A stretch of DNA of 64,000 bases from Tribonema minus. Lineage: Eukaryota > Sar > Xanthophyceae > Tribonematales > Tribonemataceae. This document shows, piece by piece, positions 1-64,000 of this stretch. The position numbers and the translations under genes are program-made. The DNA is taken from positions 220,288-284,287 of the forward strand of contig JAFCMP010000096.1 of the NCBI GenBank assembly GCA_017506865.1, in the 5' to 3' direction. The notes under the pieces were generated by a model. That model saw only the letters and a list, made by a program, of their open reading frames with translations, had not been told where the DNA came from and did no database searches. Position 1 is the stretch's first letter; every line of letters starts with the position of its first letter.

Positions 1-852
1 TTGCGAAGACCGCAGACGGCGCGCCTGCGCCTTGCACGTCAAATTCAGTTCTCACAGATTCCGCCGTCATCTGGCGAGCGGACCGCACGCACACTTCCCA
101 AGCCTGCACTTGGGCTGCCTGACCGTCAAACTGGATGCCTCGAATCCGCGCTACTGCGGCATTGCTTGGCTGGTCGTTGCTGTGGCAGTGCTCAGTGTGC
201 GCGGCGCGTGCGCAGGCTGCTGTGGCGCCGCTCGCTCGCACTTTCTTGCACCTCCGCGAGCACTGCACGAATGTGCCTGTACTTGTCGCCGCCCACGCCC
301 GTTGAGGCGCGGGCACTCTGGGTGGCCATTGCGCACCTTGCCGTGTGCAAGAGAGAGGCGCGCTTGTCAGGCGTGCGCACCACGCCCCGCTGTTGTATGA
401 CCCAGTTTCATCATCGCCCGCGTCTCATCACTCTTCTCCTGGCATGGCACTCTGCGCGCTGCGCCGACGCGTGCACTGCAGCACCGGTGCCGTCGCGCAG
501 CGCACCCCTCCGCATGCCATCCCCCCCCCCCCTCTCATCCCCCCCGTCTTGCTGCTCCACTCATGGTCTTGCTCCCCCTCTCTGACGCATGCGCCCCTCT
601 CCTCATCCTCACCGTTCCTGTGTCATGGCTCCGCACGTCGCCTCTCACGCTCTCAGCGGCGTCCGATGCGCCGTACTCCATTCTTTGCAGGTCGTAGACC
701 AAAATTTCATGTTTAAACAACTGACATTAAAGGACAAATCAAGACTTTGACGGCAGATGTTGGGACCAATATATAGAAATGGTTACGTAGACTGTGCCTG
801 GTGACTGCATTCTAATGAATGCCGCGCCGCCGCCCGTAGCAGCGCGGACGCG
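1..852. other. Non-coding stretch, no gene recognised
   Basis: Open frames exist on both strands but all are Arg/Pro/Ser-rich translations of GC-rich sequence, and none resembles a protein family. There is a C-rich, T-poor patch around 520-600 and an AT-richer patch around 700-800. I see no RNA gene or repeat element. Confidence 0.5.
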
Positions 853-1008
853 ATGGATCGCATCGTCGCGCGCCCTGCGGTGCTGGATTGCGCCGGCGCG
901 CTGTGCCTCTCGGACGCGGACGTCAAGGCGAGCGTCCTCGCGGTGCGCGGCGCCGTGGACTCCGCATGGGGCCTCCCCGCGGAACCGCTATGCCAGCTGC
1001 TGCGCCAG
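853..1008 (+). CDS. Possible lone coding exon, product unknown
   Basis: An ATG at 853 opens 52 codons (MDRIVARPAVLDCAGALCLS... ending ...LCQLLRQ) with balanced composition, unlike the low-complexity frames around it. It ends at a CAG|GT donor-like junction (1008/1009), and a stop follows nine bases later if it is read through. The sequence after the junction turns at once into GCGGCAG-type triplets, as many real introns here do after their donors. No downstream exon was found and no family is recognised, so this may be a first exon or an exon relic. Confidence 0.3.
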
Positions 1009-2943
1009 GTCACGTAGGCGCGCGCGGCTGCGGCGGCGCGGCGGCGGCATCGCAGCGGCAGCACGGCGGTAACGGTGGCGCAGCAGCGGCAGCGCGGCGG
1101 CGGCAGCGCGGCGGCTGCATCGCAGCGGCAGCACGGCGGTAGCGGCGGCGCGGCAGCGGCAGCGCGGCGGCGGCAGCGCGGCAGCGGCGGCGGCGCGGCG
1201 GCGGCGGCGGCGGCGGCGCGGGCAGCGGCGCCGCCCGCATAGACGGCCGTCCGCGGTCCCCTTCAGGTCACATTAGGCGGCGGCGCGGCACGCGCGCCCT
1301 TTGAGCGTCCGCCCAGTTGTTTGTACAGTACGGAGATTCAAGTGCATGCATTGCGCTCGCGCATGGAGCGAGGGGTGGGGGGTAGGGGGCCTTTCTTGAT
1401 GGCTGTGCCTTCTAGGGGGATAGTGCGTACCCGGTGGGGGGGTCAGAGGCCCCTCATGGCAATTGCGGGAGTGGTCAGGGAGGGGAGGGGGGGGGGGGGG
1501 GGGGGGGCTTGCCCTGCTCGGCAGGCTGCTCAGCAGCTGTACAGCAAGCGCGCGTGGGTGCAACGGTGAGCTCCAAGGCGCTCGCCCATCCCGAGCGCTG
1601 CCTCACCGACGACGGCAGCCCTGCACGACGTGCGCAACGCGCCTCGACGCCGTCAGTCTCTCTCTCGCTTCCTGGGATGAGTGCGCCTGCTTGCGGCATG
1701 GCAACCCCGCAAAGGCAGGGGCCTTATGCAGGGGGAGGGGAGGGCGGGGGGGGGGGGGAGGGGTGTAGGGGGCTAGCACCACACCAGCAGTTCCTGTGTT
1801 ATTACCGGCGACTTTTTCTAGAGAGGCGCTGGCCGCTCATTGTCTGCGGCCAGCTGCTGACATGCACAAACTCCGCGCGGAAGCTGTCGAAGCGCTTCTC
1901 CTTACATAATGCATCGAGTAGTGTTTTTGCTGCACATGAAAGGTATTTGTCATCTGTAATTGGTGCCCGTCTGTTGCTTATGGTGCCGCCCAAGGTTATT
2001 GTCTTGTGTAGCCTGTGCTTGTCTGTGTGTAACTGGTGCATTCTGATGAAAGGGGAGTTTTAATCCGCTGGAGTGATGGCATGTGCGTCTTTCTAGTTGC
2101 TTGCATGATGTGCGGAACAACGCTTTCACGCATGGCTCCCCTCTTTTGCATCTCATGACGCACATCGAGGCTGTGATCATTGGATCCAGGTTGTAGCGGC
2201 GAAAAGAGGGTTATTTGAGGTAGTCCAAACAGCTGTGGCAGCGCCGATGGACCAAAAACCGAAAATTCCGCTGTCCTTCGCAGTGAGGCTCGCTGCAGCA
2301 TGGATTGGCCTTCATGCATCCCCCTGTACAAAGCAGCCCCCCCCCTTCAGTAAAAATGAAAGGGGGGGCAAGTAACTCTGGGGCGGAGGTGTGACATGAC
2401 ATGGGCTCTCAGTGTGTGGATTCCGTCACAGCGCTATCCACTATAACATGGTATCAATCTGACATACTTCAAAGCATGTGGAAGTGGACTGTCCCAATCA
2501 AGTTCGCATGCGTCACAGTATGTACCAGACATCTTTGTCTGTAAGCGGCATAGTCCACACGTGGCGTACTTGCAGTTTGATACTTCAAGTATTTGAAAGA
2601 TTGCGCTCAACGCGCGAAAAAGCCCAGATTTCAAGTGTTGCCTTCAAGGCTTGCTGTAGAGTCTACAGGCACCCCTGTGACAAAGCAATTCTCGATATGC
2701 TCATTAACGCTACGCACATGCACAGGCACACTAGCTGTGGGTACGCCTGGGTCGCAAGCAATGGCACGTGCTGCTGCGATCGCCAGCACCCCGAGCAAAC
2801 AGTCCCAATAAGCAGCGCGTGAGAGGGGGGAGGCAAGCCGCTCGTTTCAAAGAGGTTACGTATTAGATGTCATATGTGATGTTCCCATGTACACCGCGCG
2901 CTGCCGCCGACGACAAACAGCAGCAACGCTCAGCTCTCGCCGC
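1009..2943. other. Low-complexity and intergenic DNA
   Basis: 1020-1240 is almost pure GCG/GCA triplet repeat. Runs of G occur at about 1487-1507 and 1741-1760. 1800-2940 is closer to balanced composition with no convincing coding frame. The 209-codon frame at 1434-2063 begins in the G-run and shows no conserved motif. Confidence 0.5.
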
Positions 2944-3467
2944 TCACCGCGTCCACTGGTCCCTGCCGATGGGCGGAAAGATCTGCACCGTGATGTCCTG
3001 CGGCAGCGGAGGCGCGCGCATGCGGCAGCACCAGCGGTCAGCGAATGAATTCTGCTGGCGGTGTGCCGTGATGAGCATCTTCATTTCAGTGAAGTGCAGA
3101 AGGAGAACGTGCACAGGCGTGTCATGTGAATGCATCACTGTGTTGCTTCGCACGACGCGTGCCGCGTCGGAGCAGTGGCGCAATCGACTGCGCGTGCACT
3201 CGGCGGAATGCGAGCGCGGGAGCTCAAACGCACTGCCTGGAGGCATGAAACCGCGCAGGCGCAAATGACAGTGCTGCTACAGTACGCCTCGCTGCAAGCG
3301 CGACAGTGCGCACTTGCCAAGCATTTCGGCACAGAGCTGAAATCGCCGCTGCCGAGGTGGCGGCTGCGGCGGCTGAAGCAGCAGCAGCTGCAGCAGCGAG
3401 AGCAGCATCAGCAGCAGCACCAGCGGCGGCGGCCGCAGCAGCAGCAGCGATAGCGGCGGCTGCTGCC

Positions 3468-3536
<69 letters not shown>

Positions 3537-5968
3537 GCGGCGCGGCGCACCTTGTAGACGTTGGTGACGCAGCTGAGGCGGTACGACGGCGGGTTGGAGC
3601 GCAGCGTGGAGCGCTCGTCGACGCTCTTGATCGTGCACGCGTCGGACGCGCCAGCGACGTCCACGATGCACGTGCCGCACAGTTGGCGCCCCTTGCAGTT
3701 GGTCCAGCGCGTGAGCGACTGGTACACGTTGACGCCGTTGCCGACGAGCACGTCGCGCAGGTTCGCGCCCGCCGCGCACTCTATCACGAGGTCCGCCTTG
3801 CCCGGCTGCTGCACGGTGATGCGCGCGCGCTCCGCGTCCGCGCCGTCGCCGCCGCCGGCGAGCGCGCGCAGCTCCGCCGTGGTGCCGCGGAAGAAGGCGA
3901 GGTCGACGTCCGTGCCGGTCGCCTTGGAGAAGAGGGACATGACAAAGTCGAAAGGGGCGCCCACGCAGGACTCGCCATTGAAGCTGACGAGCTGTTGAGT
4001 GTGGGGCGGAAGGGGGGGGTGGGGGGGGAAGGTTGTCATGGGGGGGAGAGGCAGGCTGCATGTATGTGCAAGCTGCTGAAGGGGGGGCGAGGGGGGGGGC
4101 GGGGGAAGGGGGGGGGAGGAAGGCGGGCTGCACAGGCTTGTACATGTCCGTTGTGAGTTGAGAGTTGAGATGCGGCTATACCCTTGCAACAATCCGTGGC
4201 GCTATGCTGCTGCAGCGGCATGCTGCATCGTCGGCGCCTGTGTGCATCAGGAGCCGCGTCTGTGCGCCCCCCTCAAGCATTGCCTTTGGTGGAGAGCCGA
4301 GCGGCAGCAGCGACCGGCAGGACGACGCAGCTCATTGAAAAGGTGCAGGTGCGCCAGAACTGCGCACATCCACATTTCACCACAAAAGAGGGCATGCCGT
4401 GCGCATTGCATTGCGGAACCATGGGCAACGTTCCCGAAGGGTGTGATTGATGCCGGGGTAGGCGTAGCACATCAGGAGTGTGAGGCCAACTGTGCTGTTC
4501 CTCAGCTTTGCGGCATGCGTGGCCGAGAGTGGCCTTGTTCAAGCCAGGTGAGTACAGCTGGTTGACCCCGAGAAATTGGTCATCATTTACAGATGGGCCT
4601 CCATCGTGCACTTTACCGAGCTAGCCGCTGCTACTTGCTGGAAGCGTAGCTGAGGATAATACGAAGGGGATAGCTGCGGCTGTTCTTGGCTTGATGGCCG
4701 GGAGAAAGACCTCAGGGTTAGGGTTAGGGTTAGGGTCCCTTCGTGAACAATGAATTGCTCGAGCTGCAGGCAACGCGCCGGTAAACAGCCTCAGCCAATC
4801 GATTGGTTGATACCTGAAAACACGGGTCTCAAATCATGAGCGTGATCCGTCGAGAACTGGACGACGGAGTGCCGACAACGCACATCCGCACTGCAAAGCT
4901 ATTCATTCTTGCCTACAAAGCGTTCATGTGGCATGTAACCTTTCGCGGGCGATGACGTTAGTGAGTAGAGTAAAAACAATAGTAACGAGGAACGTTATCG
5001 GAGTGCCCTGTGAAGGAATGTCTGGTAAAAACAATGGTAACGAGGAACGTTATCGGAGTGCCCTTTGAAGGAGAATGTGTGGTTCTTGGAGTCAACCAGC
5101 TGTAGCATTGGAACCATCACAGATGCTGAGGTGTCATGCATTTCTGTACTTCAACTGCGCAATACCACTGCAAATTGCACGTTGTCAAAGGAGTATGAGG
5201 TCAAGTGGGGCCCAGATCCTGCAGCGGTACATCATTGCCGCGGTCTTGTCGACCATTTCACATCAAACATGTGAGCAATTTCTACATGCCGCAAGTGTAC
5301 CCCGTTGACTGCTGGACCACCGCGTACACTCAAGCTCAAGTAGATTGTTGCTCTTCTGCTGCAAATAATTTCTTGAACACTTGCTGGGAGCAGCGCATCA
5401 CGCAATGTCTGCACAGCACCAGACCTGGAGCTGGTGGTAAACATGATCCATCACGAGCATCGCAAGATCTTGGATGCACCCATCATCCGGCTGCATGCCA
5501 GGCAGTTGATTGCACAGATAGCAAGGACGGTCACTTGCTACTCAATCGACTTGGCGTTACCTGGTCGCCCTTGGACACCAGCCCTGTCCTGGCAGCGCTT
5601 CCGTTTGGCTCCAGAGCCCGGACGTACACCCAGCGGAAGCTTAAATCCGTGCCCCAATCTATCCCCGTCGCCCTGCTGATGGTGGCAGTGTGAAGCCTGG
5701 GGTCGTCTTCCTCTGCAGTCTCCTCCTCTTCGCCAGAGTCTGCGTCGCTGCTGGCCTGAAGGTGAGGCCACCTGCGGTGTCTACAGCAGGCGTGTCTGTG
5801 TGCATAATGCCGCAGCCCGTGCTGCTGCGCTGCTGGTGTCGCAGCGGCTGACGTAGCTAGTGCAGGCCCTGCAGCACCTGGCAGGAAAGCCAGGCAGCCA
5901 GCGCAGTGCAGCGCAGCTGCTGCCACCAGCAACGCGCACCTCATGTGGCTCTTAGGTATACGTAGCAC
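2944..5968 (-). CDS. Plastid-targeted PDZ + 2Fe-2S ferredoxin protein (PNSB3-like)
   Basis: Three exons: 5968-5561, 3991-3551 and 2997-2944 (300 codons including none for the stop), all joined in phase 0. Residues 9-33 (from MRCALLVAAAALHCAGC) form a signal peptide ending near LAFLPG, where the Phe resembles the cleavage site of secondary red plastids; a transit-like stretch follows, so import across four membranes is likely. Residues about 92-160 form a PDZ-like domain that crosses intron 1 (...GLVSKGDQ|LVSFNGES...). A plant-type [2Fe-2S] domain follows with CKGRQLCGTC (Cys235, 241, 244) and RLSC (Cys277). The last exon gives DITVQIFPPIGRDQWTR. The ferredoxin part resembles PNSB3 of the chloroplast NDH complex, so electron transfer in the plastid is inferred. 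The start could be Met9 (5944). The long poly-Ala frame after the ferredoxin domain is intron. Confidence 0.88.
3469..3534. repeat. Uninterrupted (CAG)22 / (CTG)22 microsatellite
   Basis: Twenty-two perfect CAG units on the + strand, flanked by interrupted CAG/CGG triplets (3369-3468). It lies in intron 2 of the PDZ-ferredoxin gene, where the transcript would carry (CUG)22 just after the donor at 3550. Confidence 0.95.
4714..4737 (+). repeat. Interstitial telomere-type repeat (TTAGGG)n
   Basis: AGGG followed by three TTAGGG units and a further T, inside intron 1 of the PDZ-ferredoxin gene. Confidence 0.9.
4970..5072. repeat. Two-copy tandem repeat, about 48 bp per copy
   Basis: The segment starting GTAAAAACAATAGTAACGAG (4970-5017) recurs at 5025-5072 with two or three differences. 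It lies in intron 1 of the PDZ-ferredoxin gene and contains no exon sequence. Confidence 0.9.
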
Positions 5969-6149
5969 TTCACGAGATTGGCATGAAGTTGAACTATGAG
6001 GAAGTTCAGACCTCGCCTCCCTATTACTCGCCGCACGTTGAGGCTACCTGCGTTGCCGCCGTATCAGTGAGCTGCTCGTCTGGTATCAGTGCAGGATCGC
6101 CAAACCACAGTAATCGGCGCGCGAGCAGCGTCAAGCAGCGTGCCTGTAA
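5969..6149. promoter_or_regulatory. Shared divergent promoter region
   Basis: About 180 bp separates the start of the PDZ-ferredoxin gene (-) from the first in-frame Met of PRPP synthetase (+). If Met at 5944 and 6189 are used, the gap is about 245 bp. No clear TATA box is visible. A bidirectional promoter is inferred from the spacing alone. Confidence 0.5.
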
Positions 6150-9100
6150 GTGCAACCAGACCCACGAAATCCTCTTGAGACCCCAGAGATGGTGGCGACA
6201 GCAGCCTGGAGGCTGGCTAGCAGAGCAGCAACCCGGCAACGACCATTGGCACCATCATGGCTATGTGCCAGTGGCACCACAGCGCAGCACAACAGCAGTG
6301 GGAATAGGGACAGCCCCTATGGCGCTGCCACCCTGCTGGCGGCAGCACTGGCAGCGACCCTGTTCGGCGCACAGCAACGACAGCAGCAGCCAGCGCAATG
6401 CGAGGAGGTCCACGTGCATACGCCCCACTACAAGGACCGCAAGGTGGAAGCGGCCGCTGCCGGTGGCGACACTTACTTCAGCAGCGACTACGATTACTTG
6501 AAGGTCATTTCCGGATCCTCCAACAGGAAGCTGGCGAAGGAAATAGCGGATCTGCTTGGCGTGGGACTGGGCGATTGCGAGCTGGGAAGGTATGCCGATG
6601 GGGAGATCAGCATCAATCTGGGGGAGCAAGTACGAGGGAAGGTGAGAGTGCCGCCGGGCGTCCCGCGCGCGCTGATCTCACTTCAAGCATTCGCCCTTGT
6701 ATTCAAAAGCGCTCAGAGTAAGCACTGCGCAGCACTGCATATGGCGTTTTCTAGTGCGCGTCTGTGGTGTCAATGCGTTGAGACCCGGAGAGCGATATGT
6801 CACTGAGCAGTGCCACCAGTGAGCACATGGGCTGTGCGCTGTCTGTGCTTCCCAACTCGATGCAGGCACCATGAGCCTCAGCTGCCGTTTGCCGGCACGC
6901 GCTTGAGCGACGCGCGCGCAGTGCACATTTCGCGCGCGCGGTATACTCAGTGCCCAATTCTCACTGTCCATCAAACAGTAGGCGCTGAGCACGCCCGAGC
7001 TGACCAGCGGTGGGGGGCGTTGCACTCCCGACGCGGCGCGATGGTAGCTGGCTCCGCAAATAAGCGTCTGAAAAAAGTGGGGTGAACTCGTGCAGGAGTG
7101 CAGTGTCTAAGCAGTGCACGACGTGGGGTGACGGAAGTCGGCACACTGGTCTCACTGTGGCGTGCCGGCATGCGCGTTTACATACCGGAATGCGGTGCGC
7201 ACCGTGCAAGCCTTCCATGCGACTCTCTGACCGCGAACTGAATTTATGCCCTTGGCACGTACGTATACATGGCAACAGCAAGCGCTGCTGCCTCGCTGCA
7301 GACTTTGTGCGCAGATTGTCCATGTGCACAGCGTCGCTGCGCGCGCCGTGAGTACCAGCCCAGCAGTACACCTGTACTCTACGAGTTCAGTTGAAGCATT
7401 GTCAAATCGGCGCTCTGCTCTGCAAGCGCCAGTCCGCTACCGTTCGATGAGCGTTGCCAGTGCGCAGACAGTGGCGACAGTGCCGCTGCGCATGAGCTGC
7501 GCACCGGCATGCTGAACAGCGACACAGCGTAGCTCATGACGCAGCAGGTTACCTGTCCTCATGAAGCCCAATTGAAGCTGACTGCCCCAGAATGCGCCAT
7601 GTATATTCAGCTCTGCAGGATGGCCAACGGCTGACATCTCAGATGCAGTCCCTTGGCTGATGCACGACGATGACCGTAGCGCAACCCTGAGGGGTGAGCA
7701 CTCACGTGCGCGTGGGAGGTGCCCGCGATGTGCAGCCGCTGGCACGTAAGCCTAACCCTAATGACACCCTCTCATACCAGGCAGTGCCTACAGTCAACTC
7801 GCCTTGCCATCCACGGGGCTTTACGCACCTGTATTTGACTCATACCCCAGCCCCAACGCCTGTTGTCACATGCCCCTCAACTTTGCCGCTCGCATACAAA
7901 ACGCAGCCGGCCGTGCGACTGACCACTATTCCCGTCTATCGTTGCCGCCGCCTCCGCCGCCGCTGCCGTCGCTGCCTCCGCTGCCGCCGCCGCTGCTGCC
8001 ACCGCCACCGCCGCCACCACTGCCGCTGCTGCCGCCTCTGCCACCGCCGCCGCCGCTGCCGCCGCTGCTGCCGCCGCCGCCGCTGCTGCCGCCGCCGCCG
8101 CCTCCGCTGCCGCCGCCACCGCTGCCGCCGCCGCCGCAGGACGTGTACGTGATGCAGAGCGGGCAGCGCCCCGTCAACGACCACCTCATGGAGCTGCTGC
8201 TGCTCGTCTCGACGGTGCAGCGCGCGAGCGCCAAGCGCGTCACCGCCGTCATCCCGTACTTCCCGTACAAGCACCACCGCCGCGGCGTGCCCATCAGCAC
8301 GGGGCTCAACTCGCGCTTCCTGCTGAGCGCGGCCGCGGACTTTGGGCACTGCCTCGAGGTGCGACGCGGTGCGCGTGTTTTTCGCGGCGTGGCACGTCGC
8401 CACGGGCATTCATTTTCTCGATGTGTGGGTTTCTTTCGTGCAGCATCGTTCGCTGTGTGTGCGGATTCCGTGCCGTGCGGCATTGGGCACTGCCTTGAGG
8501 TGCACGCCTCTTTCGCGCGCGCGACACGCCGCCTTGGACATCTGTTTCTTGATGTGTGGAGTTTATAGTCGTGCGGCGCGCGCGCTCGCCCCAGCGCTCG
8601 GTGCGCCTGTCGCGCGCGCTTGCGCGGGCCTTCGCACTGCTTTCTTTGCACTGTCTCATTCGGTTACGCCATTGTGGAGGCGCAATGCGACGCGTCGTCG
8701 ACCGATGCAGCTGTCGTCCGCGCTCCGCTCGCGTCTGCCGCTGAGTGGGGCGGGGTAGTACTTCGGCCGCCGCATTTTAAAGCCAGCCTGTCAAAAAATG
8801 CAATCTCCCACAGCACGCATGCAAGCACCTTGCGGCGCATTGCCTCAGTAGCAGCCCCGTCGCGATCGCGCTTACTTCCACACACGCAGTTGCACTTCTG
8901 CGGAAAGCGGCGGCAACTTCAACTTTAACTGCCGCAGGTGTTGGGCATCGACCGCATCATCGCCGTGGACCTCGAGCGCCCGGGCTCCATCGCACTTCCA
9001 CACACGCAGTTGCACTTCTGCGGAAGCGACTTCTCACACGCCCTCCCCCCCTCCCCCCCCCCTGCCCTCCCCCACTTCAACTTCAACTCCAACTTCAACT

Positions 9101-10048
9101 GCCGCAGGTGATGGGCGTGGACCGCATCATCGCCGTGGACCTCGAGCGCCCGGGCTCGTCCAACGAGTCCAACTTCTTCTCGCCCGGCGTCCCCGTGGAG
9201 ACGCTCCTCACGACCAACCTCTTTGCGCACCACATCGCGCGCGCGGCGTTCCCCCCTGCGCACGGCGGCGACATCCTCGTCGTCTCCCCGTCCAGCGCGC
9301 TTATGAAGAAGTCGGTGGGGTTCGCGACGGTGCTCGCGCGCGCGCTGCCGAACGCGGACGTGCGCGTGACGACGTTCGTCCACTCGACGGCGCGCGCGGG
9401 GCCCGTGGACATCTCCACCAACGAGCTCATCGCGAGCGGCGACGTGCGCGGCCGCGACGTCGTCCTCGTCGACGAGCTCATAGGTGAGCGCTGCTGCTGC
9501 TGCCGCCGCTGCTGCTGCTGCCGCTGCTTGGCGACTGACTTGCATCTGCTGCCGCTGCATTTGCTGCTGCTACTGCTGCCGCCGCTGCCAGGTGATTGAC
9601 TAGCTGCTGCTGCCGCTGTCGCATTTACCGCTGCCGCTCCTGCTGCTGCTGCCGCGGCTGCGGTATTTGTTGCTGCCGCTGCTGCTGCTGCCACTGCCGC
9701 TGTCGCCGCCGCTGCCGCGCGACTGACGCCGCCGCTGCCGCTGCCGCCGCCGCCGCAGACACGGGCGGCACGCTCGCGACGCTCGCGCGCAAGCTCAAGG
9801 AGATGGGCGCGCGCGACATCTACGTCTACTCGAGCCACGCGCTCTTCAACAACGACTGCCTGGAGCTGCTAGAGCGCGCGCCCATCACGCGCGTGTACGT
9901 GTCCAACACGATTGAGCACGACCCCGCTGCGGTCGCCGCGAGCAGCAAGGTGGAGGTCGTGTCGATCGGGCCGCAGCTCGCCAAGCTGATCTACGCCGAG
10001 CACGTGCGCTCCGCGGACATCTTCAAGGAGGAGATGACGTTCGGGTGA
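6150..10048 (+). CDS. Ribose-phosphate pyrophosphokinase (PRPP synthetase), divergent protist type
   Basis: Makes PRPP from ribose 5-phosphate and ATP for nucleotide synthesis. Exons 6150-6641, 8140-8358, 9108-9483 and 9759-10048 give 458 aa; phases 0, 0 and 1 match. The likely start is Met14 (6189): MVATAAWRLASRAATRQR looks like a mitochondrial presequence, and a hydrophobic stretch (ATLLAAALAATLFG) follows. The catalytic core begins at YLKVISGSSNRKLAKEIAD and continues through DVYVMQSG and VIPYFPYKHHRRG. The PRPP-binding loop DELIDTGGTL is formed across intron 3. Two usual features differ: the Arg/Asp/Lys-rich segment after FPY reads KHHRRGVPIST, and the metal-site MDLH reads VDLE. Introns 1 and 3 end in CTG/CCG runs. 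Intron 2 holds partial copies of both flanking exon ends. Confidence 0.88.
6642..8139 (+). other. PRPP synthetase intron 1
   Basis: Bounded by AAG|GTGAGA and CCGCAG|GAC. It holds a short CCTAACCCTAA tract at 7748-7761 and a 200-bp CTG/CCG run (7940-8139) up to the acceptor. The poly-Pro, poly-Ala and Cys-rich frames there are artefacts of that run. Confidence 0.8.
8484..8570 (+). repeat. Partial copy of the PRPP synthetase exon 2 / intron 2 junction
   Basis: GGGCACTGCCTTGAGGTGC here repeats the true exon end and donor at 8344-8362 with one change. The following 65 bp repeat the first part of intron 2 (8363-8440), including a shared TTCTTGATGTGTGG-like segment. The rest of exon 2 is not copied. 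Confidence 0.75.
8865..8987 (+). repeat. Partial copy of the intron 2 / exon 3 junction of PRPP synthetase
   Basis: The block with ACACGCAGTTGCACTTCTGC, a CTTCAACT-rich stretch, GCCGCAG and the first 50 nt of exon 3 (8938-8987) recurs at 8989-9157, where exon 3 continues. The copy would encode VLGIDRIIAVDLERPGS and then runs back into repeated intron sequence. Its acceptor is intact. Confidence 0.85.
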
Positions 10049-11343
10049 GGGGCTACGCAAGGGAGGGGGCTGCTGAGGGGGGTTAGGGGTTAGCTGAAGC
10101 TAAGGGGGGGTGGTGAAGAGGGATGGGGGTAGTTGTGGGTGGCAGGGGTATGTTGGCATGCACCATGAGACTGCCCCCCAGGGTGATTGGGGGTGGCGTT
10201 GGAGGGGGGGGTTGGTAGTGGAGGGGGGGGGGGTAGCTGAGGATTCGGGGGCAGTGCGTAGGGGCATGTTATGGCAAGGCTGCCGGCTACATTGTAGTAC
10301 GGGTGGCATGCCTGGTAGAATGGATAGGCTGCGGCGCTAGGCAACACACACATTGTCCGAGCTGGTAATGTGAACACAGCTGCTCAGTCATGCCAGGCCG
10401 GCATACTGGCGCATTGCTGCGTATCTGTGTTTTGTGCTGTGCCTACAATGTGTTTTTTGCAAGATCCGCCCATGGCGAGCGTGCGTTGTGTCTGCGCTGC
10501 GCGAGCGGCGCTGCGCGTGACGCATAGACAGCGCCAACGGAGGCTCATACACCTGGAAGCATGAATGCAATTGTTGAGAATGAGATGCAGAGCGTGCTTG
10601 GCAGAAGGGGCAGAGGCGTCGATCGCAACAAGCCACTCAGCTGCCGCGCAAATGCGAGTGCCACGCAGCAGGGGCTCCGATTCACCTCGCGCATGCATAC
10701 ACGCCAACACATTGTTTGCGAGGCCGCTGCATGCACATCCCTTCTGAGAGGAGCAATTGGAGGCTTTTAAGTCATACCAGTTGGGTTCAATGCCAGGCAG
10801 GCCTTTTCAGGTGTGATGATCACATTATCACTTTCAACAAGATGACATGCCTGCTCAATGGCTGCTCAGGGCCTGTATGTGCAAGCAGTTTTCAGTCAAA
10901 CCGTGGCACGCTGGCCCACTGCAGCGCCACCAAATGAGTTCAACAGCACCCTGACAAGGCTGTCAGCAACGTACTGGCGTGCAGACTGCTTCCGGCCCCC
11001 CCCCCTGCCGACCCCACCCCCCCCGCTTCTTCTTGACAGTGGCTGGTGGTGCACTTGCTCGGTGCCCAAGACGTCCTGCGGCACCGCAAGCGCAGGAGCA
11101 AGCCTGTGTAAACAGCAGCTGGCGTGATGCCGCGGTCTTGTCGACAACACAGCAGTATGTAGAGTAGATACCTTGTCGTGCACCCTTCCCCTCTCCCCCC
11201 CCTTCTGTAAACCGCCAAAGCCGTTTACACCCGTGCTTGTACCACCCCAGTCCAGGCGTACTTATTGTGTTGTTTGGAGCAGTCGCGGCCTATGCCGGTG
11301 CCCCTTACAGCAGCGGTGCTTACGCCCCCCCCCCGCGCGGTCA
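10049..11343. other. Tail-to-tail intergenic region
   Basis: Lies between the stops of PRPP synthetase (+) and TDP1 (-). It begins with about 200 bp of G-rich sequence (10050-10250); the remainder is unremarkable. No gene or polyadenylation signal was identified. Confidence 0.5.
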
Positions 11344-14300
11344 CTACATGTTGTTGCCGAAGTACGATTCCCATGTGCGCCCCATGGTGTCCAAGCCGCT
11401 GCGCGGGATGTGGTAGCACCAGGGCTCGTCGCCGGCCTGCGGCGAAGTGCAAGTTGAGGTTCACAATTAGGGCGGACGCTCCGCCGTGTGAGCCTGACCG
11501 ATCACGTTCAACATGCACTCTCGTCGACGCTTTCAAGTGACGCATGACATGTTGGTGCTGGAAGTTCAGGCACATTGGCGACGTCCAGCACTAGCCACCC
11601 CTGCCTTGCCAGCTGTCAGCGGACGCAAGACTCGAGTCCGGTATTGATTGCGCTTGATGTGGGATCTTGAAAGTAAATGAAGGTTCAAGCGCGATACGCC
11701 CCTGAGCTTGACGATGCTTCAGCAGTGTTGCTGGCCATTCAGCGGGTGACCGGTGTGGAGTGGACGTTGAGGCTGCCAGTGAATGAATCAATGAATGAAT
11801 TGCAAACATGAATGAATGAATGGAATACTGCCGCCCCTTGCGACCACCGCAAACCCCACGTCACCAACGCAGGTGGCGCAGCACTTCAGATTGCCACGGC
11901 TGAACCTCTCTAGGAGCCACTGCGTCAGCTGAAATACGACTCAGCCGAGTCCATGTCGCCACACTTCAAGTGGAGAGCCCAATGATTCGACATGAAATGA
12001 AGCAGTGCTCAGTAATGCTCGATGCGTACATACATACCTTAGGGTTGTAGGGCGGCGGGTCGAGGGAGTAGGGTATCGGCAGCAGGTCCAGAGGCAGCCC
12101 CACCTCGTCAGCCTCAGCGCCGAGGCCGCCGTACGTAAGTCGCAGTGCCTGGCAGGAAACACGGCAAGCGGGGGGCGGCAGAGGCGTGAGATGCGTGCGC
12201 GCAACACGCGACTCATCCCGGCGATAATAAAATCTTCGCGAAGTATACGTCCAGAAACATATGCCTTACATGAGCCGCAGCGCATGCGGAGGACGCAGCA
12301 GACGGGGCGGCAGCGGCGTGAGATGCGCTTGCGCGACTCGCGACTCGTGAGACGCGCATGCACGACTCGCGACTCGTGCCGGTGATGAATATACATACGT
12401 CTATATACATATGCCGGGCAACGCCGGCGGAGGACGCGGCAGACGGGGCAGCAGCGGCCTGAGACGCGCGTGCGCAACACGCACCTCGTGCCAACAATAA
12501 TACATATGCTTGTATAGACGACATATATATGTACTTTGAAGTATATGAATATGAGGACCTGAGGCCGACGTATGCGCGGGGCTGATGACGCGGACAAGAT
12601 CCAGCGCGCGCGTCGCGGCGCCTGCTGGCGACGCTGTGGCGGCGACAGCGGCTCTGGTACCGCAGTTCGCCGCAGACGAGACGTGGCGGCAGCACGATGA
12701 TCGTGTGACCGTCGATGGGGCGTTGCAGCTTAGGGTTAGGGTTAGGGTTAGGGTTAGGGTTAGCGCCGCCACATGAAGGACTGCCCGCAGGTTCGTCAGT
12801 CACCCGGCGCGCAGCACTGCCGCGGGTTAGGGTTAGGGTTAGACACGGCTAAACCTAACTAACCCCAAAGTGCGGCGAGGGCAGCCGCGCTGGCGCCGTG
12901 CCTGCGTGAGGGGCGCCGGCGCGATCCGCAGCGGCGACCGGCAGCAGCAAGCGTTCGAAGGCACAGAACGATTGCGCCTTGACCATGTGTACTTACGAGC
13001 ACCTTCGTGTGGGGGTGAGCTCGAGCTTAACGCCAACCCTGGTGCATACGCCCAGCGCGCGGCCGCGACAGCGGTGAGGCCCCAGGACCTGCGTTGCGAC
13101 GGCGTTGCGGTGAGGGCCACCACGTCACCAGCGCCTAACCTTAACCCTAACCCTAACCCTAACCCTAACTTAAACCGTACGCCCTCGCACTGCGGCGCGC
13201 GACAGACCGCCTGGCTGCAGCAGCGGAGCCGCCGCCGCGCGTACACGCACCTCGAGGGGGCCCCCGGGGTCCACGGAGAACCCCGCCGTCGCGTCCGGCG
13301 CGCGCAGGCGGCTCGGCAGGAACAGCACGCCCATCTCGTACGACTTGATGCTCAGCGCGCCGTTCGCCTGCAGCTGGCCCCACGCCGTGGTGCTCATGTT
13401 GGCGCTCGTCAGCATGAACCACGCCACCGTGCCCGCGTCGTTGTCGGTCCCGTAGCCGTTGCCGCCGCCGCTGCTGCCGCCACCGCCGCCGCCAGTGCCC
13501 CTGCCATTGCTGCCGCCGCCATTGCTGCCGCCGCTGCTACTGCCGCCGCCGCCGCCGCTGCTGCCGCCACTGCCACTGCCGCCACCGCTCCCTGCCGCCG
13601 CCGCCGCAGGCGCAAAGTAGCGGCAGTAGCTCTTGATGTGCGGCATGGCGCGCGCGCGGCCGCGGCGCGGCGCGCCGGCCCAGCGGTGCAGGAACGGCGC
13701 GACGGATGCGCGGAGGTCGCGCGTGGGCGCGGCGGCGCGCGCGTCCGCGAGCGCCGCGCCCTTGTACGCGGCGAGCAGGTTGCCGGGCGACGCGGGGATG
13801 GAGTTGCCCGCGGACCACCCCGCCAGGCACGTCCTGGTTGCGGTGGTTGCGAGCGCGGGGGCGTTTCGGGGGGGGAGGTGAGGGTGCTGCTGACGCGGCG
13901 GCGCAGCCGCGCGGCGGCGGATGCGGAGGGGGCGAGAACGGTGTGCGGCGGGCGCTGCCGCTTGCTGCTGCTGCTACTGCTGCGCGTCTCTCAACGGTGC
14001 GGGCGACTTCAGGCGGCGGGGTCCTGCGGTGCTGCGTTGACGCGATGTCGCTGATGGCGTCGGGCGCTGCGCCCACCCCACCCCTTGCCCCTCTTCCACG
14101 GATGAAAGAGCAGCCAATGTGCTTTGCACATAAAGCACGCATTTGGGTCAGGGCTAGCGGCAAATATAGGGTTAACTTTGGGGTGGGCGCTCACCTCACG
14201 GCGGCGACCGTGGGCCACACGATCTTCATGTCGCCGCGCAGCGGCGGCCCGCGCGCCTGGTCCAGCGTGCCCTTCCCCATCATGCTCTCGTAGAACGTCC

Positions 14301-17300
14301 CCAGCCACTTGTCGCTCAGGCTGCCAAACGAGCTGCACTGGCACACGATGACGCCCCTGTCTCCGCCGCCGCTGCCACCGCCGCCACTGCCGCCGCCGCC
14401 GCCGCTCTTGCCGCCGCCGCCGCCGCCGCCGCTCTTGCCGCCGCCACCGCCGCCGCCGCCACCGCCGCTGCCGCCGCCGCCGCACGCCGCGGGCAGCGGC
14501 TCCCTGCTGAACAGCGCCCTCGCGCGCAGCTGGCCGAAGCGCGTTCGCACCGCGCCCGCGTGCGTGTAATTGGTCCCCGAGCCCGGCGCCGCGGGGACGA
14601 GCGCCGCCGCCGCCGCGGCAAAGTCCACGCGCGCCTCGAGGCGCCGCGCGAGCGCCGCGACGGCGCGCGGCGCGGGCGGCAGCGCGTCGATGGCGGGCGG
14701 CGGCGGCGGCGGCGCGCCGGTGGCGGCGGCGGCGGCGGGCGGCGGAGTTGCGTCGCTGTGGCGCGTGAGGCCGGCGGTGCGGCGCAGGTAGTCGACGAGC
14801 GTCGCGCTGAAGTCGTTCGCGGGCGGCGGGGCACTGCGGGGGGACAAGGGAGTCGGGGGGGGAGGGGGTGACACACAAGGGGGGGCATTTGGGGTGTGAT
14901 GGGGATGGGGGGGCCATGTGAACGGCTCGTACCCTCTGGTCGTTGAGCTTCTAGGGAGCATTGCGCGTCCAACGGGTACGTACGCACGGCAGTGCGGCTC
15001 GTGGCGCATGATGGCAGACTCGAGATGCCAGCCGCGGGGGGGGCGCCCGCAGCCCCCCGCAGCGCGCGCGCCGCCGCCGCCGCCGTCGCGACGCGCACCG
15101 CCGCGAGGGGCGCTGCTGGCGGCGAAAGCCCCCCGCGGCGCAGCAGCACTCACTGACGTCAGCGCTCGGCGCAGGTGCGGCGTCCGCGTGATGCTGATAC
15201 CGAAACCTAACTGCAGTGTACACACGTGTCCGCTGGCGGCGCGGCGGGGCGCGCTGGTGACCGACTGCGCGATTGCCGTGTGTGCTGTGCACTCCGGATG
15301 GCAAGGCTGGCGTGATGACACTCGGCGCTGAGCACCGAGGCCGTGAGGCCCAGGGCGTCTACGCAGGCCAGGAGCAGACCAATACATAGGATGTGCCTGA
15401 GAGTGGCAGTGCTCTGCAAGGTGAGTGCTGCCGCCGCACTGCTCCCGCAAGCCCTGATCCTAGCCCTGACTCCAACCCTATCCCACACTTGCGCGCACGC
15501 ACTCCAAAGCGAATCGAAGCGCACGCCTGCGCGCGCTGCAGGCCCCACGGCACGGGTGTAGACTACCGGTCGTGACTGTCGCTGACGTGGTCGATGCACG
15601 CGGCGGCCAGGCGATTCTGAGCAGCGGCGCTGTAACAGCTATGCAAACGTGGCCAGGGGCTGTGAGCGGAGGAAGCTTTGCTGTCGTTTGCGCACACACG
15701 TAGCGGGCAGATCGAGCGCTGCCACTGCTCACATTAGCTGAGGGTGGCACTTTGCCTACGAGCTGAGCGCTGCCGTGGCTTGCGTACATGCCTGCGTACC
15801 TGCCAGCGGGGACGAGCGGGAACTCCTGCCACCACACGCCCTGCACGCCGCAACAGCAGAGGACGCCACAGGCAGCGGAGCGAAAAATGAGCGCATGAAT
15901 GGCGACCGCTGATGGCGAAGGCGCCGCATGACGACGAACATGACAAATGATTGTCGTGCGGTGCCGCATTGACGCAGCTTTGACGGCACAGGCGGCCGAA
16001 AGCAAGCACTCACAAGCCTGTGAAAGCCGTGTTGAAGCTGAAGTTTGCAGCCTTGCAAGTAGTGCGATAATCTGTCACACGCCCATGAGCCGTTCGCTAC
16101 TGCATGTCGGCGTGTGCATATCGCATCCTGGACGTACGTCCGAACTTCGTGCGCACGCGGGCTGCGCAGCGCGTCACATTGTGTGTGGACCGTCGCGCGG
16201 CGTGCGCGCTCGCAGTCCGGTCCGCAGCGCAAACTTCAACAGTGACGCACCTCGCTCTTCTGGTCCCAGTCCTGCGCCTCGAAGTTGGCGGTGCACACCA
16301 CCACGCGCACCCCCGTCTCAAACTCCAGTATGATCATCTTGCTGTGGTGCGTGCCTGCGAGCGGCCGCGCACGCGGCGGGCAGAGTTCACAGCTGAGGTT
16401 CACTGTTGAAGTCTGAGGTGTGGGACGAGTTGAGCGACGCGCGTACGGTGATCGCAGTCACCCACGGAGAGTGCTCGGCCAAGGCGAGTGACTCCCCCCC
16501 AAAACTTCAACTGCTGACCGCGCGTCCCACCGTGGAGAGAGTGAGGCAGACCGTCTGGCTGCGCACGCGTGTGCTTGCCACACAGCTCATGTGGAGCGTC
16601 CCCACTTGAGCTCTGCGGTATGGTACGAACCCCCTGGTGCCTCCATGGCGCCGCGTCCGCCGCCAAGAGTGCCATTGTGCGTGCTGCAGCTGGCGGCGGC
16701 GCGGCATCTTTGGGCGTCGTGGCGTGCGTGTGCAAGCTACCACACTTCACAAGCAAGTGAGTGCATGCACTGGCCCGCTGCACATGCTGCTTGCACGTGC
16801 AGACCGCCTCATCTGCACCTCGAGAGATGCGTGCACCCCAGGGCGATGCTCTGCGCGGCCGAAGCAGCTAGCCCTAACCTTTCAAGTCATCACCACTGGC
16901 TCCGCAGCGCAGGGGTACCTAGGCTAGAGGGTCTGCGACGTGCCCGCGCGCGCGCCACGCTGCGTGGACATCCTTCACAACCTAACTTCAAGTTACACAT
17001 GCTGAAGCTGAGCGTCACCGCGCACCGTACGGCGGCAGCCGCAGGCCGTGCAGCGCCACGTGCGGGAACGCCTGCGCCGCGTGCCGCAGCGCCAGCGTGC
17101 TCGCGTTGTCGCCCGTTACGAACACCACGGGGGCGCCGCTCAGCAGCCGCGGGCACTCCCCCACCATCCACTCCATGTCCCATGTGTAGTTGAAGAGCAT
17201 GGCGCTGGGGGAGGGGTTTACGGGGGGTGGGCGGGGGGAGGGGGGGGGGGGGGGGGGGGGGGGGCAAGGTGGATGAGAGCATGCATGTGCGCGGCGGTGT

Positions 17301-18017
17301 GTGAGGAAAGCTGCAGGGCTCGTTGAGCGCAGCCTGGATAAGGTCGCTGCAAGGGGCTGAGCAGCGTGCATAAGGCGCGCACACACAGCATCAGCTTCAT
17401 GGGGAGCAGAGTCAGGTATGTGTCGCATTGACGTTGTTGGCCTGGCGAAGCGGTTGGTGTGCGAATCCGGAAGCTCAGCACGGTGAGGTGGGTACACGTA
17501 ACAATCTGACCCAAAGCAGCAGGCTCTTGGTGGTCTGAGCGGGCAATTACATTAGCTTGCTCGATTGCGCTAGCGGCTCAGAAATCGTGTTGTTTGATGC
17601 GACTAGGGAGTGACTCTGGAGATGCATCCACTGCGAAAGCTGAAGTACAAGCTTATGTACCACTTGCCTGCTCCACTGCCCGCTCATGAGCTGACCAAAT
17701 GTTACAGCTCCCTCGTTGTACTTAGGGTCTATGCCACGTACAGTCGTGAGTCTCCACAGCGGCGGCCGCGATGGCGGGGGCTGCGGCTCCGCGGTCTTCT
17801 GTCGCTTGGCTGCAGGAGTCGCTTCCTCCTCGTCGCTGACCAGATCCACAGCTGCTAGAGCGGATCCCGACACTGCAGAGGGCTTCATGCTCATGATTCT
17901 GCTGCCAAAGTTCGCTCTTGTGACTACAGGCAGAGTGGCTCGACTACCGGTGATGTGCTTCGACACAAATCCTGCAGCTGATTCCAGCACCAGGCACACG
18001 CCAAGGCACCGGCGCAT
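11344..18017 (-). CDS. TDP1: Tyrosyl-DNA phosphodiesterase 1
   Basis: Hydrolyses the tyrosyl-DNA bond left by stalled topoisomerase I. Eight exons: 18017-17668, 17204-17026, 16354-16251, 15840-15800, 14833-14195, 13833-13251, 12148-12038 and 11436-11344 (699 aa). All phases agree. Both catalytic motifs are present: GTHHSKM with CTANF (His180, Lys182, Asn200), and MPHIKSY with TSANMS (His503, Lys505, Asn583). The family C-terminus is seen as [21 protein letters not shown]. Lys505 and Asn583 lie 78 residues apart, against 21 in human TDP1, because of a Gly/Ser-rich insertion. A second Gly/Lys/Ser insertion precedes CQCSSFGSL. Intron 1 is GC-AG, and joining across it restores SSAMLFNY, which matches the family. 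Exon 4 is only 41 nt. Met42 (17894) is an alternative start just before the acidic, nuclear-type N-terminus. Confidence 0.92.
12170..12530. repeat. Three-copy degenerate tandem repeat in TDP1 intron 6
   Basis: Units of about 115-125 bp begin near 12175, 12300 and 12425. Each contains GGCGGCAG, CGTGAGATGCG, CGCAACACGC-type sequence and an AT-rich tail with ATACATATGC. No exon sequence is included. Confidence 0.7.
12730..12763 (+). repeat. Interstitial (TTAGGG)n tract
   Basis: Five perfect TTAGGG units plus TTAG, in TDP1 intron 6. Confidence 0.95.
12824..12842 (+). repeat. Interstitial (TTAGGG)n tract
   Basis: GGG followed by two TTAGGG units and TTAG, in TDP1 intron 6 in the same orientation as the tract at 12730. 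Confidence 0.9.
13134..13170 (-). repeat. Interstitial (CCCTAA)n tract
   Basis: About five CCCTAA-type units, the first degenerate, in TDP1 intron 6. It is inverted relative to the tracts at 12730 and 12824, so the intron could fold as an imperfect hairpin. Confidence 0.9.
17238..17264. repeat. G homopolymer (C-tract in the TDP1 transcript)
   Basis: About 25 consecutive G on the + strand. In the TDP1 sense it is a poly-C run about 30 nt before the intron 1 acceptor, so it may serve as the polypyrimidine tract. Confidence 0.8.
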
Positions 18018-18140
18018 GCAGTGTCAGCAAGTCAACTTGGTTTCTTGCCAACTTTCGTTTGCCGCCATCCCGACTTGAAGTTTGCTTTTGAAAACAAGAG
18101 AACTAAAGTGTGGTGAACGTGAACTGGTGCACAACTGACA
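18018..18140. promoter_or_regulatory. Short divergent promoter between TDP1 and the WW-domain gene
   Basis: Only 123 bp separate the two start codons. The sequence is less GC-rich than the flanking genes and has no obvious TATA box. Shared bidirectional control is inferred from the spacing. Confidence 0.6.
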
Positions 18141-19819
18141 ATGTCCGCCAATAGCAAGGCGCCGCCCGGACCAAAATGGGATCCTGACCGCGCAGACAAG
18201 CAGGCTGCAGCAGCAAAAGCCAGGTGAGCAATCACCTGGTGATGTTATGATGTTCAATTAGTTGCCGCAGAGACCTCCGTCTCGAGCGACTTTTCGTGTT
18301 GGCACAAACTCATGTGAGATGGTCGTTTTCAGGACCACGGTGCTGCAGTAACTTGTCACAACACAAAGCACGCTCAAAAGACCCCAACACAATACTGAAA
18401 GTCGTGGTATTGGCAGCGGCGGCGTCCCAGACAAAGTGGATATTGAATTGTCCTAAGACAAAGTGGATATATTGTTCAACGCTCATGCAGCCTGGCAGTC
18501 TCATGCGAGGTCCGATTTCAATCCTGTGCTCTTGCTACTCGACTGTGGCAATGCCCAGAAAATGCCATGGTATCACATGCTGCACAGCTGGCGAGCTGCT
18601 TTAGCACCCAATGAATTTCAATCATGCAGCGTGATCTGAAGTGCTGTAAGCAAGAACCCAGCTGCAGCAACACGCTCACGTGCTGCTGCGCCTACGAACG
18701 GTGCACCCCAGGGCGAAGGCGCGGGAGTACCTCCTGAGCTCAGGGGAGGGCGTGAGCACATTCCACGATACGGCAAAGCTGCTGGGCGAAGGAGTCGCAC
18801 AGAGGCTGCGTGAGGCGACAAAGGGGGGAGGGGACAACACACTGGAAGAGGTGGGTTTGCTCCTCAACACCGCATGGTAAACGCATGTTGTCCACCTGGG
18901 TATGTTGCGCAGGGGGGGCTGGCTGGCTTCTGTGTTGCCTGCATTCGCTGCCGCTCCGTGCTGGCTGCGTGCCCCGTGCGTGCGTAAGCGTGACAGCGAT
19001 GCGTGAGGGACGTCGCCCGAGCTACGGACTCTCTCAATGGTGCGCGACGCTGCAGCGCCACATCGCCACGTCGCTACGCCGCCTGCGTCATCGCAGCGCG
19101 CGCCGCCTCTCACGCGCCGCTCGACGCGCACCACCTGCCGCGCACGCCCACCGCCCCGCCGCCTGCGCGCAACTGACGCGCTACACGCACACGCAACACG
19201 CCCTCGCGCCCGCCAGGTCCAGAAGCGCGCCGCGCTCAAGCGCCGCGCGGAGGCGGACGCCGCGGCGCGCCGCGCCGCCGACGAGGAGGCGGCGCGCGCC
19301 AAGCGCCACAAGCAGCTGGAGGACGTCACGCCCATCGCGCCCGGCTGGATGGCCGTGCCCGCCGCCGGCGGCAAGACGTACTACTGGAACACGGCCACGC
19401 AGCAGACGACGTGGGAGCGCCCGGAGGCCGTGGACGGGGGCGGCGGCGGCGGCGGCGGCGCTGCGGACGCGCCGGCGGCAGCGGCAGCGGCTTCGGCGGC
19501 GGCGGCGGGGGGGGCAGCTGCCGCTCCAGCAGCGGCGGCGGCGCCGGCGGCAACGAAGGCGGCGGCGGCGCAGGCGGCGCAAGGCAGCGGCGGCGGCGCT
19601 GCTGCCGCGCAGCGCGGAGGAGAGGCGGCGCCTGCAGCAGCAGCGGCGGCGGCGGCGCCGGCGGCATCGGAGGCGGGGCAGGGCGCTGTGGTAACAAAAC
19701 AGGCGGAGCCAGAATTATTGCCAGGATGGAAGCACACGCGACATGCCGGCACCGGGCAGGAGTTCTGGGTGCACGAAGCCACCAAAGAGCGACGGCGGAC
19801 GCCGCCGTACAAGGCGTAG
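18141..19819 (+). CDS. WW-domain protein, function unknown
   Basis: Exons 18141-18223, 18271-18313, 18662-18850 and 19217-19819 give 305 aa; phases 2, 0 and 0 agree. The N-terminus (MSANSKAPPGPKWDPDRADK) and exons 2-3 are helical and unrecognised. Residues about 106-140 are a charged Arg/Ala/Glu helix, likely coiled coil. A WW domain follows (PGWMAVPAAGGKTYYWNTAT...TTWERPE, Trp149 and Trp171), which binds Pro-rich ligands. A long Gly/Ala linker leads to a degenerate C-terminal WW-like module (LLPGWKHTRHAGTGQEFWVH) that lacks a clear second Trp. WW modules joined to charged helices occur in splicing and transcription factors; a nuclear role is only a guess. Confidence 0.75.
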
Positions 19820-20574
19820 GTGTAAGTAGCACCTGCCTATATGTTGCCTGTAGTAATGCAATCATAATGCCGTGTGCCAGGCATGAGAGAGGGGGAGTCA
19901 ATGGCTGCTGGCTGTTGCAATGCCGCTGTGACGTTGCTGGCTCAAAGTGAAGAGGTTCGCTCGCTCGCGCCTTGGAGTTGCCGGCACTAAACTTGCCATG
20001 AGTACAGCTCATGTGACGCGTTTTGGAGCCGTGTGTCTGATTCCCAAGCAGGCGGGTCACTGTAGCGGCGCGGTGTGCGACAGCCGCAATGCGTGCACAT
20101 GGGCGCTCGGCGGGTACGTGACGCCCATATTGCATTTGGAGCTGGCCCTCGGCGCTCATATTTGAGCTGCATACCGTCAGCTGCTGCTGCTGCGGGCGCT
20201 GAGAGCTACTCTGAGCATGCAGACGCATGGCGGCTCAACAGCAGAGGTTGATGTTCCAGCCCTCAACACAAGGGCGGCGCAGCTCATGATGCACACAACA
20301 TGGCGAACTTGAGGTGCCTGCGCTGGTCATGTCACAGCAACGGCACAACATATTGAGCAAGCGTCGTTGGCTTCGACGCTCTCAACATGGGGAACATGAT
20401 GATGCTGCACTGATTGTGCCATAGCAACGGGACATCGCGCGGTGCACACACAAGCGATCGCATGGACTGCCGGCATGAGTGCAAGCGAGGAAGGCATTGT
20501 AACAGCACAAGTAGGTACATGAGATCGGTGTGACTGCAAGCGAGCGCCAAAGACGCCTGGACGCACTTCAAGAT
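19820..20574. other. Intergenic, nothing recognised
   Basis: Tail-to-tail region between the WW-domain gene and the next minus-strand gene. Composition is more balanced than in the genes. Only short non-conserved frames are present. Confidence 0.5.
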
Positions 20575-21456
20575 TCACTGCATTTTTTCCATGACATTAT
20601 ATCGTATGGCAGAGGGCAACAACTCTTGAACACGATCAATTGCGAGCCTTGCCGCCGGCTGGTAATGGCACCAATCCCATCCGTAGTGCGGGCTTGGGGT
20701 CACATGAGCACCCAACAGTACCGGCTCTCTGACCTCTAGCACCGCGTTTGTGTGTTTCCACAGGTCTTGAGACAACGTATACGAAACATCGTTGACTTCT
20801 TCATTGCACAACGCAACAACATGCACACACTCCAGTCTCAATACACGAACAACGCTCTTCCCCTCTTCGCCCAAGCAGAAAAACGCCTCAGTCATGATTG
20901 TGCTGGTTGAGTGACGCTCCTCGGCTATTTCAACTTCAAATGGAAACTCCCTGGCGCACCACCACCCCCCAAGTGCCCAGTGCATATGCTTGTCCGAGCC
21001 ACACCTGAGCTGGCGCTGATAGGTCAAGAGGAGAGCTCCCTTCTTGAACTTGACCTGCGTCGCGTGACGCTGACGCCTCATCAGCGGCACGTCACCACCC
21101 GCCGATGCTCTGGTGGTTGAAGTACGAGCGACATGTGCGCTTGCACGGATGGGGCCGATGAGAACAGCCTTCTTGCCGAGAAGAACTTCATTGTTGAAGT
21201 TGACAACTGTCAGGGCACAGCTGATGCGTCGCCAGCGGCGGCAGTCCCAAACCAAGTCGTCAGCAGGCCCAACCGATACAGGCGCCAAAGCCTGCGCGAC
21301 AAGCACCAGCAGCACAATGGACATTAGAGAAATGAGCAGCGCAGTCATTGCTGTAAATGTGACGCCATATAAGGCTGCGGGGGGGGGGGAGGGGGACGGG
21401 GGGGTTCCTCGCAGGCGCATTCTGCAGACGCACTTGCAATGCGCCGGGAGCCCCAA
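20575..21456 (-). CDS. Unrecognised secreted or membrane-anchored protein
   Basis: A single long frame. The best start is Met at 21348 (257 aa), because residues 1-22 from there (MTALLISLMSIVLLVLVAQA) make a strong signal peptide or anchor; the in-frame codons before it include a poly-Pro stretch from a C-run. The mature part has varied composition with many Trp, Cys and His residues (for example LVWDCRRWRRISC, HWALGGWWCAREFPFEVEI, SPHYGWDWCHYQPAARLAID). There are no introns or low-complexity inserts, and it is less GC-rich than its neighbours, which could mean recent arrival or different constraint. A C-run ending in GCAG at about 21382 resembles an acceptor, so an upstream exon is possible. 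No family recognised. Confidence 0.55.
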   Translation of the reverse strand: MGLPAHCKCVCRMRLRGTPPSPSPPPAALYGVTFTAMTALLISLMSIVLLVLVAQALAPVSVGPADDLVWDCRRWRRISCALTVVNFNNEVLLGKKAVLIGPIRASAHVARTSTTRASAGGDVPLMRRQRHATQVKFKKGALLLTYQRQLRCGSDKHMHWALGGWWCAREFPFEVEIAEERHSTSTIMTEAFFCLGEEGKSVVRVLRLECVHVVALCNEEVNDVSYTLSQDLWKHTNAVLEVREPVLLGAHVTPSPHYGWDWCHYQPAARLAIDRVQELLPSAIRYNVMEKMQ

Positions 21457-22272
21457 TTACTGGAATGCGTGGACAGCAATCACTACTGCGATACCGCGAG
21501 TCGTCCTTCGTGCAGTCACGGAACGTCCGCAGGCTACCGCACTGGTAACTGCGATGAGAAGTGGGTGTGGAAACGGCGCTTTCGCACATGTCTGTGAAGC
21601 CCGAGCAGCGCATGTTGACAAACCAAGGTGGCATGTGGCCCCGATGCGAGGGTGGGGCACAAACGCGCCGCCGCGCCATGGACCATCACCTATCCCAGCC
21701 ACTAACCCCTGCCGTGCAAACCTCAACTGCTTCCAACTGCAACAACCGCTGACGCCCCTCGGCAAAGCCGGCCCTGCCGCGCCGCAGAGCGCATGGCACA
21801 TGCGGCGCCGCAACCCTCACTAGCCTGACCACGAAGCGGGAGCGCTTGAGTTGAGAATAGTGACAGGGAGTACCGCCAACGTCACCCCTGCCACTCCGCA
21901 GAGCGTCGTCGCAAAATCCCCGCACTGCTACTTGGTCCGAGCATGAGGCGGCAGCGCTTGAATTAGGTTTGAGGCAGGCGCGCACACGGCACGCGCAGGC
22001 TCATGGCGAAGAGTGCGACGCTGAGCGGTGAGGAAGTGGGCGTGAAACCTGCACATCCCTGAAGCACGCCAATAAGAGTGTTCTCCCGCTGAACATTGAA
22101 CACCGCAGAGGGGCTCATTCGCCAGTCTGCCATTGAACGCCGATTGGTGACACCATGCACATTCCACGGTCTGAGGGCGACGCGGTCGCGAGATGCGCCA
22201 GAGCGCTTCAACAAGGGATTGAACTAGGGCTTGAAGTAGGGCTACAATTAGGGTTTGGCACGCGCACGGCAC
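21457..22272. other. Intergenic, nothing recognised
   Basis: A G-run lies at 21381-21390. Degenerate telomere-like words (for example CTACAATTAGGGTTTGG near 22240) are present. No convincing coding frame or RNA gene. Confidence 0.5.
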
Positions 22273-25200
22273 TCACACGCTCGCGGCGACGAACGCGGCG
22301 CTGAGCTTCCAGCTGTGCGCCTGCTGCGATGCGCGCGCGGGGATCGGCGGCCACGCCACCTGCGTGCCGTGCGCGGCGCCGCTGCTGCCGCCGCCGCTGG
22401 ATCCCTGCGCGTTGCGTGAGAAGCGTAGCCATCGTGCGGCGCGGGTGAGTGATGAGCGACGCGCGGCGCATTGCCGTGTCAGCGACTGCATACCCCCAAA
22501 CGCAGAGAACAGCAGCATCATAGTATACTTCAAGTAGCTCAATGCACACATACCAGCATGCAAGCACTATTTTTGCATTGAACGTCATCGTACAGTGGCG
22601 TCATTGCCCGCGGCGGCAAGCTCATATTCACAGAAGTGAATCAAAGCGGGGCTTTGTACAGACGGCTTGCACCAGCCATGTCTCGTGACCCTTCGCTTTC
22701 GTCTGCAATCTCAAGTAGAAGTATGAAAGACAATGCCGCCCACGCTATTTGTTGAGCGCTGTCAGTTTTCTACTTCAATATTGCATGCAGAAGCGTCACC
22801 AAGTGTCGTCGGGCGCTGTCAACTTCACCTTGGCAGGCAGAGCGTTACACGCATCATCGCTGTCGCTTTACCTTGGGCCGCCGCAGTGTCAGAACTTCAG
22901 AAGCATTGTTGGGCGCAGTCAACTGCACCTGGGCAGGCGAAGCAACATACTTCAAGTACATCTTCAAGCGCTGGCACTCGGCAACTTCACCTTGGCAGGT
23001 GGAGCGTCACTGGCATCACTGATGACTGAGCGCTGGTGCGTTTTCTCAACTTCACCTTGGCGGGCGGAGCGTCGCACGTGTCGTCCGGCACGTCCTCGCC
23101 CCTCTCCAGCTGCAGTATGTAGTCCACGACAGCCGCGTTCGTGAGGTCTATGCCGTGCTCCTTCGCATCGGCGATCATCTCTGGCGTTGCATTGCGCCAG
23201 TCTGCGTCGCAATAGCGGCGGCAGAGGGATGCGGGCGGCGGACGCCTCCGATGATGAGCGCTGCTGCATGCGCTCAGCGCTGCTCAACTTCAACATTGAC
23301 TTCAGATTCAAGTTCAACATTCCACCGTCTCTCACGTACTTCCGAAATACTCCTCCAAGAAATCGCTTGGCGTCTGCGATCATATCCGGCGTCGCGTTGC
23401 GCCAGTCTGCGTCGCGGCGGCGGCGGCGAAGAGATGCAGGCGGCAGCGGGCGGCTCCATGATGAGGAGCACTGCTGCACGCAGTCAGCACGATGCGCGAG
23501 GCGTGCGCCGCCGCACGTTCTCTGATCAACTTCAACACAAAGCTCAACTTCATGTTCAACATTCCACCATCTCTCAACCTCCTTCCAAAATACTCCAAGA
23601 AAGCACTTCGCGTCGGCGATCATCTCCGGCATCGTGTTGCGCCAGTCTGCGTCGCTGCGGCGGCGGCGGAGAGATGCGGGCGGCGGCAGACGGCTCCATC
23701 ATGATCTCTATGCATGCATATCTGGCACTTTTATGTATGCACTATAGTAAGTGTCTGTATGCATGTATGCACTAACAAGTGTCTATATGTCCCCACGCGC
23801 ACACTGAGTTCGCCGCGAGCACTCGTGGAGCTCTTTCGCGCGCCCCAAGCGGTAGTGATCATTTCAATAGGAGCAGTCGTCGGCCTACGCCTGTAGGAAA
23901 ACGCCTCGCACCAGTTTCATGTGACTTACCCGAGTAGCACCAACGCTTTTTTTTTGTTACAGGTACTTGAAGTATTTGATGAATTACCTGGCCGCTGCTG
24001 GCCCACGGAGCCGTGGTTCGGCGCGCGCTGCTGCTGCTGCTGCTGCTGCTCGGCGACCGCCTGCGCGAGCACGCCGCGCATGTTGTCGAGCGTCTCCGCA
24101 ATGACGGCGGCCTTGTCCTCAGCGCCCTGCAGTTGCGGGATGGTGGTAACGTGGGTGAACAGTACGGCAGCAAATCACGCGACAATGGTGGCATACAGCG
24201 GCGAACCAGGTTTGCAATATGGAGACACTGCGTCTAGACGCATCTGACAGTCTCAGTGTGCGTGGCCTGAAGGGAAGGGGGGCCGGGGAGGGGGGCTCGC
24301 AGGACTGAGCGCAGAGAGCGCGGACGCAACAGCCACAATCAAGCAACGTGCTGCGCAGTACCAACCATGATTTCTGCCCGCTTCGGCGTGACAGCCCATC
24401 AAGCATAACTCACGTACACGCGCAGCAAGCAGCAGCGCTCACCTCGCGCGTGGCCTCCTCCAGCTCCTTCTCCAGCTGCTCGATCGCCCCCTGCAGGTCG
24501 CGACGCGTCCGTATTCCGCCGCCGCTGCCGCCGCCGCCGCCGCCTGCCCCACCTGCATCCTTCGCACCCACCCTTTCTGCCGTCCCCACCACCACCTCCC
24601 CCCAGCCGAACAGCCCGCTGAACGCGCCGCGCTCGCGCCGCCGCAGCGCCGCGCGCTCTGCGCGCCGCCGCCGCAGCTCGCGCGCCGCCGCCGCGCCGCC
24701 GCCGAGCGCCGCGGCGCGCGCAAGGTCGGCGACGGCGAGGTCGAGCGCGTGCGCGCCGGCGCCGGCGGACGCGAGGCGCGCCTGCGCGCGGCGGAAGTGC
24801 GCCTTGGCGGAGGTGGGGTGGGTGTGAATGGCGCGCGTGCACGCGGCGACGGCGGCGGCGTGGCGGCCGCGGCGCCCGTACGCGAGCGCGATGTTGAGGT
24901 AGCACGCCACCTTGAAGTCCCTGAGACGGGGGAAGGGGGGGGTGGGGGGTCAATGGCAGGGCCTGACTCTAACCCCTGACCCTTAGTGATGCGGAGCGCT
25001 GCGGGCGGCGGTGCGGAAGCATGGCAGCAGGAGGGCATCGCGCGAGGTGAGCGTGCGACTGCGCGGCGCGCGGCGCGGCGCGGCGCGTGCTGCAGGGGGA
25101 GAGGTATGAGCAATCGGGATTCGGGTCGACGCCCGACCCAGTTTTCGGCCCCCGACCTGACAAACCTCGAACAGTCTCGAACCTCCAAAATCGTGACATA

Positions 25201-27316
25201 TCAGCTCCCTTGCCGCACGGCTACGCTGTTATTGGTGTAGAGTCCGTGGAGACGCTAGCAGCTGCTGCTCATCATGAAGTCTCCAGTGCAAATGCTGATT
25301 TAGGAGAGCACGGCTGGGTCCACAGGGCCGCAGCTGTGCGCTGATGAGCTGCTGGTGCAGGCAACTCTGCCTACCTAGAGTCTTTGATCGTCAGCAAAGG
25401 GGCGCCAGGCACAACCGAGGTGCACTGTTCCTAGCGCAACCTCGAGGCGGGAGCGGGAGCAGTGAAGGTGAATTGTGCCGCCGACTCTCAGAGACTGGGA
25501 CCTGCAATCATGACCACGCTGCAGCGGGTATGGTGATGAAGCACAGCAGGGTAGACTGTATCATTTCACTGTTGGCGAGAGACCCCGGGAATGCGTTCAA
25601 GGAAAGTTCCACAGATTATTCCAGCCCTAACCCTACTTACCCTAACCCTAACCCTAACTCAAGTAGCCCTAGTGCTAAGCTCACAAAACCTGAATCGCGC
25701 CTGGGTTGGCGACTGACACCTTACCTTCACGGCACTTGCTCTGAGCCATGCCTGGACGCAGCATGAAGTTCGTGTCACCGGACATCACCGAGTGTAGTCG
25801 ATTTTGGCCGGTATCGGTTCGACAAAACGGTTTGGTTTGCGTCGACCGACCGACCCACTTTTGAAATTTATTTCAACCTGAATCCCGATTGCTCATACCT
25901 CTACCCCAGGTGCCCTTTAGAGCGTCAACAGTCTTGCACAGGGCAGCTGGAGCAGCAGGCGCCTCCAGAGGCACTCACGGGCCGCATGCGCGCCTGCGAC
26001 GGGCGGACCGCACCTGCTCGCTTGGGCCTGCAATTGCTTGTTGTGTCACATGCAGCTGAGCACTGTGAACCATGCTTGTTCAGCGCTGGTGCCGCCGCGC
26101 TCCTTGCGCGACGCCACCCCGCCCCACCACGACCTCGGTGGCCGCCGGTAGGTAGGTATGCACCACTGTAGCATCGGGCGAGAGCGCCACTCGCCTGAGA
26201 TCGTCCGCGTGCTCCGGGTCGCCGTCGCAGTCCACCAGCGTCAGGTCCTCGTCCCTGATGCCTCGCTTCGTCCAGTCCGCGTGGCGGTTTGAGACGTACA
26301 CGACGCATGACAGGGCCTGCGGCAGCGGCAGCGGCGGCGGCAGCGGTAGCGGCGGCGGCAGCGGCAGCGGCGGCGGAGGCGCAGGTATATGCCGTGAGTC
26401 ACGCACCGGCATCAGCGCTCTCGCGGCGCAGCTTGCGCGGCGCGCTGCGCATGGCGGTCAGAGGCCAGCCCTGAGCGCACCGAGCGCGCTTGTGTGCGCC
26501 ACGTTGTTCGCGCTGTGTGTGGCTGTGTGTGTGGCAACTTTTGCACGTAGCAACTTCAACTTCAATATGAAAAGATGTAATCATGGCACCAGTTTGCCTG
26601 ATCGATCTATTGATAACTTGCGTCATCATGTGTAGATGTGATACTGCTTCAGCGTGCACGGCACCAGCGGCTGTTGCAGCTTTGCAGACACAGGCTTATG
26701 TACGTCAGTTTCACAACGGCAAAAGCGTCAAGTAAAAAAATGCCCAAGCTCATATATAACCCTCGCTTCCTGTGTTCCGCAAAAGTGCAGCACTGATCTG
26801 TGCAGGCTCAGCGGCAGCGACCGTGCTGAAATCTAACCTCATCTTACGGGTGCCGTCTCTTTGATCGAAACTTTTTTTCTTTAGGGTAGTGAGTATACGC
26901 ATTCGCGCACAGCAGACTGGTGAACAACGTATCGAGACACAACAGATTACGGTTCTGGAAGCTGCAACATGTTGTTGCAGGCTTGCTCGCAGTACTGCTG
27001 CGTAACTGGAGGTTCCCGAAGTTACGCAGTCAAAGTCGGCAAGCAGACACGCACACACCTGCTCGTAACTCGACGCTGCCTCCTCATGACGCTGCTCTTT
27101 GAGATGCACATTTCCCACGTCCTTGAGGGCTGCTGCAGCCTTCAGCCGCTCCTGCATGGGCAGCTGGCGTATGGCGAGCACGGCATCAGGCGCAAAGAGG
27201 GTCGACTGTAGAAACACCGGCAGCCCATCGAACCAGGACCTCAGAGGCGCGTCCGTGCTGGTCCTCAGCTTCACTGCCTCCTGAATGATGTTGTGGAAGG
27301 AGGGCGCGCCCTCCAT
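22273..27316 (-). CDS. TPR-domain co-chaperone-like protein
   Basis: Six exons: 27316-27059, 26316-26195, 24920-24443, 24126-23988, 23201-23056 and 22404-22273 (424 aa). Phases 0, 2, 0, 1 and 0 agree throughout. A TPR begins at about residue 65 (LKDVGNVHLKEQRHEEAASSYEQ, split by intron 1) and continues after an insert typical of immunophilin/AIP-like TPR proteins (NRHADWTKRGIRDEDLTLVD). Further TPRs are VACYLNIALAYGRRGRHAAA and KAHFRRAQARLAS. A charged helix (about 250-285), a Gln7 run, a small helical segment (DWRNATPEMIADAKEHGIDL) and a Gly/Ser-rich tail follow. Binding to Hsp90/Hsp70 C-termini is typical of such TPRs; no PPIase domain is visible. Intron 2 is GC-AG (CAG|GCGAGT) and hosts a putative transposon. 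Exon 5 has junction copies on both sides. Confidence 0.8.
22826..23012 (-). repeat. Copies of the TPR gene exon 5 donor junction
   Basis: Three segments (about 22826-22850, 22925-22948, 22983-23012) resemble the true exon 5 end and donor at 23045-23075. On the + strand each has a CTTCACCTTGGCAGG-like core, i.e. exon end, GCCAAG and the GTGAAG donor. They lie on the intron side. Confidence 0.7.
23366..23661 (-). repeat. Two copies of the TPR gene exon 5 acceptor junction
   Basis: Copies at 23366-23421 and 23606-23661 repeat the true junction (23161-23215). In the gene sense each has CGACGCAG then ACTGGCGCAA..., coding DWRN(A/T)(T/M)P(D/E)MIADAK. The adjoining intron (GGGCGGC...GGCTCCATCATG-like) is also copied, as is a TTCAACATTCCACC segment between copies. 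Units are about 205-240 bp. Only the copy nearest the exon body continues into exon 5. Confidence 0.85.
25100..25902. mobile_element. Putative non-autonomous DNA transposon with 23-bp terminal inverted repeats
   Basis: A perfect 23-bp inverted repeat (25100-25122 against 25880-25902, core GAGGTATGAGCAATCGGG) bounds 803 bp. The subterminal regions also share inverted GGGTCGACG/CGTCGACC-type words. The interior is AT-richer than the host intron and has no transposase frame. It contains a telomere-like tract (25624-25659). It sits in intron 2 of the TPR gene. No target-site duplication was found, so the exact ends and class are uncertain. Confidence 0.6.
25624..25659 (-). repeat. Interstitial (CCCTAA)n tract, interrupted
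   Basis: CCCTAACCCTACTTACCCTA and further CCCTAA units, inside the putative transposon in TPR intron 2. Confidence 0.85.
25920..26120 (+). repeat. Dispersed repeat A, copy 1
   Basis: About 200 bp closely similar to 35885-36090 in the same orientation. A shared core is AGGGCAGCTGGAGCAGCAGG, and the copy ends near CTCCTTGCGCGACGCCACC. It lies between the putative transposon and exon 2 of the TPR gene. Confidence 0.85.
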
Positions 27317-29794
27317 CGTCTTGCCGCCTACAGCACTAGCACGCAGTTTTTGGCCAGTTTTTTTTCCAGTTTTTCGGCTGTCGACTGTCGAGGCCCGGGG
27401 GCCCCCCCAAACTAAAATACATCTCACCAAAAATATGTAGCCGAGAAGTCAGTGCGACAGAGGTTCGTCATTATGTTCTTTTACGTCTGGCTCGAACAGG
27501 CTTATGTAAGTTCTTCACGTCTGGCTCGAACAGCTTTTGCCGGGGAGTCGTGCAGGCGAGCACCTGGGGGGCGCCATGGCAACACATGCATTCGTGAATC
27601 GATAGGAGCATCGCCCTCTCCTCACACCACAACCAACAACCCATCAAACCCTACATCCAAATGCGTCATTTGCCCAGCTCATTTGTGCTACCTTGTCTGT
27701 TGGGCGCATGGTGAATGCCATTCTGCGTGTACAAGCACTATGTATCATGCCCGAACTTGCAGGTAAGCCAGACGGGGTGCATACGCCAGCAGAGGCAGGT
27801 GGAGGCTTCATTTTCTGCATCGACGATGATTGTAAGGGGGTCCAGCAGCCTCCGACGCTCCTTGTTGTATCAGGCCAAAACAGCCCAGTGGCAGTGCACA
27901 ACATACGCCACGCCACAAACGCTTGCGGCAATGCGGACACACATCACCATGCACCTGGCACATGCACAGCTGCCACCTTGTGCAGCTGCAGAGGCGCATA
28001 AGCATGCTTTCTCAAACATCAACATGCTCATGCAGCGTACGACAGGTTCAGCATCAGACAGAAGCAAGTGGTGTGGCCAGCACAAAGAGTTGGTGCGCGC
28101 AGCAATCACCGCTCCTTCATGATTAAACCCGGCTTGATTGTTGCGGTGTGCCTTGCAGCGCGTGAGGCCTGGAAGTTAATGAAGTATGCTGCGGTAACAT
28201 TGCCAAAAATGAAGGCGCAGCCGCTGACACAGACAAGCCCGCAAGCGCCGCCGCGGCGCAGGAGCATGCCTAAGCGTCATCAGGGAGGTCTGCGCACAAG
28301 GTGGCGTGCCGGCTTGGCAAAGGAGGGGTGCCAGGAGGATGATGCCCCGGGTGCTCACACCGGTAACCGCTTGTGCTTTACATCGACGGTTCCGTGCTCC
28401 TTGTGCGTGCTGCACCACCGACGTGGTGAGCCGTCCTTGGCGGCGAAGGAGGGATTCTTTGCCGCACCCCGGGTGCTCACACTATTTGTGGAGCACGTCG
28501 ACGGCTCCGTGCTCCTTGTGCGTGCTGCACCACCGACGTGGTGAGCCATCCTTGGCGGCGAAGGAGGGATTCTTGCTGCACTCGGCGACCAGGCACACTG
28601 CAACGGACACGGCATTGCAAGGGCGGCGTCAGAAGTTTCCAGACCAACGCGCCAACATGCCATGGGGTCAGTCTGTGAAAGTTGCAGAGATGTTTTATTT
28701 GCATTCCAAAAACGACAGGGCTGTAGAAAGAGGTGCCAAACTAAGAGACTGACTGATACTTGTAGGGCTGCACAACTCTGTATGCAAACTTGCGTGCGGA
28801 GGCGTATACACATATTCAAACACGTATCTCAGTCAGCGCATACGCCGCAAATACGGTACTGAAGCTGACCTGCCAGGGGCATTCCGTCGCAGGTGCTGGA
28901 AGCAGCAGCCCGACAGTGCACCAGGAGACTGACAGTATGCTTTTGAACATTGCCTCGTTACCCCTCTGCAAATGCCCGCGGTGTGCTTGACAAGGCAGAG
29001 TGGGCAACGCCGCCTCCCTCGTTCTTGTCAATCGCCCTCTAGCGCTTGTCTCGCACCCGAACTCGAATAGTTTATTCAATGTAGTCCATTCTCCCGAGGT
29101 GTAGATTGTTTCAGCATGTACAATACGATGGATGGCAACACAGCCGATGGATGGCCACACAGTCAGCAATGTTTGTTCAAAAGTTATTGTGGCAGCTGCA
29201 GAAACCCTCACCCTGCCTCCAACCCTGAGCGCCTTGCACTAGCACACACACAGCAAAAAGCATGTGTGCTGTGTGTGTGACGCCAACCTCAACTTGAGGC
29301 ATGCTGCATGCTGCCTGCTGCCAGTTGCGTGCACCACGTGCCAGATTGCCTAAATACGTTCAAATGCGTCAAACATGTTCCTTACATACGCCGTATTTAA
29401 ACACGGTGTATTCACTCATACAAAAACTGTGATGTGCAACCCCACATCACACTTCTGAAGTACTTGCCAACATGTTGCAGCAACAGGCAGTCGACACTTT
29501 GTTTCTGAACAGTACAGCTGCCAAGTATACACAGCACTGCATGATATCGTGCAGAAGCTGCTGGCAAGTGCAGTATACATGTAGTTATATGGCACTTGCG
29601 GGTAGTGTGTAAATAATGCACACCGTAAAGGCTGCAACTGTTCGCGCTGAACGCTCATCAGGATGTATCACGTATAAATCACATAATTCAGAAGCCCTGC
29701 ATCTGTCATTGTCCACAAGGCAGTTGCCCGGCAACATCGATCAGCCGCAGAACCCAGGGGCATACGTGGTGGACTGCCGTGACGCCGTGACAAA
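27317..29794. other. Gene-poor region
   Basis: Upstream of the TPR gene. Several 60-150-codon frames exist on both strands but none has recognisable motifs. The frame at 27693-28001 (+) has protein-like composition, and a possible minus-strand exon (about 28980-28889) is bounded by TTTGCAG and CAG|GTCAGC; neither could be connected to a gene. Confidence 0.45.
28345..28575. repeat. Two-copy tandem repeat, about 115 bp per copy
   Basis: CCCCGGGTGCTCACAC... (28345) and CGACGGTTCCGTGCTCCTTG...GAAGGAGGGATTCTT (28384-28460) recur at about 28460-28575 with few changes. No exon is adjacent. Confidence 0.9.
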
Positions 29795-29820
29795 TTATAC
29801 TGTCGATGCACTGCACTCAC

Positions 29821-30172
29821 CACGTTGTGCCCGCACACTCATGAACGCCCGATGTCCCAGCGGCACGGCCACTGCCCGCTGGACGGTCCTGTAGACCTCG
29901 GCGCTGGCAGGCACCAGGCGCTGTGCACCGGCAGGGGACAGAATGCACTGGAGCAGACGGTATGGCGTGACGCGATCATCGATGGGCGCCATGGGCGGTA
30001 GCTGCAGTCCGTGCAAGTGCGGGTGCCGCTCGCAAACTGCTGGCAGGACGTCCGTGGTGATTGTGTTGACATGCTGTGCCTTCTTGATGACGACGCCTTC
30101 TGCCCAGAACGCTGCAGGGTCTGCGCATGCACATCCGGTAGACACCACGGGCAGGGCAGCGTCTGTATACTT
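29821..30172 (-). CDS. Orphan coding exon, product unknown
   Basis: An open stretch bounded by an acceptor-like TACTTCAG (about 30173) and a strong donor CGTG|GTGAGT at 29821/29820. It encodes about 115 residues of balanced composition (KYTDAALPVVSTGCACADPA..., VIKKAQHVNTITTDVLPAVC, DDRVTPYRLLQCILSPAG, ending VPLGHRAFMSVRAQR). The donor splits a codon after one base. No partner exon with matching phase was found on either side and no family is recognised. Confidence 0.45.
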
Positions 30173-30319
30173 TCTGAAGTACAATAGTTGTCAGGTGTAC
30201 AAGAGTGTGCCATTGCGTGCCACACCATCTGCTAGTCAGAGTGTGTGGAAGTCGAGGAGAGTTCAGCTGTGGGTATGCAGAGCAGGCTGCCTCTGCTGCT
30301 AGTTCACCAGCAGAACTAC

Positions 30320-30740
30320 GAGCACGGGGGTATTTGACCAAAAATCGGGAACTGCTTTCCCGGACTTGAAAATCAATGCCAACCTTGAATCATCATTTTC
30401 AAGTACTTGTGTGCTGTGCCAGACAACGACAACGGCGTGAGAGGTTTGAGCTGCAGAGACGCGACGGGCATCTATTGCAAGCGAGGGCCAAGCCATTGCA
30501 CTGGTCAGGCCGAGGTATCTTCATTTGCAGCTTTTGATCTTGTTTCGTAAAAGTTCGTACTGCAGCTGCGCCCCAAGAACTGGCTTTGCCGGCGCTCGTT
30601 GTACAACGAAGCCAGGGGCTGCAGTACATGGAACAAGCGCAGGGCAGGGGGGACAGCAGCGCCCCTCCCGACGATGAGCGAGAGGATCCAAAAGCAGGTC
30701 AGCTTCGCTCCTTGCACCACTCCTGTGAAGTGCACGTTGA
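30320..30740. repeat. Dispersed repeat B, copy 1
   Basis: About 400 bp that recurs in inverted orientation at 36095-36505. Shared words include GCGAGGGCCAAGCCATTGCA, GTTGTACAACGAAGCCAGG and GAGGATCCAAAAGCAGGTCA. It lies just upstream of the Zn2Cys6 gene. In this copy the frame that is open in the other copy is broken by stops. Confidence 0.85.
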
Positions 30741-31018
30741 TGTTTTTAGCTCTCGAGGTTATCAACGGCGAAAGCCCGGCGGAGCAATGCGTGTTGGCGA
30801 ACCACTGCTGCCAAAACCATCAGCACTCACCTACCTGCTAGCTGTCAACCGCTGACGCAGCTGTCGGCGGTGCTGAGGCACATGCGCAGGTGGCAGTTGC
30901 ACTGTTTGCAGGTTGACACCACGTGGTACCAGGTGCGATGCTTTGCCTTGGCGGCATCGACATCACCAGTCCATCCACACAGCACCGTTTCTGCAGCATC
31001 ATCACAGTCCTGCCACCC

Positions 31019-34000
31019 ATGTGTGATGTGGTGCCAGACGCATCGGACGAGTCGGACGGGGGCCATGGCCTGGAGGCCTTCAAGAAGCTGAGACGGGCAT
31101 GCGACTTCTGCACCAAGAAGAAGGTCCGGTGCGATGGCAACAAGCCCTGCAGTCAGTGCCAGGTGAGCTACGCTCGTCGTCGATGAGCACGAATGCCTCC
31201 TGCTCTCTGCTGTGCCTGAGCACGCTGCACCCGTTCAAGAGGGTCACAGCTGTGTTCTACCGTGCCGCCAGCCCCGCCCGGGCACGCATGAGTGCGTCTC
31301 ACAACAACAACGCTCAGCACTGCAGTCATGGAATCTGCGCGTGCCTGCGCGCCCGCACAACGTGGAAGTGGCCGCTACAGGCCGCCATCGAATCAACCCC
31401 GCACTCCTCCCCCGCTCCCCCACGCTTCATCATGAACGCGTTTTGCAGCGCCGGAGCCTGGAGTGCGTGTTCAGCGTGTGTCAGCGCTCAGGCCCGCGCC
31501 AATTCGGCAGCACGGCTCAGACGTCCGCCCCCCACAAGGCAACGACACCGTCTAGCAGGACGCCCGGCGGCGGCGGCGGCGGCAGCGGCGGAGTTGGCGG
31601 CGGCAACCGCAGCGCGCGCGGCAGCGGCGCCGGCAGCGGCGCCAGCGACGGCGGCGAGAGCGCGGACGGCGGCGGGCGCAGCAGCAGCAGGGGGGGGGGC
31701 GTGCCGCCACCGCCGCCGCCTGTGGTAGTCGGGGTGAGCTGTGTGCGCTTGCGGACATCGGTGCTATGTGCTGCAGTCAGCGGTGCGTCGACGGTCGCGG
31801 CGGCAGCACGGTGGCATACATCCATCATTACCCCGTGTGTGTCCGTAGTAGCTTCTGCCCCTGTGCTTCAGTGACTCCGGCGTTCCTAATAGCCGTAGCG
31901 GCAGCAGCAGCTGCAGATGGCAGGCTCCGCTGGCGCCTATGCCGGCAGCAGCACGCAGTCCTCTCTGAGAGCAGCTCGGGCAATGTTGCGGTAGTACTGC
32001 TCTGAGGATGGCGACGATGCCAGGTGCTACGGTCGTGGAGCCGCTGCGCACCGCTGCGGGGAGGCGTACGCCAGTGCGGCGGAGGCACGCGTAACCTCTG
32101 CTGCGCTCAAGCGCATCGCTGCCAGCGATCAGCGGCAGCGAGCGTGTACACCAGGCGGCGCGCTGCTGCGTGTGGCACACACACTGCGGCGACCCTGTCG
32201 GCGGCGGCGGCCGCAAGTGATAGTTGAAGTTTGCAGCGCGGCGCCGGCAGCTTGACGCAGCTCGACACGAGGCGCAGCGCATTCCCACGGCTGCAGCGTG
32301 GCTGTCAGTGGTATGCGCCGCACTGCTGTCACCGGCTGCTGAGCGTCGCCCGCACTCACAATCACAGTACGGTGGCAGCGCAGCCGTGCATGTGCTCAAC
32401 CCGGACCCTAGCCCTAAGTGGGCCCGGTCGTGGGTGATCCCCCTGGTTGAGCGCTCCTCCAGGTGAATACAAAAACAAATCCTCAAAGTGCCCCTCCTAC
32501 CCATGGCTGCTTCGCGCTGGCGCTCTCGCGGCCAGTTCACCACGAGTTCACCTTAGATTCACGGCGCTCTTGCGGAGCAGTCATGAAATACCCTGCGAAC
32601 GCATCGGCTCGCTCCACAACGATCCGCTTGATTTGGTCACGCGCGCGCTGACGCATTCTGCTGAGCGCTGTTGCAGTGTTGTGGCGCTCTGCCGCCGCAT
32701 CTGGCCCGCGCGCAGCCGGGCGTGCGGGGCCAGGTTAGGGTTAGGGTTAGGGTTGGCCGCTGCTGCTTTGCGCGCCGCCCTGGCCTTGACTTTACCTATC
32801 TGCTGAGTGCGGCCAGTAGAGCTCAGGGGCGGCGCACGAACGCTGAGCAGCTCACGCGAGAGGCGCAGAAGCCAACGCGTTTAGGGAGGAGAGGAGAGAG
32901 CGGGGAGCACACCTCTCCCGCAGTTTCACTGCACGGTGCTCATCTCAGTCCACCGCAACAACAACGACGACATTGGACTAGACCCCCACCCCCCCCTCAG
33001 AGTCTGTGCTCACTGCTCGTGCCCCCTCCTCCCCATGCGCCATGCTGTGACCGTCACGCCACAGGCCGCCGTGCTGACAGCGACGGGCATTGCCAACGCG
33101 ACGGACGTGGCGCTGCTCAACTACTTCCTCAAGGTGCGCGTGGCGTGTCACTTGCTTTGCAATGACGGAGAGCGCGTCCGCCCCTTCAGACACCGCACAC
33201 GAACCCTAACCTCCAGTCAAAAGCGCTCCCCCCTCAGCCCTGACCCCAAACCCGTCGTGGTACCTGACCCTTTTGTGGTACCTGACCCTGTTGTAGTACC
33301 TGGCATCGGTTGCGGTGGTTGAAGTCTGTGAAGTTCCATGCATCTGCAGTCGGTGCAGCATTCGTTGCTGCGGGGTACACGCGCCCAACCGGCCGCCAGA
33401 CCGCGGCTCGCTTAGGGTTAGGGTTAGGGTTAGGGTTAGGGTTAGGTCCAGCGCACGCTCGTGCTGCCATGGCGGCCGTCAGTCATTGCTGTTGTTGATG
33501 CGAAACGTCGTCGAGCTGCTCTCAACCAGGCTCGCTGCATGCGCGTCGCATGCCGTGGCAGCATCGTATCAGAGAAAGCATTGAAGTGACGGTAGGGTTC
33601 GGGCTAGGTTTGGGGCTGTTTAGGCGCCGTCTTACATGAGCCATGCCGTCAGCCTGCGGGGGGGTGGTCGTGGGCTGCTCTCAGAACGCGACGCGCGGGC
33701 AGCGACCCCGGATACCAGGCGCGAACAGTCTCTGAGCGCGGCATGCTGCCTTGTTGGACAGCCACATGTTAGCGGCAATGGACAGCCTCAGGTCGTGCGT
33801 CGCTTCGGGTCCTGTCACACGCGCTGCCCTTGCGTCGCGCGTGCACGCTGCGCGCTCGACGAGCGTCACCGAACCCGTAGCGCGCCCCCCTCGCAGGAGT
33901 CACGCCTTCGCTCACTGAGTCACTCACTGACTTGTCCGCTGCGCCGCCGCCCGTCCCCGCGCCGCGCGCGTGTGCCACAGGAGTTCAACGCGTTTCTGCC

Positions 34001-37000
34001 CGTCGTCACGCACGCTGCGCTGCGCGGCGTCCTGACCGATAGGCCGCCGGAGCCGGCCGCGCAGGGCGGGCCCGTGGCGGCAGCGCAGGTGCGCACATAC
34101 TTCATGCTGAGGTTGAAGTTGAAGTTTGACATCGTACTGCCTTGGCCGGGGCTAGTCGGGGGGGGGGGGGGGGGGGGGGGGCGGTTGGCGGCGCGGCAGG
34201 CTGACGGGCGCGGACTTGTTGAAGATGATGTTGTATGCTGGTACTCAAAAGCTGCGCGGGGCGGCTGGCGGCGCGGCGGCAGCGGCGGCGCAGGACCCCG
34301 CTGCCACGGAGCAAGAGACGCATGGCGGTACCGCACGCACCGCGGAGCACTGCTGCCACCAATGCGCATACGCTCGCGTATATTAGTACTACATGTGTAA
34401 GCACGCCGGTGAGGGAACGGACCAGCAAGCGGGGGTCGGCGCCCGGCGGCATTGTCACCTGTGGGTGGCATGCGGCGCGGCGACAGGCGGCGGCGGCGGC
34501 GGCGGCAGCGGCAGACGCCGCTGTCGTGGAGCAGGAGAGGCGCAGCGCAGCGCGGCGCGGCGCGATGGTCCCGCACGCGCGGTGGAGCACTGCTGCCACC
34601 GATGCGGGTGTGCAGCGCCTCGACAGCACTTAGGTGGTTGTTGGCGTCGGCGGGCGTAGGGAGGTAGTATCTACGGGCTCACGCGTACGCGCCGCTTTCC
34701 CGGGGCCTGCTGCCCCCCGTCCGTCCTTGCCCCGCGTGCGTGCATACCGATGCGGCACACACACACGTGTCTAGACGACGTCGAAGTGCGCATACCTCGG
34801 AAGCGCATGTACGCGCGCACATGTGTGTGCGTACACATGCATGCAACACAAACGTGGGTGCGTTAAACAGCGGCGGCGGCGCGCGCGGGGCTTTCACGCT
34901 CATGCGCTTTTAATTTTCTGCTCCCCCGCAGCCCCACGAGGCGGACGCTGACCAGGAAGCGCGGCAGCAGTGTCCCTGTCCGCGTGCCGCAGCGCAGCGC
35001 GCGCGTGCACTCGCCGCATCACACTCGACCGCGTGCGCGTTCGCACCCGTGCGTGTTCACGGATATAGCATCGCTGCACACTGTGCGTGTATGGAGGCGC
35101 TGTGAGCGTGCTCTCACGCGTGTGCGCCCCCCCCGCCCCCCCCCCCCCCCCCCCGTCTGCACCTCGCAGCCCCACGAGGCGGACGCCGACCAGGAGGCGC
35201 GGCAGTGCGCGCGTGCCGCCACGATACAGGGCGCGCTCGCTGTGGCGGCGGTGCTGCAGGGCGGCGGCGGCAGCGGCGGCGGCGCAGGCGGCGCGTACGG
35301 CGCCGCTGCGGCGGCGGGCCACCTCAGGGCGGCGCGCGCGTCGCTAGCGCGCTGCTTCGACAGGTTTGAGAGCGCCGCTTGACACAGATTTGATGTTGCG
35401 CGCGCGCAATTGCTGCCCTCCCCCCTCCCTTCAGTATGCAATGGCTGGTAGCGCTGGGGCGCTGAGCGTTGAGTCGGGGTCTTCTGCATCCAGGCGTCGC
35501 AGCACGGCTGCTGCGTCGCGCGGCAGCGGCGGCGGCGCACGCGGCGGCGGCAGCGCTCACCCGTTGTGCGCCTGCGCGCGTGCCCGGCGCCGCGCTGCGT
35601 GTCAGGCAGCGTGGGCGGCGTGGGCAGCAGGCCGTGCGCTCCTGGTAGGCATGCACGCATTGCATCTGGATACCTACATACCCCGTGCCCCCGCCTTGAC
35701 GCGAGCCCCACCGCCCGAGCGCTGCGCGCGCTTGATTTCGGGCTTGTCTCGAGTGCTCTCCCCGACGGATGCCTCCGCATCACCGTGCCTCGCTCGAAGC
35801 GCCGCGCTGCACCGCGCCTCTCGCAGCGTGTGCGCGGCAGCGAGCTGCTGTGCGGCGCGCGGCGCAAGCGGTGCTCTAGGTCACCCCCGAAGTGCAACAG
35901 TCTCGCATAGGGCAGCTGGAGCAGCAGGCGCCTCCAGAGGCGCGCACGGGCCTCACGTGCGCCTGCGACGGGCGGACCGCGCCTGATCGCTTGGAACTGC
36001 AATCACTTGATGCATCACATACAGCTGAGCACTGCGAACCAAGCTCGTTCAGCGCTGCTGCCGCAGCGCTCCTTGCGCGGCGCCACCTGTGGGAGTGATG
36101 GTGCAAGGAGCGAAGCTGACCTGCTTTTGGATCCTCTCGCACATCGTCGGGAGGGGCGCTGCTGTCCCCCCCGCCCTGCGCTTGTTCCATGTATCGCAGC
36201 CTGGCTTCGTTGTACAACTTGCGCCGGCAAAGCACGGTCTCTGGGCTGGGCCGCAGCTGCAATGTACGAAAATCAAATGCCTCTACTGTAGGCTGCGCGA
36301 AGATACCTCGGCCTGACCAGGTGCTATGCAATGGCTTGGCCCTCGCTTGCAATATATGCCCGTCGCGTCTCTGCAGCTCAAACCTCTCACGCGTTGTCGT
36401 TGTCCAGGCGCAGCACAAGTGAGACGATTCAAGGTTGGCATCGATCATGCAATCCCGGGAAAGCAGTTCTCCGATTTTGTTCAAATAACCCCCCCATTCT
36501 GAGATACGCCTGTCTGTCTTGGACGCCGCGCCCGTCGCTCGCAGCGTGTGCGCGGAGACGGCGGCGGCGTGGCTCGCGGCGGCGTGCGCGCACGACCTCT
36601 GCGGCGACGCCCGAGCAGCGCGCGCCCACGCAGAGTATGCTCGCGCCGTCACGCTGCAGCTGCCGCGCGGCGCCGCCGCCGACGGCGACGGCGGCTACCA
36701 CCTGCTGCGCGTGTCGTGGGAGATCCACGCGCGCGCGCTCACGGCGCCGCCGGCGCTGCTGCCGGCGGCGGCGCACGGCGGCGGCGGCGGCGGGGGCGCC
36801 AAGTACCAGGTGGGTGCATTGGTGGAAGGCCGGCAATTGGCTGCCTTTTGTTTTTGTGCTGGTCAAGCGGTTGTGGTGTGAGGGATGGACGTGCGCACGC
36901 GGGCAGTGCCGTGGCGCTAGGGTTAGGGTTAGCGTAGGGTTAGCGGCGCGGCGGGCGCCCAGGTGCGTGAGGTGCGTTGCGTAACTTGAAGTGTGCATGC

Positions 37001-40000
37001 TCTCAGGCAGTCATCTCTCGCTTGTGCCGTTGCGCACGGCTGCCCCGTCTGTTTGCGGCGCGGGCTGAGCGCTGCCACCTGAGCACTGCTGCGTCACCCA
37101 GCCCGAGCGGCGAATCAGCGCGCTCGCGCAATGTTTGGAAGCAGTGTCCACCTGCGGGAGCGCAGCAGCGAAGCCCACCGTTCTCTCCAGTGCGACCGCT
37201 CTTGGGGCTCTACAAGTTCAACTGTGAAGTACGCCTGTCCTTTTCGTTGCGAACACCGGGTGTTCAGTACGACTGCGCTTCTACTCAGTGCAATCGCACT
37301 GCATGGACAGCACCGCTCAGCTTCAGGCCCCGTGCTTCACACTCTGCGGCGCTCGCCGCGCGCTGCACAACTTCAAATGTGAAGTGCCCATGTTCTTTTG
37401 CTTTGCGCAGGTGGTGAACGTCCTGGCGTACGTCCTGTTCTGCATGGCGCACCTCGCCACTGAGGAGTGCGCGCACAACATCACCAAGCCCCAGGTCCGT
37501 GCACAGGGATTGGTAGGGTAAGGGCTGAATGCGACATTGTCAGGCCATACATACATGCCGTTGTCGTTGCTAAACGGGGTAATTTTATCACTGGTCTGTG
37601 CATGGGGGATGGTGAGTTAGGGTTCAAATACGACACTGCCAGGCCATACCTACCGTGATTGTCGCCAACAGGGGTATTTAGCCTCACAGGTTACAGAGTT
37701 CTTAAAGCTGCAGCATGGGGCTTAGTAGCCACAGGCAGCAGCAGCAGCAGCTCCGGTGCTCAGCAGCAGGCAACGCGCGACCACGAAACAAACGCCTAAG
37801 GGTCACACGCCGCCGCAGTATGTCTGCAGGCGTGCACATGCTCAAACGCCCTGCCGCCGCCGTCGGAGTGAGTGGCCGACTGCGCTCTCGTGCCGCAGCA
37901 GCTGGACTGGGGATGCCTTTCTTACATTTTTTCAACTCGTGCTGCATGATGTCAATCACCGCTTCCCTCACCTGTACCCCCGCCGGGCCGCCGCCGCCGC
38001 AGCAGCTGCTAGAGGAGCTTTCCGCGCTCGTGCCGCTGCAACTGATCACGGGACGACTTATCATGCCCGCTCGACTCGTGCCGTATGAATCCATAAACGC
38101 ATTCTTCACCGGTGGCCATCCCACCCCTTCCACCCCCCCAGCCGCCCCTGCGCCGCCGCTGCAGCTGCTGGAGGAGCTCCGCGCTCGTGCCGCTGCTGCT
38201 GGACGCCGACGACCTCTTCTCACGCCCGCTCAACTTGTGCCGCGTGAACCCCCCATTGCCATCGCATGTACAGATTTCTTCACCAGTGCCCCGCGCCGCT
38301 GCCGCTGCCGCAGCTCCTAGAGGAGCTTTCGGCGCTCGCGCCGCTGCTGCTGGGACGCCAACAACCTCTCATGCCCGGTCAACTGCTCCCGCACGAAATC
38401 GATTCCCACATTCCCCCTTTCGTCACCTGCGCCCCCCCCCCCCCGCCCCCCCCCTTGCGCCGCCGCTGCCGCAGCTGCTGGAGGAGCTCTCCGCGCTCGT
38501 GCCGCTGCTGCTGGATGCCGACGACCTGTGCGCGCGCGCCGCCGCGAGCTTCGGCGCGCTCGGCACGGTCCTCGTCAAGTGCGCGCTCGCGTACGTGCTG
38601 CTGCGCCTCGGGCGCACTGCGGAGTGCCTGCGCGCGCTCGAGCCCGTGGTGCCGCTGCTGAGCCTCCACCCCGGCCTCGTGCGCCAGTCCGCGGTCTGGC
38701 ACCTCGTGCACTGCGCCATGGTCATTCATCTCGAGCACGGCTGCTTCCAGGTGAGAGGGCGTCGCTTTCAGTACACCTTGGTACACACACGGTACACTAA
38801 TAGTACACGTCAGTATAGTATAGTGGTGCCGCTGCTGAGCCTCCACCCCGGCCTCATGCGCCAGTGCGCGTGCTGGCACCTCGTGCACTGCGCCATGGTC
38901 ATCCACCTGGAGCACGGCTGTTTCCAGGTGAGAGGGCGCAGTACACTCTTGTACAGCATAGTACGCTGCGTACAGTACAGCACAGTACAGATGCTGCTGA
39001 GTGTCCACCGCAGCCCTTGTGCGCGAGTCCGCGTGCCGACACCTCGTACACTGCGGCCATCTCAACCTTTTCATTGATGATATGACGTCTAATGAGGTAC
39101 TGTTATACATATCATTGCTCGCAGGACTACCAGATCCTGCGCACCATGTACAACGCAGTGCTGCGTGAGCCGTCCTCAATAGCCAACTTTAATATTGATG
39201 TTGCACTTGCACTTACGCTTGCGCAGGACTGCGATATCCTGCGCACCATGAAGTACAACATGCTGCTGCCTCGGTAGTAAACTTCCACATCGCTGCTGCT
39301 GCCCTTGGGTAAACATACGCGTTTGCAGGACTACGAGATCCTGCGCACCATGTACAACACGGTGCTGCGCGAGTCGTGGGCGGCGCCGCGCTTCCGCGAG
39401 GTGCGCTCCTTCCCCGCCGCGCACGACGTGCACCACTACGGCTCCAGCTTCCTGTGCACCAACCCGCTGTGCCTCGCCATCTACACGGACCTGTCGGGCG
39501 GCGCGCCGCCGCCGCCGCAGCAGCAGCAGCAGCCGCGGCAGCAGGCGGCGGCGGCGGCGCCGCGGCCCGTGGCGCCGCCGCCGCTGCACGCGCACCAGCA
39601 GCAGCAGCCAGGTACGTGCGGCGCGCGTCAGTGCTCTTCCTCGAGGCGGCTTCGCCCGCGTGCTACGGTGCGCAGCGATCGCTGTGTGTGTGCCCTACTA
39701 TGCTTCGTGGTGAACTGGACCCGCGGCGCGCGCCACCTGAGCGTCGCGCGGCGCTGCTGCCGCTGCCGCTGCGCCTCGTCCGCGCTACAGTTTGCTCACA
39801 AGTCGTCCCGGTGAGTGCGACTCGACGCCGCTCGTGCTGCGCCTCGCACATGCGCGCGCGCTTGACTTACGCGACGGCCGCCCCGCATCTGTCGTGCGTA
39901 AGCGCTCGCGTCAACATGTGCTCACATGTGTGTGTACACACGACCGTTGCGCCGCACCTGTCATGCGCAGCGCGACACATTTGCTCCCTCACGTCAACAT

Positions 40001-41106
40001 GCTCCCTCGCGTCAACATGCGCTCACATGTGTATACACAATCGCCGCGCCGCGCTGCCATGCGCAGCGCGACACGACGTACCCGTGCGGCCGCCGCCCGC
40101 GGTGCCGCCGTCGCGCGCCGCGCCGCCCACCTGGCTCGCAACATCCCCTGGGGGGTGGGCAGGGCAAAACGACATCGGCAGCAGCAGCGGCGGCGGCGGT
40201 TTTGTGCGCATGGGAACGTCCGGGTCTCCGCCGCCGCTGCCGCCGCAGCAGGCGCCGCCGCAGGCGCAGCGGCCGGTGCTGCCGCCGCCGCCGCTGCTGC
40301 AGCAGCAGCAGCCGCACTTTGCGCTGGCGGCGGAGGGGGCAGCGGGGCATCCGCGCGCGCGCTTCAAGCGACGGCGCGGCGACAGCCTCAGCAGCAGCGG
40401 CGCTGAGCTGCTGCCACCAGCAGCAGGCTCCGCAGCGGCTGCGGCGGCGGCCGCGACGGCGCACGCAGAGGCAGCTGCTGCTGCCGACGGTGCAGAGTTC
40501 ACACCTGCACGAGCTTGGCAGCTGCCGCCAGCAGCTCAGCTGCCGCCAGCAGCTCAGCTGCAGCAGCAGCAGCAGCACCAGTATCACCCACAGCATCAAC
40601 ACCACCATCAGCACTCCTTAAGTTATGGCAACGCCGGCGGCGGCAATGACATGGACAGCGATAGCAGCGCCTGCGGCAGCGGCAGCGGCAGCGGCGGAAG
40701 CGCCGGCGGCGCGCCAGCCGCGCAGCGGCACGCGCCGGCGGCGCCGCTGCCGCCGCCGCTGCTGCTGCTGCCGCACCAGCACCACTCCCCCGGCGGCGCG
40801 AGAAACGCGCATGTGCACAGCGCTCAGCACGCACACGCCGCCGCAGACCCCGGAGGCCAGGCGCTGGGGCCCGAGCAGTCGGCGCGCGGCGCGCGCCGCG
40901 ACCGCAACGCGCGCCTCCTCGAGGAGGCGGCGGGCAAGGCGCTGCGCGGCGGGCTGCTCGAGAGGGGGCCGTTCGCGGGGCTCGATGACAGGGGGGGGGC
41001 GGCGGCGGCGGGGAGGCTGTCTGAGCATCATCAGCTGCACCGCGGCGCCCCGCTGCAGCTCCTAGACGGCGGCGCCGCGTCGCCGCCGACGAGCGGCGGG
41101 GACTGA
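31019..41106 (+). CDS. Zn(II)2Cys6 binuclear-cluster transcription regulator
   Basis: Ten exons: 31019-31162, 31449-31733, 33065-33133, 33981-34088, 35170-35363, 36545-36809, 37411-37494, 38475-38750, 39329-39611 and 40163-41106 (883 aa). All phases agree. The start could also be 30938. The DNA-binding cluster is CDFCTKKKVRCDGNKPCSQC (Cys28, 31, 38, 44, 47) with the sixth Cys (54) in exon 2 (RRSLECVFSVCQRSGPR), giving CX2CX6CX5CX2CX6C. A Gly/Ser/Pro linker, then helical segments follow (ALLNYFLK; VCAETAAAWLAAACAHDL; VVNVLAYVLFCMAHLA; LLEELSALVPLLLDADDL; DYEILRTMYNTVLRESW), resembling the middle region of Zn2Cys6 regulators. The C-terminus is Gln/His/Pro/Ala-rich, as in activation domains. Extra exons between 31734 and 33980 cannot be excluded. 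Junction copies flank exons 5, 8 and 9. Confidence 0.8.
32733..32755 (+). repeat. Interstitial (TTAGGG)n tract
   Basis: GG plus three TTAGGG units, in intron 2 of the Zn2Cys6 gene. Confidence 0.9.
33412..33447 (+). repeat. Interstitial (TTAGGG)n tract
   Basis: Five perfect TTAGGG units and a partial one, in intron 3 of the Zn2Cys6 gene. It follows a stretch with three near-copies of GTGGTACCTGACCC. Confidence 0.95.
34158..34181. repeat. G homopolymer
   Basis: An uninterrupted G run of more than 20 nt in intron 4 of the Zn2Cys6 gene. It may be unstable in replication and assembly. Confidence 0.85.
34925..34985 (+). repeat. Copy of the Zn2Cys6 exon 5 acceptor junction
   Basis: CGCAGCCCCACGAGGCGGACG...GACCAGGA(A/G)GCGCGGCAG repeats the true acceptor and first 45 nt of exon 5 (35165-35215). 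It keeps an intact acceptor about 235 bp upstream. Confidence 0.85.
35885..36505. mobile_element. Composite dispersed repeat (A copy 2 + B copy 2)
   Basis: 35885-36090 matches repeat A (25920) in direct orientation, and 36095-36505 matches repeat B (30320) in inverted orientation. The two are joined without a gap. On the minus strand one frame of 259 codons runs through both parts (36652-35876), with a Cys-rich end (GACCSSCPMRDCC), so this may be the fuller copy of an element whose other copies are fragments. No transposase motif is recognised. It lies in intron 5 of the Zn2Cys6 gene, ending about 40 bp before the exon 6 acceptor. Confidence 0.6.
36918..36942 (+). repeat. Interstitial (TTAGGG)n tract, interrupted
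   Basis: TAGGGTTAGGGTTAGCGTAG then GGTTAG, in intron 6 of the Zn2Cys6 gene. Confidence 0.85.
37992..38372 (+). repeat. Three copies of the Zn2Cys6 exon 8 acceptor junction
   Basis: Copies at about 37992-38050, 38152-38220 and 38292-38372, spaced 148-163 bp. Each has a CCGCCGCTGC-type tract, CAG and CTGCT(A/G)GAGGAGCT...GCGCTCGTGCCGCTG as in the true start of exon 8 (38461-38525). Intervening intron text (GCCCG(C/G)TCAAC..., CCCCATTCCC-like) is also repeated. The later parts of exon 8 are not copied. Confidence 0.85.
38827..39060 (+). repeat. Copies of the Zn2Cys6 exon 8 donor junction
   Basis: 38827-38940 repeats the last 100 nt of exon 8 and its donor (38648-38762; GTGCCGCTGCTGAGCCTCCA to TTCCAGGTGAGAGGGCG) with few changes, keeping an open frame. 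A third, decayed copy without a donor lies at about 38993-39060. GTACA-rich spacers separate the copies. Confidence 0.85.
39119..39280 (+). repeat. Two copies of the Zn2Cys6 exon 9 acceptor junction
   Basis: 39119-39172 and 39222-39277 repeat GCAGGACTACGAGATCCTGC and GCACCATGTACAACACGGTG from the true exon 9 start (39323-39375). Both keep the acceptor. Spacing is about 105 bp. Confidence 0.85.
39905..40080 (+). repeat. Two-copy tandem repeat in Zn2Cys6 intron 9
   Basis: CAACATGTGCTCACATGTGT...CATGCGCAGCGCGACAC (about 39912-39978) recurs at about 40012-40077 with changes. Confidence 0.75.
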
Positions 41107-41177
41107 CGGCGCGCGCGCTGATCTCAGAAGCCGATCGCGCGCTTGTGAAGCGCAGACGCCACGCCGGCGCCGGCGCT

Positions 41178-41261
41178 GCGCGCTCCCCCCGTCCGCCCCC
41201 TCCCCTGACAGGGGGGAGGTGGGAGGTCTGTCAGGGGAGGGGGCGGACGGGGGGAGCGCGC
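41178..41261. other. Perfect 33-bp inverted repeat (hairpin) after the Zn2Cys6 gene
   Basis: Arms 41178-41210 and 41229-41261 are exact reverse complements (GCGCGCTCCCCCCGTCCGCC...), with an 18-nt G-rich loop. It starts 72 bp after the stop codon, so it is probably in the 3' UTR. It may affect transcript stability or termination, or be a small foldback element. Confidence 0.8.
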
Positions 41262-42322
41262 TGCGCGCGGCGCACGAGGAAAGAGCGTCTTCCTCTTGAT
41301 TTAGAGGTCGGCGCTGACGGCCAGCAGCAGGGGACAGCGCCCAGTGCGTGAGCCGCACCGTTCAACGCTGCTCGGGCTGCGCCGCTGCGCACTGCGCTAG
41401 CGCTGCCGCTGCCGCTGCTCTGCGCCGCGGCAGCGCACGTCGGCAAGCGGCGCGCCGCAGCGCGCCACCAGGCGTCCGGCCCTAGTTGCGCTGGCGGTGC
41501 CGCGCCCGCCGCGCTGGCACTGCAGTATCAGCGCTCAACATGCGCTGTCAGCAGCGCGACATCACTCCTGCCTCATCATCCCGCTGGGGTTTATCTCGGG
41601 TTTACGACGGCCCCCGCCCCCTCGGGGGGAAGGGGGGGCATGCGTAGCGAGCGTACCCGCTCTCCTCCCCCGCTCTTGTTGTTCCGCGCGCGCGTTACTA
41701 CGTGCGCGTCGCCCTGTGAGTCTGCGGCGCCCGCCGCTGTTGCCTTCAGCAAGCGGCGGCAGCCAAGTAAAAGCGAAAGATGAGGTTCCTCGTGAGCGCG
41801 CGCCCCCACTTTGCGTAGGTACGTACCTATCCCGCCCGCACACCACCGCGCACCGTACACTGAGTGTTGCGTCTGATACATACAGCCTATGCGTGTCGTT
41901 GGAACAATGAATTTTTCGTATTTCCCCCCGTCCCCTGCGCTTGTTTGTGCGTTTCCCCGCGGTTGCGCGCTGCTGCTGCTGCTGCGCGCCGTTGTCGTTG
42001 TGCCCGCTGTTGCCGCCGCCGCAGCCGCCTCACTGAGACACCATTGGTGCTGCTGCCTGCTGTGTCTGTGGCAAGTCAGCCACTCTGGCAACACTGCCAC
42101 CGAGCTGCCACCCGAGTACAAGTGGTGGTTGTATACCTTTGAAAGTGACACTTGCTGCACAACGAAACTCACTTGTTCGAAGTTTTTTTTTTGGCAAGGC
42201 ATTGAGCATTGGCCTTGTGATAGCCCTGGCCAATGAGGGCACTTCAACACCATGTCAAGCCTCTAAGACTGCAAGCGCTGCCCCCCGAGCCCACGCACTG
42301 GGCCCCCGCGCAGCATCCACCG
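41262..42322. other. Intergenic, nothing recognised
   Basis: GC-rich to 41500, then a region with Val/Leu-rich and Cys-rich short frames on both strands (for example 41889-42236, +) that lack family motifs. Confidence 0.45.
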
Positions 42323-42867
42323 TCAGTCTGGCGGCAGCATTGGAGGGCCGGCAGCGCACTGCCACTCAGCACACGTCAAGATGCATCCAGCTGAGCCTCT
42401 GCATAAGGAATAGTAATATAGAGGTCCGAACACCACCCCTAACTCATCAGTGCTCAACACTGCTCCATTAGGTAGCAGGAACCACCCGCCCTTGTACTGC
42501 GCGAGCCTGTACCCCCGCCTGGGGCGTTCGTAGCCCGGGAAGCTAGGGGCGCCGGCAGCAGCGGCGGCAGGAGCGGCGGCGGCGGCGGCGGCGGCAGGAG
42601 CAGCAGCAGTCGCACCCGATCCGTCTCGCGCGGGACCTTGGCTTTTTTGGAGCGCAGCGCGGCGTGGAAGGCTTGCAGGGAGAGGTCCGGGTCATGTATG
42701 AAGAGCGTCTTGACAGCGCGCTGGACGTGCGCAGACTGGCTGGCGGCGGCGGCCAGGCAGCGCCGCTGAGCCGTGGCGTACGCAGAGACTCCTGCCAGTG
42801 CCGGGTAAATGGCGCGCATGCCACGGTGAGGAAGGGCCGCTGACGATGTGTGCTGGCCACAGTGCAT
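42323..42867 (-). CDS. Small two-exon protein, function unknown
   Basis: Exon 1 42867-42616 (or from Met17 at 42819) and exon 2 42496-42323 join in phase 0 across a 119-nt intron made mostly of CTG/CCG triplets, like confirmed introns here. The protein is 141 aa (125 from Met17). It contains an Ala/Arg/Gln N-terminal part that may be an organelle presequence (MRAIYPALAGVSAYATAQRR), then VKTLFIHDPDLSLQAFHAAL and SKKAKVPRETDR joined to YKGGWFLLPNGAVL. Not recognised. Exon 1 is the firmer half. Confidence 0.45.
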
Positions 42868-43041
42868 CAGGAGCGTGTTGCTGGCGCAGGGGGGATGTCC
42901 TTGCTTGGCGCACAGCTGTCCAATGACGAAAATACAGGCACTGCATCACGCGAGAAACAAGCGCAGATGAGTGGGCAAGTGCACGTGCAGTTGATTGGCA
43001 GGTGTCACTGTTATAAAAGAAAACATTGATTAAACTGATGT

Positions 43042-43970
43042 TTTTTGTACAAGGCAGAATGGTGCAAATAGAGCATCCCAACAGGCACACAAAACACACT
43101 CAAGAAACAAAGTCATTTGTGGTCAAGATGGATTGGCATTGTTTGTGTGGAGAAGGAAAAGGGGGAATGGTGTTTCCCCCGCCGCCCGTGGAAGCAGACT
43201 ACAGGGCTTAGCCCGTTGCATTATCCCACGAAGACCCCCCCCCCTTTCTCTCTCCACCCCACTTCCCTCACCTACTCTTGACCAAAATAGGCGTGGGCGG
43301 GTGGGTAATTTTGATTGTACTGGTGTTGAAGCTGTATGCCTTACGTTACCGTGCTTGGCCAGAGCAAGTATGAGGATGCACCAAGAACCTCATTCCTGCG
43401 GTAGACCCTCTTAAAACCGGTGGCCCCATTCTTGGGTCCAAAAAACTGCATTTATCTCTCGCTGCGCTACCGAAAAACGCATCCCTTTTTGTACAAGGCA
43501 GAATGGTGCAAATAGAGCATCCCAACAGACACACAAAACACACTCAAGAAACAAAGTCATTTGTGGTCAAGATGGATTGGCATTGTTTGTGTGGAGAAGG
43601 AAAAGGGGGAATGGTGTTTCCCCCGCCGCCCCTGGGAGCAGACTACAGGGCTTAGCCCGTTGCATAATCCATTTGACTGCTCCCAGTGGACGGCCGTACT
43701 CCACATGCCTCCATAAGGTACATACCGTGACCTTGCCTCCTGATCTGTAACGGCTACTTCCTATCGTACATAAGACCCTGCCCTGAATTTTGATTGTACT
43801 GGTGTTGAAGCTGTATGCCTTACGTTACCGTGCTTGGCCAGAGCAAGTATGAGGATGCACCAAGAACCTCATTCCTGCGGTAGACCCTCTTAAAACCGGT
43901 GGCCCCATTCTTGGGTCCAAAAAACTGCATTTATCTCTCGCTGCGCTACCGAAAAACACATCCCTTTAGT
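43042..43970. repeat. Two-copy tandem repeat, about 450-480 bp per unit
   Basis: Two blocks occur twice: GTACAAGGCAGAATGGTGCA... (43046-43225 and 43491-43665) and TTTTGATTGTACTGGTGTTG... (43309-43490 and 43787-43968). Identity is near-perfect, but the segment between the blocks differs completely (83 against 121 bp). Unit 2 has a 10-bp stem (43632-43641 with 43677-43686). The sequence is AT-richer than its surroundings. Its nature is unknown. Confidence 0.9.
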
Positions 43971-45376
43971 CCGCAGGTCACTTTCGATTCCTGAAGCGTT
44001 TGTGCAGCAGCAAAAGTGCACAATGCATACTAGGCAATAGATTCTTTCGTACAGGGACCTAGGCCACTCACAAAGGCTCTGGCGGAAACTGTGCGAAGAG
44101 CACCTCATGCAGAATTTAGAGCTCGCCAAGCGTACCAGCAGTAGGGCTGCCAGTGAACAGATTGACTGCATCCCACGTTAATCCGGTGTAGATCGGCGCT
44201 GCTGCCGCGCCACCGCCATGCTTCTACTGACATGACAATCTCTCTCGTGTACGTTGAAATTTGGCGCAAGAGGTGTTGCAGCCGATGCTGATGTTGAAAC
44301 TCTCTCTTTGTGTGCCACCTACTCATACATGCAAGCACCTCACGATTTGTGCACGGAGTGGAAGCACTTTGCATCGGTAATTTCTCAACAAAAGCCGGTC
44401 CTGCCGCTGCATCTCATCGAAGCGCCAGCGCAGTTCGCACGCGAGCTCGCTCTCACACCAGCTCTCCGGAACCCGTCCCGGGCAATTCCTCCTGCCATCG
44501 TTCCAGCATAATTACTAGCGACACAGTGTTACAGCATGCTTGACATCGAACTTTGGCATCAAAACACGACGCTCAGCGCGGGCAGAGGCCTGTCCATGAG
44601 AGCATGCAAAAGCGTGTTTCGCCAACTGGAATTTTGCGTGAACGGTAAGCCGCAAGCGTGTCGCCGATGCCAGCTGCTAAGCATCACAGGCTGGCAGCAG
44701 CACGCACACACCGCGATGTGTACCAGAATCTGCTTCAACATGAGCTTCTCCTCGATCAGGCTGCTCCCCACTCAGACTTGAGCTAGGTCTGAGTTTGTGC
44801 AGAGTCAAGCAATGCAGCGAAGGTGCTTTATGCACGCCTTGCACGCCTGAGCAGACAGCGACAGCACACTTTTCTTTTCTGCCATTGAGCGCTGAAGTTG
44901 ACTCGCCCACATTGAAGTAAAAAACGAAGGACGAGCTCTCGAATCACCATTCTGACGGTGGATGTCGGAGTCTGGATCTGACGGATCTGACGATGAGGAG
45001 TCTGCTGCGCCTGAGGCCTTTCGGCACGAGTGTCGGGTGCTGAGTGTGCTGAAAGAGCGGCATGCGTTCCTCATGCGGACAAGAGTGTGGCTCTCCCAAC
45101 TTTGAGGCAGCGGCAGCCACATCTGCTGGTGAGTCGCCAGAAAAATCAATGTCTCCTGTGCGTGAGGGGGGGGCGATGACACCGTGGCGGTGTTAACGTT
45201 GCAATCAGTGAGGTCGAGCTCACCAGTGGGGCACGTGGTGGACAGGGCAGCAAGGTAGTTGAGTAGCATGTTGCCAGTAGCACTTCCAGAGTTTTCTGGC
45301 AGTGCTATTCACGGCGTATCTAGTAAGCTGTTTTGCGTCGTGAAGCAACTCGCAGCCCGCTTGTCTCCGAGGCTGC
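43971..45376. other. Region with only short, unrecognised frames
   Basis: The longest is a minus-strand 154-codon frame (45269-44805; MLLNYLAALSTTC... with a Ser/Asp-rich middle), which has protein-like composition but no motif or homologue I recognise. It ends 108 bp from the next gene and would be divergent to it. Confidence 0.4.
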
Positions 45377-47080
45377 TTGAGAATTCTCATGCACGGTGTT
45401 CTGCGTACGCTATCTGTGACCCAATGTACCACCTTGAAGCCTTATGCTCTTTGCCGTGCTACGCCTGCAGAGCTGGCAGACGTTGTGGCAGACATGCCTG
45501 CCACAGCGGCGGAGCTCGCCAGCATGGAGGACGCTTTGCGGCACTTGCGCCACACCTGGATGCCGCATGAGTTCAGATTCTACATGTACGTCAACGAAGA
45601 CATCGTCCGCCACAAGCTGCCAGAGCTCTCAACCTTCACAAACGCCGTTGTCAGCTCCAAGCTACTGGCGGATGCCGTCAAGGCTACGCTTGACAGAGAC
45701 CGCGCCGAGCCCCCCGCAAAATGCGCCTCCGGTGCGTCCCCCGTGGCGCAGGCGACAGTGCTGGCAAGCTGGGACCTCCTGACGCACATACTCTCCTACA
45801 GGGACATCGACGACTGTTCTTCACAGCGCCCATAAGCAGGCTCGTGCGTGTGGCATACATGACGGCAACCATCAGGAAGACTGCATTCCGCGGCAGTACG
45901 GGCAGGAGCGCTGTTGCGTGGGTGTGCAGGACGCGCTTTGAGCAGGCCGCGCACAGCCACGCTCGGCTAGATTCAGCACTGCTCAGCAAAGAGTTCAAGC
46001 AAGTCGTACAGGGAAGACGCTGCAACACATGGGTGCTCACCGGTGCTGCTGCCGCTGCGGGCGCTGCGGGGCTAGTGCAGCGCTTCGCAGCCCTCGGCGT
46101 GCGCATCGAAAGCAATGTGTTGTGTGGCGCAGCGCGGTTGTGCGACGCTGGCGTGCTGGACGCCCTGTGCGGACAGGCGGTGACCCCACGGGACGTGGGC
46201 TCGAAAGCGTGGATAATGCACACACAAGGCGTGGGGGAAACGCTGGCGGAATGCGGCGATGGCGGCGGCGCGCTGATCTGGCTGTCGCAGCTGCAGCAGC
46301 CGCCAGTGCGCCACACGCCAGCGCAGCAGCGGCAGCCGCCAGGGCGCCGTTGGCCGCCATGGTACAGTCTGCTGCTGTGCCAACGGGCCGCCGCCTGCCG
46401 CCAGCTGCGGATGCTGCAGTTCCTGCTGGGGACCCGGGCTTGTGCTGTTTGGCCCCCTGGACGAATCCTGGCTCGACCACGGGCCAGGCCACGACTTCCT
46501 CGGCTGGGCTGGCCATGCCCTGACCCTAGCTGAGGTAGCCGCCTGGGGGGGCGACGTCAGCACTGTCCAGTGGCTCGTCGAGCACAGGGCGTACAAGCTC
46601 TCGGCGAGGATGATGGAGGTCGCCGCCAACCGGGGCCATCTGTCGCTCCTCAGGTGGCTGCGAGGTAAGCAGTGTCCGTGCGATGAGGGCAGCGTTTGCA
46701 GCACAATCGTAGGCGTGCCCGGCAGTCGCTGCACTGGTCACATCTTGCAGTGGATGAGGGGCTGCGGGTGGGGGGAATGGAGCGCCACCGACTTGACGGA
46801 CATGCTGCGCTCCTCTCTCATGCTGCGCCACGGGCGAAACGCCCCCAACTACTGCATCGCAGAGTATCTGCTGCGCCAGCGGGCTCAGTGGCCCATGAAT
46901 CTCTGTGACCTTGTAATGAAACTTGATGCACCTGCAGAGGTAGTACTGTGGGCACTCAGGCAGGGCTGTCCATGGGGCAAGTGGGGCACTGCTGAATGCG
47001 ACAAGCTGGAACGCGAGTATGTCCCAGCAAAGCGAGTTCTGCACAGCTATAGCTGCCCCTGCCAGTGCCCCCGGGACTGA
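45377..47080 (+). pseudogene. F-box/ankyrin-like repeat protein with two frame breaks
   Basis: Coding similarity runs through three pieces. Frame 2 (45377 to about 45815) ends in an F-box-like ASWDLLTHILSYRDIDD. Frame 1 (about 45816-46431) starts LFFTAPISRLVRVAYMTATI. Frame 2 again (about 46433-47080) holds repeat units such as TLAEVAAWGGDVSTVQWLVE and MMEVAANRGHLSLLRWLRG. The first break, near 45818, looks like loss of one base (GACGACTGTTC where GACGAC.TG is expected); the second, near 46432, gains one, so the two compensate. Repeats of this W-L-R-GCPW type are common in large protist and algal ankyrin families. Either the gene is decaying or there are sequence errors. No introns or triplet runs. 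Confidence 0.6.
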
Positions 47081-48568
47081 GCGGTGACAATGCGGTTCAA
47101 CTTGTGACTTGTGCGACATGCCGGCTGCTCCATAGAGCACCTCGCAGCAGCCAAATTGCCAGTGTCCGCTAGAGCGATTGTGATGCGCGTGAATGCAATC
47201 AACGGTGGCCATGCTTGATGTCTGCACGCGAGTGTGATGCAGCATCATCAGTTTGCGCATGTTGCTCTGCATTCAGTTCTCCCTGCGTTGCACATGTCTG
47301 GTCGCTCGCCCGTGCCAGGATCTCACCATGCAGAATGTCATTGTTTCGTTCGAATACAACGACCTGAATGCAGCGCACCTAGCATTGTCCCCCTCTTTGT
47401 GTGCGCCTAGCTCTGGGGCTGCTTTTGTAGCTGCTCGGAGTGTGCGCCTAGCTCTGGGGCTGCTTTTGTAGCTGCTCGGAGGTATGTGAGCACAATGTAA
47501 TCTGCGCCAATTCACCTCGCATCGCGGCTGGGTGTTAGGTAGTGAGGAAAGGTGCATGCTGCAACGGGGTGACGTTCTTCAAAAGGTGTAGGCTGTGAGA
47601 TCAACAGAGGCAGTTGTGAGATTGAGCGTGGTGGTCATACATAGCAGGACGGTGCTACGGCAGCCGCAATGAGAGACGCATTTTCTTGCTCAAGAGGTTG
47701 ACTCTCCTATGTACCTTTCCCGCCACAGCGAAACACAGTGACTTCCTCGACCACCACATTATCACTGTCACATTGTGGCCCTGTTGAGCAATGTCTCCAA
47801 GACCTGTGCTATCATTGCTAATGGGGGCATCTGCAAGTATACTGTACTGTTATCACATGGCTGCACCTGCGCTCAAGTTGGGGCTGACCCTGTCAGCACA
47901 TACCTACTGTATGTATTCAGTTACCTTGGCCACAAAAACCGCCAGCTGATTAGCGCATTGCTATGAAGACTCGGAGCCTTAGTTTTGGAACGAAGTGACA
48001 CAGCGCAAGCGCACACTCGTTGAAGTCTAAATGTGCGCATGGCTCAGCGTCATGATGACCAGAGTAGTGGGGGTCTCTGGCAAGAAACTCTGAGTCAAGG
48101 TATAACAACGCTATTAACTGCATTGCAGAGGGTATTGAGCCCTGGCAGTCAGCCGCTGCCGCTGCTGTCAACATGGGCCCGCCATGCATGCGCCCCAGGT
48201 GTTTTCGATGCAACACATCTGAATGTCGTACAGGTACCGAGATATGTTGCCTCGACATCACCTCAGGCTGGCCGCACACATGCAATAAATATCACTGCAA
48301 GCTCACGCCATAGCAAGCGTTGCCAGGACAACGTGAGCATTTGCAGTCTGATGCAGCAGAAGCAGCAGAACTCTTGAACTCTTAGACTCGCGGCACACGC
48401 ATACGGCCACTGCTATTTGATCCATGGGGAAACCAACTGCCCACAAACGCTCCATGATGCTACTGCATGGTTCTAAAGAGGAGAAAAAAAAGCAGACGCG
48501 GGTGGCATCTTTGAACACCCCCCCCACCCCGCCCCTTCGCGCCGCCGGCGCCACATGCGAACGCCCTT
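47081..48568. other. Intergenic, nothing recognised
   Basis: Composition is close to balanced. A perfect 40-bp tandem duplication lies at 47398-47478 (TGTGCGCCTAGCTCTGGGGC twice). No convincing gene. Confidence 0.5.
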
Positions 48569-50973
48569 CTAGTCAAAATTCACTTTCTCGGCGGTCGCGT
48601 CCTCGTCTATCTCGTCGAGTAGTGCCTCCACCTGCAGCGGCGGCACGACAGGGCACGCACGGTTCACTGATCAAATGTGCACTTCAACTTTATCGGTACA
48701 CTTCAACTTGACAGGTCTGTACTCAAGGGGTACGTGCGAACTCCGGTCTGTTATGTCGCGCCCTGCTGCACCAACCGTCAGTGCTTCTTCGCGCCCTACG
48801 CGAGAACCAACAACGAGCACAGTCACGTTCTGCAAGGCCCGCCGTTCACGCTTTGAATGGCTGAGACGCCATGAACAGCGCGTCCACGTGCTCCTGTGCA
48901 CGTGAGGTTTGCGGTGACATGTGAAGGCAGGACCGCACCCCTCCTCACCCCATCCTCCCCATGCCCACACATGCGCACACCATCATGGCGGCGCGCAAAA
49001 CCCTAACCCACACCGTTGAAGCTAACCCTAACCCCACGGCGCGCGGCGCCGATCACTGCGGCACTGCTGCTGAGAGCGGTTCGGTGGCAGGCCCTGTGCG
49101 ATGCCAGCTCCACGCCACGACCGCTTGCCAGGCTCACGCACATGTACACATACATCTCATCTTTGGAGTGTATATGCGCCATGCACATTCAGCGTGATGC
49201 TGTCGCATAAAAACCTCGAAACAAGAGCCTCACCTCGTCCTCCTGCAGCTCCTCAAACCGCTTCTGAATCACCGCCGGCTCGTAGTCGCGCACGCTGCTG
49301 CGCTTTCGCCATGAACTTCACCATGATACTTCAACAAAGGAACTTCAAAAAAAGAGACGCACCTCATCCTCCTGCAGCTCCTCGAACCGCTTCTGCCTGC
49401 TCGTAGTCGCGGGCGCTGCCACAACGGTTGCGCTTCTGCCATAAACTTGAACATGATGCTTCAAAATTCGAAAATTGACGTCCCTCGTCGTCCTGCAGCT
49501 CCTCGAACCGCTGCTGTATCACCGCCTGCTCGTAGTCGCGCAGCTGCTGCGCATACGTCATGTTCTTCAACACAATACTTCAATATCATAACTTCAAGAA
49601 AGACGCACCTCGTCCTCCTGCAGCTCCTCGAACCGCTTCTGAATCACCGCCTGCTCGTAGTCGCGCAGCTGCTGCGCGTACGTCATGTTCTTCAACATGC
49701 TCCTTCAACCTTAAAACTTCAAGAGAGACTCACCTCGTCCTCCTGCAGCTCCTCGAACCGCTTCTGAATCACCGCCTGCACGTAGTCGCGCAGCTGCTGC
49801 GCGTACGTCATAATCTTCAACATGATACTTCAACATCAAAACTTCAAGAAGAGACGCACCCCGTCCTCCTGCAGCTCCTCGAACCGCTTCTGAATTACCG
49901 CCTGCTCGTAGTCGCGCAGCTGCTGCGCCTTCACCATGAACTGCACCATGATACTTCAACATGATACTTCAACATCATAACTTCAAAAGTGACGCACCTC
50001 ATCCTCCTGCAGCTCCTCGAACCGCTTCTGAATCACCGCCTGCTCGTAGTCGCGCAGCTGCTGCGCGTAGGTCATGTTCTTGGTCGCCACGCGGAAGAAG
50101 TACGTGCCCGCCCACCCCACCATCCCCAGCAGTATGTATGTAACCGTCACGTAGTTGCCTGCGGCAGCGCGCAGCGGGGGCGTCGGCAGCAGCGCTCGTC
50201 AGCTTATGCAAGTGGAGCGCGTGCTGCGCCGCTCCCGAGCAATGTAGCGGCTGACTGCAGAGCGTCCCGCGGCACCCACACACCACAAAATCAATTGTCA
50301 AATTGAAGTACGCTTGCACGCGCAACGGGCGCCACTGAGAACGCATAACGTGTGACCGCGTGCAACACAGCACAAGTTCAAGTGTCAAGCTGAACCACGT
50401 TAGAACGCGCAACAGAGCCACTAAAAACGCAAAACGTGTGACCACGCGCAGCACAGCGAATGCAAGTATGCTTGCACGCGCAACGGGCGCGGCTCACACT
50501 CAAAACGCGTGACCGCGCGCAGCAGCACCACGGTACTGGTTGCGCATACGAGCATGCAGGAGTGTCACCTGCTTTCAGCACACAAGTTCAACTGCCAAAT
50601 TGAAGTATGCTAGCATGCCCGTTGACTTGTCTGATCGAAGTACGCTCGCACGTTAAAGGGGCGCCGCTAACACGCTGAATGTGTGATCGCGAGCAGCAGC
50701 GTGACGTGTGCTGTGATTGCACATCCCAGGCATGAGTGAGAGTCACCTGCTTTCAGCACAAGTTCAATTGTCAGATTGAAGTACGGGGCCCCCCAACACG
50801 CAAAATGTATGACTGCATGCAGTGGCGTGGCGCGCTGTGATCGCGCACGCGAGCATCATGCGAGTGCGGGAGAGTCACCTGCTTTGAGCCCGTCCATGCC
50901 CTGCGACGTGAGCACGAAGTACGCCGCGATCGGCAGCAGCACCGAGAGGACGGGGACCACCACCGCGCCGCCC
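48569..50973 (-). CDS. DUF3007-like plastid membrane protein (5' exon not found)
   Basis: Three exons: 50973-50879, 50158-49998 and 48631-48569, joined at phases 1 and 0. The protein reads VVVPVLSVLLPIAAYFVLTS (membrane segment 1), then after intron 1 NYVTVTYILLGMVGWAGTYF (segment 2), FRVATKNMTYAQQLRDYEQ and a coiled tail ending DEIDEDATAEKVNFD. The sequence resembles the cyanobacterial/plastid DUF3007 family, whose function is unknown. Residues with a Met, signal and transit peptides must lie upstream; the first visible exon needs a phase-2 partner, which I did not find in 50974-52000. Acceptors are CCGCCGCAG- or CCGCTGCAG-type. Intron 2 holds six copies of the exon end. Confidence 0.75.
49229..49990 (-). 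repeat. Array of six copies of the DUF3007 exon 2 end and donor
   Basis: Six copies end near 49229, 49363, 49481, 49607, 49733 and 49855; the true exon end is at 49998. The spacing is 118-143 bp. In the gene sense each unit has an AACATGAC(C/G)TACGCGCAG-like start, about 63 nt coding QQLRDYEQAV...FEELQEDE, and a GAG|GTGCGTC donor, followed by a TTGAAG-rich spacer. Four keep the frame and the donor; two (49229, 49363) are damaged by an insertion or deletion. Confidence 0.9.
50280..50780 (-). repeat. Degenerate tandem repeats carrying copies of a donor junction
   Basis: Units of about 110-170 bp share CAATTGTCAAATTGAAGTA(C/T)G, CTTGCACGCGCAACGGGCGC and CGTGTGACCGCG-like words. Two units (about 50563-50580 and 50737-50755) contain AGAGTCACCTGCTTTCAGC, which repeats the donor of the first DUF3007 exon (50870-50890, AGAGTCACCTGCTTTGAGC). 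Confidence 0.75.
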
Positions 50974-52779
50974 CTGCGGCGGCGGCGCAACCGGAGAGCG
51001 CAGGCGCGAGGAGGGGCGTCACGCAATGAAGTTGGTGTTGAAGTACGTGGCGCGCGCGCTCAGAGGCCTCGGGCACAGCGTACATCATGCATTTCTGCAG
51101 GAGTTAGCTGGGTTGCGTGTTGTTGGGGATCTACACATGCAGCTGCATCAGCACTTGACAATGGCGGATTACGATCCTCGCATCCAACGTACATCATGCA
51201 TACTTCTAGCTGCTAGGGTCATCTGTGTTCTGTGTTTTTGGGGGTCTACATCACACACAGTTGCATTTGTCAACACTTGAATACTGTTCCAGGAGTAACG
51301 GTTCACGCCTCAGCAGCAGCTTCTAGCTGCGCTATGTCTGGCCCAGCACGCACATCGCGTCGCCTCAGCTTCGCAGAATCCGCACGTGTATCACACGTGC
51401 ACAACACCGGTAGCTAATGCAAAGACCCTGACCAGTACCATCACTTATGATCCAACTGAACGGAGGTCACAGCGGCAGCAGTGCTCAGTCGGCTGCGGCT
51501 GCTGCAACACAGCAGTGCTCAAGTGCCTGAAGCAGCAGTCATTGCATGCGCCGCAACGCTGCGGACGCGCTGATCGGCGCACGCTGCGAACGTCGGATCA
51601 GCGCCTTTCAGCAATGAGAGCACCATGTGTGTGATGGCTTAGAACCAAGAGTCATGCATTGGCACCTCCAGCGGTAGCTGCGGCAGGCCCTGCGCCATCA
51701 GGTCGGTCGCTTTCAGGGCGGTGCTTGCGCTGCACTCTGTGGTGATCGCGCAGCCACAGCAGGGCTTTCTGCGCGCACACAGTGAGAGATCATGTACGTG
51801 TGCTGCGCTGGGGCAGCCTCGCCGCGTGTGCGCAAGTCTCCAGTGCTGCCGATTGTTCTGCTCAGGTCAACTGGGGCTGTCGTTGCTTGGGTGAACTGGG
51901 GGTGCTCTGCGTCCTGTGTGCAGACCCCCGTTGATGGCGGCTGTTACAGTCGTGTGACTAGGCGATCGTGCCTGGCTGGGCAACAAATCTCATACATTGA
52001 TGGCGAAACCCCGTCGTTGCAGCAGGAATGGCATGCACATGCTGCTGCAGGGCACCGGCTGCTGGATTACTGCTCAATCACATACTTACACATGGGCCAG
52101 CCAGCCTGACAGCAGCAACTGTGTCTTTCCGACTGTCAACCTATCATATCCATGGCTACAGAAATGAGGCCGTGACTCTGGCGAGTGTCTTCGCGTTTTA
52201 CCTGGTCGACGGGTCAAGCCAGAATGGCAGCCCCCCCTTTTTCTCCTCCTCGCCAGCTGCCATCGCCAGCGCAGTCTGTCTAACCCGGTGTACTGCTGTA
52301 GACGCCTTGTTATTGCAAAGGCACCTGTGCGTTCGCCTGAGCATGACGGTGTGCAGGTGGTGAGAAGGGACTGAGCGACGTGCGCAACAACGTCTGGAAT
52401 TACATCCGGGACAAGCAGAGCGCCTGAACAAGTCAGGACATAGACATGATCACCGGTGCGCCAGAAACAACCGTCACTCCCTTGCTGTCCACGCGTAGGA
52501 TCTGTTCAGGCTGGATCGCTGATCATCAAGGCATTTTGCCATGTGCACCTACCTGTGCGCCAACAGTTGTGTGGAGGCTGTGTGGGGGACGAAGGATGAC
52601 ACCAAAGCCAGGCATGACGCCGCCACCACGGCTACCACAGCTGAAGCACGAACCATGCTGCAGGATAAATTAAAGTCACTGTGTGGAACTTCAGAGCCTG
52701 TTGAAGTTGACAGTTGATTTGATTTGATTTGATCACGCTGAAACGTTCATTCTGCTTTTGGCGGCGCGCTGGAGGACCC
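50974..52779. other. Region between the DUF3007 and TERT genes
   Basis: Contains a degenerate direct repeat (about 51077-51165 and 51186-51285, sharing CGTACATCATGCAT). It must include the missing 5' exon(s) of the DUF3007 gene (-) and the TERT promoter (+). (GATTT)3-like DNA lies at 52713-52731, just before TERT. No other gene is evident. Confidence 0.45.
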
Positions 52780-55700
52780 ATGAGCAAGAAGCGCAAGAGG
52801 AACCAGCATACGCATCCTGCGTCAAAACGAGCTGGTACTGCAGCCACTGACCCAGCAGCAGCTGGTGCAGCAGCATGCGCCACATCCGGAGCAGGAACAG
52901 GTGTGGAGACCACGGCAGCAGGATCCCCGGGTGCGGTCAGCCTGAAGTGGCTGCGGCAGGTCTACCCCGGCTGCGCCACCCTGCTGCACTGCCTGCAAGC
53001 ATGGTGCAGCGCGGCCAGCCAGGGCTCGCAACCTCAGCAGCACCTGTCGCAGCCTGGCGACAGCGAGGACTACAAAGCTCTGCTGGCCACCACCATCGTC
53101 GCCAACTCTGCCTCGCCGGGCACTCCGCCTGAGGCCAGCGCGCTGCCGCCTCACCTGTCCCTGCAGCACCAGAGCACCATGCAGGAGCTCCTGGACAGGG
53201 CCGTGAGGATCCTGGTGAAATCCGATGATGCGGGGGCCTGGCAGCTGAGGAACATGCTGAGCTTGGGGTACCGCAAGGCGCGCGCGCGGGGGGGAGCTAG
53301 CGTGGCAATGCTGGCGATGCAGGTGACGAGTGCATGTTGGCGCGAGCCCCACTTGTGACGATGTGCTGCAGTTTGTCTGGCAGCGACGGGGCGACGCGCA
53401 CTTGGCACATGTTTGACTTCTGATGGCAAGATGTAAGCGTTGACGCCAACCTATGCCGCCGGGCGTGGAGGTGGCAGGGTTCTGGTGGGGTACCCCGGGC
53501 TGCTAGCTATTGGGTGCATGTCGAGCGCGAAGTGCGCCAGCTGCGCTGCCATTGCATGTGCTCTTGCCTAGCCTTGCAGAGGGACGGTCTCTTGCCTGAA
53601 TGCAGCAGCAGCAACAACATACGGGTCTGCACTTCTTCACCTGTCGGTGCAAATGATGCGGGCCGAGCTTCACAACTGGCTGTACGAGAATGGACAGAGC
53701 CAGTGCAGCATGCTTTGCGTGCACGGCAGATTGCAGGGCCTGCAAAGGCAGGGTGGTCGCAGGTGAGGTGAGAAGTGGGTGTCGTGGGACGTTTGCAGAG
53801 CGTCGTCATTTTTTTCCGGTCCATGTGAAAGCAGTGGCGGCTTAGCAGGCTCGCCCTCGCGCATTGCCGGCAGATCATATGCAGCTGCGCAGCAGCCAGC
53901 GGCTTGTGCGTCGCTCGTGAGCTGGTGATGATGTGACGCCAGTACAGCCCACACTTCCGGCGGACGTGCACGCACACAGAGATGCACGCATGGCAAACCC
54001 CTTCACAGGCGCTCAGCGCGTGACGTTGAGCCCAAGCCGTCGGCGATGGCAAGATGCGCAGCCGTTGACGGCGCGCTGCCTACGTCCGCATCGCATCGCT
54101 CCGCGGCACGTTCGCTCCACCAGGCGCTCGCACCCGCGTGCCAGCTCGCCTCGCTGCTCAGCATATGCGCACACGCACACAACCACCATGCCACCGCTGC
54201 TGAAAGGCGCCCTCCCCCCCCACACCCCCCTCCCCCACCCCCCCGCCGCACCCACCCCTTCCGCATGCGCGCACCCGCCGCCGCCAGGGCGTCGAGTGCG
54301 CGTGCGTCAACACGCTACACGGAGAGTTCCAGGCGCCCGCGTGGGCGACGCTGCTGGCGCGCGTCGGCGACGACCTCGTGCTCCACCTGCTGCTGCGCCA
54401 CACCGTGCTGCTGCGGCTGCCCAACAGCTGCTACATGCAGGTCGCCGGCCCGCCGCTGGCGGAGGTCGTGCAGCGCGCCAACCAGGCCAGCGGCGGCAGC
54501 GCCGCCGCAGCCGCCGACGCTGCCGCCGCACCGTTCACGCCGGCCGCCACGCTTGCTGGGGACGCGCCGGCGGCGGCGGCAGCGGGCGGAGCTGCCGCGG
54601 CGGCGCGCCGGGACGCCGCTGACACGGTGTCGCTGCACAGCGTCTTCTACTCGACGCGCTTCGTGCGGCGCGCGGGGCTGCCGCCGGCGCACGTGCTCAA
54701 CACGCGCGGCGCCGCGGCGGACGTCGCGCTCCTCCTGCTGGATGACATTTTCGGCCGCAACGGCGGCGGCAGCGGCGGCGGCGCCGGCGACGCGGCCGCA
54801 GCCGACATCAGGCGCCAGGAAGCGCACAAGCAGGGCAAAGGGCGCCCGGGGGCGGCGGTGCGCGGGCGCGCGCGCGCAGCGCTGCCGCTGCTGCGCGAAG
54901 TCGTGGAGCGTCACCGCCGCTGCAACTACGCGCGCCTGCTGGACAGGCACTGCCCGCTGCCGCCGGAGTTCGCGGCGCGGCGCGCGGAGCAGCGCGCAGG
55001 CGTGCGGCGGCGGCAGCGGCAGCGGGCGGGCGGTGAGGCGCCTGCCGCGGCAGCTGCGGCGGCGGCGGTGGCGCCGGCGACGCAGGGCTGTGATGGCGGC
55101 TATGCGACCGACGACGCTGCCGCCATGTCGAGCAACAGCGACAGCGACGCCGACCGTGTCCCTGATGACGACAGGCGCGGCAGCGCGCAGCCTCCCGATC
55201 ACAACAATCACAGCAGCGGCAGCGGCGTTCACTTCTACAGCGTGGGCAGCTCGCAGACGCCGAGTGCCGACGCGCCGCCGCCGCCAGCGCCGCCACCGCC
55301 GCCGCTGCCGCCGGCGCGGACGCTCGCCGCGGCGCGTGCCGCGTGGGCGGCGGCGGACGCGCGGCGCGACTTCACGGCGCTGTCGTGCGAGGCGGCGCGC
55401 GTCGCGGCGTTCGCGCGCGCCGCGCTGTGCGCCGCGCTGCCGCTCGGCCTGTGGGGCACGCGCGCGAACCGTGAGCGCGCGCTCTGCGCGGCGGCGCGCC
55501 TCGTCGCGCTGCGGCGGCCGGAGACGCTCAGTGTGCGCGCCGCGCGCGAGGGTGTCGCGCTCACGCGCATCGCCTGGATGGACGCGCTGCCGCCAAAGTG
55601 CAGCGGCGCGGGCGGTGGCAGACGTGGCGCAGCCGACACTGCTGCCGCGCATGGCGGCGGCGGCGGCGCAGGTACCGGCGGCAGCGGCGCAGGCACCGGC

Positions 55701-58700
55701 CGCAGCGCTGTCAGCGGCGGCGGCAGCAGCAGCAGCGAGCGCCGCCGCCGCGGCGCGCCTCCCAGCGACCTCGCCAAGCGCGGCGAACTCGCGGACGCGC
55801 TGCTGCGCTGGGCGCTGCGGCGCTTCGTCGCGCCGCTGCTCTCGGCATGCTTCTACGCGACGGAGTGCGAGGGGACGCTGCACCGCGTGCACTACTTCCG
55901 GCGCCCCGTGTGGGCGGCGTTCGCACGCGGCGTCGTCGCGCAGCTGGCCGGCCCCGCCGGCCACCTGCGCCCCTACGTGCCGCCGCCTCCTGCGCGCTCC
56001 GATGCCGCCGCCGCCGCCGCTGCTGCCGGCATCGCCACCGGCGCCGCTCTCAACCCGTACGCCAAGGCCCGTGGCGGTCAGGCGGCACCAGGGCAGGCGG
56101 CGGCGGCGGCGGGAACTTCAAGTGAAACTTCAATCATCCCGCTGGGCTTCGGCGAGCCCCCCGCCGTGCGGCTCGTGCCCAAGCGGTCGGGGGCGCGGCC
56201 CATCACCAACATGCGCGCGCGCGGCACGGCCGTCGCGGGGCTGGCGCCGGCGCTCAGCAGCGGCGGCAGCGGCAGCGGCAGCGGCAGCGGCAGCGCGCGC
56301 GCGGCGCAGAGCGCCAACGACGCGCTGCGACCGTCATTCCTGGTGCTGCGGCACGAGCTGCGGCAGCGCCCTGCGGCGGTGGGCGCGGGCGTGCTCGGCG
56401 CGGATGACATGTATGCACGGCTCAGCGAGTTTGTGGCGCGCGTGCGGGGGGCGGCGGGGGGGGCGGGGGGGGGGAGGGGGGCGGCGACGGCGATGCCCAA
56501 GCTGTACTTTGCGAGCTGCGACGTGCAGCACTGCTTTGACACGGTGGACCAGCGGCGGCTGGCGGCGCTCGTGGAGCCGCTATTTTCGTCAGGTGCGGTT
56601 GTTTAGAATGTCTCGAATGTTCTTGCGGGGAGGCACGGAGCCGGTTTTGCTTGATCAATTTGCCGAACATGCAGCACTCACCGGGGGGCTAGGGGGGGGG
56701 GAAGGGGGGGGGGATGGCGATCAGGTTACGAGTCTGGCGACCAGGTCACGAGTCTGGCGGCGCGTGCTGCTGCTGAGCACTGCGTGTCTCGGACTTACAA
56801 AGGCAGCGTGCATCGCACGCGAACGCAGAGCTGCCCGGCGCCACGGAACGCCTGCTGCCAAGGCATGGACGCCTAAGCCACGCGGCTTTGTGCCGTGCCA
56901 CCCGACATACCAGGAGGCTGCGCACGCCCTTCTGCTCACACATCCGCCGTTGGCAGCGCGAGCTCTCCTGGTTCAACTTTGTGCAGCGCGGACGCCGTAC
57001 AAGGCCGCGTGCGCGGACGGAAACCATGCCTACGTACTTGCCCTGCCTTCCCCCGTCCATCCTCTCCGTATCTGCAGACGAGCAACTGCTGCAGCGCAGC
57101 AGTCCATTCATCAAAAGCCACACACACCTGCGTTTGACGATCACCCCCCCGCCCCGCCCCCATCCACGCGCAGACGAGTACCTGCTGCAGCGCCACAGCG
57201 TCGTGCACCAGTACCGCTCGCGCGGGCGCCTGCACGCCGCGCGCCGCCGCGACGCCGTGCCGCTGTGCGACCTCGCGCCGTTCCGCGCGCGCGCCGCCGC
57301 CGCCGCCGCGCGCTCGCGCGCCGCCGTCTTCTGCGACGGCGTCACGTCAGCGACCGTGCGCCGCGAGGACGTGCTCGCGGCGCTGCGCGCGCACCTGCTA
57401 CGCCACGTCGTGCGCGTGCCGGCGGCGGCGCTGGCGCGCGGCGGCGGGGGCGGCGGCGGCGGAGGCGGAGGCGGCGGCGGCGGCGGCGGCGGCAGCAGCG
57501 GTAGGGGCGGCGGTGGCGGCGGCAGCGGCAGTGGAGTCCACGGCATCGCAGGCGCGCGCGCTGCTGGCGTCGCCGGCAGCGACAGTAGCGCCGGCGGCGG
57601 CGGCCGCAACGGGCGACATGGCGCTCCGCTGTTCCGCCAGACGCGCGGCATTCCGCAGGGCTCCGTCCTCAGCATCCTCCTGTGCAACCTTTACTACGGG
57701 CACGTGGAGGTGGAGCTGCTGGGGGGCATCCTGAACACCCCTCAGAATCCCCCCCTGACTGAGCATCGCGATGCCGCCGTGCGCGCGCAGCAGCAGCACC
57801 AACACCACCACCACCACCACCACCACCACCAGCAGCAGCAGCAGCACCGCCAGCAGCAGAACCAGCAGCAGCAGCAGCAGCAGCAGCACCACACGCTGCT
57901 GATGCGCTTCGTGGACGACTTCCTCCTCGTGACGACGGACAGGGCGGCGGCGGAGGCGTTCGTCGCGACGATGCACGACGGCGCGCGCACACGCGCGCTC
58001 GGCGTCGCCGTGAACGCCGCCAAGTCGCTCGTGACATTCGACGTCGCCGTGGCCGCGGATGGAGGCGCGGGGGCGCCGGTGAGTCAGAGTCAGACTCGCG
58101 TGCGCACCCACGTCGCACATGCTTCACGGTTGTGCACACCGGCGATGGGCATTTTGCCCCCAATGAAGGTGTGTAGATGGCGGCAAGCGGAGCTGATGCC
58201 ACCGCCGCCGCCGCGACCGTAGAGGGAGCGTCGCCTCGTTTCTAACCCTCACCCTAAGTTCAACTGCCGTAGCACGATGGGCTAACAGCCAGCCCAGTGT
58301 GGCCGAGAAGCGACATGCCCATATGTGTCGGGCACTCAAACACGGTAGGCTGGCTCAGAGCGTCTCCGCCGAATGGTAGCCTCGTCCTCTGACGCCGCAT
58401 GCACTCCGGCAGCAGTACTGTTCCACGTTGATGATGGCTCCCAGGGCTGTATCGGCCACTGTTTTCGGCAAGACGATGTCATTAGTGGGTGCGTGTCAGT
58501 GCTCTCCGGTACGGAGAGTGGTAGGGTGTGTATCATGTGCGCGTTACCTACCCCGCAGTCACGTTTGTGGCAACATGCCCTTGCACACTGACGGTTACGG
58601 CAGTTGCACTGGTCGGTGGACAGACTATGCCACATTCGCTTCCAGCAGCACACGACTGGTGGCCTGCAGTTGCATTGGCCACCTCAGAGTTTACATCTGG

Positions 58701-61700
58701 TGTTGTGCATTTACAGCGTAGAGGGCAGCCGCTCGCTACATGGCCTCACATTGCGTGCCGGCGCATGCCATGTCACCTGATGATAGCCGTTGTCACCAGG
58801 CCATTGGCGAGCCTCCCCTCTTCTTGGCGTCGTGTGCCTCTTCAGCAATCAAGGCTGCCATGCGCGAACTTGCGTCGCTGAGGAACAACGTCCTGGTCCG
58901 CTGTCCACCACACACCCCCAGGGCTTCTCGGGTCTGCAAAACGCGACATCAGACATTGCGGGATGTGGAAAACGCTGGCGATCTGTTGCACCGCCTTGCA
59001 CACTGTCGCGGCGCCTCTTTCACCTCATTAGGACGATCGTCCTGCCACATGCGCAAGCGCTCGTGCACCAGCGCTCCCGCCGTAATCGCCGCAACCGACT
59101 GTAGCGCGCCTCGTACTTCACCTCTGCTGCGGTGACACGCCTGTAGTGCCCCCCTTTCTCACGATTTGTCCCGCCGCTCGCACGCGCGCACGCGTGCACC
59201 TGCGCTCCCACCGCCATAACTGTCGTAACCGCCGCAACCGACTGCGCAGGCCGCTTCCACGCAGGCGCCGCTGAGGAGACTCCCAGAGGGCGAGGCGTTC
59301 CCCTGGTGCGGCTACCTGCTGGACACCGCGACGTGCGCGGTGCGCGGCAACTTCAAGCGCTACTGCGGCGCCGAGCCCGTGCAGGACGTGCTGATGGTGC
59401 GTACGTGTGAAAGCAACTGGTGCATGGGCTTTTTGGCGCCCCGAACGAGAAGTAAGAAAAAGTACAGCTGGAAAGAAATGCATTTGACACCGCGTAGCTC
59501 CGAGGGACCGAACTTCAACTACGCGCGCTGCTGCGGCGGGAGGCGCGCAGAGGACGCGCAGATGGCCTGTTTGCGAACGCTTCGGTGGCTGCGCAGGCGT
59601 CGACAAACCCTAACCCCAACCCTCAGCGTTTTAGGACGCCACCCGCGCCCCCCGCCTGTGTCCGCTGCGCGGCACGCTCACGCTTGGCACTGCGCTTTTT
59701 CCCTTCTTTGTACCTTTGGGTTAGGTTATGCGTTAGGTCAGCTTACTTCGCACTGTTGCCAGACTGGACACCAAGATGCAAAGCCGAGATACCGGTGCGA
59801 CCCGCGTGCTATGCTCGCAGCTGTCCTCGCGACAGATGGCGGGGGCGCGCCCGGCTCGCAGCAGCGCTCCACGCATGGCGTCGCTCCGCGCCGCAGCACC
59901 AGCAACGCTGTCACAATTTTCAAGTGCCGTCCATGCCTCTGGGGCGTACCCTGTACAGTGCGTGTTATTCGTTTCGCTTCAGTTGCGCTGACGGCATGCA
60001 GAGCGGCATCAGCACCTCCCCGCCCCTCGAGCGCCGCCCCCCCCCCCCTCCCCCCCCCCCCCCCCCCCCCCCCGACGAAGCGCTGCTCGCCGCTCCCGCC
60101 GCCGCCGCCACTTCCGCCGCCGCTCGACCGCTCTGACTTCACGGCAACCCCGCGCGCCGCTGCCGCCGCCGCCGCAGGTGGAGACGGCGCAGCGGCCGGG
60201 CGCGGCGCTGCGCACGCGCGTCAAGGGCTTCCTCGCGCCCAAGTGCCACGCCATGGTGCTGTGCGCGCGGCTCAACGGCGCGCGCGGCGTCGCGCGCAAC
60301 GTGTACGAGCTGCTCGTGCTGTGCGCCGCCAAGGCCGCCGCGTACGTGCTCGCGATGCCCGGCGGGTGAGAGAGCGGTGCTTGAAGTTAATGTTGAAGTT
60401 GATGTTGAAGTTGGCAGTGATTGACTGGCTGCGGCGTCGCGCGCAACGTGTACGAGCTGCTGGTGCTGTGCGCCGCCAAGGCCGCCGCGTACGTGTGCGC
60501 GATGCCCGGCGGGTGAGAGAGCAACGCGCTCAGAGTTGTGCGCGCCGCGACCGCTGCGCAATCATCTGCTTCTCAAACGCTCGGCCTTGCTCGCCGTCAG
60601 GAAACGATGCGGCGCCGTCGGTCCAGCGCGCCAGCCTTGCACCACCATATGAAACGCTAACTTACCCCCTGGATGGCCCTGCTTCACAGCCACTGCGCCA
60701 TGCGACCCGTAGCCGAGCACTGGCCTTCTGTCGCATGAGCCGCATCGCATTGCCTCGCGCGGCGCGACGGTGTCACTGCGCGTGCAACCAAGGCCGGCCG
60801 TAAGGGCATAGCTCCTGCATATCGCTTCGACGTGCCGCTGCTGTGAAGGCGCGCTCGCGCATGATGTCATTGCCGCAGCGCAGAGCACAATGCCGGGGGC
60901 GCCCATCGCCGCGCGCTTTCTACCGCTGCACAGTCATTTCGACATTCGCTCAAGGTCACCTCTTCTGTGCCGTGCTGCAGCGTCGAGCGCAACCCCAAGC
61001 ACGTCGCGGCGTGCGTGCGCGAGGCGGTGCGCTACGCCTTCGGCCTCGTGCGCAGCCGCGCCGCGCGCGCCGCCGCCGCACCGCCGCCGCCCCCCGCAGC
61101 GGCCGCCGCCGCGCCGCCGCCCCCCGCAGCAGCAGCAGCGCCGCCGCCGCCGCCGCCGCCGTGCCCCGTGACGCGCGCGCAGGTGCTGTGGCTCGGCACG
61201 CACGCATTCCACGCCGTGTTCTCGCGGCGCGACCTCGGCGGCAGCAGCGGCGCGCTGCGCGGCATCGCAGCAGCGCTCGCCAAGGACCTGCGGCGGCTTT
61301 CGCTGCGCGGCGCGGCGGACGCGTGGGCGCTGGGCGAGGTTGCCAAGCAGTCGGCGGTGCTGTCGCCGGCATCAATGTGTGCCGCAGGGGCGGCGCGGCG
61401 GCGGCGGCGACGGCGGCGGCGGCGGCGCAGCGCTGAGGGCGGCGCTGACTGCGGGCTGGGCAGCTGCTGCTGTCGAAGTGGAAGACGTCGCGGCGCGGTG
61501 CCGCCGATACGCTGGTGCGGAGTGCGCGGTTGCGGGAAAGTCAGCGGCTGGTGTGAATCAGCATGCGCCACATGGGGCCGGGCTACTGTGGCCGCGTGGT
61601 GTGCGGTCGCACTTACCGCACTTCAGAGGCTGGCCCGCCGCCAGCGCACGAGGGCCGGTGCTACTTATATTAAGAGGGCATCGCGGAAGGCATTGCTGCG

Positions 61701-61923
61701 CGGTGCCGCTGTTAACCAGGGCGATCGCGCAGGCGGTTGCGGCTGCTGCATATCAGTGTGCGCCGCAGGAACCGCGCCACGGTGCGGCTGCGGCGTGCGG
61801 CGGCACTCGCCGCAGCTTTTATCGCTGGCTTTTGCAGGGGGGGGGGGGGGGGGGGGGGGGGCTGTATCTCCAGCACGCAGGGCCAGTGTCGCTTATACCA
61901 TGCGACGCGTTGGCAGGTCTTGA
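52780..61923 (+). CDS. TERT: Telomerase reverse transcriptase
   Basis: Catalytic subunit that adds telomere repeats from an RNA template. Exons 52780-53322, 54288-56592, 57174-58078, 59265-59396, 60178-60365 and 60981-61923; phases 0, 1, 0, 0 and 2 agree. TERT motifs run in order: GQ region (LLARVGDDLVLHLLLRHTVL, CYMQVAGPPL), CP (VVERHRRCNYARLLDRHCPL), T (FYATECEGTLHRVHYFRRPV), 1/2 (VRLVPKRSGARPITNMRARG), A (SCDVQHCFDTV, Asp926), B' (RGIPQGSVLS), C (RFVDDFLLV, Asp1197/1198) and E (FPWCGYLLDT). Long low-complexity inserts are peculiar: Gly/Ser before B', and a His/Gln block between B' and C. A short nuclear-type basic start (MSKKRKRN) is seen. Family similarity ends near 61380; the Arg-rich and later codons to the stop at 61921 may not be translated (possible last intron), so the protein is about 1,490-1,671 aa. 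Confidence 0.92.
53323..54287 (+). other. TERT intron 1
   Basis: Bounded by CAG|GTGACG and CGCCGCCAG|GGC, ending in C- and CCG-rich DNA. Arg-rich frames that continue from it into exon 2 are read in the wrong frame. Confidence 0.8.
57068..57110 (+). repeat. Copy of the TERT exon 3 acceptor junction
   Basis: CTGCAGACGAGCAACTGCTG and CAGCGC repeat the true junction at 57169-57200 (CGCAGACGAGTACCTGCTGC). The copy lies about 103 bp upstream with its acceptor intact. A shared CACACACCTGCGTTTG-type spacer follows. Confidence 0.75.
57780..57900 (+). repeat. His/Gln codon repeat inside TERT
   Basis: A (CAN/CAG)n tract coding runs of His (9) and Gln (up to 8), in frame between RT motifs B' and C. 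Confidence 0.9.
58079..59264 (+). other. TERT intron 3
   Basis: Bounded by CCG|GTGAGT and CACGCAG|GCG. The middle is balanced in composition. The 3' part has a short repeat: CGTAA(T/C)CGCCGCAACCGACTG occurs near 59081 and 59225. Confidence 0.8.
60038..60073. repeat. C homopolymer tract in TERT intron 4
   Basis: About 35 nt of nearly pure C, roughly 100 nt before the exon 5 acceptor. Confidence 0.85.
60430..60520 (+). repeat. Copy of the TERT exon 5 donor junction
   Basis: The last 85 nt of exon 5 plus donor (60285-60375, GGCGTCGCGCGCAACGTGTA to CCCGGCGGGTGAGAGAGC) recur at 60430-60520 with about four differences. TTGAAGTTGATG-type simple sequence separates the copies. The donor is intact; there is no acceptor-like tract directly in front. 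Confidence 0.9.
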
Positions 61924-62783
61924 AGTTCTCTGCTTCAAGTGGTGACTTGAAACGCCCCCCGGGGGGGGGGGGGGGGGGGCAGGCAGCAGCGGTACATGCA
62001 GTCTGCGCTTGTGCGGCGGCACAGAGAGTGACGTGCAGCTCCATGTGTCAGCGAGCGGTGACCCGGGCATTAGTGCTTGCTCGCGCCACTTGCTCGGCAA
62101 ATCAGCCTCTGCCATGCCTATGTAGTCTTCGGAATGCAGAATTTGATTTTACAGCATTACATGCCGCATATATGTTGCCGTTTGAGCTTGGCAGAGAGCT
62201 CGCTGCTGACCCGAGGTACAAAGTGATGCAATGGTTGTTGTTTTGGAGCTGATGTGAAGCACACGGCATAACTCAGCATGACTGGTGCATCATGCAGAAG
62301 CAACAAGTCACACATTGGTCCAAACGCTCATGTACACAGTAGGTACCGAGTGAGGAAGTACAGGAATCTAGTAGGCCTCCACGAGATGCGGATAGGTATG
62401 TAGCTGTAGCATGTAGCACCATGGCGTAGCAGAGATCATGAAAAGAATATCATGGCGGCGGCGGGAGGCCCGTATTGCCAACTCTGAATCAGCGCAGAAA
62501 TGCAAGGAAATCCGATCTAGCGTGCGCACAAGCGCAGGATATTAGCAACCAGTGCTGCAGATGGAATGGCGCTTGTCAACAGGACGATGGCACGAGTGGC
62601 AGCAGCAGAGCAACTGGAGACGGACGCGCAGCGCACAAACGCAAGAGGGTACGAATGACGGTTGGTCAATTTCCGATCAAACAGGCGAAGGGGAGCACAC
62701 GGGCGGGCAAAGTGCAGTCAAGCGCTCTAGAACAGGTCATAACAGTCTGGAACAGCAACGTCTGATGCTAGACGACGAAGCTG
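61924..62783. other. Intergenic, nothing recognised
   Basis: Begins with a G-run (61962-61979; another at 61839-61861 lies within the last TERT frame). The rest is balanced in composition, with no convincing gene. Confidence 0.45.
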
Positions 62784-63120
62784 GAGGTGGAGGCAGTGCG
62801 GACCCGGAGTACAAGTGCAACTTATGCGACCTCGTGGTGAGAAGGTGCATGTCGCTGCTCTCGTTACAGCAGAGGTTAAACGCCCACCATCGCGGGCGAA
62901 GCACCAGCGCAAACACCACAGTGGACAGCAACAACGTTCATGGAGCGCTCCGACCTCAGCACGTCGCACTTGCAAAACCATCTACACCGAGTGTGCCTTG
63001 TGCAAAAACCTGTTTCATGCCAACAAGATATTCAGAGGGACAGCAGCGATGCCAGCGCGGGCAAGCACTGCCGCAAATGCAGGCCTATAACTTCACCCGC
63101 TGCAGTGGCGGCAACATGTC
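62784..63120 (+). pseudogene. Decayed C2H2 zinc-finger relic
   Basis: Zinc-finger-like words occur in sequence but in different frames: EYKCNLCDLV, KHQRKHHSG, FMERSDLSTSHLQNHLH, TECALCKNLFHANKIF and KHCRKC. Read together they resemble successive C2H2 fingers and linkers interrupted by several small indels. No single frame holds a complete C-X2-C...H-X3-H finger. Splicing cannot easily explain it, because no suitable junctions lie between the pieces. Confidence 0.4.
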
Positions 63121-64000
63121 AACAACAGCATCAGCAGCACCGCTAGCACCTGATGCATCGACGGCAACAGCTCCACGTCGCGCCACAGCGTCACTCACAC
63201 CCCCCAGCAGCACACCGGCGTGAACACCATCGGCAACCTACGCAAAGGGACCAGCGCACGCGCAGCAGGCACCTGCTGCTAGGCTGTGGCAGCAGCTCCT
63301 CAGGCAGCTCAAAGAGGCCGGAACGCGGGTGGGCTGGCAGCAGTGACACGCGGGGGTCGGGGTCCGCAGTGGAGGGCGCGGAGTGGCAATGGAGGACGCG
63401 TTCGCAGCGCAGCAATGATGCAGACGTCAGCAGTAGCAGAGCGACTAGCGGCAGCAGAACCGGAGGCGGCAGCAGCAGCGGTGCCGGCGGCGGCAGTGCA
63501 GCCGGTACTAAGGGACAGCGGCGCTGGCAACGGCCGCAGCAGTGATGCCAGCAGCCGCAGCGGCGGTGCTAGCAACAGCGGCAGTGGCGCGCGAACTCAA
63601 AACGGCCGCGGTGGCCGTGGCAGCGGTCGCAGCAGCGACAGCGGCGGACGAGGCTGTTGGTCGTGGCGGCCGCGGCGGGGCGGAGGGGGCCCCAGAGCGG
63701 CAGGTGCGGCGACAGCAGCGGCAGCGCCAGGCCCTGCCAGGCGCAGCAGGTGGGGCAGGTGGGCTTTTCACGTGGACCATCTCAACCCCCGCAGTCGCAG
63801 CAGTGCTTGACAGCATCAGCCTCGATGAGCTGTGCAAGCTGCAGTTCGCGAAACTAGAAGCCTTGCTAGACCACGCAATCGTCGCTATGTGGAGCTGCAC
63901 TGGAGAACGCAGCAACACATCTGTTGGCACACACAATGACGATGTTCGTCAATTGCGGCGCGGGAGCCAGATTCCGCAGGCGCGTGCAGCGACTGCAAAG
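63121..64000. other. Low-complexity GCA/GGC-rich DNA to the end of the window
   Basis: Ser/Ala/Gly/Arg-rich frames on the + strand (for example 63286-63810) are simple-sequence translations without motifs. A gene continuing past the window edge cannot be excluded. Confidence 0.4.

Follow-up and report, generated by a model that had tools for sequence, protein, structure and literature searches.

Junction-spanning arrays in the analysed window

The window, a stretch of 64,000 nt of DNA from the yellow-green alga Tribonema minus (GCA_017506865.1, contig JAFCMP010000096.1, positions 220,288 to 284,287, forward strand), carries a PRPP synthetase gene with a 100% match to an annotated protein, and genes in which the domains Zn_clus, TPR_1, DUF3007 and TERT_C were confirmed by Pfam. 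An earlier note had described tandem copies across exon-intron junctions, or echoes, in these five genes (PRPP synthetase, TPR, Zn2Cys6, DUF3007, TERT), and self-BLAST, Tandem Repeats Finder (TRF) and direct reading of the sequence find them in each.

In the PRPP synthetase gene the true donor-edge unit (8342..8432, plus strand; exon end 8358, GT at 8359-8360) contains the outer junction used by the annotated protein P0001. Its intronic echo (8483..8564, plus strand) keeps the GT, includes 17 nt of exon at 74% identity, and lies outside the hits of the per-edge echo test. The acceptor echo of the PRPP intron (8914..8987, plus strand; AG kept) is 93% identical to the true acceptor-edge unit (9084..9157, plus strand; exon start 9108). 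The TPR gene has an array of about 3 copies on the acceptor side (23161..23717, minus strand), with an edge at approximately 23179-23246 that differs between models.

The arrays of the Zn2Cys6 gene are all on the plus strand. About 4 acceptor-edge copies (37983..38527) end in the true edge (38475), 3 donor-edge copies (38646..39060) begin with it (exon end 38750, donor 38751), and 3 copies of the next acceptor-edge unit (39120..39377) again place it last (39329). Further upstream, an echo accompanies the acceptor edge 35170 (34927..35205). The array at the modelled acceptor 34487 (34256..34606) is uncertain, since 99% of the exon at 34487 lies within it and the exon may thus itself be an echo. 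In the DUF3007 gene, donor-edge units of about 125-130 nt form an array of 6.7 copies according to TRF (49177..50081, minus strand), of which all but the true edge at 49998 are skipped in the annotated protein P0121. The TERT gene shows a donor-edge unit (exon end 60365, donor 60366) with one 97% identical echo (60284..60522, plus strand). For comparison, arrays of the interior class occur within a modelled intron (12172..12490, no strand assigned) and in intron interiors (39905..40074, plus strand; 50278..50783, minus strand).

The window thus holds affected donors as well as acceptors, as the earlier note had it. Its count of at least twelve junctions is reduced to about ten, namely nine plus the uncertain 34487; an additional match in the per-edge test at position 12149 is weak.

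Abundance and form of local duplication

Genes were modelled in the window and 29 random 10-kb loci (354 kb in total) with our own ab initio exon-chain model, using a stronger intron penalty; part of these genes have Pfam or annotation support. Junction echoes are real and are also found outside the window: an intron-side echo is present at 49 of 425 modelled splice edges of the sample, comprising 23/216 donors and 26/209 acceptors. A gene with a GTP_EFTU domain (L018) is among those with echo arrays. If exons lying to at least 80% within arrays are dropped, echoes are seen at 42 of 426 edges, a set that includes edges untestable among the 425.

Copies are arranged head-to-tail and are only local, as displayed by 223 HSPs at offsets of 30-1500 vs 6 at offsets of 3000-4470 (under one filter); within the sampled loci the repeats are mostly local. 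The median period is 129 nt (quartiles 105-158) among arrays with periods of 50-420. The 93 local arrays comprise 31 that straddle a modelled exon edge, 43 noncoding and 5 exonic ones, and 14 that pair a mostly or entirely exonic copy with a noncoding one.

Arrays with both copies exonic are depleted: 4 were observed vs 13.6 by random placement among the 63 arrays of the random loci, and 0 vs 4.4 among the 16 of the window (5 and 1, respectively, if the best pair per array alone is classed). The earlier note's expectation that random duplication should affect exon and intron interiors equally often is not supported, as duplications in exon interiors are lost. As the extra copy of an edge-crossing duplication necessarily lies on the intron side, many junction echoes are expected anyway, and much of the pattern is explained by abundant tandem duplication of about 130 nt combined with this exon-interior loss.

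Probable excess of duplications at exon edges

Neutral tandem duplication with purging from exons, together with a detection advantage of exon-bearing copies, might account for the entire pattern with zero junction bias. Simulations matched to the genes argue against this: 23 of 45 genic arrays straddle an edge, vs a simulated fraction of 0.246 +/- 0.053 (maximum 0.36) that reached the observed value in 0/20 runs, and none of 16 locus-matched simulations came up to the straddling fraction or ratio that was observed. Adding the mostly exonic class gives 31/53 vs 0.344 +/- 0.057 (maximum 0.44, gene-matched). With exons masked, 28 of 45 arrays touch an edge or belong to an exon-overlapping array, vs 0.223 +/- 0.083 (maximum 0.34); this combined fraction was reached in 0/12 runs. 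Simulated duplications were single events, with runaway arrays outside the simulation, and earlier, less closely matched simulations had given a larger apparent excess. In genes with Pfam hits, 18 of 26 straddling or interior arrays straddle an edge vs about 7.2 by geometry, according to a hand tally with no detection correction and with five mostly exonic arrays left out.

Other tests favour the absence of a bias. Exon-masked duplicate coverage is flat, with no rise towards junctions in the window and the random loci: duplicates make up 5-8% of the sequence up to 400 nt from a junction, and 6.8% of intergenic DNA (18 random loci). Beyond 400 nt, the fraction peaks in the random loci (15-21%) and falls in the window. 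Masked arrays directly touching an edge (11/45) stay within the simulated range (mean 0.152, maximum 0.25). Detection-equalised placement, with 16 filter-failing and 3 exonic arrays left out, yields only a 1.47-fold excess (26/74 vs 17.7 +/- 3.4). A two-sided position test likewise remains below twofold, with matches at 75 of 353 junctions, a set including echo copies modelled as exons, vs 72/600 intron and 67/600 exon positions. The neutral decay of echoes (see below) also fits a process without junction bias. Taken together, we regard such a process as rather unlikely to be the whole explanation.

The enrichment at junctions proposed by the earlier note hence persists after matching for genes, GC content and, in part, detection, and is missing in two of the tests, masked coverage and direct contact. 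Low-complexity filtering was rejected as its source, as the genic edge fraction is 0.57-0.59 at four entropy cut-offs. GC content is a weak candidate: the edge odds ratio, calculated with no detection correction, changes from 4.6 to 4.3 (2.4-8.8) upon adjustment. Echoes are clustered by gene, with none in 25 of 45 genes with at least 4 edges, and variation in rate on a finer scale could resemble an edge effect. We regard an edge excess of approximately 2-3-fold (in odds) as likely rather than proven.

Two observations are in line with repeated duplication of the same edge. At edges with several copies, the best match is the nearest echo in 18 of 25 cases vs 10.4 by chance. At least 2 HSPs are found in 32/52 edge arrays vs 13/41 others (p 0.006), in a comparison where long arrays are likelier to meet an edge.

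The excess may also belong to exons as a whole. Duplication might run hotter throughout exons (open chromatin, transcription) with only the edge parts surviving, which would make splice sites incidental. The GC content of exons (0.71 vs 0.555 in noncoding DNA) and the slightly GC-rich interior units (0.579, p 0.035) are in line with this, as is one plausible echo of a stop-codon edge (L008:7702), while the small effect of GC adjustment on the odds ratio argues against it. Start and stop edges carry echoes at a rate (7/65) similar to that of splice edges (49/425). A further argument against exon-wide duplication is that five of these seven appear by eye to be splice sites, giving 2/60 vs 54/430 (p 0.03), or vs 50/426 splice edges (p 0.046) once four DUF3007 echo-copy edges are removed, in a reclassification made after the hits were seen and on start and stop calls that are unreliable. 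We consider this explanation possible, though less likely than not. It represents a special form of a mutational origin.

Triplet-rich tracts, suggested earlier as a driver, are not needed, since donor and acceptor rates are similar and the inspected donors of PRPP synthetase, Zn2Cys6 and TERT lack an adjoining tract.

Decay and splicing of the echoes

Mismatches between echoes and true edges amount to 0.067, 0.066 and 0.136 at codon positions 1, 2 and 3, and to 0.135 in the intron part. Such a ratio of 1:1:2:2 is expected where constraint acts on the true exon alone. Echoes decay neutrally, and 36 of 45 indels in their exon part shift the frame.

Selection might nevertheless retain echoes, which would then serve as decoy splice sites, as backups or as incipient alternative exons. 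AG is retained in 29 of 33 copies, above the 68% expected (p 0.008), and the short exon part of echoes (median 50.5 nt vs 66 simulated, KS p 0.013) may reflect selection against recognisable exons. On the other hand, GT is retained in 32 of 44 copies, not above the 77% predicted by neutral decay, and substitutions and frameshifts match unconstrained sequence. The statement that nearly all copies keep an intact AG or GT is therefore roughly right, at frequencies of which neutral decay predicts a large part. The neutral decay, the frameshifts and the chance-level retention of GT contradict a role of echoes as decoy donors or as new alternative exons. The annotated PRPP (P0001) and DUF3007 (P0121) proteins join the outer exons with no extra exon in between, skipping the echoes. 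Retention by selection thus appears very improbable. From these two proteins, and on genomic rather than RNA evidence, we infer that the outer junction is generally used. The additional copies resemble decaying remnants that are skipped, not functional parts.

Relation to known systems

Short tandem duplications in rice and Arabidopsis reportedly arise from the repair of staggered nicks or breaks. Like those in Tribonema minus, they are local head-to-tail noncoding copies with lengths from tens to hundreds of nt; we know of no edge bias among them. Tandem exon duplication, the source of mutually exclusive exons, has in common with the echoes that extra exon-derived sequence lies in introns. 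Echoes differ from its products in being mostly incomplete exons that carry one splice site and are in many cases frameshifted and decaying; judging by the exon lengths and indels above, they do not follow the pattern of a whole exon with both splice sites and an intact frame. Introners are dispersed intron-generating elements, near-identical at many loci.

According to the literature on intron origin by tandem duplication, the potato RdRp gene contains an 83-bp duplication within an intron, and an intron-exon stretch was duplicated there, as in Tribonema minus. That process creates a new intron and is described in those sources for few cases, whereas in Tribonema minus an existing intron grows, inner junctions are apparently skipped, and many junctions are affected. 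Repeats near intron borders are also described by Rogers and Bendich (2025, PMC11782384); these measure 4-30 bp and relate the 5′ to the 3′ border of one intron, while in Tribonema minus every copied junction brings along about 50 nt of exon. No genome-wide description of junction-straddling duplications was recognised among the papers listed in the open library searched.

Proposed mechanism and implications

Based on this dataset, we propose frequent noncoding duplication, neutral inner copies, exon purging and a recurrent mutational excess at edges as the full account, with a probability of roughly 0.57. Short head-to-tail duplications form frequently in the noncoding DNA of Tribonema minus, and duplications within exons are lost. 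Where a duplication spans an edge, the outer junction copy would stay in use and the inner one would turn intronic, so that it survives and decays neutrally. In odds, duplication appears to affect exon edges about 2-3 times more than a uniform process would; with the same edge hit repeatedly, older copies would be pushed inward and multi-copy arrays would form. We infer a mutational origin of the edge excess, our best guess being a mutational bias that recurs at exon edges. Its source may be, for example, the repair of nicks or breaks that form in transcribed exons or at R-loops linked to splicing. More tentatively, and with considerable doubt, a templated process of local duplication, linked to transcription or splicing, might return preferentially and repeatedly to the junctions themselves. 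It would copy about 50 nt of exon with the intron edge and extend introns at both ends in conveyor-belt fashion.

Should the excess hold genome-wide, a good part of intron growth in this lineage would come from copied flanking exon edges, and exon edges or splice junctions would have a mutation process linked to them. Tribonema minus would then be a natural system for studying duplication repair, and also the way in which splicing passes over nearby sequences that copy its sites almost perfectly.

Structure of the junction echoes

The earlier note proposed that in the window an intron edge, together with the adjoining exon, is repeated on the intron side of real junctions; self-comparison and reading of the sequence bear out such tandem copies (echoes). 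The extra copies are intronic: a series ends with the real junction at acceptors and begins with it at donors. Intron 38751-39328 of the Zn2Cys6 gene (31-41 kb, plus strand) carries two echoes of its donor and, after them, two of its acceptor; the TPR gene lies at 22-27 kb on the minus strand. Donor units of about 125 nt stand in series in the DUF3007 gene (TRF, 6.7 copies), and the annotated protein of 126 aa contains the unit once; the DUF3007 protein matches JKP88DRAFT_193912 of the yellow-green alga Tribonema minus at 99%. In a protein search, spliced PRPP synthetase was identical to the annotated protein across the whole query, and the outer junctions are those used in that protein. Long GCC/GCT triplet tracts reach the PRPP acceptor sites (window 7944-8137 and 9490-9756), where a pyrimidine tract is usual, and a similar tract lies ahead of the TERT exon near 60178.

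Arrays in the genome sample

The assembly comprises 158 Mb in 554 contigs, the window being the end of its contig. Thirty random 10-kb loci were sampled, one of which was discarded (many N); with the window, 354 kb were covered, using gene models from our own gene finder trained for this analysis. This sample holds 93 arrays (local tandem duplication clusters): 31 straddle exon edges; in 14, a mostly exonic copy is paired with a noncoding one (7 of these with no more than 7 nt of noncoding DNA); 43 are interior to noncoding DNA and 5 lie within exons. Junction echoes are a real feature, present well beyond the window. Several echo-bearing genes encode Pfam domains (GTP_EFTU, in what we take to be eIF5B, NAD kinase, XRN, VDE, ALAD, PDEase, ECH_2, SF3b1, RAP and TERT_C); in one batch submitted, 2 of 6 proteins had no Pfam family. 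Genes are heterogeneous, 25 of the 45 with at least 4 edges carrying zero echoes. One random locus, that of a Sec7-domain gene, has 17 modelled exons and no duplication array, while some other genes bear echoes at many edges.

Probable excess at exon edges

Exon-interior arrays are rare: under random placement, 4 were observed versus 13.6 expected among the 63 random-locus arrays, and 0 versus 4.4 among the 16 window arrays (observed counts of 5 and 1 when the best pair alone is classed). Hence, the earlier expectation that random tandem duplication would hit exon interiors equally finds no support. Because of this rarity, and because geometry alone often carries a unit of about 130 nt across an edge, the null for an edge excess needs care.

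Random placement with equalised detection gave 17.7 ± 3.4 straddling arrays versus 26 of 74 observed, and placement within genes with collapsed introns, detection being uncorrected, 12.0 ± 2.8 versus 23 of 45. In forward simulations, put through the identical pipeline, duplication was uniform, copies decayed neutrally and exons were constrained. Sixteen locus-matched runs yielded 6-16 straddling at 22-55 interior arrays (observed, 31 and 43); in 20 gene-matched runs the straddling fraction was 0.246 ± 0.053 (maximum 0.36; observed 23/45), or 0.344 ± 0.057 (maximum 0.44; observed 31/53) with the mostly-exonic class included. Exon masking takes the slower divergence of exon-bearing pairs out of detection. 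Twelve masked runs gave an edge fraction of 0.223 ± 0.083 (maximum 0.34) versus 28/45 observed, 17 of these 28 being counted through membership of an exon-overlapping array; direct edge contact with exons masked, at 11/45 (0.244), lies inside the simulated range (mean 0.152, maximum 0.25). The GC-adjusted odds ratio was 4.3 (2.4-8.8), with detection uncorrected. Masked duplicate coverage is flat up to 400 nt from junctions, at about the level of intergenic DNA in 18 random loci, and higher beyond 400 nt.

The suggested enrichment of tandem repeats at junctions thus stands in the simulations and placements, but not in the masked coverage or the touch-only class; a 2-3-fold excess in odds at exon edges is likely but not proven. 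Some exon-overlapping arrays cross no edge and some counted edges sit on echo copies, which slightly lowers our confidence in the edge reading and slightly raises it for neutral tandem duplication alone, with no junction bias. Given the excess over simulated uniform duplication, we consider this alternative rather unlikely.

Among single edges, a spanning intron-side copy was found at 47/321 splice edges versus 26/500 intron and 25/491 intergenic positions, one-sided controls that understate interior duplication because an interior copy can sit on either side. A two-sided test gave 75/353 junctions versus 72/600 intron, 67/600 exon and 27/600 intergenic positions. Donors (23/216) and acceptors (26/209) are alike. 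Seven of these 49 echo-bearing splice edges, including 4 of DUF3007 echo copies modelled as exons, belong to exons at least 80% inside arrays, without which 42/426 remain. Modelled start/stop edges at first seemed equal to splice edges (7/65), but 5 of the 7 hits are splice sites by inspection. Reclassified post hoc, with the hits already seen, the counts are 2/60 versus 54/430 (Fisher p 0.03), or, equally post hoc, 50/426 splice edges without the DUF3007 echo copies (p 0.046). At L008:7589-7768, in a random locus, an echo crosses an apparent stop codon instead of a splice site; the piece submitted had no Pfam family.

Fate and recurrence of the copies

Exon-part mismatch in 77 echo copies was 0.067, 0.066 and 0.136 at codon positions 1, 2 and 3, and intron-part mismatch 0.135, as expected if only the real exon is constrained. 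Of the exon-part indels, 36/45 are frame-shifting. Nearly all copies had been thought to keep an intact AG or GT; AG retention is mildly high (29/33 versus 68% expected, p 0.008), whereas GT retention (32/44 versus 77%) does not exceed expectation, so that decoy donors find no confirmation. Neither coding selection nor selection for decoy donors is visible in the echoes' substitutions, frameshifts or GT retention. Simulated echoes have a longer exon part than the real ones (median 66 versus 50.5 nt, KS p 0.013); intron-part length does not differ (p 0.65).

At 18 of the 25 multi-copy edges the closest echo is also the most similar one, versus 10.4 by chance. At least two local self-alignment matches (HSPs) occur in 32/52 edge arrays versus 13/41 others (p 0.006), a tally favouring long arrays, since any exon-overlapping HSP makes an array "edge". 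Both results fit a real edge duplicated repeatedly, with older copies displaced inward.

Other sequence features

In noncoding DNA outside arrays, the hexamer TTGAAG/CTTCAA occurs 4-5 times more often than base composition predicts, and in the noncoding DNA of arrays its density is higher again, by a factor of about 1.7. It is seen in introns of the window (60381-60413, 49230-50000, 9080-9100) and in random loci. In gene sense, TTGAAG is concentrated within 50 nt of donors (35/139 versus 11/93 for CTTCAA) and is possibly an intronic splicing motif. Two pairs of ~180-nt direct repeats, 98-99% identical and about 440-480 nt apart, lie in modelled intergenic DNA at 43042-43967; apparently younger than most echoes, they could be a recent duplication or a mobile element. 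Interstitial telomere-type TTAGGG/CCTAAC runs occur at 12730-12763, 13134-13169 and 33412-33446.

Interpretation

Introns from tandem duplication are established in single cases, and a duplicated intron-exon stretch is described in the potato RdRp gene (PMC4974935); direct repeats of 4-30 bp near splice sites are reported as well (PMC11782384). Our literature search recognised no genome-wide account of junction-straddling duplications.

Much of the pattern is ordinary tandem duplication filtered by selection, and a preference for exon edges on top of it is likely but unproven. That exon-intron junctions are preferred, recurrent targets of a duplication process linked to transcription or splicing is a tentative idea, which we consider rather unlikely. 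As a whole, the pattern may best be explained by frequent tandem duplication, loss from exon interiors and an excess at edges, with a probability of roughly 0.57.
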